Source: Bolinopsis microptera (lineage: Eukaryota; Ctenophora; Tentaculata; Lobata; Bolinopsidae). From it: a stretch of 64,000 bases of DNA. The notes beneath the pieces are model-generated. The model saw only the letters and a list, made by a program, of their open reading frames with translations. It did not search any database and had not been told where the DNA came from. Shown here in pieces: positions 1 through 64,000 of this stretch. Position 1 is the stretch's first letter, and each line of letters begins with the position of its first letter. The stretch is from the NCBI RefSeq assembly GCF_026151205.1, contig NC_087078.1, positions 11,418,175 through 11,482,174 of the forward strand, given 5' to 3'. Made by a program: the position numbers and the translations under genes.

Positions 1-157
1 AGTCATAGATAACATTTAATCTGTTTATCATGATGAAGGCTGAGTGATTATTAGATTGTTAGTTTGTTTCTTCATCAGATAATGTACCTAACACAACAGC
101 CTAATTGTGATTACATTTCTTTTTGTATTCTTCTAAAATACTAACGTATTACAACAG

Positions 158-313
158 AAGTCCATCATCATAATAATCTTTACCGTATTCATCAGAAAAA
201 CAAGCCAAAGGTCATAAAATCTGCAAATGATTTAAGAGACTACAGAGCAATAACCTTAGAAGCGAACAGTCTTAGGATGCTTTTAGTGAGCGATCCTAAT
301 GCCACCGAATCTG
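158..313 (+). CDS. Module A, exon A1: start of an IDE-like M16 peptidase domain (partial gene)
   Basis: The exon reads KSANDLRDYRAITLE then LRMLLVSDPNATES, the canonical opening of the first M16 domain in insulin-degrading enzyme and nardilysin (K-S-x-N-D-x-R-x-Y-R, then the strand before DPxxxxSAA). The likely acceptor is ACAACAG at 151-157, preceded by a CTAAC branch-point-like motif; the donor is GTAAGA at 314. The intron is phase 1, and joining to 4767 restores TESA-CAAAVAVG. There is no in-frame ATG in the exon, so the start codon and any membrane anchor should lie upstream, outside the window. The family assignment is firm; the exact 5' edge of the exon is inferred. Confidence 0.8.
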
Positions 314-668
314 GTAAGAAAGTTAACATTAAGGAGCTCATATTAAATCTCGTGTTCTAACTGCTTGACTGATTTATCGCTTCTTAATACTTCTCTAAAT
401 AAGAATTTGCTGTGAAAGTTCTAACTTTCGTACACTATCAAACTTACTATTGCTCACTCGTATTGACTTACACTGTATAGTCAGGGACGAAACGGAATCT
501 CGTTAGCTTTTCGTGTTAAAAGCGATTTCTCAACGGTTATCAACTCTCTAGATGATTCTTAAAACATTTGGACTTCATTGCATTTTTGAAATAAATGCAA
601 TGAGGGCGTTTTCGGCCACACCCTTTTTCAGGGTTTCGCGGTCACTCGAATTTTTGTATATCAGCTCA

Positions 669-975
669 GGAAGGTCTAAAAGACTATTCTGATACACCAA
701 AATGTGCCTAATAGCCACATTTATATACAACTTATGAAGCGACATATACTTTAAAATGCTTCGTTTCGGAATTATGGCCGAAAAACGGTTTTTGGCTTGA
801 CGCAGTTCATAATTTCCGTGATTTTTGGCATTTCCGCCTAGGAAGGTCGTAGAAACTATTCTGATATACTAAAATGTACATAATGGCCACATTTATGTAC
901 AACTTATGAAGCAACATATACCCTAAAAGGCTTACTTTCGGAAATGTGGCTGAAAAACGAATTTTTGTCGAGCGA
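669..975 (+). repeat. Internal direct repeat of the fold-back arm (2 diverged units)
   Basis: Units at about 669-806 and 842-975 share GGAAGGTC, a CTATTCTGATA segment, GCCACATTTAT, ACAACTTATGAAGC and a GAAAAACG block, with roughly 80 percent identity by eye. The reverse-complement arm carries the same pair at about 3830-4130. Subterminal direct repeats of this kind are often transposase-binding sites in DNA transposons; that role is inference. Confidence 0.6.
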
Positions 976-3065
976 ACAAGACAGTATTCACAAATGCAAA
1001 TGGGCTATTGGACTGTTAACTAAAAAGGTCTTAAAGAAGACTCATGAGGAACATAGCATTTGTCACAAGATGTAAGATGACTCACTTTGTGTCCAGAAAC
1101 ACTCACAAAAATTGTAGAATAATCTACTTTATTGGGCATCTCTCTTAATGGGCCAGGACAGCAGCATATTTGTGTCTTACGAAAGGGCAATTTTTCAAAA
1201 TGACGGTTTCTTTAGTAAAGGTCAAAGTAAAGGTCAAAGGGTCAGTTGCTAACAGCAAATTGTTTGCAATTGCCGACTCATGCACATCATATACTCAAAA
1301 ACGTTCACTTTAGGAGTGATTAGTAAATAAGTTTAACTATACTGCATGATTTGTGAAAACTCCAACAATTTTTCATTGGCACCAATTTAGCCAAAATGTA
1401 ATGACCAAAATTCAACTTTTAATTTATTCATTCCATAAAACCGTATTGTTGCTTGACCGCTGACCAGTACCCCACTTTATAATTATAATTGACTTCACTG
1501 CCTCGACCAATATTGGTCTGTAATCCCTGGATTGAGATCTGTTGGCTGCTGTTTAATTTAGCTCATTTACCATTTAAATAGTAATACCGCAGTGGTTTGG
1601 TTCGCATAGATTTTCCCATCGTATGATAATGTGTGTCATTCCCTCGTTTTTTAATCAAGTGGTTACTAGCTAGCTCTTTTGTTATTACAGCTGCCTCGAG
1701 ATCTTATCTAGGGCACTAATGCATTAGTACTAGAACACTAGAACTGTAATTCTAGAACTTCAGATTAAGATTACTTGACTGAATGGCAGGGTTCGAGATT
1801 CGACTCTAAAACTCTCAGTTTAGGAGTGATTAGTAGATGCATGATGTGCGAAAACTCCAACTAGACAAGGATCATGCTTAATCAAAGTGTTCCTCGACTT
1901 GAACTTAAGTATCGTAAGCCCAAACTGGAGTTTGGGCCACTGAATCGAATACAACCTGATATTAATTTTAGGATTTCGGGAAATTCATTCAGATTTTTAT
2001 TCTTTGGTTTTTCAATTGTGCTACGAATCCGAGTTTGAGTTGATAACACCGAATTTCCTGTTTGACTCTCAAAGAGAGGAACCAAGGCGTAGGTTCCTCT
2101 TTTTGGCTCTGAGATCCAACTTTAAGATCGGACTTCGGAGATCATTGCGTCGGAGATCATGTAAGTGTAACATCAGTAGTCAGTACCGGTGATCAGACTT
2201 TTTTGCTTGATATTGGACCTATAAATCTAATGATATATTCGAAACAGCACGGGATTTAACCAAGGTTAATTTAGATAAGATATACCAGCTTTCGGGGTTA
2301 CAAGACCCCACGAAAGGCAGGCAGAGCATCCTAAATCCTCATGCTATCCTCACGTTGACCATCTTGGTCCATACCCCAGCCTCTCGTTAGAAAACAGCTA
2401 CTAGGCCCGATATCCGTCCCTTGTCCCGTAGTACTAGTGCCCTGTAAGTAAGAGATCGTTCAGATTTTGGTCATTTAGACCCCCTCCCCGCTCTAAAATC
2501 CACTTTAGCACTTTACCCAAAGCTGGAAAAATTTCACATGTGAAACCTAAATAGCTAAATCAGCATCTCGAGACCTTCTATTATATAAACCCCGTGATCC
2601 TACTATAAGCTTATAACTTATAAGGCATTGCATGCCGAAATTAAGATCCACCTCAACTGGTGATATGAACCTGGTATGTTACCTGAATGCCCTCAGTCAA
2701 ATCTCGAACCCTGCTAATGCTATTCTGCCAAGTAACCTTAATATGAGGTTCTAGAAATACAGTTCTAATGTTCTTAGTTAGTGCCCATGCCCCAGATAAG
2801 ATCTCGAGGCAGCTGTAATAACAGAAGAACTAGCCAGTCACCACTTGATTAAAAAACGAGGGAATGACACGCATTATCATACAATGGGAAAATCTATGCG
2901 ACAAAAAAAGAATATGGGGTCATTCTGAAGTGAGAACCAAACCACTGCGGTATTATAGGAAATTAACTAAATTAAACTGCAGCCAACAGATCTCAATCCA
3001 GGGATTACAGATCAATATTGGTCGAGGCACTTAAAGTGGGGTACTGGTCAGCTGTCAAGCAACAA

Positions 3066-3425
3066 TCTTGCCCGGATCCAGTGCCGATTTATTTTCGGTG
3101 CGGTATTCTTGGTACATATATCATGGTTTCATGGCATGAATATAAATAAAAAGTTTGAAATTGAATTTGGGTCAACAACGTTAATGTGGCTCTAGCTATG
3201 TGTTGGTTCAGCCGAATTAATTATTATGTTTAATCAAGTTTATTTTTCTCGTTAGTTGTCATCCGGCTAAACATTAAGCAACTTATATTGCAGTACCATT
3301 CATCAATTTGTATATCAAAATATGTCATTGTAATTTTGCATGGCTGAAATGTAACGCTTGATTTATATATACATGTATATAATGATTAATTGAATTTTCA
3401 AATAAAATAAAAAAACACATTTTAT
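3066..3425 (+). repeat. Dispersed repeat nested in the right fold-back arm
   Basis: This block of about 360 bp interrupts the right arm; the matching place in the left arm (about 1392-1441) holds only about 50 unrelated bp. Its middle (about 3178-3350) closely matches 31081-31265: AACGTTAATGTGGCTC, a TATGTTTTGGTTCAG/TGTGTTGGTTCAGC block, GTTAGTTGTCATCCGGC and TTTTGCATGGCTGA occur in the same order. It is therefore an interspersed repeat that inserted after, or together with, the fold-back element. No coding capacity was seen. Confidence 0.65.
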
Positions 3426-4390
3426 TTAAATTGGTGCCAAGGAAAAATTGTTGGGGTTGTCACAAATCATGTAGTAGTTATTTACTAATGACTCCTAAAG
3501 TGAGCGTTTTTGAGTATATGATGTACATGAGTCGGCAATTGCGAACAATTTGCTGTTAGCAGCCGATCCTTTGACCTTAAGAAACCGTAATTTTGAAAAA
3601 TTGCCCTTTCGTAAGACACAAATATGCTGCTGTCCTGGCCCATTAAAGCATTAAGAGAGATGCCCAATAAAGTAGATCATTCTCCAATTTTTGTAGGTGT
3701 TTCTGGACACAAAGTGAGTCATCTTACATCTTGTGACAAATGCTATGTTCCCCATGAATCTTCTTTAAGACCTTTTTAGTTAACAGTCCAATAGCCCATT
3801 TGTGAATACTGTCTTGTTCGCTCGGCAAAAATTCGTTTTTCAGCCACATTTCCGAAAGTAAGCCTTTTAGGGTATATGTTGCTTCATAAGTTGTATATAA
3901 ATGTGGCCATTATGTACATTTTAGTGTATCAGAATAGTCTCTGCGACCTTCCTAGGCGAAAATGCCAAAAATCACGGAAAATATGAACTGCGTCAAGCCA
4001 AAAACCGTTTTTCGGCCATATTTCCGAAACGAAGCATTTTAAGGTATATGTTGCTTCATAAGTTGTATATAAATGTGGCTATTAGGCACATTTTGGTGTA
4101 TCGGAATAGTCTTTAAAACCTTCCTGGGCTGAAATACAAAAATTCGATTGACCGCGAAACCCTGAAAAGGGGTGTGGCCGAAAACGCCCTCATTGCATTT
4201 ATTTCAAAAATGCAATGAAGTCCAAATGTTTTAAGAATCATCTAGAGAGGTGATAACCGTTGAGAAATCGCTTTTAACACGAAAAGCTAACGAGATAGCC
4301 TTTTAGAACGGTTGGGATCCGACTAGTAATTGTTATCAATGAAAGAATGCAAATGATCATATATGAGAAATAATTTGCCTTGGTTTCAAA

Positions 4391-4750
4391 CCCCAAACAT
4401 GAATAATGAGCTCCAAACATGAATGATGAGCCTCAAACATGAATGATGAGCCTCAAACATGAATGATGAGCCCCAAACATGAATGATGAGCCTCAAACAT
4501 GAATGATGAGCCCCAAACATGAATGATGAGCCTCAAACATGAATGATGAGCCCCAAACATGAATGATGAGCCTCAAACATGAATGATGAGCCTCAAACAT
4601 GAATGATGAGCCTCAAACATGAATGATGAGCCCCAAACATGAATGATGAGCCTCAAACATGAATGATGAGCCCCAAACATGAATGATGAGCCTCAAACAT
4701 GAATGATGAGCCTCAAACATGAATGATGAGCCTCAAACATGAATAATGAA
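4391..4750 (+). repeat. 20-bp minisatellite, exactly 18 units, abutting exon A2
   Basis: Unit CCYCAAACATGAATGATGAG repeats 18 times without length change (4391-4750). The first and last units share the variant GAATAATGA. The fourth position alternates between C and T in a non-random order (CCTC/CCCC), suggesting expansion by multi-unit blocks. The unit length is not a multiple of 3 and contains stops, so the array is not coding. It ends only 16 bp before the inferred 3' splice site of exon A2 (AG at 4765-4766), and each unit ends in AG. Confidence 0.95.
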
Positions 4751-4766
4751 CCCAGCATCTCCTCAG

Positions 4767-4910
4767 CATGTGCGGCTGCTGTAGCAGTTGGTAGTTTCGC
4801 TGAACCAGACGACCTTGGAGGACTGGCTCACTTTCTAGAACACATGTTGTTCATGGGATCTGGCAAGTACCCTGACGAGAACCATTTTGAGACGATCGTT
4901 CAAACAGACG
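4767..4910 (+). CDS. Module A, exon A2: M16 zinc-binding HFLEH exon
   Basis: The translation CAAAVAVGSF, then LGGLAHFLEHMLFMGSGKYP, carries the inverted zinc motif HxxEH typical of M16 peptidases; the two histidines bind zinc and the glutamate is the general base. The acceptor is CCTCAG ending at 4766 and the donor is GTAAGA at 4911. Phase 1 on both sides joins it in frame to 158-313 and to 5055-5193. The 3' splice site lies directly against the edge of the 20-bp minisatellite. All catalytic residues are intact. Confidence 0.88.
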
Positions 4911-5054
4911 GTAAGAAATTAGAAGATGATTAAAATTTTACATGTGTCAGATCAATTAAATGGAAATTATTCAACCAAGAACAATAAATACGAAAGGAAA
5001 GATTTTAAAATGAGCACGGATTATGAATACTTAACGATCACAGCTTACTTTTAG

Positions 5055-5193
5055 GTAATGGGTACACCAATGCTTACACCTCGGATGAGGTCACGGATTA
5101 CTACTTTTCTACTCGCTTCAAGTTTCATGATATTATGGATGTCTTCGCACAGTTCTTTATAAGTCCACTATTGGATAGGGACTCAATTATAAG
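5055..5193 (+). CDS. Module A, exon A3: M16 domain 1 continuation
   Basis: It encodes GNGYTNAYTSDEVTDYYFST followed by a block ending MDVFAQFFISPLLDRDSIIR. These are the M16 landmarks 'GGxxNAxTxxxxTxYYF' and 'LDxFAQFFxxPLxxxxxxxRE'. The acceptor is TTTTAG ending at 5054 and the donor is GTTTGT at 5194 (phase 2). The reading frame is intact. Confidence 0.87.
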
Positions 5194-5229
5194 GTTTGTG
5201 AATTACAACTTTATTTATGCATTGTATAT

Positions 5230-5385
5230 ATAGATAGACTAACCCCCCTACAGCTAATATAGAGCGTCGGCACAGAGTGGCTTAGGGTTACTGAAAAGGA
5301 GATAAGCACCTCAGGCCATCCCAACGTTCGGGAGAGACCTGTCCTTGTATCTTGTTGTATTTGTATATATATATATATATATTGG
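5230..5385 (+). other. Possible 3' end of a degraded non-LTR element with (TA)n tail
   Basis: In the intron between A3 and A4, a locally GC-richer block (about 5255-5345) contains GAGATAAGCACCTCAGGCC and an ATCCCAACGTTCGGGAGAG-like stretch, and runs into a TATATATATA tract at about 5364-5382. This resembles the tail of a 5'-truncated LINE, but no protein homology could be established from so short a piece. Confidence 0.25.
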
Positions 5386-5649
5386 ATTAAATATGTGTTT
5401 ACTAAAATTGAATCATTTTTTGTGCTTTAGTCTAAAACCTTTTGCTATACTCTTCATTTCTTTGATCTTGTTTTCTTTGATCTTCTCAATAAAATTCCAT
5501 TTTATGAACCCATTCATATAATTAAATTAAATTATTAAATCGAATTCATATATTTAAATACATTCATTCATACGGTTAAATATCTTTAATTTCAGATTTA
5601 AAAATTAAATAATTTCAGATTTAAAAATTAAATATGATTCCTTTTGCAG

Positions 5650-5757
5650 AGAAGTTTCGGCAGTAAACAGCGAATGGCAGAGAGAGTTAAGTTCTGATGC
5701 CTGGACTTCATGGGATATCATGAGGGTGCTCTCCAATGTAAAACATCCTTTCCACAC
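5650..5757 (+). CDS. Module A, exon A4: third zinc ligand, ends at the shared phase-2 boundary
   Basis: Joined to A3 it reads R-EVSAVNSEWQRELSSDAW, then NVKHPFHT. 'REVxAVxSE' carries the distal zinc-binding glutamate of M16 enzymes (E189 in human IDE), and KHPF is the usual motif before the (K)FxTGN segment. The acceptor is TTTTGCAG ending at 5649; the donor GTGAGA begins at 5758 in phase 2. The continuation FxTG was not found nearby. The next recognised exon with that sequence and the right phase is at 49180. Confidence 0.85.
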
Positions 5758-8700
5758 GTGAGATAATTAATAAATAATAATAATTTATTGGTAATAATAT
5801 TTATATAATTATTCATGATAATAATTAATTATCTAATAAGATACTTGAGATTTTACATTTGATGGATGAAAATGGGCAGAAGCTGAAGAAAACTGTCTAA
5901 AATTCTAAAACATCTTTGAGGAAGATTCATCTGATCTTAGGGGGGGTTTTTGCTCAAATACGAGATGTCGTGCAAATGACTGGAAATAACGTTGAAACGA
6001 AATCTCTATTCCAAAGTGCCCAAGCTTCAATATGGGTGGCTCGCGCAAGTTTTCTTACCAAATCAGAAAAAATATTATTGAAAGTTATTCGTGCTAATCT
6101 CGTCATACTTCAGTATAGGTGCCAACTGTTTTTCTTTTGATGGAATTGACCCATGAGTATAAAACTTTGTTGCTGCAGCAATAATGCAAGTGTGCACTGC
6201 ATTGCACATTCGAGGTCATTTCATCAAATTTTACATGTTTGTTTTTGTGAATGTTATGATACAGAATGATATTGGGGTGTATGCCAAGTATGGCTAATAT
6301 GTACTTCATTCAATTACATAAAATGACATTATTACAAACAAATATTTCTCATACGTTTTAATTAGCATTTCATATTTGCTACCAAGTAAATTTTTTTTAA
6401 AAATTCAATAACTGAATTATGACTTTTAACTTTAAAAATGATGGGAAAACGATAACGTTAATTACCTCTTTCACTTGATATCAGTTTGTTTCCGATGATC
6501 AGTTTACTCAAACAAACACACTGTTTAGAACTAAAGAACATACCTACGTCTCAAAAGTGACTGCACCAGCACTCAAATTATAGTCTCATCATCTGATGGT
6601 GATGGTACTAAAGAATTGACCAGTGTCTGTTGTGAACTGTCGCGATCTGTTATCGATTACCGCTTATTTGTATCGGTGGTTGTTTCTGTGTATTAGGATT
6701 GGTAGGAGCATACTTACTTCTTAACCGCGTGTAATGAAGCATAATGATTTAGAGTTTGTTCCATTTGGTATTAAATATTTAATTTTAACCGCCTCTCCAC
6801 TCCACTTATATCCCTAGTTCAAGAGCGAAAGCTTCTGAAACTATCGTCACATTTATTAATAATGTTCCCAGAACCCCATTTGTCTTAAAACTGCCATTTG
6901 GTATAGTTTAACTGTTTCTCAAAACGATTAGGGTCTCATTAAAACTCTTTGTTATAACTTGTATGTTTTATACCAGTATATGTTCGCATATAATGACATG
7001 TTTGTTTACTGTACTCGCTAGATTGAACCACAACTCTATTGTCTTATATTCCACCGTAAACATTTGTCAAATATATGAAGTTTGTGATCTTAATGTCCTG
7101 TTTACTTCAACCATTAGCGTAGGTTTATAATCTCGAAGTTTAAATTTCAAGAAATTAGGACGCCCTTGCTCTTTTTATTGTTACTTTCAAAATAATTTTG
7201 ACTGGTCATGTTTTGGGAAAGATTTCCGGACTCATGTTAGTTTACAATGTAGTTTCAATGTAGTACTAGTACTAGTGAGAAGAAGGAGGAGTTGTGGTTA
7301 GTTGGGCATATTTTTCTCACCACAACTTTCGTGTATATACCTGTGCAGGTATGAGATTATAACTGTAATGGTTCTAAGTGAAGGTAGGGGGATTTATTAC
7401 TCATTCATTTCTGCAGAAATTTGTGGAGGAAAAAAAACATTTTGCCACATTATTCGCCACCCTTGACATTGAAATAGTCTTTTGGCTTTTGGAAATATTC
7501 TCAGGACAGGCAAGGCTATCATCAAGAGAGGCCTCATTACTGGCTACGTAGCTGATAACCTCGGCCGGTGCATCTTTCGTTCACTGTGACATATTGCATA
7601 CTTAATTTGTGTTCGGTTTCATTCCCTAAAATCAAATTAATATCAGCCCTTCCCTTTACTCTATTAGTATTGCAATATTATTAGCTCAAAATAAGGAACG
7701 TTATGCAATAAAATAAAGATGCAGCTATTTACAGTACAACCAAAAATTACTCAGAGCGCAAGGGTGCAGCATTTAATCATTGAAAAGAACCCTAAGTTGT
7801 GCATATTGCAACATACTGCCCGCATAACCTCACCAACCTGCAATATCATGTGTTTGACTGCTCAGTTGTAAGTTTTTACTTAAAGCTCGCCAGGTTCCAT
7901 TACTTGAGCAGCTCCAACTGATCAGACATCTCAAACCCAGATGTTCCGATCCCCTTTCCCCCTCATTCCCAATATACACAATTTAATTTGTGACGTAAGT
8001 AGCTAGGCATTAGGCAAGTATTATTTTAATATATGCATATGACTTAATTAATATATTAATGGGCCATGCATGATGGATGTGATCTCACTCCTTGGAGTAT
8101 CCAGTAATGACTATGTATTAAAACATATAGAACTATAAATCGCAACATATCCCTCCCTCCCTGCTTCTTTGATTATAATGATATTAAACATCGGAGAAGA
8201 CAATTTAACGTACTTACGCTTAGGATGATCCGGCATGATAATATTCTAATATTTGATATCAAATTTTGATCATGCCGCACGTTGTGTTGTTAAAATTGTG
8301 GTCTCAATTTTAACAAAATTTGGCTTTTTGAATTGGTAGGTACGGTCCGCAATGATTCTTCTATTGTTAAGACTGTAGTGTTCTATTACGGGGGTAATAT
8401 TCTCTGGAAAGTAGTTTTGTTTTTACTGACTCCTAATTTACTAACACCTGTTCAGGTTCATCTAGCACTTGTTTTACAAACAAATGATCAGTGAACTTTA
8501 ATTAACCTGTTCTATTTTCCACGATAACCATACTACTTACTACGGTGGAGTTAAACGTCCCATTTCCTTCCACAATTCATTAGGCTTTAGTTTTTTAAAC
8601 ACGCTCGGTTTTTAATGAGACCGTACAATTTCAATCATCCAGGGCCTGCCGGCTCCAAGGTTCAAAGTCGGCATCATTGAATGTGATTTTAGGCACGCAC

Positions 8701-10040
8701 GTTTTTCAGACCTCATCCTATAAGTTAAGAGTAAAGTTACGACAAACTCACTGTCGGTAGTTATAGTTATACTCTTTGACTCACTATGGATAGTAACTCC
8801 TAACAGGTGTGGTGCCAGAGCACCCTGTCATTCATAAACCGCTGAATACCTGCAGCATCATTAAGTGACCTTAGTGGACCACAGGTTATCAAAGTAGGTC
8901 CTCTTGAGATGAACAATTATAGTTTAATAATAACTTATTCATTCTATCAAAAGTTCTCGTCGCAGATCTGTAATGACCATAGATTGCACTATGGGGAGGG
9001 TGGTGCTTTAGTTATGGTAATTCGGAAGGTCAAAGGCTTTACTTTTAAGATATACAATACGTCTATCTGGAGCCCCTTTGCCTTAACCTATTACTCTATT
9101 ATAGCGTTTTCATTTTTCTGTTGCCAGTGACCAGTTATTAGCAATGGTTGTCAGATCTCTGTCTTAGCTATAACCTGGCATTATGCCTTTCCTCGATATT
9201 GATTTGGAGCGTGGCACTGTAATACTCTATCACTATATTAGCCCTCTTCAGCAACGGTATTTAGTTCTTTCAGCGTAAGGTGTCTAGACTTCACGAGTAA
9301 GGTTCCTTGACAGTAAATGTGTTTCTGTCATAACCTGCTCAGAACCACGACGATCTGCACGGTGACATAAACAAGGCATGTTGCTTACTGTCACTAAGGG
9401 TTGCTGGGGGTTACTGTCACTAAGGGTTGGTGTTTTTATATTACAATTCCAAAGTTTTCAGAACCTTTTTGTGTAATAATTCACCGGCCACTGTCAAACA
9501 GTTAGCTCTGATCCAGGTATAGCTACTATTACTTAAGAACCAGATTCTTTGATGGGTATAAAAGTGATGTTTTCATACCCCGATCGAATTTAAAATGGAT
9601 TGGATTTCCCTAAAAGCATCACAGACATTTTTCGCAGGTAAATCAGATAGATCAGTTATACCAGACAATGTTAATTAACTTTGTACCGTAAGCAATTTTT
9701 CTGCCTAAACGATTTATCACAATTGATGGCCAAGTATGGGTATTATACTAGTCCATTAATGTCGGTCCACCGTTCGATTATATTTGATATTAAGTTACGA
9801 TTTTATTAGCTCTCCATCATAATACAATGATTCCATTAGTCAGGTTTATGTTTATCAAATTTAGTGTCCAATTTTTGGTTTAGTCTGACTTTTAAAGCAT
9901 ACTTGTTAAAGTCAAATATTAGGAATTCAAACATACCGTTACCAAAACTGCAGCTGATAATGCTAATACTTGTATTCTGGAAATAATAAACCGATGTAAC
10001 TTGCCTGACGTTTGGTTTTGTCTTTCTTATGTTGAGAATT

Positions 10041-10120
10041 GGAAATATAAACTATCATCTGAATATATAAGCTATCATCTGAAAATATAAGCTATCATCT
10101 GAAAATATAAGCTATCATCT
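10041..10120 (+). repeat. 20-bp tandem repeat, 4 units
   Basis: Unit GAAAATATAAGCTATCATCT repeats four times with one or two changes in the first copies. Confidence 0.9.
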
Positions 10121-10870
10121 GCACTAACACTTAGACGTAGCGCACTGACTGATTCAGCTTGTAAAGATTTTTCTAGGTCAGTAGTTATTGCTTAGTCATT
10201 GGAATTCAAAAGGATCGTCTCGGATTTTTAATCGCGGGCTGTAGCTAGCACAATAATGATCTTGATTTATAATTTTGTGAAATTCCAAAATATTTCACTT
10301 AGAGCAGAAAAAGCTTGTTCGATAAGATTTAGCAATCAATCGAAATCCGAGCATATAGAGGTGCCGACAACTCAAAAATACAGCGACTGAGCGTAAAGAT
10401 CACTTCTGTCACAAATATTTACTCAGGCGTGAAGGTAAGTAAGTATTTTGCGGAATTATTCAGCTTAATGGACTCTTAGTATCCAGCCCACGTATAAGCC
10501 AATAAATGTGACGGCAGTACTGAAACTGCTCCAAGTAGCTAATTAACAGGTGACAGAACCATGTTAGTTCGGCATTGTGCTCGACCTTGCTCAGAAGAGA
10601 AAATCTCTTCTAATCTGGTTGGCAGTTTGACATAATTCTCGACCTTTCTCTTCTATTCTGGTTGGCGTATAACAGCCTTGGTCTCAGCTAAGTAACAACA
10701 TCCGATTTTCCGGGGGCTGACATTGATTTTATTGAATTAAGAATTATGTCCCACGGTTGTTGACTCATGTCGCATTTAAGGCTTATTCTACCGTGCGAGG
10801 GTTTAGCTATCTGTCCAGTAAACTTGTTAGACTACGTTTTGTGAGGTGATGAAATACAGCTAATGGGTCC

Positions 10871-10934
10871 TGTGATGTCATCTGTTGTAGCAGGCTTATG
10901 TGATGTCATCTGTTGTAGCAGGCTAATGTGATGT
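10871..10934 (+). repeat. 28-bp tandem repeat, about 2.3 units
   Basis: Two nearly identical units begin TGTGATGTCATCTGTTGTAG; a partial third follows (TGTGATGTT). Each full unit contains TGATGTCA, a CRE-like octamer. Confidence 0.85.
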
Positions 10935-13456
10935 TAAGTTGTGATCTTATTAGGTTCATTGTTAATGATATTACTACTGAATTTTTGAGAGGCGAATATT
11001 TCTCTTATTTTCGAATATTTTAGTCTTTCAGTCCTTAGCGCGAATACTTCTTCTTTTTAGTCTATTGCACTTGAGAAAGTGATATAGACTAATATATAGT
11101 GATAATGCCTACCAGGCCAAGGGTTGACAGTTCGGGTTTACTAGACAGACTTCTTTGTGTCTTCTTTGTTTTTAGTCGAGCTTTTCATTTAGAATTAAGT
11201 CCTTCATATTATGGAGCCAGGGTGTGGACTGGCAACACCTGATTAAAGCACTTCCATCCCATTAAATAATATGATAGTATGATATTTAGATTTTTGATCA
11301 ATTGACAGCTTGGCATTTAACTAATGTTCCTTGTCTCCATAATCTTGGCATGACATGAGGGTACCATTACCTTTGACATTCCTTAAATTGCAACTATAAG
11401 ATACCTGAATTTTACTTGAATAAATTTGTTTAAAGGATAATATTAACAATTTTTATGCCACCGAATTAGATTATTATCTTTATCAGACATCGCGACTTTT
11501 TTATAGACATAAAGTTTCAATACTAATTGATTTAAAAAATGTTATGATAATTAAATCACGAGCAGAAAGAATCACTCCATCGATAATATGATATTGATAG
11601 GGAAACTCTCATCTGAGTAGCCGTCTCCTACACATTTCTCTCTTCAATTAATGTCATCGAAATTCTTAAATGACAACGTAGATACGATGCTTCGCCTGTT
11701 AAAAGATTCTTTTCACAATGCTTCACTCATTTTGTGGTAACGAGTGAAAGTTTCTTCATTTTTCTTCTTTTGCGCTCGAACACATGCCTTTCGTACGATG
11801 ATCTAGGACCCTTAGTTTTTATCAAACTGCCCTGATAGCCCCTACAAATACAGTCACTGATTATCACCAAGTTTTCTTATCTTCCCGATTTTATTGCGCT
11901 TCAAACCTTAAATTTATTGCAGTCGCTCTCCACGTGGTAACAAGGTCATTTTCCCCGGTATGAGTTGTTGTTCGATAATTCTGACTGTAAAGTTAACCAT
12001 GCTCAAAGGCTATCGTGATCACACCGTCTGGTGAAAACTGCACTTCCCAGTTCCTCCGTCTTCATTTTTCACACAATAAATGCGAACTGATATCGTGATA
12101 TGTTTTAATTCTTTATACCGATTGAGTGATTGTTGAAGACTGTTATGTCTGCTATAGATATTGAAGCTGAATATCAGGTTGTGAAACATTGCTAATATGT
12201 TGACCGTAATATCCTACTATCAAAGCTATCTAAATTGTTGATGTTCTTTCCTGAAATTTGTCGATTTCTTGAAACTAAATTTTATTGCACTTCACCAAAT
12301 TCTAATTAAAGTATTGCGTTCTTAGATCTTAGTCTTTTTTTATTGTCCAGTATAAATTTTGTAAATCACTTTAGATCATAACGTAGTATTAATAATTGAT
12401 TGCTCAACAATGACCTGCTACTGTTTTAAAGGTTGGCCTTGACTAGACGTTACGTGATGCACTTTATGATTAAACAGTTTCCAATGAAATAGTTTCTATT
12501 TAAACAGTTTCGTGATTATCAAATATTAAAATTGTTGTCAACCTACGAGCACATCCCTTTTTTCACCTCTCTCTTCACCTAACGTTATTTATGAATATAA
12601 AGCAACTTCTGTGGAATTTTTAAAGGGTTATTTCAATCACAACCCTTAATATAATACGGTGACTGCAGTAGGTGAGACTTCTATTTTTAAAACAGTTGTA
12701 ACATTTGATAGGCACACAATGTGTAATGTAGCAGCTGTCAACTTGACTGATACTGCAGAATTTGATTAGCTGACAAGTTCGCGCATGATGTTTTGATAAG
12801 TTAAGCGTCCCCATCCCATATTGTCTCTCGGTATAAGTCTTGGACTCTTGGGCGTAGGATCTTAGGTACGCTTTTCATTTTACAATTTTTACCGTTAACC
12901 AAGAATCAAGGGATATTTCAAGCTTTTGTCATATGCCTTTCTACTGAAATTGGCATGATATTTGTAAATTGAATAAGTAAATATTTTCTGATAATTTAGC
13001 ACTTCCCGATCTAAATTCCTAACTGCACATAGCGACCAAGTTTGGAATCATGCAAGGTTGATGGACATCATGATAAGACGCTAGCAAACAAATACAATGC
13101 TTGAATATAATATTGTTCATACAGTTTGAGCAAGGAATAAAACCTAAATACGTCATATCTGGTTTGGTAGTGTTTGGGTTTAGACACCTGCAGCCCTAAT
13201 TGAATTTGAAGCCTACCTTAACCATGCCATTTGTATGTATTTAATCAATTACTGCGGACAAAAATCGATTGTCACGTCATTGTTTGAACTACTCGTATAT
13301 TCCCGAACTGTCAAATTTGTCATTCTTAAAAGTTCTGGTTGGCCTTTGATATTTTGATAGTTGGCATCCCACTAAACGATAATGAAGCGAAAGCTGATTA
13401 TCTTCCATGATCCGATCAAAAATCACTCCCTAAACTTTTTCAGCTCGGTTCCTTTA

Positions 13457-13813
13457 CAGTAAAACCTCTCTGTATACTGTGCTTTTCTATACCGGGTACC
13501 TCGATATACTGGGCCTCTTCCTTTCCCAAAAACTTTTGGCGAATAAGTTTGTTTCGTGCAAGAAATGTACATTATCATAGCACATATTGCATTTGATGGT
13601 GATTCGATTACATATCTGATATCGTGCTGTATTAGTGTATTCCATCACGATATCGACACAATACTTGCATATAGGTATAAGGTCCCTAATGGGGTATTTG
13701 AAAAGCATGACAAGTTATTTGAGAGGCTTCAGATACCGGAAGACCGGATCATGTGAACCTCTCTATGCAGGGTTCTTTCATTTCCCGAGAGGCCTGGTAT
13801 AGAGATTCCACTG
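13457..13813. mobile_element. Pogo/Tigger-like MITE (357 bp) flanked by TA
   Basis: The left end CAGTAAAACCTCTCTGTATA and the reverse complement of the right end (CAGTGGAATCTCTATACC) form terminal inverted repeats. The element is flanked by TA on both sides (13455-13456 and 13814-13815), the target of Tc1/mariner-pogo elements. CAGTxxAAxCTCTxTATA ends are characteristic of Tigger/Jerky-type elements. The internal open frame is not a transposase. A longer relative is at 37281-38016. Confidence 0.75.
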
Positions 13814-13970
13814 TATAAGTTTATTGTTTATAAGCTTCAGTAACTTATTCTCTCGTTGAACCCTCTTACCGACCGGAAAATTATCAACTTCGTATACGCT
13901 GATAAAGTTTCAACACGGTCTGAAGTATCATGTTTTGGAGCTAGTATTCCTTTATTGCTATCTTAACCGC

Positions 13971-14089
13971 CCTCTTCATAGTCATATACTTTATCGGTTG
14001 TTTTCTGCCTGTACGGGGCAAGCGACCTCTTCATAGTCATATACTTTATCGGTTGCTTTCTGCCTGTACGGGGCAAGCGACCTCTTCAT
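13971..14089 (+). repeat. 55-bp tandem duplication plus partial third unit
   Basis: Units 13971-14025 and 14026-14080 differ at one position (GGTTGTTTT versus GGTTGCTTT). A partial copy CCTCTTCAT follows at 14081. Confidence 0.92.
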
Positions 14090-15213
14090 TGAACATTATC
14101 ATTAAAGATATCGTTTTTGCTGAGGTAATACGATTCACTCCGACATTGGCCTGTTTGTATTTATAGTTCCTTAGAAAGTATCCCAACTATCTGCTCGTAT
14201 CCCAGTAATTTCACGCGATAGCGACCCCTTGTCACATGTCAGATAGATACGATAAGTTTAATCAGTGCTACTCTGTAATGTGTAAGCTGTCTGATTCTAT
14301 CGCAACTTGAAATAGAGTTAGTAGTTTTGCTCTCGCAATATCTTGACGGTTTAGAGAAATTCAATAAAACTCATTCGAAATGATTATAGGTTGCATATAA
14401 ATAGTGGGCGATCGAGTTGCTCGGATCTCTTAACAATCATGCCGCAAAATCAGCTATTTTGATTCATTATCATGTGATTCGTGAAACCTGTCGAACCTGA
14501 CTGACTATTAATTAGGTGCGACCTTTATAATTATAAAAATTCCATACATTTCATAATTTCTGAATTGCATACCTAACTTATATATATAAATTCCCTAAAT
14601 TTCACAATTTACAACTTAAATCCTTAACGTGTTACTACAAGTTTGACGAGGGCTTTGAATAGCGGCATCCAATTTATTCAGCAAGGTTAACAAATAGTAA
14701 TGTATGACTATTCAAGTATAACGTATGCGTTCTTATGCATGATTAATGTACTAATGTAGTTTGAGCAAGGGCTTTGATAAAATTTAAAATTAGGACTATG
14801 TGATTTTGTTATAGTTAGCTTCAAGATTCAGAATATTGTCTTCGAATGAAATTCTGTTCTTCATTTGCATTGTATTTACATTCTGTTTCTCGCCGGTCGT
14901 TCTAGAATAATTCAACCAGAATGGCTGATTAGGAGCCCATTAATAATCGCTTGTCCGTCGTGGTCGTTCAAAGGTAGCTTTCAAGTATATGTAACCAAAT
15001 TAACACCCTGGCGTATTAATGGTTGCTGGTACTGTACTTTGTCATAAAGAGCCCGAAAATAATTTATTCATTCTGTTATGGCGTTATGCTTTTATATTCA
15101 TAAATCTTTATTAGATGTCGATGCCGCCTGAGCCCCTCTTAAGAAAATAAATTGAATTTATTACTGCCGGTGTATACTCATTCTATAATCTATAATTTCT
15201 CTCGGCCCGGCTT

Positions 15214-15219
15214 TATAAA
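15214..15219 (+). promoter_or_regulatory. TATA box candidate of module B
   Basis: TATAAA lies about 140 bp upstream of the module B ATG in CGGCTTTATAAACTAC. The aligned place in copy 2 (about 17641-17650) reads CTTAATAAAC, so the TATA core is lost there. Position and motif suit a core promoter; no transcription evidence is available. Confidence 0.4.
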
Positions 15220-15356
15220 CTACATTAATTAGTAATCTGTGTTTGCACTGATCGTTACTGTATGACAGGTATTCTCAGGGAATGACAGCAAGTTAACCGC
15301 ATCAGAGTTACAGTGTAGTTCCGGTGGAGTCTTGTTTCTCGATGAGCTAGGTTCGG

Positions 15357-16009
15357 ATGAAAGGCTCTAAGTATGTTTACACTAACATCTCACCTCGAGA
15401 CTCGGCCAGTCGGAAGAAATGTTTGCTGCTGTCCTGTGGACTGGGAATACTGCTGCTGGGTGTGGTAGGGGTTGTGATTTATATTGTGGTTGTGAAGGGG
15501 GGCTCCTCAGATTTATCCATAACACACTCCGAGAATGATGGTAGAAAGTACCGTGCCATTGAACTCTCAACGAAACTCAGAATAGCACTTGTCTCAGATA
15601 CCACCACCTCCGTTTCAGCCGCTGCTGTGAACGTTGGTGTTGGTTATTTCGGGGACAGCTTCGGGTTCCCCAACGGGATTGCTCACTTTTTAGAGCATCT
15701 TCTTTTCATGGGAACGGAAAAGTACCCAGGACAGAACTATGCAGATGAAGTAATGTCAGGGGCGGGAGGGTTTGTCTCAGCGTACACTGACAGCGAAGTA
15801 ACGAACTATTGGCTCTTTGTTTCCTACAACCTGAAGGTGGCTCTGGATGTTTTAGTTCAGTTCTTTGTAGCCCCCCTCATGACAGCTGACTCCATTGACC
15901 GGGAGTTGAGTGCAGTTGAGAGCGAGTATAAGAAGGGGCTGACTAGTGATGTTTGGAGCACCCATCAGCTCATGAGGTCTACAAGTTTCAACCTCTCCGA
16001 ATTCAACGG
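15357..16009 (+). CDS. Module B: membrane-anchored M16 metallopeptidase N-terminal module, single exon
   Basis: The exon encodes 217 residues. A short basic cytosolic N-terminus (MKGSKYVYTN...SRKK) precedes one hydrophobic helix (about residues 22-46, LLLSCGLGILLLGVVGVVIY), so it is predicted to be a type II membrane protein with an extracellular protease. The M16 domain begins at about residue 64 (KYRAIELSTKLRIALVSD). HFLEH is at 110-114, GTEKYPGQN follows, and RELSAVESE supplies the distal zinc glutamate at about 190. The donor GTGAGT at 16010 is phase 2 and overlaps an in-frame TGA, so without splicing the product would stop at residue 218, halfway through the first M16 domain. Unlike module A, this region has no introns. 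No dedicated downstream exons were found nearby. Confidence 0.85.
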
Positions 16010-16344
16010 GTGAGTTTTAAGAATTTTACACTTTTTGGATATGCAATATTCAGTATTTTGATTATAGTTATAAAAGTTAGTGAATGTTGAAAGTTTTCAG
16101 GGTTATTCGAGCAGACTGTTGTTGTACCTCAGTATTGATGTTGCACCGGTAGAGGCCAGTTGGTCTCATCCGTTAACTTTTGATGCGGCAAATAATTTGA
16201 AGGTTAAACATAATAATTGTTATGATTGTGGCATAACTAATTCTCTGAATTAAGTGTCTTGCTACGTTTCAAGGAGTTTGGCTAGATGGCAAAAATTGCT
16301 GAACTTTGGCTTTCATTCAAGACCATGTCTATCGCCAATCAAAG

Positions 16345-16921
16345 GAGGTCAATACTGAGAAGAAAAGACAAACTCAACGACTCACTAGTAGTATCATGTG
16401 CTCCTGTACAACTTGCGCTGCTGGGCCGTACCTCAGCATGTTCTAGGTCTGTAGATGTTGTTCAAGGAAGCACCTCAAGCGCATCCTACACATCTATTGG
16501 CCTAGCTCAATATCTAATAAGGCCCTCTACGCTCGTACCCAGACCCGGCCCCTTTCCGAGAGAGTGGGAAAAAGGGACGGGGGGACAATGCTAGGTCAGT
16601 TCTACGCAGTGACAACGACACGCCTGCCTACCAGTCTCTGTTATTGCTACACTAGGATGTCAAACACTAAAGGGACGAGTGGGTAGACACAGGACTAATT
16701 TGTATGATATTATTGTAAAAAAGGACCTATTTAAGAGACAAATTTATTTGAAAAATGAAGATGATTTTACCAACTTAGTGAACTTAGCAAGAGATAGAGT
16801 AGGATGGAGGAGTTTATTTACTTTGAGACATATTGAACGAATGAGTCTTCGTAAGCGTAAATAGGCCAGCACTTTGCTGAGCCTCTTTAGGTGCTCTTTT
16901 GTTTATAGATGTTATTATATA
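16345..16921 (+). mobile_element. 5'-truncated non-LTR retrotransposon (LINE), 3' end of ORF2
   Basis: With a few frameshifts and stops, the block reads as the C-terminal part of a LINE reverse-transcriptase ORF: VLLYNLRCWAV, then HLKRILHIYWPSSISNKALY, then ARTQTRPLSERV, then ARSVLRSDNDTPAYQSL, then KGRVGRHRTNLYD and finally LARDRVGWRSLF. Stop at 16862-16864. These match the usual order after the RT domain (LLYGxExW, RRILxIxWxxxISNxxLY, GRPRTNLLD, LARDRxGWRxLF). The 3' UTR has a hairpin-like GCACTTTGCTGAGCCTCTTT stretch and a TTATATATATT tail. It lies exactly between the two copies of the segmental duplication. Confidence 0.82.
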
Positions 16922-18780
16922 TATTAATTAGGTGCGACCTTTATAATTATAAAAATTCCATACATTTCATAATTTCTGAATTGCATACCTAACTTATATA
17001 TATATAAATTCCCTAAATTTCACAATTTACAACTTAAATCCTTAACGTGTTACTACAAGTTTGACGAGGGCTTTGAATAACGGCAATCGGCATCCAATTT
17101 ATTCAGCAAGGTTAACAAATAGTAATGTACGACTGTTCAATGCAAGTATAACGTATGCGTTCTTATGCATGATTAATCTACTAATATAGTTTGAGCAAGG
17201 GCTTTGATAAAATTTAAAATTAGGACTATGTGATTTTGTTATAGTTAGCTTCAAGATTCAGAATATTGTCTTCGAATGAAATTCTGTTCTTCATTTGCAT
17301 TGTATTTACATTCTGTTTCTCGCCGGTCGTTCTAGAATAATTCACCCAGAATAGCTGATTAGGAGCCCATTAATAATCGCTTGTCCGTCGTGGCCGTTCA
17401 AAGGTAGCTTTCAAGTATATGTAACTAAATTAACACCCTGGCGTATTAATGGTTGCTGGTACTGTACTTTGTCATAAAGAGCCCGAAAATAATTTATTCA
17501 TTCTGTTATGGCGTTATGCTTTTATATTCATAAATCTTTATTAGATGTCGATGCCGCCTGAGCCCCTCTTAAGAAACTAACTTGAATTTATTACTGCCGG
17601 TGTATACTCATTCTATAATCTATAATTTCTCTCGGCCCGACTTAATAAACTACATTAATTAGTAATCTGTGTTTGATCGTTACTGTATGACAGGTATTCT
17701 CAGGGAATGACAGCAAGTTAACCGCATCAGAGTTACAGTGTAGTTCCGGTGGAGTCTTGTTTCTCGATGAGCTAGGTTCGGATGAAAGGCTCTAAGTATG
17801 TTTACACTAACATCTCACCTCGAGACTCGGCCAGTCGGAAGAAATGTTTGCTGCTGTCCTGTGGACTGGGGATACTGCTGCTGGGTTTGGTAGGGGTTGT
17901 GATTTATATTGTGGTTGTGAAGGGGGGCTCCTCAGATTTATCCATAACACACTCCGAGAATGATGGTAGAAAGTACCGTGCCATTGAACTCTCAACGAAA
18001 CTCAGAATAGCACTTGTCTCAGATACCACCACCTCCGTTTCAGCCGCTGCTGTGAACGTTGGTGTTGGTTATTTTGGGGACAGCTTCGGGTTCCCCAACG
18101 GGATTGCTCACTTTTTAGAGCATCTTCTTTTCATGGGAACGGAAAAGTACCCAGGACAGAACTATGCAGATGAAGTAATGTCAGGGGCGGGAGGGTTTGT
18201 CTCAGCGTACACTGACAGCGAAGTAACGAACTATTGGCTCTTTGTTTCCTACAACCTGAAGGTGGCTCTGGATGTTTTAGTTCAGTTCTTTGTAGCTCCC
18301 CTCATGACAGCTGACTCCATTGTCCGGGAGTTGAGTGCAGTTGAGAGCGAGTATAAGAAGGGGCTGACTAGTGATGTTTGGAGCACCCATCAGCTCATGA
18401 GGTCTACAAGTTTCAACCTCTCCGAATTCAACGGGTGAGTTTTAAGAATTTTACACTTTTTGGATATGCAATATTCAGTATTTTGATTATAGTTATAAAA
18501 GTTAGAGAATGTTGAAAGTTTTCAGGGTTATTCGAGCAGACTGTTGTTGTACCTCAGTATTGATGTTGCACCGGTAGAGGCCAGTTGGTCTCCAACCGGT
18601 TAACTTTTGATGCGGCAAATAATTTTGAAGGGGTTGAACATAATAATCTGTTATAATTCTGTGGCATAACTAATTCTCTAATTAGGGTGTCTGCTAACCC
18701 TTTCATGGCAGTTTCGGCTAGATTGGCAAAAATTGCTGAACTTTGTGTTTCATCAAAGCCATGTCTATCGCCAATCAAAG
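16922..18780 (+). repeat. Segmental tandem duplication, copy 2 (contains module C)
   Basis: Second copy of the block at 14506-16344, offset by about 2.42 kb. It lacks the LINE at its 3' edge and continues into unrelated sequence at GTGAGGTGATG (18781). Small indels against copy 1 lie mostly in non-coding parts. Confidence 0.93.
17782..18434 (+). CDS. Module C: near-identical duplicate of module B
   Basis: Encodes 217 residues that differ from module B at two positions: V36L in the membrane helix and D181V in the DSIxREL segment beside the distal zinc-ligand helix. About three further differences are silent. The transmembrane helix, HFLEH (110-114) and the glutamate near 190 are intact. The donor GTGAGT at 18435 is phase 2, as in B. 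The intact frame and high identity show a young copy. The upstream TATA-like motif of B is altered here, so expression may differ. No downstream exons of its own were found. Confidence 0.85.
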
Positions 18781-21700
18781 GTGAGGTGATGAATTCTCGG
18801 TTTAGAAAAACCGAAATGTAGTTGTAATCATCACTTTATGTTATGTTTTTGTGCTAAAATTTGCGGAGATTAGATCGCGTGGTAGTGTCAGTGTGTCACC
18901 TAACAAATTAAAACTAGAATATTTTAAACAATTACAGACACTCTGCAGTCGATCAATAAAAATTTAATAAACGGATTATTCGATCTTTGTTCAGTAAAGA
19001 TGAAAACGAATGACTAGATCTGAAATAGAGATTAAATGTTGCAAAACAAGAGTGTAATTTTCAGTTCTAACAGAGTATAATAACCAATGTAATTAGCTGT
19101 TAATGTTAAACCATCTTGGTTTGTATATATTATATTATATGTACTAACATTCGCCGCGAAAATTTGAGCCGATTTTCTGTGATCTACTATAAATCACTGT
19201 TCATCCTACAGCAATTGCAGCAGTTCCAAGGGAAATGAATGAAAGCGTTGGGTAATTGGGTATGCTCATGAAATTATTCATGCTTAATTTCAGAGGAATT
19301 ATATGATTGGAAGATTGGAGAAATCCAATGCAACAATCAGTATCATAGGATAAGACAAGTTATTTAAACAAGTTATTGACGAGATGCTGCATGAGTCCTG
19401 CAAGCGTAGCGGTGAAGATATGATGGAATAATTACCACTAATCAAAACTGCAGGTTACATTGTTAACATTACCAAGCCATCATTTTGCTTCTAATTGCCC
19501 GTTTACTCGTTGTTTCCTTTTGCCCGGCGTGTTAATATCATCTCTCCTCTTTTCGGTTTGCAATCCTGGAAACTTTATCTTACGAGCCATACACTATCTC
19601 TCTCCATCACTTGGGTGTTTATCGGAAAGTAAACTGAAGGAAACGACGGATTATCTGTTATAAATGATCCCTATGTTCGTTTAAAAGACGTTTACCCTGT
19701 CAGCGTCATTCTTCTTCATGACAGAGGAATAGTAATAGAGCTTGTAAGGTTTTCTAGCGTTTGCTACGTGCACAGTTCTTCTTGGAATCCTGGATATTGG
19801 TTTAATGTTCCCTTGGGAATAGCTTCGCCCCATCGTCTATATTGCTTTATAAGAAATCTTTTGTCTATTGAGTGACAGTATTATAATTGAGCGAGTAAAC
19901 ATCTGCTTGGTCAATCTTAATAATGATAAGTCGAGTGACATTACTACTGACAACTGACAATGATTGATCCTGATAAATTGCTTTCTTTTACCGATTTCTG
20001 ACGTTTACTACAGTCTACACTCTACAAGTACGTGTTATTATGAAAATCCAGTCTGACGACTTAAATAATGTGTAATAACGACACTACGTCTACATCACCT
20101 AATCTTCATTCGAAAAATATTTGCCGGAATATCAAATATTCACAGCTGATCAATTAATCATCAAAGAACACATATTGACGCAGCACGTAATAAAGCGTGA
20201 GCTATAATATCCCGCTCCACCGGCACATAACAATGGGACGGTCCAGTCACTCATTCAGTGCTGGACACTTCATTATGTGCGAGCTCCTTTCTTCTCAGCT
20301 TCCTACAAATAACCTGCACTGTCAAGTGTACAATGTGCTAGGTGCTCTGATATCATTACTTCTGTTATGAGGAAATTATTCACTGCTACTGTATGTACCT
20401 GGTAAGAAATCTTACCAAATTCTAACTGTCTGTACCATCAGTTTTAGATTTCTGTAGAATTTCTCGAAGATTTCTATTATTATTCAGTGCTACTGTACCA
20501 TCAGTTTTAGATTTCAGTAGGATTTCTCTTAGATTTCTAGTTAGACGATGAAGCCTTTTAGTAAGTTTACTGGGTTTTTATAGTTCACTGATTAGATTAA
20601 GTCTAATCTGATCTGTATTGTGACGTTGAACTACCACAATGCTGATGGTTGCTACTTGACTCATGTATATGTAATGGGTTTTCAGAGTAAGTCTAGACTA
20701 ACTGTAAAATGTTGATTTGTCAGGAATTTTGTGATCTCCTTGATTATCGGTTATATTATGTCGACTGTCGCTGTTGTCGGGTATAAAACATGTGGCGAGT
20801 GTGTTTTGCTTGAGGTCGACTCTTGATGACAGAGTTCGTTCCCACCTCATGACATGAAGTGGATGCCTTCTCTTTATGACCAATATTATACTCCCCGATA
20901 TAAATCAATAATAATATAATCAGTAATCACTCCTTTCATTTCCGGGATTATTGCAATTAAGCACTGTTTCACACACTGTACAGTGATATTGGTGCAACAC
21001 TCCTGCGTTCTCACGCCGTTTATGTTTCTTATCGAAGCTCTGAACTGTTGACGCTGTAAACTACAAAACATCCCGTCGCCTTGGTAACTTGGATACAATT
21101 CTCGATTTGTTGTTATTTTTATATACTTGTCGGCACGGCTATGGTCGAAACTAACTCTGATAAGTGAGCATTATAACTCGCTTCTTGACTTCTCCTTATC
21201 TAATCTTCTCTTCCCCTTATCATCTGTCTGAAGCTACTTGTAGTCGTTTATTTTTATGATACGGAGAGAAGCTGCATTATAATTTATATAAATCGTGCGA
21301 CTAACGGTGATAACGTGGTGACAAATTGTACGGAATTCTAAAAATGTTATATTGTTAGAAAGGGCTGATGAATTTGGCTGTGTCCATAATTCATCTGTCA
21401 TCTTTTGTCATACTGTTCCGTTCAAATATCATATATTAGCGAAAGTGATATAGGAACTAATAGGAAACAGCGAATTATATTTTTCAAAAAATATCAGTCT
21501 GATTGGATTTATAAGTCAGTGCATATTAAAATAATACATGAGATGGATTTTCTTGAGGTTTCATTTGCACAACTGAGACCTCAAGTTTGCTCCTTTCAAC
21601 CGCATTTATCAATTAATCATTGAACATATTATTTTCGCTACCTTACTCCATGGCTTTTTCTTTTAATTCATTTGATATCCATGAAAATGTTCAATTAAAC

Positions 21701-24700
21701 TGTAGAATCAAAACAACAATCAAATAATTTTCCATGGACATTTCAATGGAAAAAGAATTTGATTTTCATTAAGATTGCACAATGGCCATGTGAACGATCC
21801 GCATACGAATCGATGCTGTTTGTGTTACAATAATCGCAGTGCTGTCAGTAGATGATTTATAGTTTAGGTCACTGTTTTGCTTTGAGCTCTTCACTTCTTC
21901 CGCTTATTACCTGCGTTGCAGCCACTTAATTTGCCCTTCCAATTCTAAGGAAACCGCTATGCTATATTATATTGATATTATCCGTTTTCGGCTGATTTCA
22001 GATCGGCAAGATAAACAATAAACATACTATATATACTATACGTGTAGTTCCCAGGAATTGATAAGTGCTATCTGCTTGACTGGGAACTGGAATCCCTTCA
22101 CTTACTTAGAAAGTTATAAACCGTCTGTAAGTTGTTATGACCGCCTGAGAAGTCTGTTATATCTTCATAATATGTTACTGTTTAGGATGCCTGAATAATA
22201 TAAATCCCTATAAAATCTTAGTGTTTTATCACCACGTACTGATTACCTTATCACCTGAACAGATTTTACGAAAATAACTATTTTAAAACAGTTTTTTTAG
22301 AAACATTCTTATATTATTAGGTGATAATTATATTATTATTACTTTATTAGGTGATAATTGGTTTGCATAGTTTTATGCGAAATTTTCGGAACGTAAACAA
22401 ACCTTTTTGTAACTTTATTTTCGCAAGTTGCTTGTTTCGCAGCTCAGACATACCTTAAATTTGTTTTATTAATCAACAAAATATCGATATAATATGAAGG
22501 TCGAAAAAGATCATAATTGATGTTCCTACAGATGTTGATTCTGCTTGGGAGGTGAGACATATTGTTGACATGTGACAATGATTCTATGGTTTGATTGGTC
22601 AATAGTAAAGAAAAATTGCTGCATCATGTATAAAAAATATGCCTCACCTTCCACCGGAATCGACATCTTTTCACTGTCCTTTTAATTAATCAAAGCCAAT
22701 TAATTAAATGAATAGTCCAGTCTCCGCTGAATGCAGCACGAGTGAATGGATGTACACACAAAATATTACATGGTTACTATGATTAACTTTTACTCAAATT
22801 AAATTGTACATTGTACAACGTACGTGTTTATCAATCACCACATTTTGCTACCAATGATATGATTATGTAATATTGATGATATTGTTATAAGTTTATTATC
22901 ATATGTCATAATCACTCCAATAGACAACATAGCATCAAATCTGCATACGCATATGATTTAATTGTAAAGCTAGTTGCCATTTTTCGTCTTGCTTCACACA
23001 CAGATTTCAACTATCCCCGCAATTTCATGGCCTCATCAAAATACGTACCTGAGCGTAACTTTTATACTGCTATAGCAAATAGCAATATTAGTATAATATA
23101 TAAATACCAGAAATACAGCATATTATGCAGGTTGGTAATATGTTTTATTATTAAAGCTAATAAAAATAAACACATTACCAGATATACCTGAGTAGCTGGG
23201 TCTGTTTGTGGTTAGATGCTATTTTAGGCGCGGATAATTCTATCCGTTACCTTGTTATGCCTGCCTGTAAGCTGCATTATAATAACTGTGTGTTAATTTA
23301 GTCCACTTGTCTTGAAACTTTGGTATTTTGTCTGCAGAAAAATATTTGACTTCTTCCGAGTTGACACGGAGTCATGCATTTTTTTGAGTTACTGTCCTCC
23401 GTTTCCTTTGCTTGAACATTTTTGTAGGTTTTTTTACCGCTTGCTTTTTACAGTTTTGTTTATTTGTTAAATTTTTGCAGGTCTGTTTAGTGTTTGATTT
23501 TTAACAGTTTTGTTTATTGTGAATTCTTTAGCAGTTTTGTTAATTTTCATGTTTCGACGGAAAATCTCTTAATAACCTCACTCTATTCAACAACTATCTC
23601 GCACTAAGCACAGCCTGCTCATTCCCCATTGCAACCCCTGAGTGTTCAATTTAATCACTATATCCTTACCATCTTATTATGGCGAAATAGTACCATCATC
23701 ACCCTTCATACACATCACCGGGCTTGAGAAGTACTACTTTTTAATATCATGCAAGGTGGGATGCTGCAGAGCACCAGTGCGGGCTAGGTTGAGCTCACTT
23801 CTTTTACTATCTTCCGTTGTTATCATGGCACCCATACGCTATCTCCTCTCCGTACGTGTACAATTATAACTTATAAGTGTTGTCGGTTGTTAGGGGAGCA
23901 GTGGGGTATTTTGCCATTTTTTTATTCAAGGAAAATTGTGAGAAAAGTGAAAACCGTTTTTGGCTTGTACTGAATGAGTATTGACTGACGAAAGAGTTAT
24001 TTCCCTTTATCAAGCCTTTGAACACCCAACTGAACATAATTTATTATTACTGTAGAAACGGTTAAAAGTTGTCCGGTATTGATAAAATTGATTTTTAAGT
24101 GTGTTTTGATTGGATGAATTTATCGAAAATGTCTAAAATTTTAATAATAGTGGGCCTCACAGCATTTTTACTCGAAACACTAGGAACTCTGGAAATTATA
24201 AAATAGATATATTTTTAGTGCAAAAACGGTTAAAAGTGGGAAAAGTGGTCCGGTAATGATTGGATGGATTTTTAAGTTTATTTTGATTGGCTGAATTTAC
24301 CAACAAATTTCTAAATAACCGCCAATTTTAATCGGTGCATTGTAGTCAGTCTGAGCTTCAAGGTTTAGTCACATTCTTTCATGATTCACTCTAGCCTTTC
24401 TTGTAGTTAATTGGTTAATTACTCACTATGCACATCCAACTTTAACTTATAGTTTATTAGATTACCTCGATAATACTTTGCCACTTATTATTCACCCCTA
24501 AAATTGATTCTGAATGACTAATATAAAGATGCCCCCCCTCCTCCACTAGGTTGTTGCAGTCCACTCAAACACGGTATTTAGTCGCTTCAAACGTGTCAAC
24601 CTAAAGTAAAAAGACGCTGGCATCCTGCGGTATTGACTCACTTCCACCTAGGGTGTAGAACTTTGGCCTGATTACAATGTTGTTTTCACGACCTTGCTTG

Positions 24701-25813
24701 CTAACTTCTTTTTAAAAGCTTGTTGGCTTCTTTAGTCTGCTGTTTCTGCTCGTAGCTTTGTCTGAAGAAAATACCGACAATCTTTTCATCTTAACCTCAC
24801 TTATCGGATTACAAAGGCTCGCATTAATTTGCCCTTTGTTTAATATCATCCCTTTTTCTTGGGATAACTCACTCAGATTGTTAGCTTTAATTCCTACAGT
24901 TCTATTCAGTTATTCTGTTGAGTGTTGACCAAATTCTTCGAAACAGAACTCGAAATAGTTTCAAATCGAGTTTAATCTAAAAGCCTTTCTCGAGTTTTGC
25001 CAATATTATCCGGATCATTTTGGTAACAAATTGTCCGGGAATTAATCCAGGAAATTAAAGGTCATTCGTCAAGCGGCTAATAAACAATCTCCGAGTATCA
25101 TCTCTAATTACATTTAACTAGTTTGTCTACTTTAACTTCTTCGCAAACTTAGTTAATTCAATTGCTATTTTCTTCTTTTCTGGCTTCCTTTCGACTACTT
25201 TATGATACGATTACCCCTTTGTGCTGGATAGCACTTCAAGTAAATAAAGTACCGTCACTGGTTATGTAATTGCTGTGATCAAAATGACATTACACAATCG
25301 GGTATTTAATGCAACGCACGTTTATAACGAGATAGTTGCGTAAAAATAAAAAGTATTTACCCATGATTATCTTTAATTTGTTATATTACAGAAAATCTAA
25401 TAATAACAAGGCATATCGTAACGAACACCGCGAGATTGTTGATGCCTGAGAAAACTAAAGATCTTCTGTGTTTTTTACTTTCCCCTGACCGCACTCACCT
25501 CCCGACTTTCTGACTTTAATAATTGTTATATTGCTGTGTAGCTTATACTCGAACTTTCAGCCCAATCATTTCTCAGTTTACAACAGTCGGACATGTACCC
25601 CTTTCTACTGCATGATTGGAATTAGTGAATAATTGAATTAAATAGTGAATATTCAAAAGCCCACTCGGGTAATCCCACTTGCTATTCAGCACAGTTCACT
25701 ATTTAGTGATCCTGTTTTATAGTCCCCTCCTCCTGGCTCTAACGTGCTGTTATTAAGTTGTTAGCAGTGTTACAAGTTAACACTCCACCAAGCTCGGTCC
25801 AGCAATATATATA
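18781..25813. other. Gene-poor stretch
   Basis: No exon, RNA gene or transposase was recognised. Minor structures are an imperfect direct repeat around ACCATCAGTTTTAGATTTC at about 20436 and 20499, and a diverged pair at about 24057-24145 and 24223-24320 sharing AACGGTTAAAAGT, GTCCGGTA and TTTTGATTGG. Many short open frames occur in AT-rich DNA without family similarity. Confidence 0.5.
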
Positions 25814-25985
25814 CATATCACCGGAGACTCGCGGGCGGAACAAAATATTGCACGCGCACGCGCGTGCAATATTTCATATGTCCCCGAGGGCGCTAGCCCG
25901 AGGAGGACATATTTTCGTATAGCACGGAGGGCCCATCGGGCCCGAGTGCTATACGATTTTTCCGCCCGCGGGTCGAGGTGATGTG
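25814..25985. repeat. Cloverleaf-like palindrome cluster (three hairpins inside an outer stem)
   Basis: Three consecutive perfect or near-perfect inverted repeats stand side by side: 25844-25873 (AATATTGCACGCGC arms), 25876-25912 (ATATGTCC...GGACATAT) and 25916-25955 (CGTATAGCAC...GTGCTATACG, inner GGGCCCATCGGGCCC). An outer stem pairs GCGGGCGGA (25831-25839) with TCCGCCCGC (25961-25969), extended by CATATCACC and GGTGATGTG. The GC-rich block in AT-rich DNA is probably part of a non-autonomous mobile element; related blocks are at 27384-27490 and 57623-57761. Confidence 0.85.
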
Positions 25986-26104
25986 GATTATATCCACCAG
26001 CGTGAGCTTTTTCTTACAGATATTAGTTTTTACTTTAGTTTCTTCAAGAGATCCGTTTTTAATTTAGTTTCACTTTTACTTTCAGTTTCAACATGTTTCT
26101 AATA

Positions 26105-26141
26105 CGATAGTTCCGCCCTCGAGGCGAGGAATGATATCGTG
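26105..26141. repeat. Hairpin related to the palindrome clusters
   Basis: ACGATAGTTCCGCCCTCGAG pairs with the following GGCGAGGAATGATATCGT. It is followed by TATATCCATCAGCGGGCG, a close direct copy of TATATCCACCAGCGTGAGC at about 25990. Confidence 0.65.
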
Positions 26142-26367
26142 TATATCCATCAGCGGGCGTTTATCACGAAGCTTCAGTTTGCAACAATCACAGCAAATTA
26201 ATGTACAAGATTTCAGAAAAGTTACGAAAAAATCATGTTGCTTTTGGTTTAAGATGTAAAACAGGCAAAAATGACTGACTATAGAACGAAAAACCGGCTG
26301 CTATCAAACAATGTTTCAGCTCATTGTTTCAGGTACATATTTTAATGTAAACGATCAAAATATAGGC

Positions 26368-26574
26368 CTCTCTCCCTCTCTCCCTCTCTCCCTCTATCCC
26401 TCTATCCCTCTATCCCTCTATCCCTCTCTCCCTATCTTCCTCTCTCCTTCTCCCACTCTCCTTACGTCCCTCTCTCCCTCTATCCCTCTCTCTTTATCTC
26501 CCTCTCTCCTCCTCTCCCCATCTTTCTCTCCTACTCTTCCTCTATACTTTTCTACCTCTCTCCCCTCTCCCTCC
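26368..26574 (+). repeat. (CCCTCTCT/CCCTCTAT)n microsatellite
   Basis: About 200 bp of imperfect pyrimidine repeats. The open frames across it (Ser/Leu/Pro-rich on plus, Arg/Glu/Gly-rich on minus) are by-products of the repeat. Confidence 0.95.
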
Positions 26575-27383
26575 CTGGAACCAGAACAAGCACCACCAGT
26601 AGCCACAGAGCCCTCTACTACCAAGTTAGTTGTCATTATCATGTCAGTTACCTGGGTAACCAGGGTTACCCGGGTAACCAGTTACTACAGTTTCTGTAGC
26701 AGCTACTGAGTGGCTGGACACTTCAAAGTAGTAACCCAGAGAGCTCGAGATCACAGTCTGATCATGGACATTTAATATGAAAGTTAAAGATCAAATTCAT
26801 AACATCAATTTAAATGGCAGTTTCAAAACAAAAACAGGGCAGAATATCTTTCGGGAACACAATAGAATAACACGTAAAATTTCGGCCTACATTTCAAGAT
26901 TTATCGACTGAACTAGTGAAATGAAAATGGTAAACACAACTGAAATGGTAAACACAAAACAATTATCGATACTATAATAGAGATCACCGGCTTAGAATTT
27001 AGTCTGGACGTCTCCACGAATTTGGTAACCATAGTAACAGTGTGTCAGTGTCACGTGTTCATTATGAGCCAATCATGGCAAACTGCGTGACAACTAATAT
27101 AGCGTCCGATAGAGGGTGCGCTCAGAGTTTACAGTTGATACATTCTTTACATCCACTGCATATTGCCGTGGGAATTTAGAAACAGAAACTACACTAATTA
27201 GCTCACTGTACGATTATTGCAATTGAATTCATCATTAATGAATTAAACCGGTTTTAACTATAGTTCTAAGTAACTTGTAAGTTGTTGTCTTATGGAATTT
27301 CACATGGAGACGATACAGAAACTGAAAATATTTTAGAGAACTCCGGGCTATATTGCTACTGGTCAAATTAAATGTCACTTGTT

Positions 27384-27490
27384 AGCGGGCTATATCATGA
27401 GCGGGCTGTAGAGATATCGGGCCCTTTGACAGCGGGCTGGTGAGAGCCCGCTATGCGAAAAAGCGCACGCTGGTGGATATAGTGTCCACT
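27384..27490. repeat. Second palindrome cluster, inverted end of a putative 1.7-kb element
   Basis: It contains the hairpin AGCGGGCT-GGTGAG-AGCCCGCT (27431-27452) and repeated GCGGGCT motifs. CACGCTGGTGGATATAG (about 27467) is the near reverse complement of ATATCCACCAGCGTG at about 25991. The pair could be the inverted ends of an element covering roughly 25814-27490, whose middle holds the CT microsatellite and no recognisable gene. Confidence 0.5.
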
Positions 27491-27579
27491 ATTATATGCT
27501 GTACACATGATCTCCAACAGTTCTTTATTGCACACTATAATAGTACTCAAGTGGTGCTGTCATAATATTTCAATATACG

Positions 27580-28551
27580 CCTGATCACGCCTGATGCTGT
27601 TGTGAATGAATACCTGATCAGGCCTGATGCTATTGTGAATGAATACCTGATCACGCCTGATGCTATTGTGAATGAATACCTGATCACGCCTGATGCTGTT
27701 GTGAATGAATACCTGATCACGCCTGATGCTATTGTGAATGAATACCTGATCACGCCTGATGCTATTGTGAATGAATACCTGATCACGCCTGATGCTATTG
27801 TGAATGAATACCTGATCACGCCTGATGCTATTGTGAATGAATACCTGATCACGCCTGATGCTATTGTGAATGAATACCTGATCACGCCTGATGCTATTGT
27901 GAATGAATACCTGATCACGCCTGATGCTATTGTGAATGAATACCTGATCACGCCTGATGCTATTGTGAATGAATACCTGATCACGCCTGATGCTATTGTG
28001 AATGAATACCTGATCACGCCTGATGCTATTGTGAATGAATACCTGATCACGCCTGATGCTGTTGTGAATGAATTCCTGATCACGCCTGATGCTATTGTGA
28101 ATGAATACCTGATCAGGCCTGGAGCTATTGTGAATGAATACCTGATCAGGCCTGATGCTATTGTGAATGAATACCTGATCACGCCTGATGCTGTTGTGAA
28201 TGAATACCTGATCACGCCTGATGCTGTTGTGAATGAATTCCTGATCAGGCCTGGAGCTATTGTGAATGAATACTTGATCAGGCCTGAAGCTATTGTGAAT
28301 GAATACCTGATCAGGCCTGATCCTGTTATGAATGAATACCTGATCACGCCTGATGCTGTTGTGAATGAATTCCTGATCAGGCCTGGAGCTATTGTGAATG
28401 AATACCTGATCAGGCCTGATGCTATTGTGAATGAATACCTGATCACGCCTGTAGCTATTGTGAATGAATACCTGATCAGGCCTGAAGCTATTGTGAATGA
28501 ATACCTGATCAGGCCTGAAGCTATTGTGAATGAATACATGATCAGGCCTGA
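27580..28551 (+). repeat. 33-bp satellite array, about 29 units, open in three frames
   Basis: The unit contains GCCTGATGCTATTGTGAATG followed by AATACCTGATCAC or ...CAGG. Because 33 is divisible by 3, the array stays open on plus (11-residue unit NEYLITPDAIV) and in two minus frames. No promoter, start context, splice site or flanking domain supports translation. Two sub-types (GATCACG and GATCAGG) are arranged in blocks, the GATCACG type filling the centre. Degenerate unit-like pieces (AGCTATGAA...CCTGAT) continue at about 28998-29150. Confidence 0.9.
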
Positions 28552-28554
28552 TAT

Positions 28555-28995
28555 ACACTTAGTACTGTACGTTACGTTGGGGGGGGGGGGGGGGGGGGGG
28601 GGGGTGGGTCATATTTTCTTCCAAAACACAGTTAGTACATGGTACATTTCCCAGAAAAAAGTTAGCATGGTACTAAGGGGGGTGTCCAACCCCAAAAAAC
28701 CCATTTTACCTCAAATTTCAATTTTGGGAATGGGTTTTTTGGTTTTTTTGAATTTTGTGGGTGGGTATCTTATTTTATATACCAAGACACAGTTAGTACC
28801 GTGATTTCTCAACAGTTAGTATCACAAAAGCCGGCAAAAGGGGTGGGTGTCTAAATTATTATCTGAAAAAACAGTTAGTACCGCGAAGGGGGCGGGTAGG
28901 TCTTTTGACAAAATTCCAAAATTACACTTAGTCGACATCACGTACAGATCTTTAGAACTAATTACCTGATCCCCCCCCCCCCCCCCCCCCCCCGT
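28555..28995. repeat. G26 / C23 tracts bracketing a region with recurrent CAGTTAGTAC
   Basis: A run of 26 G (28579-28604) and a run of 23 C (28971-28993) flank about 370 bp. In and just before it, CAGTTAGTAC or a close variant recurs at least six times (about 28555, 28629, 28653, 28790, 28813, 28872), often followed by a purine- or G-rich stretch. The order of the tracts suggests an inverted arrangement. No coding function was recognised. Confidence 0.75.
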
Positions 28996-30180
28996 CCAGC
29001 TATGAATTAATTCATGACCCAGCTAAAAATTGAACCTGAATCCTAATATAGCTATGAAATTGTGAATAAACAACTGAGTCAAATATGAATGACCACCTGA
29101 TGTAGCTTTGAATATTAACCTGATCGATGTGTGAATAAAAACTGAACTATAATCGATATTTTAATCTGTCGCCAATAGGTTAGTAGGTATCCCAAAAGCG
29201 GTAAAACCTCAACTGTTCAGTTCCTCAAGTTTCACTAGGCTGGCCCAAACCTGGCAGACCCATGCACTGATATCTTATATCTTTATCACATTTCAGGTAT
29301 TGGCCCACCAGGTATTATTCCTATTATTCCCACGAGGCCTGCCAAAAATATTTGATTAACGCGGGGGATTGTGATACTGTAGTAATTGTAGCACTATAAG
29401 CTAATGTCATGAATGTAATTTCTTTTACTCTTTGTTCGATCCCTGTTATATTATCCCCGTTGTAGGTCGTGAGATATTTCTCTATTGTGTGCCGGAGCTT
29501 TTTCCGGAGTATGCAGACCGTGTGTCTGGCCTACGTATAAGTTCACACTTTGAACTATTATTATTGCTTTTTTACGTTTCTGGTCCAAATCCGTTAGTAG
29601 CTAACTGTTTGAGTGTTGTTCGTGCAAATTAGGCTTTGTGTATTTAATTCGATAAAGTACGGCAGCCGGTTTGTCTGGTATCTCCGGTTTGTCTTAATTG
29701 TTGGTACAGTTTTGTGGTTATGACGATAAACGGAATTCCAATTGACCTCTTAAGCAATGTCTGTGAAATTGAAATTATCGTATGAAATTGAATGTGTCAA
29801 AACGTGTCGATCGTTTTCTAATATGGCGAAGGCGCCTGATGAATTGTATTTATGATTGAAGGTCAGTGAGTTTAATTATTGTAATTAAGTTTTCTGAATA
29901 TACTGACAATCGACATATGAGGCACCTGGCACACTGCATACCAAAATAATGTTAATGATATTATTATGTGATAACAATAAATTCCAATGTCCGTCTCACC
30001 TGCTTTTAAAGTTCTGCTTTAAAATTTTAAAGTGCTCAACAACGCCCCTTATACACTGATAGATGAAACAATCGAATTTCCATTTCTTGCTGATATTTTG
30101 CTTGATACGTTCATTAGTTCACGTGAATTGTGGAAGGGCACTGCGTGATAAATGCATGATAAATGCATGATAAGACTTAA
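28996..30180. other. Gene-poor stretch
   Basis: After the degenerate 33-bp-unit-like pieces (to about 29150) I see no gene, repeat array or RNA. Confidence 0.45.
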
Positions 30181-30189
30181 GATAAGGCT

Positions 30190-31015
30190 GTGATATCCAG
30201 CATATATGTAGGATGCTGCCTTTTTATTTTCCGTCGTGAACTTTTTTAATAAATGAAGTTTTCCTTTTATTTGGAATTTAGCTAGATTTCTATCACCTGA
30301 TATAAATACACGCCGCTATTATCATGAGACAAAACTTGGCACTTGCATATCACACTCTTGAAGATATCCTGATTAAAGCGATTGGCATTCACTGCATTAA
30401 AATGCACCTGCGCTGACAAAACGTTTATGTTCGATACATGATGTGTTCTAAAATAATTTCGGGCGAATATTTTTTAACTCTCATTTTTGGTAGTTCTTTC
30501 ATTCAAATTTGTGATTGTTTCTGAATAGACTCAGTGAAGACAGATTTTAATGGAAATAAATAGCTGAGTTAAATAAATAACGTATCGACATTTTTACGTC
30601 ATACTCATATTCTCATATTATTTGTTATATAGTAGTGTTGAAAGCATTAAAACTCATTTTTGGCTAACGATTTTGACATCCGAAAACTTTTACCGGTAAA
30701 ATTTCTTATTATTTATTATATAACTTTTTTCAAATCTAAAATAGAACAAAAATCCAGCATTTATCTATAAATGTAGGATGCTAGCTTCTGATTTTCTATC
30801 ACGAACTTTTGTAATGATAATACTATAAGTGAATATATATAATAATAATGTAAGTGAAGTTTTCCTTTGGAGCAAGTTTTCCACCTGATAAAAATACACG
30901 CCGCTATTATCATGAGACAAAACTTGCATATCTCATGGTTGATGATCAAATATTCATGTTATGAACAAAAATTTTCTTAAATAATTTAAGGCAAATTTGT
31001 TTTAACTCTCATTTT
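30190..31015 (+). repeat. Diverged tandem duplication of about 570-590 bp period
   Basis: Blocks in 30190-30490 and 30755-31015 match in order: ATATGTAGGATGCT, CGTGAACTTTTTTAAT, GAAGTTTTCCTTT, ATACACGCCGCTATTATCAT with following GAGACAAAACTTG (30306 and 30895), and TTTTAACTCTCATTTTTGG. TTTTTGGCTAACGATTTTGA (about 30657) and TTTTTGGCTAATGATTTTAG (about 31012) add a shorter echo. Non-coding. Confidence 0.75.
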
Positions 31016-31077
31016 TGGCTAATGATTTTAGATCCGAAAACTTTGACCTGAAAACTTGTTTATTATTTATCATATTC

Positions 31078-31290
31078 CCAACGTTAATGTGGCTCCTGAG
31101 TCCTGCTATGTTTTGGTTCAGTCGAATTAATTTTGATCAAGTTTATTTTCTTAGTTTAGTTAGTTGTCATCCGGCCACACTGTATGCAAATCATATTGCA
31201 ATACTATTGTTTTCATTAGTTTTAAATCAAACTAATGTCAGTGTTATTTTGCATGGCTGACATGTTATGGCTCTCATTATATATGATAAT
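31078..31290 (+). repeat. Dispersed repeat, second copy of the 3066-3425 element
   Basis: It shares AACGTTAATGTGGCTC, GGTTCAGTCGAATTAATT, TTAGTTGTCATCCGGC and TTTTGCATGGCTGA in the same order with 3178-3350. The copies are about 75-80 percent identical by eye. Confidence 0.65.
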
Positions 31291-34200
31291 TATGATAGGA
31301 AGCCTGAAAAAAAATCGGATACATACATTAAAATAATCCTTTGACTTTTTCAACGAATATAATGAACTTGAATACGAATTGGCTATGAATTAGTTGATGT
31401 TACTAAATTGCAACTTATCGCAATAAGACTGAAAGTAGGTGAATCGTCTTAAATCGTGCATAAAGAATGCGTCCAATAAGAGTAGATGGCATATTATAAT
31501 TGACTTGAAAATTTTGAAAACAGCATGTTTAATGACGCCTTTTTGCAAAGGCACTCTCCAATGCAAGGTGTTGTGAAGTATTGTCGTTTCAATCTGAAAA
31601 ATCGGGGCTGCCTAAAAATGTCTTTTCTTGATATCTACTGCATATCACAGACGTCTCCGAAGCATCTGAATCCATAATCAGACAATTCTTACAACGTGCT
31701 GATACAATGATACGTATAATAATACTTACATAACTTACAGCAAATCTATGGCGCTTGTATGTTATATTATATCCCTAGTTATGTGCCGTAATTATATCGA
31801 TACCCTTGACACGTGGTAGCTGGTTCAGTCATTAGCTGTCATACCAATGTACAGCCTTCTGGAACCACTCATCATGCCTGATCTCTCAGGGTCAGGCTAC
31901 AGCAGACCTGAAGTGTGTATGATAAGCAGTATGGTGTATAATAGGACTATATATTTAAGTAGACGGTCAGGAGTTAGGACCCCCAGTGTAGCCGGGGTGT
32001 TAGAGCCGGGTTTGTGCGTCATCGCCGCCAGCTTGATATTCCTTGTTATTACTTTATTAGATGTGAGGTTAGGACACAGTACGTAATTGTGTTTGCAATT
32101 ACAATGCACGTTCTCTCGCTTTCCTAAACCAATCCTTGAATAAATTTCATCTCTTACCTTATTAGTCGTTCTAACTGTTTTAACTCGTGGTTGTGTCTTT
32201 AAAACTTGTACTAGAACCTTTGGCTCGAGCTGTGATACCTCTGAATCCAGTGCTTTCTGCTTCATATCTGTCAGCCTGACCATTGACAACTAATATCCCC
32301 CACTTAGTACCCTGTCTGCCTTACTTGTATTCGTCTCTCTTGCGCTCTGTGAACTCAGGAATGCATGTCTGAGCTAGTTTAGATTTATCTTTGATTATAA
32401 TACTATTATCAATAGTACTAATAGTTAATACTCATACTTCCACATAATTTTGAATTGCAAGAGCCCCCTGGGGCACTGTCGGCGTGACAGGAGTAAATCT
32501 GCATGTTACTCAGTTCCTTGCGCTATTTATTTACTGACTCAGTTTTAAATGTTGTTTAAAAACAAACCGTCCGACATAAAACAGACCTATTATCTTATCC
32601 TCATGTATGTATTTACGTCTTAAATGTTCGCTTGGCCGGCAAAAACATCGTCGCAAATGTCAACGGCATCGAGCTGGAATCGCTGTGGTAGATGCCACAT
32701 TTTCGTTATTTAAGCATACAAAAGTCAGTATTAAACGCTTTAGAATGGCTACAAAGTAACTGTCGCAATATGACACACAGCGTTTAATTTCGTTAAATTA
32801 AATTGTGTCAAATTTGTATTGCCTGGGAAATAAAGTTGTATTTTGTCGGTAATGTTTGCGTGATATTTTCAAGTTTACTTACTTAACTTAATCTGTTTTC
32901 TGTCCTCGCATTTCTTATTTTTGTGGTGCATGGTTCTCAATGCATCCCTCCGCGTGCATCCCTATAGATATCAGTAACAAGAAGGTATGCCAACAATTTT
33001 ACTGTAAATTTATCCCGATACGAGGCATATGATACCTGTAATTACTTAGGAATAAGACATATATTATGTACGACGTACGTGTATCTGCACATATCTCCGC
33101 CTTGTACCAGGGAATCTTCTTTTGATTGGTCGGCGTCGACAATAAGAGTACCAGGGAATATGAATCATATAATCTTTATGAATTATTAGCGACCATTTTT
33201 TTTCTCACTGTCCTATTATATGCCGCGACCGTATTATCAATCCTGAGGATTCATTTTGTTTTTCTCCGTCTCAGTGAATTAGTTTCGGGGTCTTTTTAAT
33301 TCACTCATCATGCACATGAGTAAAGAAGTAAAATAGGCCGGTATAGTAATTAAGTAATTAGGCTGTGCTTCACACTTTTCTTCATGTTTTCTCATATTCT
33401 AAGGTCCACCGTCCATCATAATTACTTGCAGACTACATGGATAATGGGTATCATTTCCTAAGAATAAGAGTAGGCATTGTGCTTATGCACTGATTATTTT
33501 AATGAGATTTAAAATTGCACGAGCCTGTGGTCTAATCCCTTTCATCACGACCCGATTACCGTCCGACCCGACTCCATGACATTGTCGTATGTACAATACA
33601 CGGTTGTATTTTTAGTTTGCTTTATATTAAGTCTCAGCGCGTATTCGACGAAACTTTTAAAAAGTTACAATGGCGCATACTTTACGTTTATCATGCATTG
33701 ATTACCACTCTTTAAGATGATGGAGGTTGGTATTTTATAATTTCTTGAGAACCGTTTATTTGGGATTTTGTGTCGACTAATTTGGTTAGTGGAACACTGC
33801 AGCGTGTTCACTTCTACCGCTTCAATTGCTCTTGTACTCTCATTTTAAAATTAGATGAAATGCAAACACATAAATTGCTTTAGAGAAACACTACTGAGTG
33901 TTGCAGCGCATGTGTGTTATGTTTCCTTGAAGTTGCAGCCAGCTAGCCATCAAACTATCAATAACATGTCCACGTTGTAATTCTGTGTTTTTTCTCTCTA
34001 TATAATAGTGTAATACTCTTGCCCGTGTTTTTAACAAAACTTTCAATTTGCAAGGTGGTCCTGAATATGATTGAAAAATATATATCATTTCCGGGCTTTA
34101 TCATATTCTCATTGCATTATTCTCTGATATGCCCCACCTACCCAATATAGTAACTACATAATATAATAATATATATATATATTTAATTATGTTAGCAGTG

Positions 34201-37200
34201 ATATTGAATCAAGCTCTCTGCTCGGAAGCTAAGTAGCACAGAAAGTAGTAGTGCTGTTATTAGTTTTAATTGTAACTGTGTTTCTATTAAAATGCAATAT
34301 AATAGTACTGACCGTGCAGGTTGATATTCATATAATAAGGGGACTCATACTATGACACATTTCTAGATCGTAGGTTTGTGTTAATTCATGGTTATTTGTT
34401 ATTGTGCTATGCCTAATGAGATTAATATTATGAGCTGTTTCTTAACCATGGTTACTGTGGTTGATTTCGTGTTTTCGGTCATTTTAAGCTCCTCTATGTT
34501 CAGTTTATGCTGTATAAATAAGATCAAAAGATTGGCAATTTGATAAGAAGCCAAAGGTATTTCGATGAAAGAAATAGAATTGTGAATCCTGAGTGTGTTG
34601 CCTTTGATGTCACGTTACTTATACTTAGGTTTTGTCCACAATATCGTAACAGTTGCACAGGAATATCATACAGCATGAATATTATATACCTACTCTTTAT
34701 ATGAAATTAAAGTCATAAATTTTAGCAACCCGGATTAAGCTGCCTCCTCTGAATTTTGAAGTTGATGTGAAGCTTTAGAACTACACAAAATAACTCTTTA
34801 AAATTTCAATAAATGGGGCAACGCACAAAAACCATTGATCTGGTATTGCCATTATCATTAACTAATCAATTAATCAATTAAGAACTTTCGACTTGTCGTT
34901 GGAACTGGACTGTCTTAGCCAATAATCCACCAAATTGTATGTGCTTCTTACATTTCGGTCCTAACAAAGACTTAATTGAGAGCACGAATACACAATAACT
35001 GTTTGTAAAGAGGCTACCTAGACGGAATCGGCTTCCTTCGCATAAATTTCTGATATTATGCTTGAATTATAAATGCTACGATGAACTTAAAACTTAGCCT
35101 TGCTCATCATTAGTGTGCTGGTTAGTTACTTTAGCAGTACAACGTTTTAATAAATACCTCATCCTATTGAGCCACGTACACCGTTCCGCCAGTAATTAAC
35201 TGTTTAAATATACCTCCCAGCTTGTACCGGATCCTCTCCCAGCTTGTACCGGATTGTGTTCATTATCAAATGTCCCCCCTGATGTGTCAGCGGAGGCAAT
35301 GCTCGTTCCACCACTTTTCACACAATCGCACATTCACCTTATTGGTTCGACTAATTCTCTGCTCCACTTGAAAGGTTTCCTGGGTTTGCTTTTATCTCGC
35401 TGCTTGCCCGGTAGACAACGCAGGAAAATACATAAACCATGATGCTACCACCAGCCAAGCTGGGTTCTACAATTAAGTAATGGTCCTGGCCCAGGTAGAC
35501 CCTGGGGTGGTTCATGTAGTTGTCACATGGTCCCTGTCGACACCTGCCCTGTGGCCGTGCCGTCTGCTTGGTGGGCGGTGTTTACTGCTTACTCTGAGTG
35601 TGGGTTTACTAACTACAGCACTGCTTTGTACCATGACAGTTCATCTTTACTGATGTTCCGTGGCCATGCGCTGGGTTTGGACCTGCACTTAGACAGAGCT
35701 GAAATACTCTACACGCCCACCGATTATATAGCCATCAATACCTTATTGGTAGTGGTCTGCATCCCCAAAAACCAGTGGGTAATTATGTTCGTGCAATCTG
35801 CAAAAATAATGCCTTTTTCAGTATGATTTTTAAAGATCTTTGAATCAACTGGACATGTAAATTGATATTGCCACAATATCGTTTGCATAATGAAATTCGC
35901 TGGTGCATATTCGTTTGGACTTGTAGACCTCAACCGTAGCTCAGTACTCTGTTTTTACACACCCTGCTCGACACCCTGATTGACACCCTGCGTAATAGGT
36001 GGCTGACTCCCACCCTGCCATAAATCCTAGCTTCGAGGCCGTTTTTTAGAATATTATAACGAACTGTGTCATATTGCTTGGCTGATTTGTGGAAAAATAA
36101 AAAATTACTACTTAGTAATTGCAAGGAATCATTGCTGAGTGTTGACATTATGTTTCATGAAAAAATATCTTATCGGTGAAATATACCCACCTTAGGTCAT
36201 CAAATCTAAGAAAGTGGTGGGATGTGCTTAACCGGGCGCCGCATTCGCAGGTTACGTCGAACATGTAGAACTTTGCTCTGTGTACCTTGTTTGAGTCAGG
36301 TTCAAAGGAAAATGGGTTTCGGCCGCTTCAAATTGTATAGTCTAAAGGAAGGGATTTGAAAAACAAGGGGGAATGGGTTTGCAAAGTGGGACTGGGGCCG
36401 GGAGAGGAAGGGCTCCATAATCTGGGTTGCATTTTATGAAGCCTTTAACATTCTCATTTTCTGGAGAATTTTCTGGAGAATTGTAACGGTAAGTTTCTCA
36501 GACTAATCAACGCCAGACCAATAACGAGTCATAATCATTTAGGATCATTGGAAACCAATTGTAATCTCAGTCATATGGTCATCATACCCATATCATATCA
36601 TTTTATCTCATTGATTTCAACATCATAATTATATCTCCACTACAAAACTATCATACTGCTGCCTCACAAGCAAATATTATTACAGTGGGTCCCCTTATAT
36701 GGCTCATAAATCATGTCCTCATAATCAGGCGACTCACTTTGACCACAATAAAATGTCACGTGACTCATATGGCAAGTTTTTTTGTATCGGGTGACTTAGA
36801 GGTTAGCTTTATGAAAGGGGTTTGGCTCCGCTTATTCTTTATGGTGGCCCAATCACATATAAGGTACAGCTGGCAAATTCAATGCACATATTGTGTTAAT
36901 AGAGCCCATGTTTTGTTTGTGGCAACACGTTTCGTGTCAGTGGTCCCCCATTATTTTTAATGGAATACCTTACCTCAAAACTGAGATTTATTTAACGTAG
37001 TGCCGATTTCGTTGTGCCGTATGACAGCTCGCATAGTTTATATTCTAGAAACTTATAAGTATCATTTAAGAGTAATTACTCAGACCATTCTCCTACTGGA
37101 AGTAATTTTCGCATGACTGGCATAGTCTAGACTCTGGTCAGAGAGTGATATCAAATTATCAATGTTAAACTTGATACTAGGTAACCATTGTACTTGTCCA

Positions 37201-37280
37201 GTTGCAATCTTGATCTTGACTCTCCTTTAAAACCTTCCTTAAAACCAAATCAGACATCGTTGCTGGTGAGCCTTGGAGTA
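31291..37280. other. Gene-poor stretch with one GC-richer open region
   Basis: Apart from the open region at 35220-35830 listed separately, I find no recognisable gene. A minus-strand open frame at 31897-32289 (130 codons) has no recognisable motif and no convincing splice sites. Confidence 0.45.
35220..35830. other. GC-richer block, open on both strands, identity unknown
   Basis: This block is clearly GC-richer than its surroundings. On plus, 35527-35826 is open (99 codons; includes AVPSAWWAVFTAYSECGFTN and a hydrophobic INTLLVVVCI). On minus, about 35560-35370 is also open (includes NHPRVYLGQDHYLIVEPS). I recognise neither product. The two cannot both be assumed real, and splice-site support is weak. 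It begins with a duplicated CTCCCAGCTTGTACCGGAT (about 35215 and 35235). It may be a decayed gene or transposon fragment. Confidence 0.25.
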
Positions 37281-38016
37281 CAATAAAACCTCTCGCTATA
37301 CCATACCTTGATGCACCGTGTACTTCGATATTCCGGGCCTTTTCCTTTCACCCAAACTTATAGTTGATTAGTTTGTTTTGTGCAGGAAATGTTCATAATC
37401 GTTACTCATATTGCATTTGGTGGTGATTTGAGTACATATCGAGCTGTATTTTATCACGATACGACACCATACGTGTTCACAAGGCCATACTTTGCTCATG
37501 GAATTAGGCAAAAATATGGATATTAAAGGTGAGCAGTTACTTAACACACAGTCTTTATTTTAGTTCCTTGATTAACTCGATACCGAATATTTTAGTTATT
37601 CCAACCAGAGCCCCAAAAGTCATATTTTGATAAATCATGTAGATGGAAAAGAATTTTGCCGTCAAATCATAGCTCTATTTTTGTAAAGTATGCTGTTTTT
37701 GATGAAATATGAGTGCTGAGTTGCAACTTACAAAATGTATCCATTTTGATTATCCAGATGGTGTAGATTTTGACTAAACGGGCACCAAGTTAGGAGAAAT
37801 ATCAGTTCAAATGATAAAAATGTTTGGTAGATATATCATCCCATCTCTAGATCCATCGTAATCCTCAAAATCTCTGGTGAGTAGATAAAAACTCTAATAA
37901 TACCAGCACTCAATGATTTGGGAGGCTATCAATTAATTGGATAACGGAATCACGTGAACCTCTCTATACCGTGCACTTTTTCATTTCCCCCGTGAGTCCC
38001 ATGAAAGATTTCACTG
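37281..38016. mobile_element. Pogo/Tigger-like element, 736 bp relative of the 13457 MITE
   Basis: The left part (CAATAAAACCTCTCGCTATA, TACTTCGATATTCCGGGCC, TAGTTTGTTTTGTGCAGGAA, ATATTGCATTTGGTGGTGAT) and the right part (GAACCTCTCTATACCGTGC, TCATTTCCCC, AGATTTCACTG) match the two halves of 13457-13813 in order. The element is bounded by TA at 37279-37280 and 38017-38018. Its middle (about 37480-37940) is extra sequence absent from the shorter copy. No transposase frame was seen. Confidence 0.7.
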
Positions 38017-38692
38017 TAATAACTTAATAAGCTGCCGCGTTAAGTTTCGATAACTTAACCTTCATGCTGAACCCCAATCTCACCCTGGTAATGTACCCCG
38101 AGTGATGTTGTGCACACTTATAACTAGCTCCATTCTGATTGTACACCACACAGTTTTAAATCTCCATACCGTTTACATAGCTGATACCGTGTATTGAGTA
38201 TGCCTATCGTTATGTTCTTTGTTCATACAGCTATATGAGTATATGATCGTTAACATAGACCGACAATTTCATACGTTGGTTCGAGCAGCACTTGCCAATC
38301 TTCATGATAGTCTTACAGGCGCTACCACAGTAGAGTGTGGTAAGAAACAGAGCCATTCACAGCTGGTTCGGATTACTGTTGTTATTATTGTTAACATTTT
38401 GTCCATTCCATAGGACTTTAAGAACTCTTGTTTAAATTTTCAACCGTTAAGGCCTTGATATTGTAACAAAATTATTGTTGACAATTCCAAACTGATTACC
38501 AAACTATACCGGCAGTACACGTACCAAAAAATTCGAATTTAATGCCACTTTGACCGGCAGTCGTGCAACGTTTCGTTTTCCTCTTTGTTACTATAATGTC
38601 GCTAACACAATGACTTTTCCATCAGTACTCAGACATGATAATAAGGTTAGACCAACAGAGTTAACCGCCTCACCAGCCAAACCTGACCGAGT

Positions 38693-38760
38693 ATCTCAGC
38701 ACAAGCAACCTGTTTCTCAGCACGTGCAACCTGTTTCTCAGCACGTGCAAATCACCACGG
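38693..38760 (+). repeat. 21-bp tandem repeat with 3'-splice-site-like units before the module D start
   Basis: Three units of ...CAGCACGTGCAACCTGTTTCT... precede the probable ATG. Each contains CTGTTTCTCAG or ATCTCAG, a good pyrimidine-AG acceptor match, and two contain CACGTG, an E-box. In the long reading frame they encode a VSQHxQP repeat, but a better start lies downstream at 38766. They could instead be acceptors of a 5' UTR intron or of a trans-spliced leader. Confidence 0.8.
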
Positions 38761-38765
38761 TCACC

Positions 38766-39448
38766 ATGGCGGCTGGCAGTGCTTCAGACAATGAAGAGAT
38801 CATAGTTGAAATGGAGGGTAACAACAAGGTCCGTGCCCGATCAGGCAGGAACCGCCTGGCGGCCGTCCTGGTTGTCTTGGTGGTCTTATTAACGCTCATA
38901 GTGGTGTTGTGCATCACCGTGAAGGCTAAAGTTGTCCTGACGGTACTGAGTGACAAGCCGATCACGCCTGACAGTGACTACAGGGAATACCGGGTGATAC
39001 AATTAACCAATACCATGGTAGTGACTCTCATCTCAGACCCTAATACCCGGACTGCTAGTACCAGCATTAACGTGGCTGTCGGCAGTCTCTGTAACCCGGA
39101 CGATGTCCTGGGACTGGCTCATTATCTGGAGCACATGCTGTTCATGGGCACTGAGAAGTATCCTCAAGAGAACCGGGCTGATAAGTACGCCAGTGATAAC
39201 GACGGCTGGATCAATGCCTGGACGGATGACACCAACACCAACTACCACTTCTTAGTTGAGAACAGTGCTCTCAAAAACATGACAGACATTTATGCTCAGT
39301 TTTTTATCAGCCCCCTGATGAGGAAGGATAGTTTGCAGAGGGAAATGTTGGCTGTTCAAAGCGAGTACATGATGGGTTTCAGTGTGGATTTCTGGCCGGA
39401 GTACGAGATGATGGTGGGAAATGCTAACCCGGAATCACCTTATAGTAG
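38766..39448 (+). CDS. Module D: membrane-anchored M16 metallopeptidase N-terminal module, single exon
   Basis: The ATG at 38766 has strong initiation context (CACCATGG); an in-frame ATG at 38550 would add 72 low-complexity residues and is less likely. The 227 residues include an acidic N-terminus (SASDNEEIIVEMEG), a basic RARSGRNR stop-transfer-like stretch, one hydrophobic helix (about 31-52) and the M16 domain from about residue 66. EYRVIQL, GLAHYLEHMLFMGTEKYP (zinc H119, E122, H123), the INAWTDDTNTNYHF segment and REMLAVQSE (E200) are all present, so it should be catalytically competent once joined to a C-terminal half. The donor GTAAGT at 39449 is phase 2; unspliced RNA would stop at once (AGG TAA). 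No dedicated downstream exon was found before module E. Confidence 0.87.
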
Positions 39449-42400
39449 GTAAGTAATTAAATTAATTTACTTTTGATTTTATTATATTACAAAGTAATAT
39501 AAGTGCAATGCATAGCAATCTATTATTTACGAAATATTACAATAATTTGATACTAAATATCTAATTCTAATTTATCTATGATTTAATTGGATATGCGATG
39601 AATTACCTTGATTCAATTTAGGCCGAATTTTATAAAAGCTGATTTGATTGAGATTGCTGCTGAGTGCTGAGTACTCGCGTTAATTGTCGTGCTCCTTAAT
39701 TAGTCTATCGTCAATGAAGTGTACCCCTTGTGCACGGATTCCATGCGGCAAGTGCAAGGAACTGGACTAAAATGCGTAATGCTAAACCACTTGTTCATTG
39801 CTCGTACATGTTATAATTAGCTTTTTAACGTCGTTCGTTATTAGCTAATGTTTGTGTCTCGTGCACCTAAAATGACAGGCGACCCAAACTCGAAATTAAA
39901 TACCTATTTAGCTTGAAATATATTCTCAAATTAAATCGCGTATTGTTTTTTTTAATGATTATTTTCAACTTTCTCGAAAACTGTTTGATTTAAACTCGAA
40001 GGAAGGTTGAGATGGAGCAATCATTACCTTCCCCAGAGTCAACATATAAGTGTGGCAGGTGCGGAATCGCACTTAAAGTTGCCGTTTCCCGCACATTTTC
40101 GCACTTTAAGCCGTTTCCCGATAAGCAGCTTTTTAACCGGACCGTAACTGGGTATAATTAAAACCGGAACCGGATTAGGCTTCTCAAAATTTCATTTTGA
40201 AAATCCAAATGGTATAAATTTTGGTTAAAAGGACACCATTAGATAAACATTAACCTACATGCTGTGAGATAACTTATATCAGCCTTTTTTAATGAAACAT
40301 GACTGCTGAGTAGCAACTTGCAAAATGTATACCAATGATATGATTATTCTGATCAGAGTCAGAATAATCATATCTGTTGTCAGTTGCTCTTTTGTTGTTA
40401 CTTGTTAGGGAGCGTTCATGTATCGCGTCACCTAGTTTTTAGCCATTTTACCTATGTCGTATCTGTCTGCAGAGGCAATATTAAACTGAAATGTTGCCCC
40501 AGCTTTCCCAATCAGTTTTGAAGTCATTAAGATCCCTGTAGTGTTAGTGTGGGGTGCATGTGAGAGCTGTTACCTTGATATCGTCACTAACCTGATAGAA
40601 AGCTGCCAATTTCCACCATGTCACACCTTGCCTCAAGATCACATATAGCTTAGAGTTAAATTGATAACTGCAGTGAGATGACTTAGAACCTTCGAGACAG
40701 GACTACATCACCACGACAAGATATGAAAATAACCCAGATCGATGAGAGAGCAAATGACAGTGTCACATATTAAATCCTGCAGCAGCAGCTCTCTCAGGTC
40801 GTATTATCACACGAGTGAAATAATATGACGTGTACACCCCGAGTATTCTTGTGTTTGATGACGCGCGAGTATTTTCATCAAACATTGCACTTAAAGTGAT
40901 TTGTGCAGGAGAATCCCTTTTAGAGACAAGAGTTCGCGTATATTTTCCTGCTGCTCGGCAGAAAAATAGTTGTCATTCGCTTTTTTTCATTGAGTGTTGA
41001 CCGGACCGATAAGTTGGTTTAAAGTTTTTTGCATTACTGACGGTATTTTATTTTATGTACTATGGTCTATAGTCTAGACGTTGAATATCCTAGACATTTA
41101 GCATCTGCTAAAGTAATGAATCGTTTCGGAATACTGGGATATGCTATTAAAATAGACTGCTAAATACAATGCTAAATGAATTGTTCGTTTTATATCACTT
41201 CATTTGTGAAAAGGGCGAGGTGTTAGCGCATATTTATCTCCAGCTTTTGATATTCACCGTCAGAGCTTTTACCGTTTGACTCCGTGGTGAATGAAGAAAA
41301 ATTGTCGGCGTGATCCCTCTTAGGATTGACTTAAAATTAGAGAATCAAGTTTGGCTGTAAATACTTAAATAGAGGCGCGAGGGCAATTTTGTTTACGGCT
41401 CTCTTTGGTAAAACCAATTATGTATTTGGCAGGACACTCTCGACTTGTTTCCTGCTCGTTGCTTTACATCGTTGTGCTGTGATATAATACTGTAATATAT
41501 GCTGATCACTAGGTCGTTGGTGTAAGTCAATGAGCTTTCCCAATACCCATTACCATGCGCTGTCTCATAAACAGTCCGCGCCTCTTTGCCAATACCCATT
41601 ACCAGGTGCTGTCTCATAAACAGTCCGCGCCTCTTTCCCAATACCCATTACCAGGTGCTGTCTCATAAACAGTCCGCGCCTCTTTCCCAATACCCATTAC
41701 CAGGTGCTGTCTCATAAACAGTCCGCGCCTCTTTCCCAATACCCATTACCAGGTGCTGTCTCATAAACAGTCCGCGCCTCTTTGCTAAGTGTTTGTAAGT
41801 TAAAACGGTGCTGCTTTCGTGATAAACGCTGCTGTTATTTGATTATTTGACATCATCAATAAATGAAAGAATTTGAGATGAACAACACTAATAATTTCGA
41901 TTAAAAAGTGATTGTGCGTTTTAATTGAGCCTTTCAGTATATGTAATGTTAACTCCCTTTTCTTTGTTATGAAACATTGAAAGTTAATATAAAACGCGGC
42001 TTTGCGTTTGGTGATATATTTTAAAACGCCCTCGTAGCTGTTTGTTTTCCGCGAGCTTATGCAATGAAAACGCATATAAGTTTATACGTAATTGTAAAGC
42101 CTACATACTGTTCTAAACCGTCCTCGGAAATATTCCTGTCTTCGCCATTTATCCGATCAATCATGACATGAATGGTGTTGATGACAAACAACGCTCTATG
42201 ATCCCTGTCAAAACTCCTCCTCTCATTTTATTTTTCTCGCCTCAATGAACTCCACCCATGATAATGTTAGAACTTTCCTCCACGCCGTACAGTAGCCATA
42301 CAGTACACCCTGTGTGTGATGCACCATATCACAGCGATTTAATTACCTGTAACAGTTAGGAATTATATTAAATTTCCGTTCAACTTTTGTTTTAATTCCA

Positions 42401-45400
42401 AGGCAATTAGGCTGAAATTACGGGTAAGATTATTTGAGAAAGTCAGCTCGATATCATCCTGTGACTACCTATGATAGAGATCAGCAGGATGTCTGTATAG
42501 CCAAGTTAAACGGTACATTTTCATCCTAGAGTTGATATCTTGCCCAGGTTGATCTGCTTGGAAACTGTAGTCCGGAATTAGTGACCGGACCACCGGATCG
42601 GATTGTTCTGTCACTTCTCCGCTTGTTTCGCATGCTCTGAATCTTGTTGATACCTCACTACTTTTAAACTAATTAGTAATTCGTAATATCACTACAGCCG
42701 GAAAAGGTTATCTAGTTTAGTGTTAGTTAGCATGTTGAAAGGTGAAGCTGTATTTAAACCCTCCATGTCATCTCAGGTAACATGTAGGGTGCATACTTTC
42801 ATTAATAAACATTTTCCTGGTGTCACATGACACGACGACATATTATATGCCGGGGTAAGTAGCACCTACCTTATAAAAAATCGCAGAAAGCCTATTTGGT
42901 AATTAGTTCAAAGAGTAAACTGCTCCTCTCTCCGGCAACGTAGGAGGTTATTTGTCACTTCTCCTCCAAGTAATCTGTTGGATGTTTCTTTGCTTAGCAT
43001 TGACAGGACGTCATACGACTTGTGTACATCACTCATCAGCAAGTTCATTGGTTACAATTCTTACTGTTTCCAAACAAAAATGACGTGCGATCCTCTCTTC
43101 ACGAGTAGTCTCGAATCTATATCTGATTGTCATTTTATCTACGTAACGTAAAGGTTGGAGCTGCCTTGTATTGTTCACATTGCAGATCCATCCATGCCAT
43201 CGGTACCACATAGATATATCAGCGTATCTTTTCTGAGACGAGGTGAAGATTGAGTCATTATAGTTCCCGGCGTTGTTTGAAATATTTACAGTTTACCTTG
43301 CTATTTTAACTATTCCGAGTTAGCATTGTTCCATGTTCTATAAAAAGTTAATGTGTAAATTTTCCAATTTCAATTGAAATGAGCTTCATTAGTTTACTTT
43401 ATCGTTTCTTCAACAATTTAGACGTTTTGTTTAAGCTCCATATCAGACAAATAGTGTGTTGCTGTATAATAATGGTAACGTGCAAGCGGAACCTCGCTTA
43501 CAGTTACACTTATACAGCTTGGAACCGAGCCTGACTAATAACTCATTACTCAATGAAATGAATAAATGTAAGATAAGAATATAGAGTGGAACAATTTTGT
43601 AGAGCACGTACCGATCATCTCGCTTATATACTTGGGAATATTGCATTAATATTTGACTTCATTGAGTTATTGGGTGCACTATAAGTTTCACTATTTGTAT
43701 TAGTTGTACATAAGTTTGATCGGTCCGAGCAGGATGGTTTCCATGCAGTCTGGTTTTGGTGATCGGGTTTATTCATATTGTTTGAGTTTTATTTGAAGAT
43801 GGTATCTAGTATCTTGGCTTCTTTGTGTCGACCCAGACAGAGCCATTGCCCTCAGTTCTTCCTTCTATATCAGCCCAGTCCGTCGTCTCATCAAATTTTA
43901 TCCTTATGATTAGTTGCTGCTTGTAGTAGTATTAGTACGTTGTCAGTGCACCATTAATTTTCTTCTTAATCTGGCACTGAAACAGATTCATTTTATAAGC
44001 TATAAGAGTGTATGTCCTTGGCTTGTAGCGCAGTTCTTATCACGTTCATCTTGATATGCACCACTTCTGAAGCAAGGGGGGGGGGGGGGGGGGCGTAATT
44101 GTGAAATAAAAATGTTACTGCTGTTTTCCCCATTATTATTAGAAAAAACTGCTGATAGGAAAGGGGCAGTTTATTTATTATCAATGAAGTTTATCTAATA
44201 TTATTGCCAAATGAAGCACAACGACCATGACCAAAATGTATATTTATCAAATGCACCTGATCGATTTATGAGCATTTATGAAATTACCCGCCCTGTTGCA
44301 ATTAAGCGCTGTCGTAGTTAAGTATTAGCTGTAATTTACGCACTATATTGCGTCAGCACTTTGAACATAATACTATCATATGAATTATTGTTTAAATAAT
44401 AAACACGCCCCCCCCCCCCCCTCCTCCTTTCTCTAGTGCAAAAGCATATCCGCACTGAACTAGTGTACCACGACTAAAAGCCGGATATGAACTTATAGTA
44501 CACTGCTAGGTGATGTCTGTGAGTTTAAGGCAGCTTATAGCATCGATTATTGACGGAAGATCTATCTAATTTGATGCAGGATTCTTCTCGAATCACACGA
44601 GCGATTGTTGACGAATGTTCATAACATAACAGGGCTTGGATGCCATGTGATACAGAAAATGATTTGACACTTCATTTGACAAACACTAATTATTCAAGAG
44701 TAGAGCTGCTTTCTCGTATATTTACGTATTTCTCATATGTTTACGTATCATGTGCTAAAGTTAATGGTTTCCAATTAATGCATTAAAAACCTATATAAAT
44801 GTCTCAGACTTGCTTTCGATAGTGCGTACACCAAGATCGAGTTACCGAATTGCCGCATTTCTATGGCACTTTATATCTTGTCGTCTAACATCTTCCGTCA
44901 TAAAAGTACTTTGTTATTTATTCGTAAATAGCACTTCATGTTTCACAACCATATGCGAGTCACTATTCCGCTTCCCCAATGAAATTGACGTTTGTAAATT
45001 TTACATTCCCGCACGATCATTTAAAATAGATGCAATTTTTCGTGGTTCCACTTTGGCTTTGTAGCGAACAGAATAACCATATGCTAAGTATTCTAAAATT
45101 TTCTCCGGAATTGAATAAAATGCTAATATTCACTTTCACTGTAAACTTAATGTTTGTTGAGTATTCCGACCATTGAAACTTTGTAAGCAAGTTTCTTTGT
45201 AGGTTTATAGTAGCCCAAGTATACTACCCATGATTTTCAGACGTGAATTAAGTTAATAAACTACTTTTAATTCGAGCTCTGAACGCATATTTCTCATTTA
45301 AACACATCACCACATTCCGTCGTACGCTGCTTACTCGTCATGAGCCATGTTCACTCGGCACAATCGTGTTTGTTATTTACTATCGCACTTGGTTCCAATA

Positions 45401-45476
45401 ACAAATTGGGTGTGTTCCCCTTGTTTTTAAAGTTCCTTTCGTTATCTAATCATTAACTTTGTTTCAACAGTGATGA
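39449..45476. other. Gene-poor stretch between modules D and E
   Basis: No M16 exon or other gene was recognised. It holds the 49-bp array (41541-41785), an 18-G tract (44076-44093) and a 14-C tract (44408-44421). The rest is unremarkable AT-rich DNA. Confidence 0.45.
41541..41785 (+). repeat. 49-bp tandem repeat, 5 units
   Basis: Units start with CAATACCCATTACCA at 41541, 41590, 41639, 41688 and 41737 and contain CTGTCTCATAAACAGTCCGC and CGCCTCTTT. The units are almost identical; the first has ATGCGCTG in place of GGTGCTG. Open frames across it are repeat artefacts. Confidence 0.95.
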
Positions 45477-45524
45477 TGACGTCATAATCGCTTAAGTGAT
45501 GTCATGATGCGTTTAGTGACGTCA
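45477..45524 (+). promoter_or_regulatory. Three CRE-like octamers at exact 20-bp spacing
   Basis: TGACGTCA (45477-45484), TGATGTCA (45497-45504) and TGACGTCA (45517-45524) are spaced exactly 20 bp apart, about two helical turns, with the intervening sequence loosely repeated. TGACGTCA is the consensus for CREB/ATF bZIP factors. The array lies about 1.3 kb upstream of the module E start. The role as a cAMP- or stress-responsive element of this locus is inference. Confidence 0.55.
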
Positions 45525-46805
45525 TGAACACCGTTGTTAAGTCGTGGGAGCTAGTTAAATTAACGTCGATTTGAGATAGAAAGTGGATATTAAACATATT
45601 CTAAATCAGACATATTTTCCCTGAACCCCACCCTGAACCACCCAGGTTCTCAGTCAATACCCGAACAGTACGTGGACACGGGTTTTTAACCCCACAACAT
45701 TAACCATGAATATAAAAAATATCTTTTAAACAAAGAAGACTACCGTTTTCATCACTACACCCACCAGGCAGGTGCTAGGACCCGGACTAGTACCCGAACA
45801 ACTCTGTTAAACAATTATATGTCAAGACACTCCCACTTGTACGGGTTGAGCTATACCTTCGACCAACGCCGAATATAATAATGTACCTATCAAAAAGACG
45901 TCCACGTCTGAACCGGAGGAAATCCTTTTGGGGTGATGCTTTCTGTCCGGAATGCTGATCTCAATGAAGTTACCCGTTCCCAGATGACAAGATATAATCT
46001 GACAGATATACATCTGTCATGGCGTAGCAACAGACCCGGCATTCGGTGTACCCTTACCATAATAACAAGGCTGAGAGAAAACTATATGGCAGTATTACTC
46101 CCCGCTAATGACACCGTACGAGAACTCCGTGTATATCTAACCTCTACGTAAAATTACTCGACATATTGTGCTTGTTTTAACATTTGAGTGCCTCGTTTTG
46201 TCGAGATAATAGTTGGTTTTTAGCTGCTTCGTACTAGACTGAACGTTTCGTTTTGTCTCCTCCCTCTCTCTATCTCATTAGCGCCCACAGGTTTACAAGC
46301 TGTACGTTTTACTGAGCGTTTAATCTTTGATGATTGAACGAATCACTCTGGATCGTTGAATTAAGATCTATTGCTTGCTGTTCCTCTGTATGATGATGGG
46401 ACTGGTGGCATCACCTAATTAGTTGAATTGTTCTTGTAATTAATCAGGCTAACTAGGGGTACATTGTAGTGCTATATTAGTATATTACAGAAGTATAGTT
46501 TCCAAGTGTACGTTCAGCCCTCACGGCCAGCAGCAGAAGCTGCACACTCTCTGACGAGAGAACTGCGTTACCTGCCGCGCGTGAGAGTTGTCGCTAACTG
46601 AGAAATTTAGTGTATGTTGTACTTGGTTATTATTGTGCGTAGCTCTCCTGTTTTGATTAGTTGTGCCTTGTGCCGAATATGTGCCCCGCCAAAGTATATA
46701 CACATAATATTCTGTTATAATATGCCTCCTTAATTCAGAATCTTCTCGATCAGATTGTATAACAGTAACGAGACAGCACTTGCCCGGCTCCAGGCGCGAG
46801 TGGGC

Positions 46806-46814
46806 ATGAAATGA
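46806..46814 (+). promoter_or_regulatory. Two-codon upstream ORF overlapping the module E start codon
   Basis: ATG-AAA-TGA (46806-46814) overlaps the module E ATG at 46811 by four bases in a different frame. A minimal uORF in this position could restrain initiation or favour reinitiation. The sequence is clear; the effect is inferred. Confidence 0.5.
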
Positions 46815-47802
46815 AAGAAAAGGAAAATTCTAACTGGGATCAGAATCTTCAGATGATGACCGGAAGGCCGCTCAGCATTTGCGAAGAAGAGGATCTTAAA
46901 CAGAGAAATATTTTGGAATCCGACAAGCTGGTTCCTCAGGAGGTGCTGTTTCGCCCAAACCCAAAAAGTTTGGCTATCATGGAGGAATCTTTCGATATGT
47001 CAGTTCAACCCGTCGTGAACCACTATCAGAAATCAAACTCCAAACCCGTAAAAACAGGGAAAAAAGCTGCGAAAGTTTCGTCGAAGAAAGCGAAAAACAT
47101 AAAGAAGATGGAGGAGTTATATCAGAAGCAGAAGTCAGTAGACAAGAGAGTGACAGCTGCATCAGAGGTGGAATGTTTGTGTTGCGCAATAAACGGCACC
47201 TGTGTGGGGACAGTTGGGGTTGTTCTTCTCATCGCTCTTGCTATTGCGTTACTTTCCGTTCCCGGGGCTGGCAGAATGCCAGAGTCCGTACCCATTTATA
47301 TCAGAGACTATACAGATTTTATGACGAATTATAACGATTCGAACAATTACACATTCCGTGTCCTCAAGCACATACGCTCGTACATGAGGTACGCATTTCT
47401 TAGGAAACCAGACTTACCAAGGACGTACATATCAGTATCATTTCAATTGGGGTGGATTGACGACCATTTACTGAACATTTCTGGGATAATTAAACTTCTC
47501 TTTGATAGATTACCCTACGAGAGTTTCTACAGGAGAAACGCCAACACCTCTGATTTTTTCGGTCTTATCCACAGAAGTGGAGGGACCTTCAGTTATAATG
47601 TTGGTTCTTGCGTATCGCAAGTCGACATCTCAATACCAAACTCTCATCTGCGGGAACTTCTGGAGATCTTCAGCCGGAATTATGGCTTCGGTCACACGTC
47701 AGTTCCCAAAGATTTAAAGAGCTTTGAGCTAGAGACAATTAAGGGTGAGGTGTATGAGAGTTACTGGGACCTGTTACCTGCACGTCCTGAATACGACCCT
47801 AA
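46811..47802 (+). CDS. Module E / exon 1: transmembrane pseudoprotease N-terminal module
   Basis: The exon encodes 330 residues. The N-terminal cytosolic tail of about 125 residues is far longer than in B-D and Lys-rich (around KTGKKAAKVSSKKAKNIKKM), with a CLCC cluster next to the membrane. One helix follows (about 132-150, VGTVGVVLLIALAIALLSV). The ectodomain has several N-glycosylation sequons (NDS, NYT, NIS, NTS). At the M16 zinc site the alignment gives GIIKLLFD where D has GLAHYLEH, so HxxEH is KxxFD; the glutamate-helix segment survives as LETIKGEVYES. It should therefore not bind zinc or cleave peptides. The donor is the weaker GTTAGT at 47803, phase 2; reading on without splicing adds about 20 residues before a stop. 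Confidence 0.85.
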
Positions 47803-50800
47803 GTTAGTAAAACCTAAATTAAAATTGTCTATCCTAATGTCTATCTTGCTTACCCTTAGTGGGTAGGCTTCTTGGATATTGCCCCCCTTATAGAAGAAGG
47901 CTCACCAAACCTTCTCTCCTATAATATAATTTGCCTAACCCGAGCCTTCTTTCTTTCTTTAATTTTAAATTATAGTACATACAATTAATGTTTGGGTATA
48001 AGAATAGATCCAGGGCACTGGCACGATAATAATATTCTTTAACATTCATAATTGATATTTAAAGTACTCAGAGTGGAAAGTTTTAATCATTCAGACTAGC
48101 AGGGGGCGGAGGTTATTGTTTTTAAGACCCCAAATATACCTTTAAAGTCTAAACTCTGCATATCTTATGTGGTACCAAAGAACGCTAGTTACTAATTTAC
48201 CTGGGAAGCCCCTCACGAGTAACTGGGCTAATTCACGTCATTCAGCATAACAGTAACACATCTGCAGCTCTCAGGGAGAAACAGTTCTGAAGAAATACTT
48301 CTGAAGAATCCATGATGATATAGTTACAGTTGCCCACAGTCCAACCCACATATCACTCGACATCCGCCAACCATGATAACCTATTAACTTGAGTGCAACA
48401 ACTACTTTCAATATGCCGGGAACAACAATTTTATTATCAGGACAAGCTTGTTAAACCGCGGCAATGTTCCATAAACGGGTCTTGAAACTTGTTAGCAGAG
48501 TCGAGAGAACATTAATACCTGGTTATCGCCTGGCCTGCCTCATCAACCAGCTTGCGTCAGCACACTTATAATTTTCGCCTGACTATCCCTCCCGCGTATA
48601 CTAATATTAACCGCTAAATTCCCGCTAAATTCCCACTAAATTTGTCCACTCCGTGCGTCGTGCTGTGGTTAATGCGACAATTTTCCTCCCTCTTAGTTAG
48701 AAATATGATATATGAGATCCCGGCAATAATCCAGCAACGCAGAGACGTCATTGTTCTCAGACTATTTATTATTAGCTGACAAGCAATGAAATTTGGCAAA
48801 TAGCTATTGTCGTGGAGGTAGACTTCTGTCAGTAAGCGGCTGGTGCTGGGGCTGTCTCTTAATGGAGACAGGATTAACATCTTGTTTCTGGGAGCAAAAT
48901 TAGGAGCAGTAATATTGTGACTTGTTAGACGTATTGTCACTATGTTATTAGTGGGTCTCTCGTTAACGCAATTAAATTTGCTTTGATAACTTAGGTATCG
49001 GGCATTGTGCTGCACGTAGAAGGTCATTGGAAATTTGGTAAATTTGGGCAACGGGTTCCTGGTAATATTATATTTTATTTAGGGATGTCTGGAACTGAAT
49101 ATTTCGGGCAACAATCTTTGTAACAACCAATTCAGGGGGTCAAACCGATTGAATTGTTATTAATACCCGTTCTCTTCAGGTTTTCAACAGGAAGTATCTC
49201 AACTCTGAACAGGACAGACATCCAGGACAGATTGTGGGACTTTTACGACCGTTACTATAGCGCTAACTTGGTAAGTAACCATAGCAACTACAGCAGGTTT
49301 CCTAGAAACCAACATATGATCTTAAAATCATTATACTTATGTTGATGGTACAAGTCTGTAGGTTTATTTACTTTTTAAACTGGAGACTGCTGGTTATATA
49401 TCCAAGAGACTATTCGGTATGGCCCAGTTTCTCCGAGACTAAAACTTGGCTCTACATCTGACTGATCCAGTCTTGGCGTTTAAACTTAAGCGAACTTTGT
49501 GAAGTTAATGTTTTAAAGTTGACGGTGTTGAAAGTAGCGAGTTAAGGTGAAGTGGGAATCTGGAGTATTTACAACGGGGGTGGCCACTATCAAGGGACAA
49601 AAAAGGACAAAAAACATTGTGGCCACCCCCCTTTTACAACGTGCTTCCTAGACCTATAGACTTGTGAAGGCAAGTCAGATACTTCACGGTCAAAATCACA
49701 GCGTTGGTTCAATACGTGGTCCCATTTCTCACCAACTTTGAATGAGCTAATTATAAATATTTCTGGGGATAATTTGTTTTCTGTACCAGTTTTAGTAATG
49801 TGATGGTTTGAACTGCAGTTTGTTAGCTGGAGTTAGCGTTTTCCCACACATCACCATTACTGCTGTCATAAATCAAACGCAACGTTTAACGTCGTTGATG
49901 AGGTTCTGTAATTCCGATTACTCTGTGTTGAGAAGTCGTGGATTCGAGGTTTAATTCCTTGTCAAGGTGTGCTGGAAATGTAAAAATAGTTCGTGAAAAC
50001 GTTTAGAAAAAAATAGTGAGTGCACAAAATGAAGGAAAAGTATGTAAAAAATGTGTTTGTCTTTCAGATAACAGTTGCGATAATTGGTAATGAGACTTTG
50101 GATACCCTCCAGGAATGGGCTGAAGAAATCTTTACTGCTATCCCTAACAAAGAAAAAACAAAACCAGGTGATTTTTCAAAACAAGACTTTCTTTTTTTGC
50201 GATATTTCAACATATTTTGAATTGTTGCGAAAGTGAAGCGATCGGTTTGTTAGATTTGCTATGTTAAGTAAGCAAACTTTATATGACTTCAAAGTAACAG
50301 CTTTTTATGAGTATATGACATTCAAAGATATTTTTCAGTTTCTCAGCAAAACTTACCGTTGCTACGCATTTGGCGGCCACATTTTGATTGTTTTATCAAA
50401 TACCTAAAGCAAGTTTCTATAAGGTGTAAATTTGCAAAACATTGACATTTTAAAGAATATTTTATTAGATTACTATATTTGTAATAAGCATCATGCAACA
50501 AATAGTGTAATCTAATTATTTACCCCCTGCATGAGACATATGTCCGAGCCGGAGAGTCTCTCCAAAATTTGACAAAATCGCCAATATCTCGGTTTACTAT
50601 TTGATCGGGCTTCCCCAGAAAATTTATATTTCACCAACATTCTTCCGAGACAACACCTACAAGATCTCTCCCTAACTAAACTTTTGCCAAAATTTACATA
50701 AATTCTTATAATTTTTTTGAGATTTAAGCTTCCAAATCAACCTCAAACTAAGAATTATAATTCTAATAAGAGACACTGAACCTACAACTTTCTGAAACTC

Positions 50801-53800
50801 AACATTCAACTTATTTTCAGTGTTTAACCAGCTTCCATTCCCTCCTGGTGACAAGAGGTACATCTCTCGGGCCATCTACTATCAACCCAAATCAGACAAG
50901 GATAGCATCAAACTTATATTCCCTATTAATATTTCTGACGTGAGTATTAAGTATTACTTATAGTAAAAAAATTGTCGTCATACATTAATAATTGTTAAGC
51001 ACAGAGCTAAGATAGCTCCTGAATGTACAATGATTTTACCTTTCTCCCACTATGAAGTCAATAGTGTTGATTGTTAAATTTTGAGAAAAATAAGCATCGA
51101 ACTTATTAATGTATATCTGACGTAAGGAGGCTTCGTATTCCTTAAAGTTCTGTTATCATTCTGTTGCAAGCTTGGTGATAACATTTACTGAGCACAGCTA
51201 TGATAGCTCCTGAACATATTATGATTTCTTTTCTTCTTTTCCATGAAGTGTTGATGTTTAAATCGTAAATGTAACCCTTACTAAGGTACACTATTTCAGA
51301 TTTCCTAAACTTATGTTATCATTCTAATACAAACTTGAAAATAACAGCTATGATAGCTCCTGAACATATTATGATTTCTCCTCGCCACTACCCTGAAGGG
51401 AGGAAGTGTTGATGGTTAAATCGGAAGAACTATTCACGTACACTAGCCTCGACCTATATATAGCGCTAATCCTATATATAACTCTAATCTCGATAAAAAA
51501 CCCTCGCTTTTAGTTATCAATGTGTCAGCATCCTAAACCGATCATAACCCAGCCCTTCACAAACACTGTTTCAATAACCTAACTAACACTGTTTTAGTAA
51601 CCTAACTAACACTGTTTCAATAACCTAACTAACGCTGTTTTAGTAACCTAACTAACACTGTTTCAATAACCTAACTAACACTGTTTTAGTAACCTAACTA
51701 ACACTGTTTCAATAACCTAACTAACACTGTTTTAGTAACCTAACTAACACTGTTTCAATAACCTAACTAACACTATTTCAGAACCCTGACTAACACTGTT
51801 TCAGTACCCTAACCTCAGCTACCTAACCTACCTGATGGGTTACGAAGGTAAAGGTTCCCTGTACCAGTACCTCTCAACCCGGGGCTACGTCACCTCACTT
51901 ATGTCCGCTATCTCCACCGAAGCTCAGAACTTCGTCCTGGTCAGCGTGTCCTGCGATCTAACCGAAAAAGGTACGCCTCTGAAACTTGTGTTTTGGGCTC
52001 TCTAAAATCGTATTGTGGGCTCTGTAAATCCGTATAACAGTTGTCGAGGATTCTAGTAAAAGCCATGACTCAAGACCCACTTATGAGATGACATATTGTT
52101 GACACTTTTTAGATCATTTTCTGTCACTGGTCGTGTCATAGGTTGACCTTAATTGTTAGCTGCCAGGAGAGCCTTGCTAGCATCATACTATGCAGACAAG
52201 CGCAGACTAGCTGATATTGCAGACTAGCTGGACAATGCAGACTAGCTGATATAATAGACTAGTTGAAAATGAAGACTAGATGACATTGCAGGCTAGCTGA
52301 TCATGCAGACTAACTGATGATAATATTTCAGGATTAACCAAGCCTAAGGATATTGTGCGGGCCTTGTTCCAGTTTGTGAAGAGGGTGAAAGCAAATGGGG
52401 TTAATGAACAGCTTTGGAAGGAAAATAAGCAGATTGATGAACTTAAGTTCAAGTTTAAGGAGAAGGAGGATCCAGCTACCTATGCTAGGTTTGTTAAAAC
52501 ACTCGAATATATATCGAAGGGTTAGATATTAATCACAACTTTTTCTGCATTTTATTACATCTTTCGATCAGTGATACGTATTGACCGCAAGAGATCAAGT
52601 ACATTGATTTCCAGCAGTCAGATTTTTAACAACTTACTGTTTTACTATTAATAAAGATACAAAGACTCAGGCCAGACACTTAGTTGCTGTTGTTGAGATT
52701 CAATCAGCAATTGTTTAAATATTTTACCCGTCGCCCATAACTGTAACAAGACAAATATTTGTCGAATGTCGAGGGATAAATGTCCTGCTCTGCCTTATAA
52801 AGCGAATATTGTGAGATGAAAGTTGTGCACTCCTCCTTATTAAGCATGTTATAAGCAGGGCACTTTCCCAAACTACAGGGAGGGATCAGTCTCCTCCTCT
52901 CCCCCTCTCCCCCTCTCCCCCTCTCCTCCTCTTCTCCTCTCCTCCTCGACTTATCACCACCTCCCCTCCTTTAGTGAGTCCGGTCTGATTTATTACTTAA
53001 TAACTCCCTCGTGCTACCTCAGTCTCCCTCGTGTGTCAGAGGGAGGTACACAGTGTAGCTGTCTTGTGTTGATCGCGATACAAATACTATCTTAGACCAC
53101 TTATCCATGTGTGCTCCACTACTCCGTTCTAAAGAAAATGGTAAATGAGATGGGTATGTTTTGGCTATGAATTCAGAATTGGGAAGATTGGATAGAGAAT
53201 ACGACAATAGTGACGCATTCTCTATCGCTATTTTCACTTTTTTATCTGTTAGTTAAAATTTTACTGGACGGCATAAGGGTGTTGAAATCCTAAAGTAGAT
53301 TAACGAATTATGCCTTTATTAACTTATTACGATGCTATAAACATAACCTTCGCTCTAAGGAGGAGGGCGGAATGTTGGTATATCCATTCCACTGTATGTT
53401 AGCTACATTCCAGTCGGCCGAGATATCAGATAGGTAACTCCTGGTAGATGTCCGGAAGAATTAAGATTTAATTGTCAAGAAGAGGGTAAAAATAAGGTTT
53501 TTAAACTGACACATAATTTTCTGGGAACTGATTTGGCATAAGCATTTCTGTGCAGAAATATGTTGTTCATAGTCCCAGCAATTTTCAATTCTCCCCTAAA
53601 ATATCTCGTGATGGTCACACCACTTTAAAACCCTTATTCGCCTGCCATAATGTGACCATGCCTGCCATAATGTGACCATGGCGGTCATTTTGCACACCCT
53701 ACTAGGCTCCTGAGCGCATTCTAACGGCAAAAACAAATCTTTCAAGTTGTTATTAGGGCGCCAGGATAATATATGCTCTAGCTACTAGTACTTGTGCCCA

Positions 53801-56800
53801 TCAGATCCACCATTACAACTCTTTGGGGTGGTGACTAATGCCTGGGACTATGGAAAACACATTCCTGCACAGAAATGCTAAATCATTTCCCAGAAGGTTC
53901 GATATTCATGCTTAATGTCCCTAACTACATTATCGATGTGATGTTTAGGCTTAACGAGGATATAGTTTGACAGTGTAACTGTGTAAGTAGCATCAAACCT
54001 GGTTTGCAGATTGGAACAAGCTTTGATCCATAGGATGGATCTTGAGCTGTGGAAGTTAGTTTCTGAAAACAATAACGGAACGCTGGAAGTTCAAGCTAAC
54101 ACCGATACAAAGTGACCCGAAACAGAAGCGGTATTTTGCTCAAAAAGTCGGCTTACCCAGTTTAGGATTTTAAACTGGAGTGACACCTGTGCTTTTGAAC
54201 TTTGAACTTTTGAAGTTTAGATAATCAAAGAAGGGCAGCGTCGAATATCTTTCGATAACTAGGTTTTTCGAAACCCCAACTTCGATATTTATTCTTACAA
54301 CTATTAGTCATAGTAAATTACCAGCTTTTTGATATCACAACCACGCCCACTACCGTCTAACATCACTTGTAACCACCATTTCTCTTCAGCACGATATCAG
54401 CCCACATGGCTAGAGTTACCGACCCTCGAGACTTCCTCGACCCCCCTTCCAGACGGATCTACAATCAGTCGTTGGAGGAGAGGATCATGGCCCACATCAC
54501 CCCTGATAACTTCAACATGTACATTAGTTCTCTCAAATTGTCCACTGAGATGGCTAATAAGTACGGTCCTCAGCTGACCCAGGTGAGCCTAGCTTCTTCC
54601 TTTAATATCAACTCTTAATTAGTTTTAGAGGGTAGAAAATTAACATTGAAAACAGACGCAACGTATAGCTGCGGTAAAGTTTGCAAGTAGTGCGTAATAG
54701 TTGTGCGGTAAATTTGGAGGAAAAATTTGCAGCCTTTAGGTACTCTCAGGCTGGATTTCTAGAATTCTACAATTACTCTCATAGAAACTTTTACAATTAG
54801 ATGGGTAGGATGACTGGGCTTAGTTGAGCTGGCGATGAGCATAATTGAGACAGGGTATGCAATAATGTAATATTACAACATTAGATTCCTACACTGTGTG
54901 TGTACAAGCTAAAATGCCTGCAAATTATATTATCTAATTAATGTTACTTAATTGACTCTATTTCAATCTGTCGACGGATTGTAATCTTTTGTCATTGTAC
55001 ACAGCAGTACAAACTACAAAGTGAACAAATCTGACAGAACGCACATCGGCCAATGGTGCGAGAAAATGTGGTATTAGGTCAATTGTGCGATTCTGCACCC
55101 ACCGCACTTATATTAGGACGCAATGAAACTACCGGACCACGATGTATGGGGACTTGCCACCCCATGGCAACATTAAAATATATCAAGTTGATAATCAACT
55201 CTGTTACATCGTTTCCTTCGTTAAAACTCCGTTACAAAATGAACTGGGATCTGGGATATGTTGCGTCTGATTGAAAATGAAGGCGAAGTTTTCTTCTTTG
55301 TTCGATCTTACTCGGGCTCATCATGTAGCTATATGGCCGTAATTAAGTTGTCAAAAAGACGAGACCTACGATTTCTAAACCCCTTTGTTTTCTTTGCTCT
55401 GCTTACTAGGAGTCATCACCATCGCCATTCTGGTACTCTTACATAATTACTATCGTCGGCTTTGAGACAGCCATTTCTCAGCTTTTTGTTTTGTAAATTT
55501 TATGATGTTACCATTATGATTTATGACCTTATGAAATGACCTTTACTTTTGAAGGTATGACCTTATTACTCCGTTAGTGCAATACTTATCTACGTAATAT
55601 TTGTTCAATAAGTAAGATAAAATTCTTCGTTCCCTCAATACTTATATTGGAAGAAGTGTATGTATGGTAGAGAAGTTTCTCGAAAATAAAATGTAAAAGT
55701 ATTTAGACCCAGGAAAAACTTGCTCGCGTAAAGCTTCAAAAATAACTCAGATACCTAAGGTTTCTGCTCGATTTATGGTTTCCTGCATTCGATAAAAATT
55801 AGAGGCATGTTTTGTTCCTTTAATGATAATAAGGAAGGTGTTACTTATCTGAGTACAACTTTTGTCTTTCCATTCTCACGGACACAAAACGTCCGCAACA
55901 ATATAATAATCAAACATTGACAGTTGACACCCGTCTCCTCGAACAACTCCATAATACCCGTATTACTAGTCCACTCCTTATATGGGCATGACGTGACTAG
56001 TCCGCTCCTTATATGGGCATCACGGGGTTGCTCGTCCATTACTATTAGCTCATAACTAATTCCTCTCGCAGAAAGAGACATGGTACAGCACGCCGTACGA
56101 AAACCTCCAGATAGACGAAGCGGATATTACCAACTGGGAGACGGTGGAACTGAACGAGGATTTGTATCTTCCTGAGACTAACCCCTTTATACCTGATGAT
56201 TTTAATATAAAAGAGTACGAGGGTAAAGCTTTGCCTGTGACTGTTAACGCCACTGAAGGTAGGAGAATGTGGATAATATGCACGTACAAAAAGTTCAGGA
56301 AATATCCTGTGGTAATTGATGAGAGGCATGATTCATATCATAGATCACCGTTGATAATTTTAATAATCTATAAAGTATTCCAACAGCAAAGTTTTAGTTA
56401 ATGAACCTTAAACAACCTTAAACCAGCTGATAATTGCTGGTATAAGTAGGGCACTTATAACTCTGCTATAAATAGCATGATAGTTCACGGCCAGTTAACA
56501 ATCTCCTACTACAGTGTCTGATATGACAGTCTGGTGGTATCAGGATAAAGAGTTTAACCAGCCCAAGCTCTACATGGGCTGTAGGATACAACCCAAACCT
56601 GCTACTCCTTCAGTTAAGAACGGCCTGTTATCTGAGATGCTCTCTAGTTAGTACTAATTATTTTTTGGAAAACGAAATTAGATATATACAGAATAGTATT
56701 ACAGGTTATATATAATGAATATCATCATTGTCAAAAATAAAAACCAGTCCATGGGACTGAAAAAATTAATTAACTTTCGATTCGAAAGAGTTAAATTAGT

Positions 56801-59800
56801 TAGTACTAATTATTAACTTATAAATATCTCCGGGATTTCGACGCGGGATCATATTATCACTCAGCCCGGCCCGCTGTTAGATAAACATCTCAAGGTGATA
56901 TCATCCCGCCCCGGAAATTTGTATAAACCCGGCCCGCTTTTTAGTCGTAACTGATGTTTATCATTCAATTCTCCGACTTACAATAATCAATGATACTGCT
57001 GATTAGAACTCGATAATAGTAGAACAGTTAGACGCGCGATCACGTGGGCGCGTCACGTGCGTACCACGTGCCACCAATAGCATACGCCGAGTCTATACCA
57101 CGTGACACGAAAGCGCACCACGTGATATGAAACATCGTAACCGTCCACTTCTTTTACACGCAAATTCCTGGGAACGTTGCCAAAGCAGCTAATTCTTGGA
57201 ATTTCTCCAACGCGTGGCGTGAGAAGTTGGCGACTAGCCAGCTACCCTTGTCCGTGCCCTAAAAATAGTATTGTTTTGCTTGCTCTCCTTCCAGCTCTTG
57301 TTCCTGCTAACGTTCAAGCTATTGCTCCACTATGACAGATCGGTTTGACATTCAGATTGATGAACTGCTTTCCAATCGTGTTCCGGACAGTACAGTTAGA
57401 GTCAACAACTGGGCTCTAAACAAATTTAATTCTTGGCTTCAGTCATCCAGATTTGCTCGTGACTTCAATGACTTTGACAAATAGAAATGAAAATATTACT
57501 AAAATCAGACCCGTATTCCGAAATAAAAATTATTTTATCACTCTCTTCTAAAGTATAAATCCCTTGTCGAAATCGCCGGAGATAATTATAATCCATAAAC
57601 ACTTCACGCTCAGGGCTAAATAAATGTAATCCCTCAGCTGGCGCTTCGGGATTACATATTAACACAAAACTCGTGCGCTGCGCGCACTCGTATGTGTTTA
57701 TCAGATCATCCCGCTAGCGCGGGATGATCTGTTATATAAACCCTTTGCGTGGCGGGTTTATGTTATTATAAATTTGCTCCTTCAGAAATGTTTATCATTT
57801 CTTAAATCCAAACATTATTTTTGAATCACCCTATACTTCTTTGTATATACATTTGAGACTGTTACAGAAAATCTATGGTATCTTTGGACTGGATTAGAAT
57901 TAAAATTTTCTGACAAAATGAATTTTAAAGCCGGATTTGTTTGGTTTATGGATAGATGCATTAATTATGATTCACCATTCGCCTTCTCTTCGAAATATTC
58001 TGTCTATACATAATTGAAGAACGTAATCTAAAATAGATAATTGCCAGATCAGGTCTCTAAACGCTACTTTATCAGGTACCTACCTGCGTGAGACCTCTGA
58101 ATCTCTCTACCCCGCTGTATCAGTTGACTATGATATAGGTTTTCTTTTTGATGACTTCTGGATCATGACCCTCTCCGGGTTCTCCGACGCTGAAAAGGTA
58201 ACTTTCGTTTGTGAGGATTAAATTTGATAACATTTCTCTTTTTAATAAAAACATTTACTGGACAGATCGAAGAAAACTTACTTTTCTTCCATGCCAATTA
58301 TTTAGTATCTCTTATCATCCATTGCTTAAAATAAGAAGAGCGCTTTTATTGTAAGCCGACCCCCAGGTACTGCAAGCATTCTGCGATTGTCTCCAATCTT
58401 ATAGTCTCTAAGACTCTAAGAGTAGTATATTTACAATGGACATTTCGAATGTCCCTCCAGTCGATCATAATTGCCGTCCTCTGCTGTGCTAGACAATGGA
58501 CAATGTGACCTCCTTTAATAACAGTGCTGTATCAGTGTGTATCTGTGTTAACCGTATGAAATTGCGGGAATTTCGGGACATTATAACTGTACCACTACCA
58601 TTATAGTGAATTAAGTTAGTCCTATTATTTTATTATGAGTGGATAATAGGACGAGAGTAATTGACTTGTTAAATCACTAGTTAATAGCCTCATTTATTAA
58701 TGACCTGTTATCACCAATAACTGCAAGGAGGATTACAATGTTGTCGATTAATATAAAATACTGAAATATCTTCGTAGAGACTTGTAGAGATGTAGCCCGG
58801 TCGATCATAATTGCCGTGTTCTGCTGTGTTAGAATCAAGAATTGGGTATTAGCACGATTAGGTGATTCGTGAACAATTAAAGCCATTTGACATGTGTCTA
58901 TGGATACTAAAAATGTGGTGTTACTGGCACTCAGGCACTGCAAAGTCTCGAACAAATTGTTACTTTCTCTCAAACCTCTACTTGTTGGAAGGTTCGTCAA
59001 ATAGTATTCTGGAATTCGAAGCGTGCGTATCATTTCAAGATTTTTAAAACAATTTTAGAACTGAAGGTCTTCAGCAGCTCGATCATCAAAGTGGGAATTG
59101 CCTTTAGTTAATTCCTTTCAAGTGACCAATTTTTTGTAAAAACTGTTTACAGTCGGTTCGTAAACACAGGCATCAAGCAAAAAATTTATATGGATTAACG
59201 GAAAGAACTTTAAATATAATCTTAGTCTGAGTATGTGTCAAACTCTAGAATGAATTGTAAAATAGTGTCTAAATTTCCAAGTCTTCAGCCTCTATCAGAA
59301 TGTTTAACATGTGAAATCGTTCCAGGGGTACAGGTTTACATACCAAGCAATTTATTTCATTCGCAGATCGCCTGATGATGTGTATTCAGAATAAATGGAC
59401 TATAGTTTCCATAGTTTCCTACCTACATTAATCGTATTTGAACCTATTGAGAAGTTTAGAAGTATGCTTCTTCATGGTCATCATGCAATCTGCGGACCAC
59501 CTCCTTGACTGCAAACAAAATGTGTCAAACAAATGCATGAACATCCAGAAAATTTAGTACAGAAAAATAGGTTGAATCCATGCTTGTTCTCGCAGATCGC
59601 TGGTAAAACCTAATTGCAATGTTAAGGCCATCTTTCTCAACGTTTTTAAAAACTAATTTCGGTCAAATAGTTTGCTTTCAGTTCGTGATGAGAATTGAGT
59701 GGTTATAAATCTATAACCCAGTGCATTCTGAATAGCAATAATAATTAAATTTTATGCACAATTGTAATCTTAAATCTTTCAAGTTTCACCCCTTTGCAAC

Positions 59801-62800
59801 AATTGAGCTAATATGGTAAATCATTGTTGGACAGTCTTCATCGAGTGATCATCTAAAGATTGAGTCTTGAGTCTTGAGAGCAAGTGTGATAATAGCACCT
59901 ACATGAAGCTTATTACAGCAGCTCCCAATTGTATCAGAATTATACGAAATCAGCCCTGTGCCCACTGTAAATTAAAGGATTCTAAGGCCCGGCCGCACGG
60001 ACAACTTTAAGGTTTTGAAAACTTATAGTTGTCGGTACGGACAGGTCTAAATTGTGAGGATGTCTTACAATGCAGGTAAACAGTATTCAAACTTTCAAAG
60101 GGGAGTTTTAAATCTTTTAAAATCTTCTAAACTTTCATGTCTTCTAAAACTAAAAGTGGTGATTTTTGGGAAAAAAGCTTTATATGCATCGGGGTCTAAT
60201 ACAGTAAAAACTTAACAGTCTACATTTTATATGGATTATAGCGAAACGAACGAACTAAAAGTTTAAAAAGTCTGAGTAGGTGTCAATCTTCTTATATCTG
60301 CATCTTTTGTACAGAATAATGTCTAAATCTCACAAATCTACTGCTAGATTCAGAATGTTTTGGCATGGAATATGCATAGGAGAAGCCCAAAAGTAAAAGC
60401 GACTTTTTAAACATTCATCTCGTTTATGTTTTTTGTTCTTCAGAAAACAAAAGGAAGGCTTAGATGACACTCCTCTGTAATTCCAACTCTATTCTACAAT
60501 TCATTTGCTTTAGAAAGTAGATAGACTCAAAGGTCCTTTCAGACTTGTTTAGTATGAATTATAATTTATAGCAGTTTTCCAAGGACGAACATTAAAGTGC
60601 GGTTACTACAAAGTTTTCAAGCCGTAATTATGATTAGTAAGGACTAAGGATCAATATGTGCTAACTTCTTTGTTGACCTAATAATTAATCGCCCTTTATT
60701 ACTCAGGTGAAAAAAGTAATAGAGAGCGGCCTGGACTCGTTGTTCCAACTTGATTTTGATCAAAACGAGGAGCACTTTAACGCGACCATCCGGGAACCAA
60801 TCAGGAAGGAATATCTGAACGTTAAGAACTGGATGCCTGCTCAGCTCAGTTTACGATATGCCAGGTATGACTCTGCCAGTGAATACACCTTTTCAACCTT
60901 TTTAACCCTTTTTTAACACAGTTTATCCCATTTCAAATTTTATCCGAGATTTACAGTTCGGCTTCTGCCGAATATTTTTAACGTGGCAACATTTTAAATG
61001 TCGCAGGAAATACGATTATGTGTATATACAAAAGCTTAATATTTATTTATTTTTGCTGTTCTGCAAAGTAAATTAACTGACGCAACCTCACCAGGATGAT
61101 TCAAGACCAGTACATATTCTCCTACTCAGAAAACTTGGCGGAATTAGACTCCCTCGCGCAATCAGACATCAGGAACCTGCGAGACGACTTCCTAAAAGAT
61201 ATCTCTATTGACTGCTCGATTATGGGAAATGTTATTGAACAGCAGTCAGCAGAATATTCTGAGATACTGAAGAACAAGCTTGTTACGGGTGCGGGTTAGA
61301 TCCTATTCTCTTCAAATTAAAATAGATCCGGATCATAACTTCCTGCTTTTTAGTGGGAGTATTCTTATCAAATTTATGAACATTATGAGAGATCCTGTCA
61401 CATCTTATCATTGAACCATCGTTAACAATTGTATGTTTACTTAAGAAAGCCCTTTGTTCGCTGGTCTCAGTTTCTTTACCCAATTAGAACGCAGTATAAT
61501 CTTAACATTCTCCTGAACGTCATTTAACCACCAGGGGCTGGCTCAACGATTGTGAAGGAAAACAGGCTGGACGCCTTCGTTCACCCAATCTTCAAACTAC
61601 CTCAAAACAAGACCCTGGTAGTCAGACAGAAGGTTGAGAACCCGGAGGAACCCAACTCTGGAGTTCTGTCTCTGTTCCAGGTGAGATTTATTGTTCTGAA
61701 CTTATACTTGTAGTGAGCCACGGGCTATAAATCTCCCGCCTTTTATTATCCAATAATACAAGGTCTATCTGATGTATGGGACCAATATTAGTCCCAATTT
61801 AACTTAATTTAATTATAATTAAGTGCCCCTCCTGGCTAAGTGCACCCTAATTACTATTTCATTCATGCTAATAATATAAATTCTCAGATTGGACCTGTTG
61901 AGTCAAATGGTCCTTACACGGACAGGTTGCCCTACACTAGATTCGTTCTGGCTACCTTACTCGGACTAATGATGAGAGAACCTTGTTTCAACTATCTCAG
62001 GACCCAACAACAGTTGGGATATGTTGCCAGCTGTTTTGAGGAGGAGTTTAAGAATATCATGGTGTTCAACATCTTGGTTCAGGGATCTAGAGAGGACGCT
62101 GGGGCTTACGTTATCGCTGAGCAGTAAGTTATTATCTTATTCTATTCATAAAGAACAATATGTTCTTATCTTATTCTATTCATAAAGAACAGTATGTTCT
62201 TATCTTATTTTATTCATAAAGAACAGTATGTTCTTATCTTATTCTATTCATAAAGAACAGTATGTTCTTATCTTATTCTATTCATAAAGAACAGTATGTT
62301 CTTATCTTGTTCCATTCATTAAGAACCGTATGTGATGATATTGTAACACTGAGAGTTAAGACATGAATCACCAGTCGACTAATGATTGCTTTTATTTGCC
62401 CTCTGCTTAACATCCCGTTTTACATACAGAAATAAATAACGAGGTAATCCATATTGTTATTTTATATCGCTTAATTGTGTTCCATTATTTCAGGCACGAT
62501 ATTTTCGTTGATCTTCAATACAACAAATTCCTTGAACAGAGCAAATCTGATGCAGGTTTACAGCTGTGGGCTGACATTAAGGTCGCTCTAAGAAAACAAA
62601 TCGAGGAAAAACCGATTAGTTTATCAGGTATTTTATAACGTCATACATTTTTATTGAAAACTGATATAGATTTATTCACTGTTTCCATCTCCTATACACT
62701 GGATTACATGTATGTTTAAACTTATCCGTACTTGGTGGAAACTCCCCCAAGAATGCGCTAAACAAGGTACTAAGCACTCTGCTGGTATTTGGCTAAGTAT

Positions 62801-63124
62801 CTGACTGAACAACCGACATAGTCAACACTGACACCCAACCTCTGTGGACAGACGTCAATACATATTTCATTGTACCATTATAATAACCATCAGAAACTGT
62901 TCCAAATATTTCAACTCTAGCTTTTATAACTTTATAAGATGATTAATTTTCATTTCTCTTCAGAAAAGAACACCCAGTTCAACAGAGAGATTTTCTCACC
63001 GACACGAGACTTTGTTCGGAGAGAAAAGAAAGTGGCAGCTCTTGAGGAGATCACCATGGACGATTTTATTGAGTTTTATAAGCGGTATTTGATAGGAGAA
63101 AACCGACGGAAGATTTCATCACAG
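46811..63124 (+). CDS. M16 (IDE/nardilysin-like) gene with pseudo-catalytic first exon; exon 1 plus 15 downstream exons, 3' end open
   Basis: Sixteen exons join in frame: 46811-47802, 49180-49270, 50068-50167, 50821-50939, 51805-51970, 52332-52488, 54390-54582, 56072-56258, 56515-56646, 58076-58197, 60707-60864, 61095-61294, 61535-61680, 61888-62123, 62494-62627 and 62964-63124. All phases match. Together they give about 1,098 residues. They form a type II membrane M16 protein: cytosolic tail, one helix, a degenerate first M16 domain without HxxEH, the middle M16_M region (LPETNPFIPDDF) and a C-terminal M16 pair with the LRTQQQLGY substrate-contact motif. A short final exon is expected but was not found. 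Exons 2-16 may also serve as the common part for modules A-D. Confidence 0.8.
47803..49179 (+). other. Intron 1 after module E
   Basis: About 1.4 kb with no repeat array or gene recognised; a minus-strand open frame at 48614-49051 has no recognisable similarity. It ends with the strong acceptor TCTCTTCAG. Confidence 0.6.
49180..49270 (+). CDS. Exon 2: first exon of the shared C-terminal part (FSTG...YYSANL)
   Basis: Reads FSTGSISTLNRTDI, then LWDFYDRYYSANL, the universal M16 stretch 'FxTGNxxTL...LxxFHxxYYSANLM' that directly follows KHPF. It accepts phase 2 (a single G completes the codon), matching the phase-2 donors of modules A, B, C, D and E. The completed residue would be T, G, G, R or K respectively. 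The acceptor is TTCAG at 49179; the donor GTAAGT at 49271 is phase 0. Confidence 0.88.
49576..49630. repeat. Perfect 12-bp-stem hairpin in intron 2
   Basis: GGGGGTGGCCAC (49576-49587) and GTGGCCACCCCC (49619-49630) are exact reverse complements around a purine-rich loop containing GGACAAAAAAGGACAAAAAA. Confidence 0.8.
50068..50167 (+). CDS. Exon 3: end of first M16 domain
   Basis: ITVAIIGNETLDTLQEWAEE followed by IFTAIPNK matches the family strand-helix 'xVxGxESLDxLxxxVxxxFxxIxNK'. The acceptor is TTTCAG at 50067; the donor GTGATT at 50168 is phase 1. Confidence 0.87.
50821..50939 (+). CDS. Exon 4: start of second M16 domain
   Basis: PFPPGDKRYISRAIYYQPKS, then IKLIFPINISD. This is the 'P...F...xxxxxxxPIKDxxxLxLxFPIPD' segment of IDE. 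The acceptor is TTTTCAG at 50820; the donor GTGAGT at 50940 is phase 0. Confidence 0.85.
51560..51804 (+). repeat. 23-bp minisatellite made of duplicated 3' splice sites
   Basis: Each 23-bp unit contains CCTAACTAAC (branch-point-like CTAAC/CTAAT core) and ends CACTGTTTCAA or CACTGTTTTAG. The two endings alternate, giving a 46-bp higher-order unit; AG ends fall at 51597, 51643, 51689, 51735 and 51781, and the true acceptor TGTTTCAG ends at 51804. The array is thus a series of branch point plus AG units running straight into exon 5. Splicing at a decoy in the exon's frame (for example 51735) would enter TAA at once. Confidence 0.93.
51805..51970 (+). CDS. Exon 5: second M16 domain, GYEGKGSL motif
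   Basis: YPNLSYLTYLMGYEGKGSLY, then STRGYVTSL and VSVSCDLTEK. The conserved family motif is 'YLxHLIGHEGxGSLLxxLKxKGW', here MGYEGKGSL. Phase 0 acceptor at 51804; phase 1 donor GTACGC at 51971. Confidence 0.87.
52192..52328 (+). repeat. 17-20-bp degenerate tandem repeat ending at the exon 6 acceptor
   Basis: About seven units of GCAGACTAGCTGATATT and variants, the last being GCAGACTAACTGATGATAAT followed by ATTTCAG. The units carry both a branch-point-like CTAGCTGAT/CTAACTGAT and an AG, so this is a second array of splice-site-like units directly against an exon. Confidence 0.8.
52332..52488 (+). CDS. Exon 6: helical segment of second M16 domain
   Basis: GLTKPKDIVRALFQFVKRVK, then WKENKQIDELKFKFKEKEDP and ATYA. 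It corresponds to 'GLxxxxDIxxxxFxYIxxLRxxGxxxWxxxExxxxxxxxFRFxEKxxPxxYxx' in IDE. The acceptor ends at 52331; the donor GTTTGT at 52489 is phase 2. Confidence 0.87.
52880..52950 (+). repeat. (CCCTCTCC)n pyrimidine microsatellite in intron 6
   Basis: Imperfect CTCCTCTCCCC repeats; non-coding. Confidence 0.9.
54390..54582 (+). CDS. Exon 7: second domain, ...RRIYNQSLEERI...
   Basis: STISAHMARVTDPRDFLDPP, then IMAHITPDNFNMYISS. It matches the part of IDE that runs from 'VSxLAxxMQxYPxExxLxxxYLxxxFdxxLI' to 'LxPxNxxIxLxSxxF'. Acceptor TCTTCAG at 54389; phase 0 donor GTGAGC at 54583. Confidence 0.85.
56072..56258 (+). CDS. Exon 8: M16_M middle-domain exon (LPETNPFIPDDF)
   Basis: KETWYSTPYENLQIDE, then LNEDLYLPETNPFIPDDFNI. 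'EpWYGTxYxxxxI' and 'LHLPxPNxFIPTDFxL' are hallmarks of the middle domain of IDE and nardilysin. Acceptor CTCGCAG at 56071; donor GTAGGA at 56259, phase 1. Confidence 0.9.
56515..56646 (+). CDS. Exon 9: middle domain, VWWYQDKEFNQPKLYMG
   Basis: VSDMTVWWYQDKEFNQPKLY, then SVKNGLLSEMLSS. Family counterpart: 'xxLWxKQDDxFxxPKxxxxxxxxSP...xxxxxxxLYxxL'. The donor is GTTAGT at 56647 (phase 1), the same variant used by module E. Confidence 0.85.
57041..57124. promoter_or_regulatory. Cluster of five CACGTG E-boxes
   Basis: CACGTG occurs at 57041, 57054, 57065, 57099 and 57119, with a CCAAT at about 57074. This density within 84 bp is far above chance. The cluster lies about 210 bp upstream of the ATG at 57332, so it may be the promoter of that ORF or of the mobile element. 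Binding by USF/MITF/MYC-class bHLH factors is family knowledge; function here is inferred. Confidence 0.55.
57332..57484 (+). pseudogene. 50-residue ORF resembling the N-terminus of Crypton/KIAA1958-like tyrosine recombinases
   Basis: ATG to TAG, 50 residues. It contains ELLSNRVPDSTVRVNNWAL, then FNSWLQSSRFARDFNDFDK. The pattern (short acidic start, VPxSTxxxxxWAxxxFxxW, then DFxxxDK) resembles the SAM-like N-terminal domain of Crypton-derived proteins such as KIAA1958. The catalytic domain is missing and hairpins follow, so it is a fragment or deletion derivative. The assignment is from pattern memory and uncertain. Confidence 0.4.
57623..57761. repeat. Four consecutive hairpins in intron 9
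   Basis: Stems: AATGTAATCCC / GGGATTACAT (57623-57657), AACACAAAACTCGTGCGC / GCGCACTCGTATGTGTT (57661-57699), a perfect 30-bp palindrome with CAGATCATCCCGC arms (57702-57731), and ATAAACCC / GGGTTTAT (57736-57761). All are GC-rich with TAGC or similar tiny loops, like the 25.8-kb cluster. Confidence 0.85.
58076..58197 (+). CDS. Exon 10: start of C-terminal M16 half
   Basis: STYLRETSESLYPAVSVDYD, then FWIMTLSGFSDAEK, matching 'YxAxLAGLxYxxxxxxxGxxLxVxGYSDKL'. The AG at 58075 and a phase-1 start fit exon 9. Donor GTAACT at 58198, phase 0. Confidence 0.86.
58198..60706 (+). other. Intron 10 (2.5 kb)
   Basis: No gene seen. A direct repeat CGATCATAATTGCCGT plus TCTGCTGTG occurs at about 58462 and 58801. 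Ends with the acceptor ACTCAG. Confidence 0.6.
60707..60864 (+). CDS. Exon 11: C-terminal half, helical linker
   Basis: VKKVIESGLDSLFQLDFDQN, then FNATIREPIRKEYLNVKNWM and PAQLSLRYAR, matching 'LLxxVxxxMxxFxxDxxRFxxIKExxxRxLxNxxxxxPYxxAxYxxxxxL'. Donor GTATGA at 60865, phase 2. Confidence 0.85.
61095..61294 (+). CDS. Exon 12: C-terminal half, 'GNV/GNI' segment
   Basis: RMIQDQYIFSYSENLAELDS, then LRDDFLKDISIDCSIMGNVI and QQSAEYSEIL, matching the family 'ALxxLTLxDLxxFxxxLLxxLxxExLxxGNxxxxxAxxxxxxI'. Two possible phase-1 donors lie six bases apart (GT at 61289 and GTTAGA at 61295), so the exon may end at 61288 or 61294. Confidence 0.84.
61535..61680 (+). CDS. Exon 13: start of last M16 domain
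   Basis: GAGSTIVKENRLDAFVHPIF, then LVVRQKVENPEEPNSGVLSL, corresponding to 'R.VxLPxxxxxVxxxxxxxxxxENSxVxxYxQ'. Acceptor CCACCAG at 61534; donor GTGAGA at 61681, phase 0. Confidence 0.85.
61888..62123 (+). CDS. Exon 14: LRTQQQLGYVAS substrate-contact exon
   Basis: RFVLATLLGLMMREPCFNYL, then RTQQQLGYVASC. In human IDE the matching LRTKEQLGY supplies R824 and Y831, which hold the substrate at the zinc site of the other half. These residues are conserved here, so the constant half looks built for an active partner. Acceptor TTCTCAG at 61887; donor GTAAGT at 62124, phase 2. Confidence 0.9.
62128..62333 (+). repeat. 34-bp tandem repeat, 6 units, starting at the exon 14 donor
   Basis: Units of TTCTTATCTTATTCTATTCA followed by TAAAGAACAGTATG begin four bases after the GTAAGT donor starts. 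AAGAAC-AGTAT-GTTCTT at each junction is a small palindrome. The last unit is diverged. Confidence 0.95.
62494..62627 (+). CDS. Exon 15: last M16 domain, helical
   Basis: HDIFVDLQYNKFLEQSKSDA, then GLQLWADIKVALRKQIEEKP, corresponding to the family segment preceding 'F...V..L...L..KP..L..E...W..I'. Phase 2 in, phase 1 out (GTATTT at 62628). Confidence 0.83.
62964..63124 (+). CDS. Exon 16: last recognised exon, near the C-terminus
   Basis: EKNTQFNREIFSPTRDFVRR, then KKVAALEEITMDDFIEFYKR and RRKISSQ, matching 'xxxWxxIxxxxYxFDRxxxExxxLxxLTxxDvxxFYxxxxxxxxxxRxxLSVxV'. The donor GTTTGT at 63125 is phase 0. The final strand (LSVQVxG) should lie in one more exon. If unspliced, the frame reads on to a stop at 63313 without family similarity. 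Confidence 0.85.
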
Positions 63125-64000
63125 GTTTGTGTGAATTTTCGGATTAATTCTTTTATCTTAAGTTATAAAGTCATAACAAGCGCTTGTCCTGGAATTCGGA
63201 TCGGAAACGTTTGTTTCGAATTCCTGTGTCATTCAGTGACAATGACGAGAGTTTCTGGAGAACCCCAGTTTAATCACACGTTCCTCGTACTCCTTTATAA
63301 TATCGTATGTTAGTTAACGACATTCCGCCTCCACTCTTTTATGGGATCATAATTTCTTGTGAAGCAATATCAAGCCCCCCGTTGTCCAATATCCATGCAT
63401 CAAGTATCATATCCATCATATCGGTCCATAATCAGTCAGTTTTACTCCTAGTTCTTACACTGAATATGTTTAAGTATATCAGGAGCTGTGACTATGACAT
63501 TAACTTTAATCTAGAATGATCAATCATCATGCTTTATGATCTACACTCTTCACAGATTAGTATCTAGAAACTCCTACTGGGTGGTTATTCACGTGTTTAA
63601 GAAACTATTAATGGTCGAATGAAGATTGCAAGACAAATTCATGATATGATGAAGAATCTCTAGGATAACATCTAACATCGATTAACAAATTTTGTGAACG
63701 TGAATTTATTTGCGGCAAGGCTAGCTGTAGGCAGCTTTCTATAACCATTACCAATGATTGAACTTCAACAGTTTCCTCAGAACCTGCCTAGTTTCCTCAG
63801 AAATAAAACTGCTATCCTGACAGCATCTCCCGCGTGATGTTGTTGGTAATCTTATTCAGGACCAGACACTGATCAATCATCTCTCTTAGCCTTCAGTTAC
63901 AACTCATGCTCACCACACATTATAATGATATGACAATATTGTTGGGGTTCATGACCGGGGATGCTCTAATAACTGACATATTGACGCCATGTACCCACAC
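63125..64000. other. Region after exon 16
   Basis: No final M16 exon was recognised on the plus strand. The last terminal exon and the polyadenylation site of the gene are probably outside the window. Confidence 0.4.

Follow-up and report, generated by a model that had tools for sequence, protein, structure and literature searches.

Constant Exons and Their Proposed Variable 5' Modules

The window, by which is meant the whole 64,000-nucleotide stretch of DNA considered here, from the lobate ctenophore Bolinopsis microptera, carries a tandem series of homologous 5' units on one strand, with modules A through D sharing an M16 N-domain and module E related to them weakly, followed downstream by a series of constant exons. 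The mapped exons of A, of E, and of the constant part are residue-identical to annotated Bolinopsis microptera proteins, those of gene LOC134818889. The features, with the evidence for each, are these:

196-313, 4767-4910, 5055-5193, 5650-5757 (+): module A, four exons; exact spliced match to P0044 (isoform X6)
15357..16009 (+): module B first exon, with tail, membrane anchor, M16 N-domain, HFLEH, and donor 16009; PF00675, motif search, seven B-type relatives
17782..18434 (+): module C first exon, a recent tandem duplicate of B (or second haplotype), with donor 18434; PF00675, motif search, alignment with B
38766..39448 (+): module D first exon, with tail, membrane anchor, M16 N-domain, HYLEH, and donor 39448; PF00675, motif search, eleven D-type relatives, P0048
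46811..47802 (+): module E first exon, with long tail, membrane anchor, M16-like N-domain without HxxEH, and donor 47802; exact spliced match to P0046 (isoform X2), nine E-type relatives
49180-49270, 50068-50167, 50821-50939, 51805-51970, 52332-52488, 54390-54582, 56072-56258, 56515-56646 (+): constant exons 1-8 of 15; exact mapping of P0044/P0046
58076-58197, 60707-60864, 61095-61288, 61535-61680, 61888-62123, 62494-62627, 62964-63124 (+): constant exons 9-15 of 15; exact mapping of P0044/P0046

The initial annotation had presented module A as one block starting at position 158. Protein P0044 gives instead four exons in the window, spanning 196..5757. The 74 residues found ahead of those exons, residues which include the membrane anchor, are without an exact match in the window and thus must lie to its left, i.e., as the first coding exon or exons of this module. 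The zinc motif of module A is HFLEH, and PF00675 is matched within P0044. An array of 20-base units (4291-4830) is seen in the intron preceding the A exon at 4767.

Modules B, C, and D each match Pfam family PF00675 on their own. B and C are parts of a duplication (14506-16345 and 16922-18781) that is 96.5% identical over 1868 columns, with their exons differing in five codons, two of which alter a residue. Viewing B and C as separate types was rejected, that is, in favor of one recent tandem duplicate, and the two may be haplotypes left uncollapsed in the assembly. In module D the frame is open upstream of the ATG (38550-38765), where it resembles the N-terminal extension of P0001, and D therefore may start further upstream. 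Ahead of module E is a 79-residue open frame (45912-46148), one with no Pfam match, and at 27415-28671 is a minisatellite of 33-base units with long open frames on both strands.

Searching the window with 33 module sequences for further modules outside of A through E returned glycine runs (E 0.004), followed by a match containing a stop at E 0.16, another at 0.17, and others weaker still. As a possible promoter motif, no 8-mer is common to B, D, and E in the 400 bases ahead of each (random triples mean 0.16), and Rfam gave zero matches to the window at gathering scores.

A Probable Shared Acceptor and a Single Constant Series in the Window

All five modules end in a phase-2 GT donor at one homologous point, with the donors, upon re-reading, lying where the initial annotation had put them. 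These are CCACAC/gtgaga for A (5757), CAACGG/gtgagt for both B and C (16009, 18434), TAGTAG/gtaagt for D (39448), and CCCTAA/gttagt for E (47802). The acceptor of the constant series at 49180, cag/GTTTTC, is of matching phase, and the in-frame joins that had been claimed likewise fit: module-plus-constant frames run without a stop to 63124 for B (983 residues), C (983), D (993), and E (1096). Equal donor phase as proof of sharing was rejected, as paralogues inherit intron positions and thereby phase, so that shared phase alone is weak evidence. Donors also were scored against the 18 other donors of LOC134818889, serving as a training set, and ranked among the 3708 GT sites of the window. B, C, and D fall within the highest 0.3%, A within the highest 1.2%, and E within the highest 6%, with the score of the E donor (5.33) slightly under the range of all 18 training donors.

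The constant series within the window consists of 15 exons, 49180..63124 (+), with the final 39 residues of the constant part lying beyond the window and without a match inside it. That only one downstream series exists here had been proposed previously, and this is borne out: constant parts from Bolinopsis, from Mnemiopsis, and from P0048 (the latter 52.5% identical to that of Bolinopsis) each match 15/15 constant exons at E<=1, with the best match elsewhere in the window at E 4.3. To control for a set that had diverged strongly, ten distant M16A proteins also served as queries; these matched 4-8 of the 15 exons and elsewhere gave at best E 0.96, with an in-frame stop. Searches using insulin-degrading enzyme along with a rough constant part agree with a single constant set in the window. 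The second constant set for which the initial annotation had suggested looking thus has no convincing candidate within the window.

The window is a fragment of a genome, and B, C, and D might be imagined as trans-joined to transcripts of the constant part, or instead as serving another constant set that is found outside of the window. This I view as very improbable. The modules all precede the one acceptor on the same strand, so that cis-splicing suffices, the annotated A join (below) indeed crosses B through E in cis, and a second constant set is lacking from the window.

Annotated Joins and Conservation in Relatives

The protein search was based on a query consisting of D plus a rough constant part, which had 740 matches, the best 120 of which were listed. 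Five proteins stand far above the rest (1145-1647 bits vs. 322). P0044 (isoform X6) and P0045 (isoform X9) are A plus constant and P0046 (isoform X2) is E plus constant, all three from Bolinopsis LOC134818889 and all three computed gene models. P0047, from Mnemiopsis leidyi, is A-type plus constant, and P0048, a ctenophore-like protein, carries a D-type module whose junction with the constant part falls at the same residue. By exact mapping, the A join is from 5757 to 49180, a 43,422-base intron passing over B, C, D, and E, and the E join is from 47802 to 49180. Within the reach of the window, both A plus constant and E plus constant match it at every residue. Over the 804 residues of the constant part, X6 and X2 do not differ at all. 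X9 possesses two residues more than X6 at junction 61288/61535, making an alternative splice site there likely.

With an intron of that length, and with the proteins being models, the A-constant isoform could be suspected of being an annotation artefact, i.e., a model in which a broken gene A has been fused to an intact gene E. This nevertheless is hardly credible, as the same A-type plus constant join is annotated in Mnemiopsis (P0047), as A keeps its zinc motif and is 74.3% identical to its Mnemiopsis counterpart, and as structure prediction gives the fused A plus constant protein, with confidence, a single insulysin fold.

Relatives were taken from a D search (43 matches) and a B/E profile search (21 matches), with the remainder of these matches treated as other M16 proteins. 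Found were 11 D-type, seven B-type, and nine E-type relatives. A tree was made of 55 rows, including 22 from other M16 proteins and with truncated P0168 left out. In it a branch separates each type from the rest: D (13 rows, 100/100), B (9 rows, 99/99), E (9 rows, 100/100), and A (2 rows, 100/100). The grouping of A, B, and D together is at 85/88, which is below the tool's starred level. Continuation at the junction is compatible with a GT donor in 24/24 scorable relatives out of 27 in all; as to the three that were unscored, P0004 was missed by the pattern and fits by eye, and P0006 and P0168 end too early. E-type P0168 also departs from the E pattern after ECLCC, possibly reflecting an intron inside of an E-type exon. 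D-type P0002 and B-type P0172 list the same longest contig, of 491,929 bases, and these two modules therefore probably are linked in another species. By the format of their names, P0011 and P0179 appear to be Pleurobrachia gene models. The module types look to predate the divergence of the ctenophores sampled. A comparison of viral contigs with P0048 yielded 23 pattern matches, none of which was confirmed.

It may be asked, then, whether only A and E serve the constant exons, with B, C, and D being silent partial duplicates or instead short, membrane-bound half-domains which end at an intronic stop. Consistent with that possibility, the B, C, and D frames, as read through their donors, stop at once, just inside the intron, and no Bolinopsis fusion of B, C, or D to the constant part is present among the best 120 of 740 matches, where a top rank would be expected. 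I nonetheless consider this unlikely, given that the B and D types each recur in relatives as a distinct group whose exon ends are compatible with a donor, that the B, C, and D donors are among the highest ranked in the window, and that P0048 couples a D-type module to the constant part.

The UGT1A-like reading of the initial annotation is affirmed for A and E by annotated isoforms, whereas for D it draws on P0048 and on conservation, and the case for B and C is one of anatomy and conservation. What speaks most strongly against chance is that the window has no second constant set, that isoforms are annotated, and that the modules are conserved in relatives. That this is a single ctenophore gene, one with several alternative 5' parts and one constant 3' series, I put at a probability of roughly 80%. 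With such a gene, each of A, B, C, D, and E would start a transcript, presumably from its own promoter, and each would bring a cytoplasmic tail and a membrane anchor of its own along with the beginning of M16 domain 1. Each donor, of phase 2 and homologous among the modules, then would be cis-spliced to the one acceptor, that at 49180, with the B, C, and D joins putative in Bolinopsis, and the shared exons would supply the rest of an insulysin-like clamshell.

Predicted Protease, Proposed Pseudo-Protease, and Known Parallels

By motif search, modules A, B, C, and D retain HxxEH as well as the downstream glutamate motif. The constant part has an R/Y pair, LRTQQQLGY, as identified by alignment with insulin-degrading enzyme (IDE), with the R/Y motif of M16A described in PMC12731061. 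Also in the constant part are PF05193, PF16187, and PF22456 (P0044 and P0046). A through D would supply zinc ligands and the constant part the R/Y pair, such that the active site of a presumably active enzyme would be built from a variable and a constant piece.

Description of all of the modules as M16 protease modules applies to A through D, which have HxxEH, but does not extend to E. HxxEH is absent from 9/9 E-type sequences covering the site (motif search), and the Pfam M16 N-domain has no match to E, whether alone or within P0046. With that motif absent in all nine, the idea that every module is a protease was rejected, and E-constant accordingly is not filed as one. Kinship of E to M16 is weak by sequence (hhalign E 0.0049, probability 7%), and a PDB search with the E-type profile gave five weak matches, none to an M16 chain and the best at E 0.36. 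The fold model of E, its alignment containing M16 rows, is of low confidence near the join (block means 28-55, residues 291-350). Module E would supply a zinc-less domain 1, giving rise to a membrane pseudo-protease with the same C-terminal half and with, perhaps, a binding or regulatory role. Judging from sequence, one gene thus may give both putatively active and zinc-less membrane forms of the same surface protease, probably via promoter or splice choice.

Clustered protocadherins are a familiar instance of arrayed 5' variable units that are employed via alternative promoters and splicing, though encoding adhesion receptors rather than enzymes. In PMC1885805, the UGT1 (UGT1A), UGT2A, and GCNT2 variable-first-exon clusters are termed vertebrate-specific. 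As described there, the likeness to the present locus is one of tandem, similar first exons that constitute an N-terminal domain, each spliced to one constant C-terminal set, and in GCNT2 the variable exons also bear the membrane segment. Those are glycosyltransferases, however, whereas here it is an M16 peptidase, in a ctenophore, with catalytic residues split between variable and constant parts, with A having four exons in the window, and with E being zinc-less. Chelicerate sDscam, according to PMC4835542, similarly has an array of variable units at the 5' end that are used through alternative promoters and splicing, in this case in animals other than vertebrates, though these are adhesion receptors rather than an enzyme family.

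Compared with IDE and M16A (PMC12731061), there is likeness in domain order, zinc motif (A-D), R/Y pair, and predicted fold, but the present proteins have membrane anchors at the N terminus, and their domain 1 would come in exchangeable modules. Alpha-MPP and other M16 pseudopeptidases resemble E in that a zinc site has been lost and the protein retained in evolution, as covered in PMC11266112. Alpha-MPP, though, comes from a separate gene and is an M16B dimer partner, whereas here the active and zinc-less forms would differ in the 5' part of one gene.

Searches of one open-licence library listed no account of this locus, nor of any M16 variable-first-exon cluster. The variable-first-exon design itself is of a known kind. 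Apparently new are the enzyme family, the phylum, an active site that is split between variable and constant parts, a multi-exon module (A), and a zinc-less module.

Ctenophores often are placed as sister to all other animals. If the single-gene reading is true, then the variable-first-exon design extends to a protease and to ctenophores. With exchangeable as well as fixed pieces of an active site, and one exchangeable piece being zinc-less, one locus may switch between protease and pseudo-protease. More tentatively, and as somewhat less likely than not, this could be an old ctenophore switch, with choice of start site determining which tail, which anchor, and which catalytic portion a surface insulysin receives. 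Cells might choose in this manner among several active ectoproteases or a conserved, zinc-less ‘decoy’ with the same C-terminal half, a decoy which could pair or compete with the active forms, thereby tuning peptide signals.
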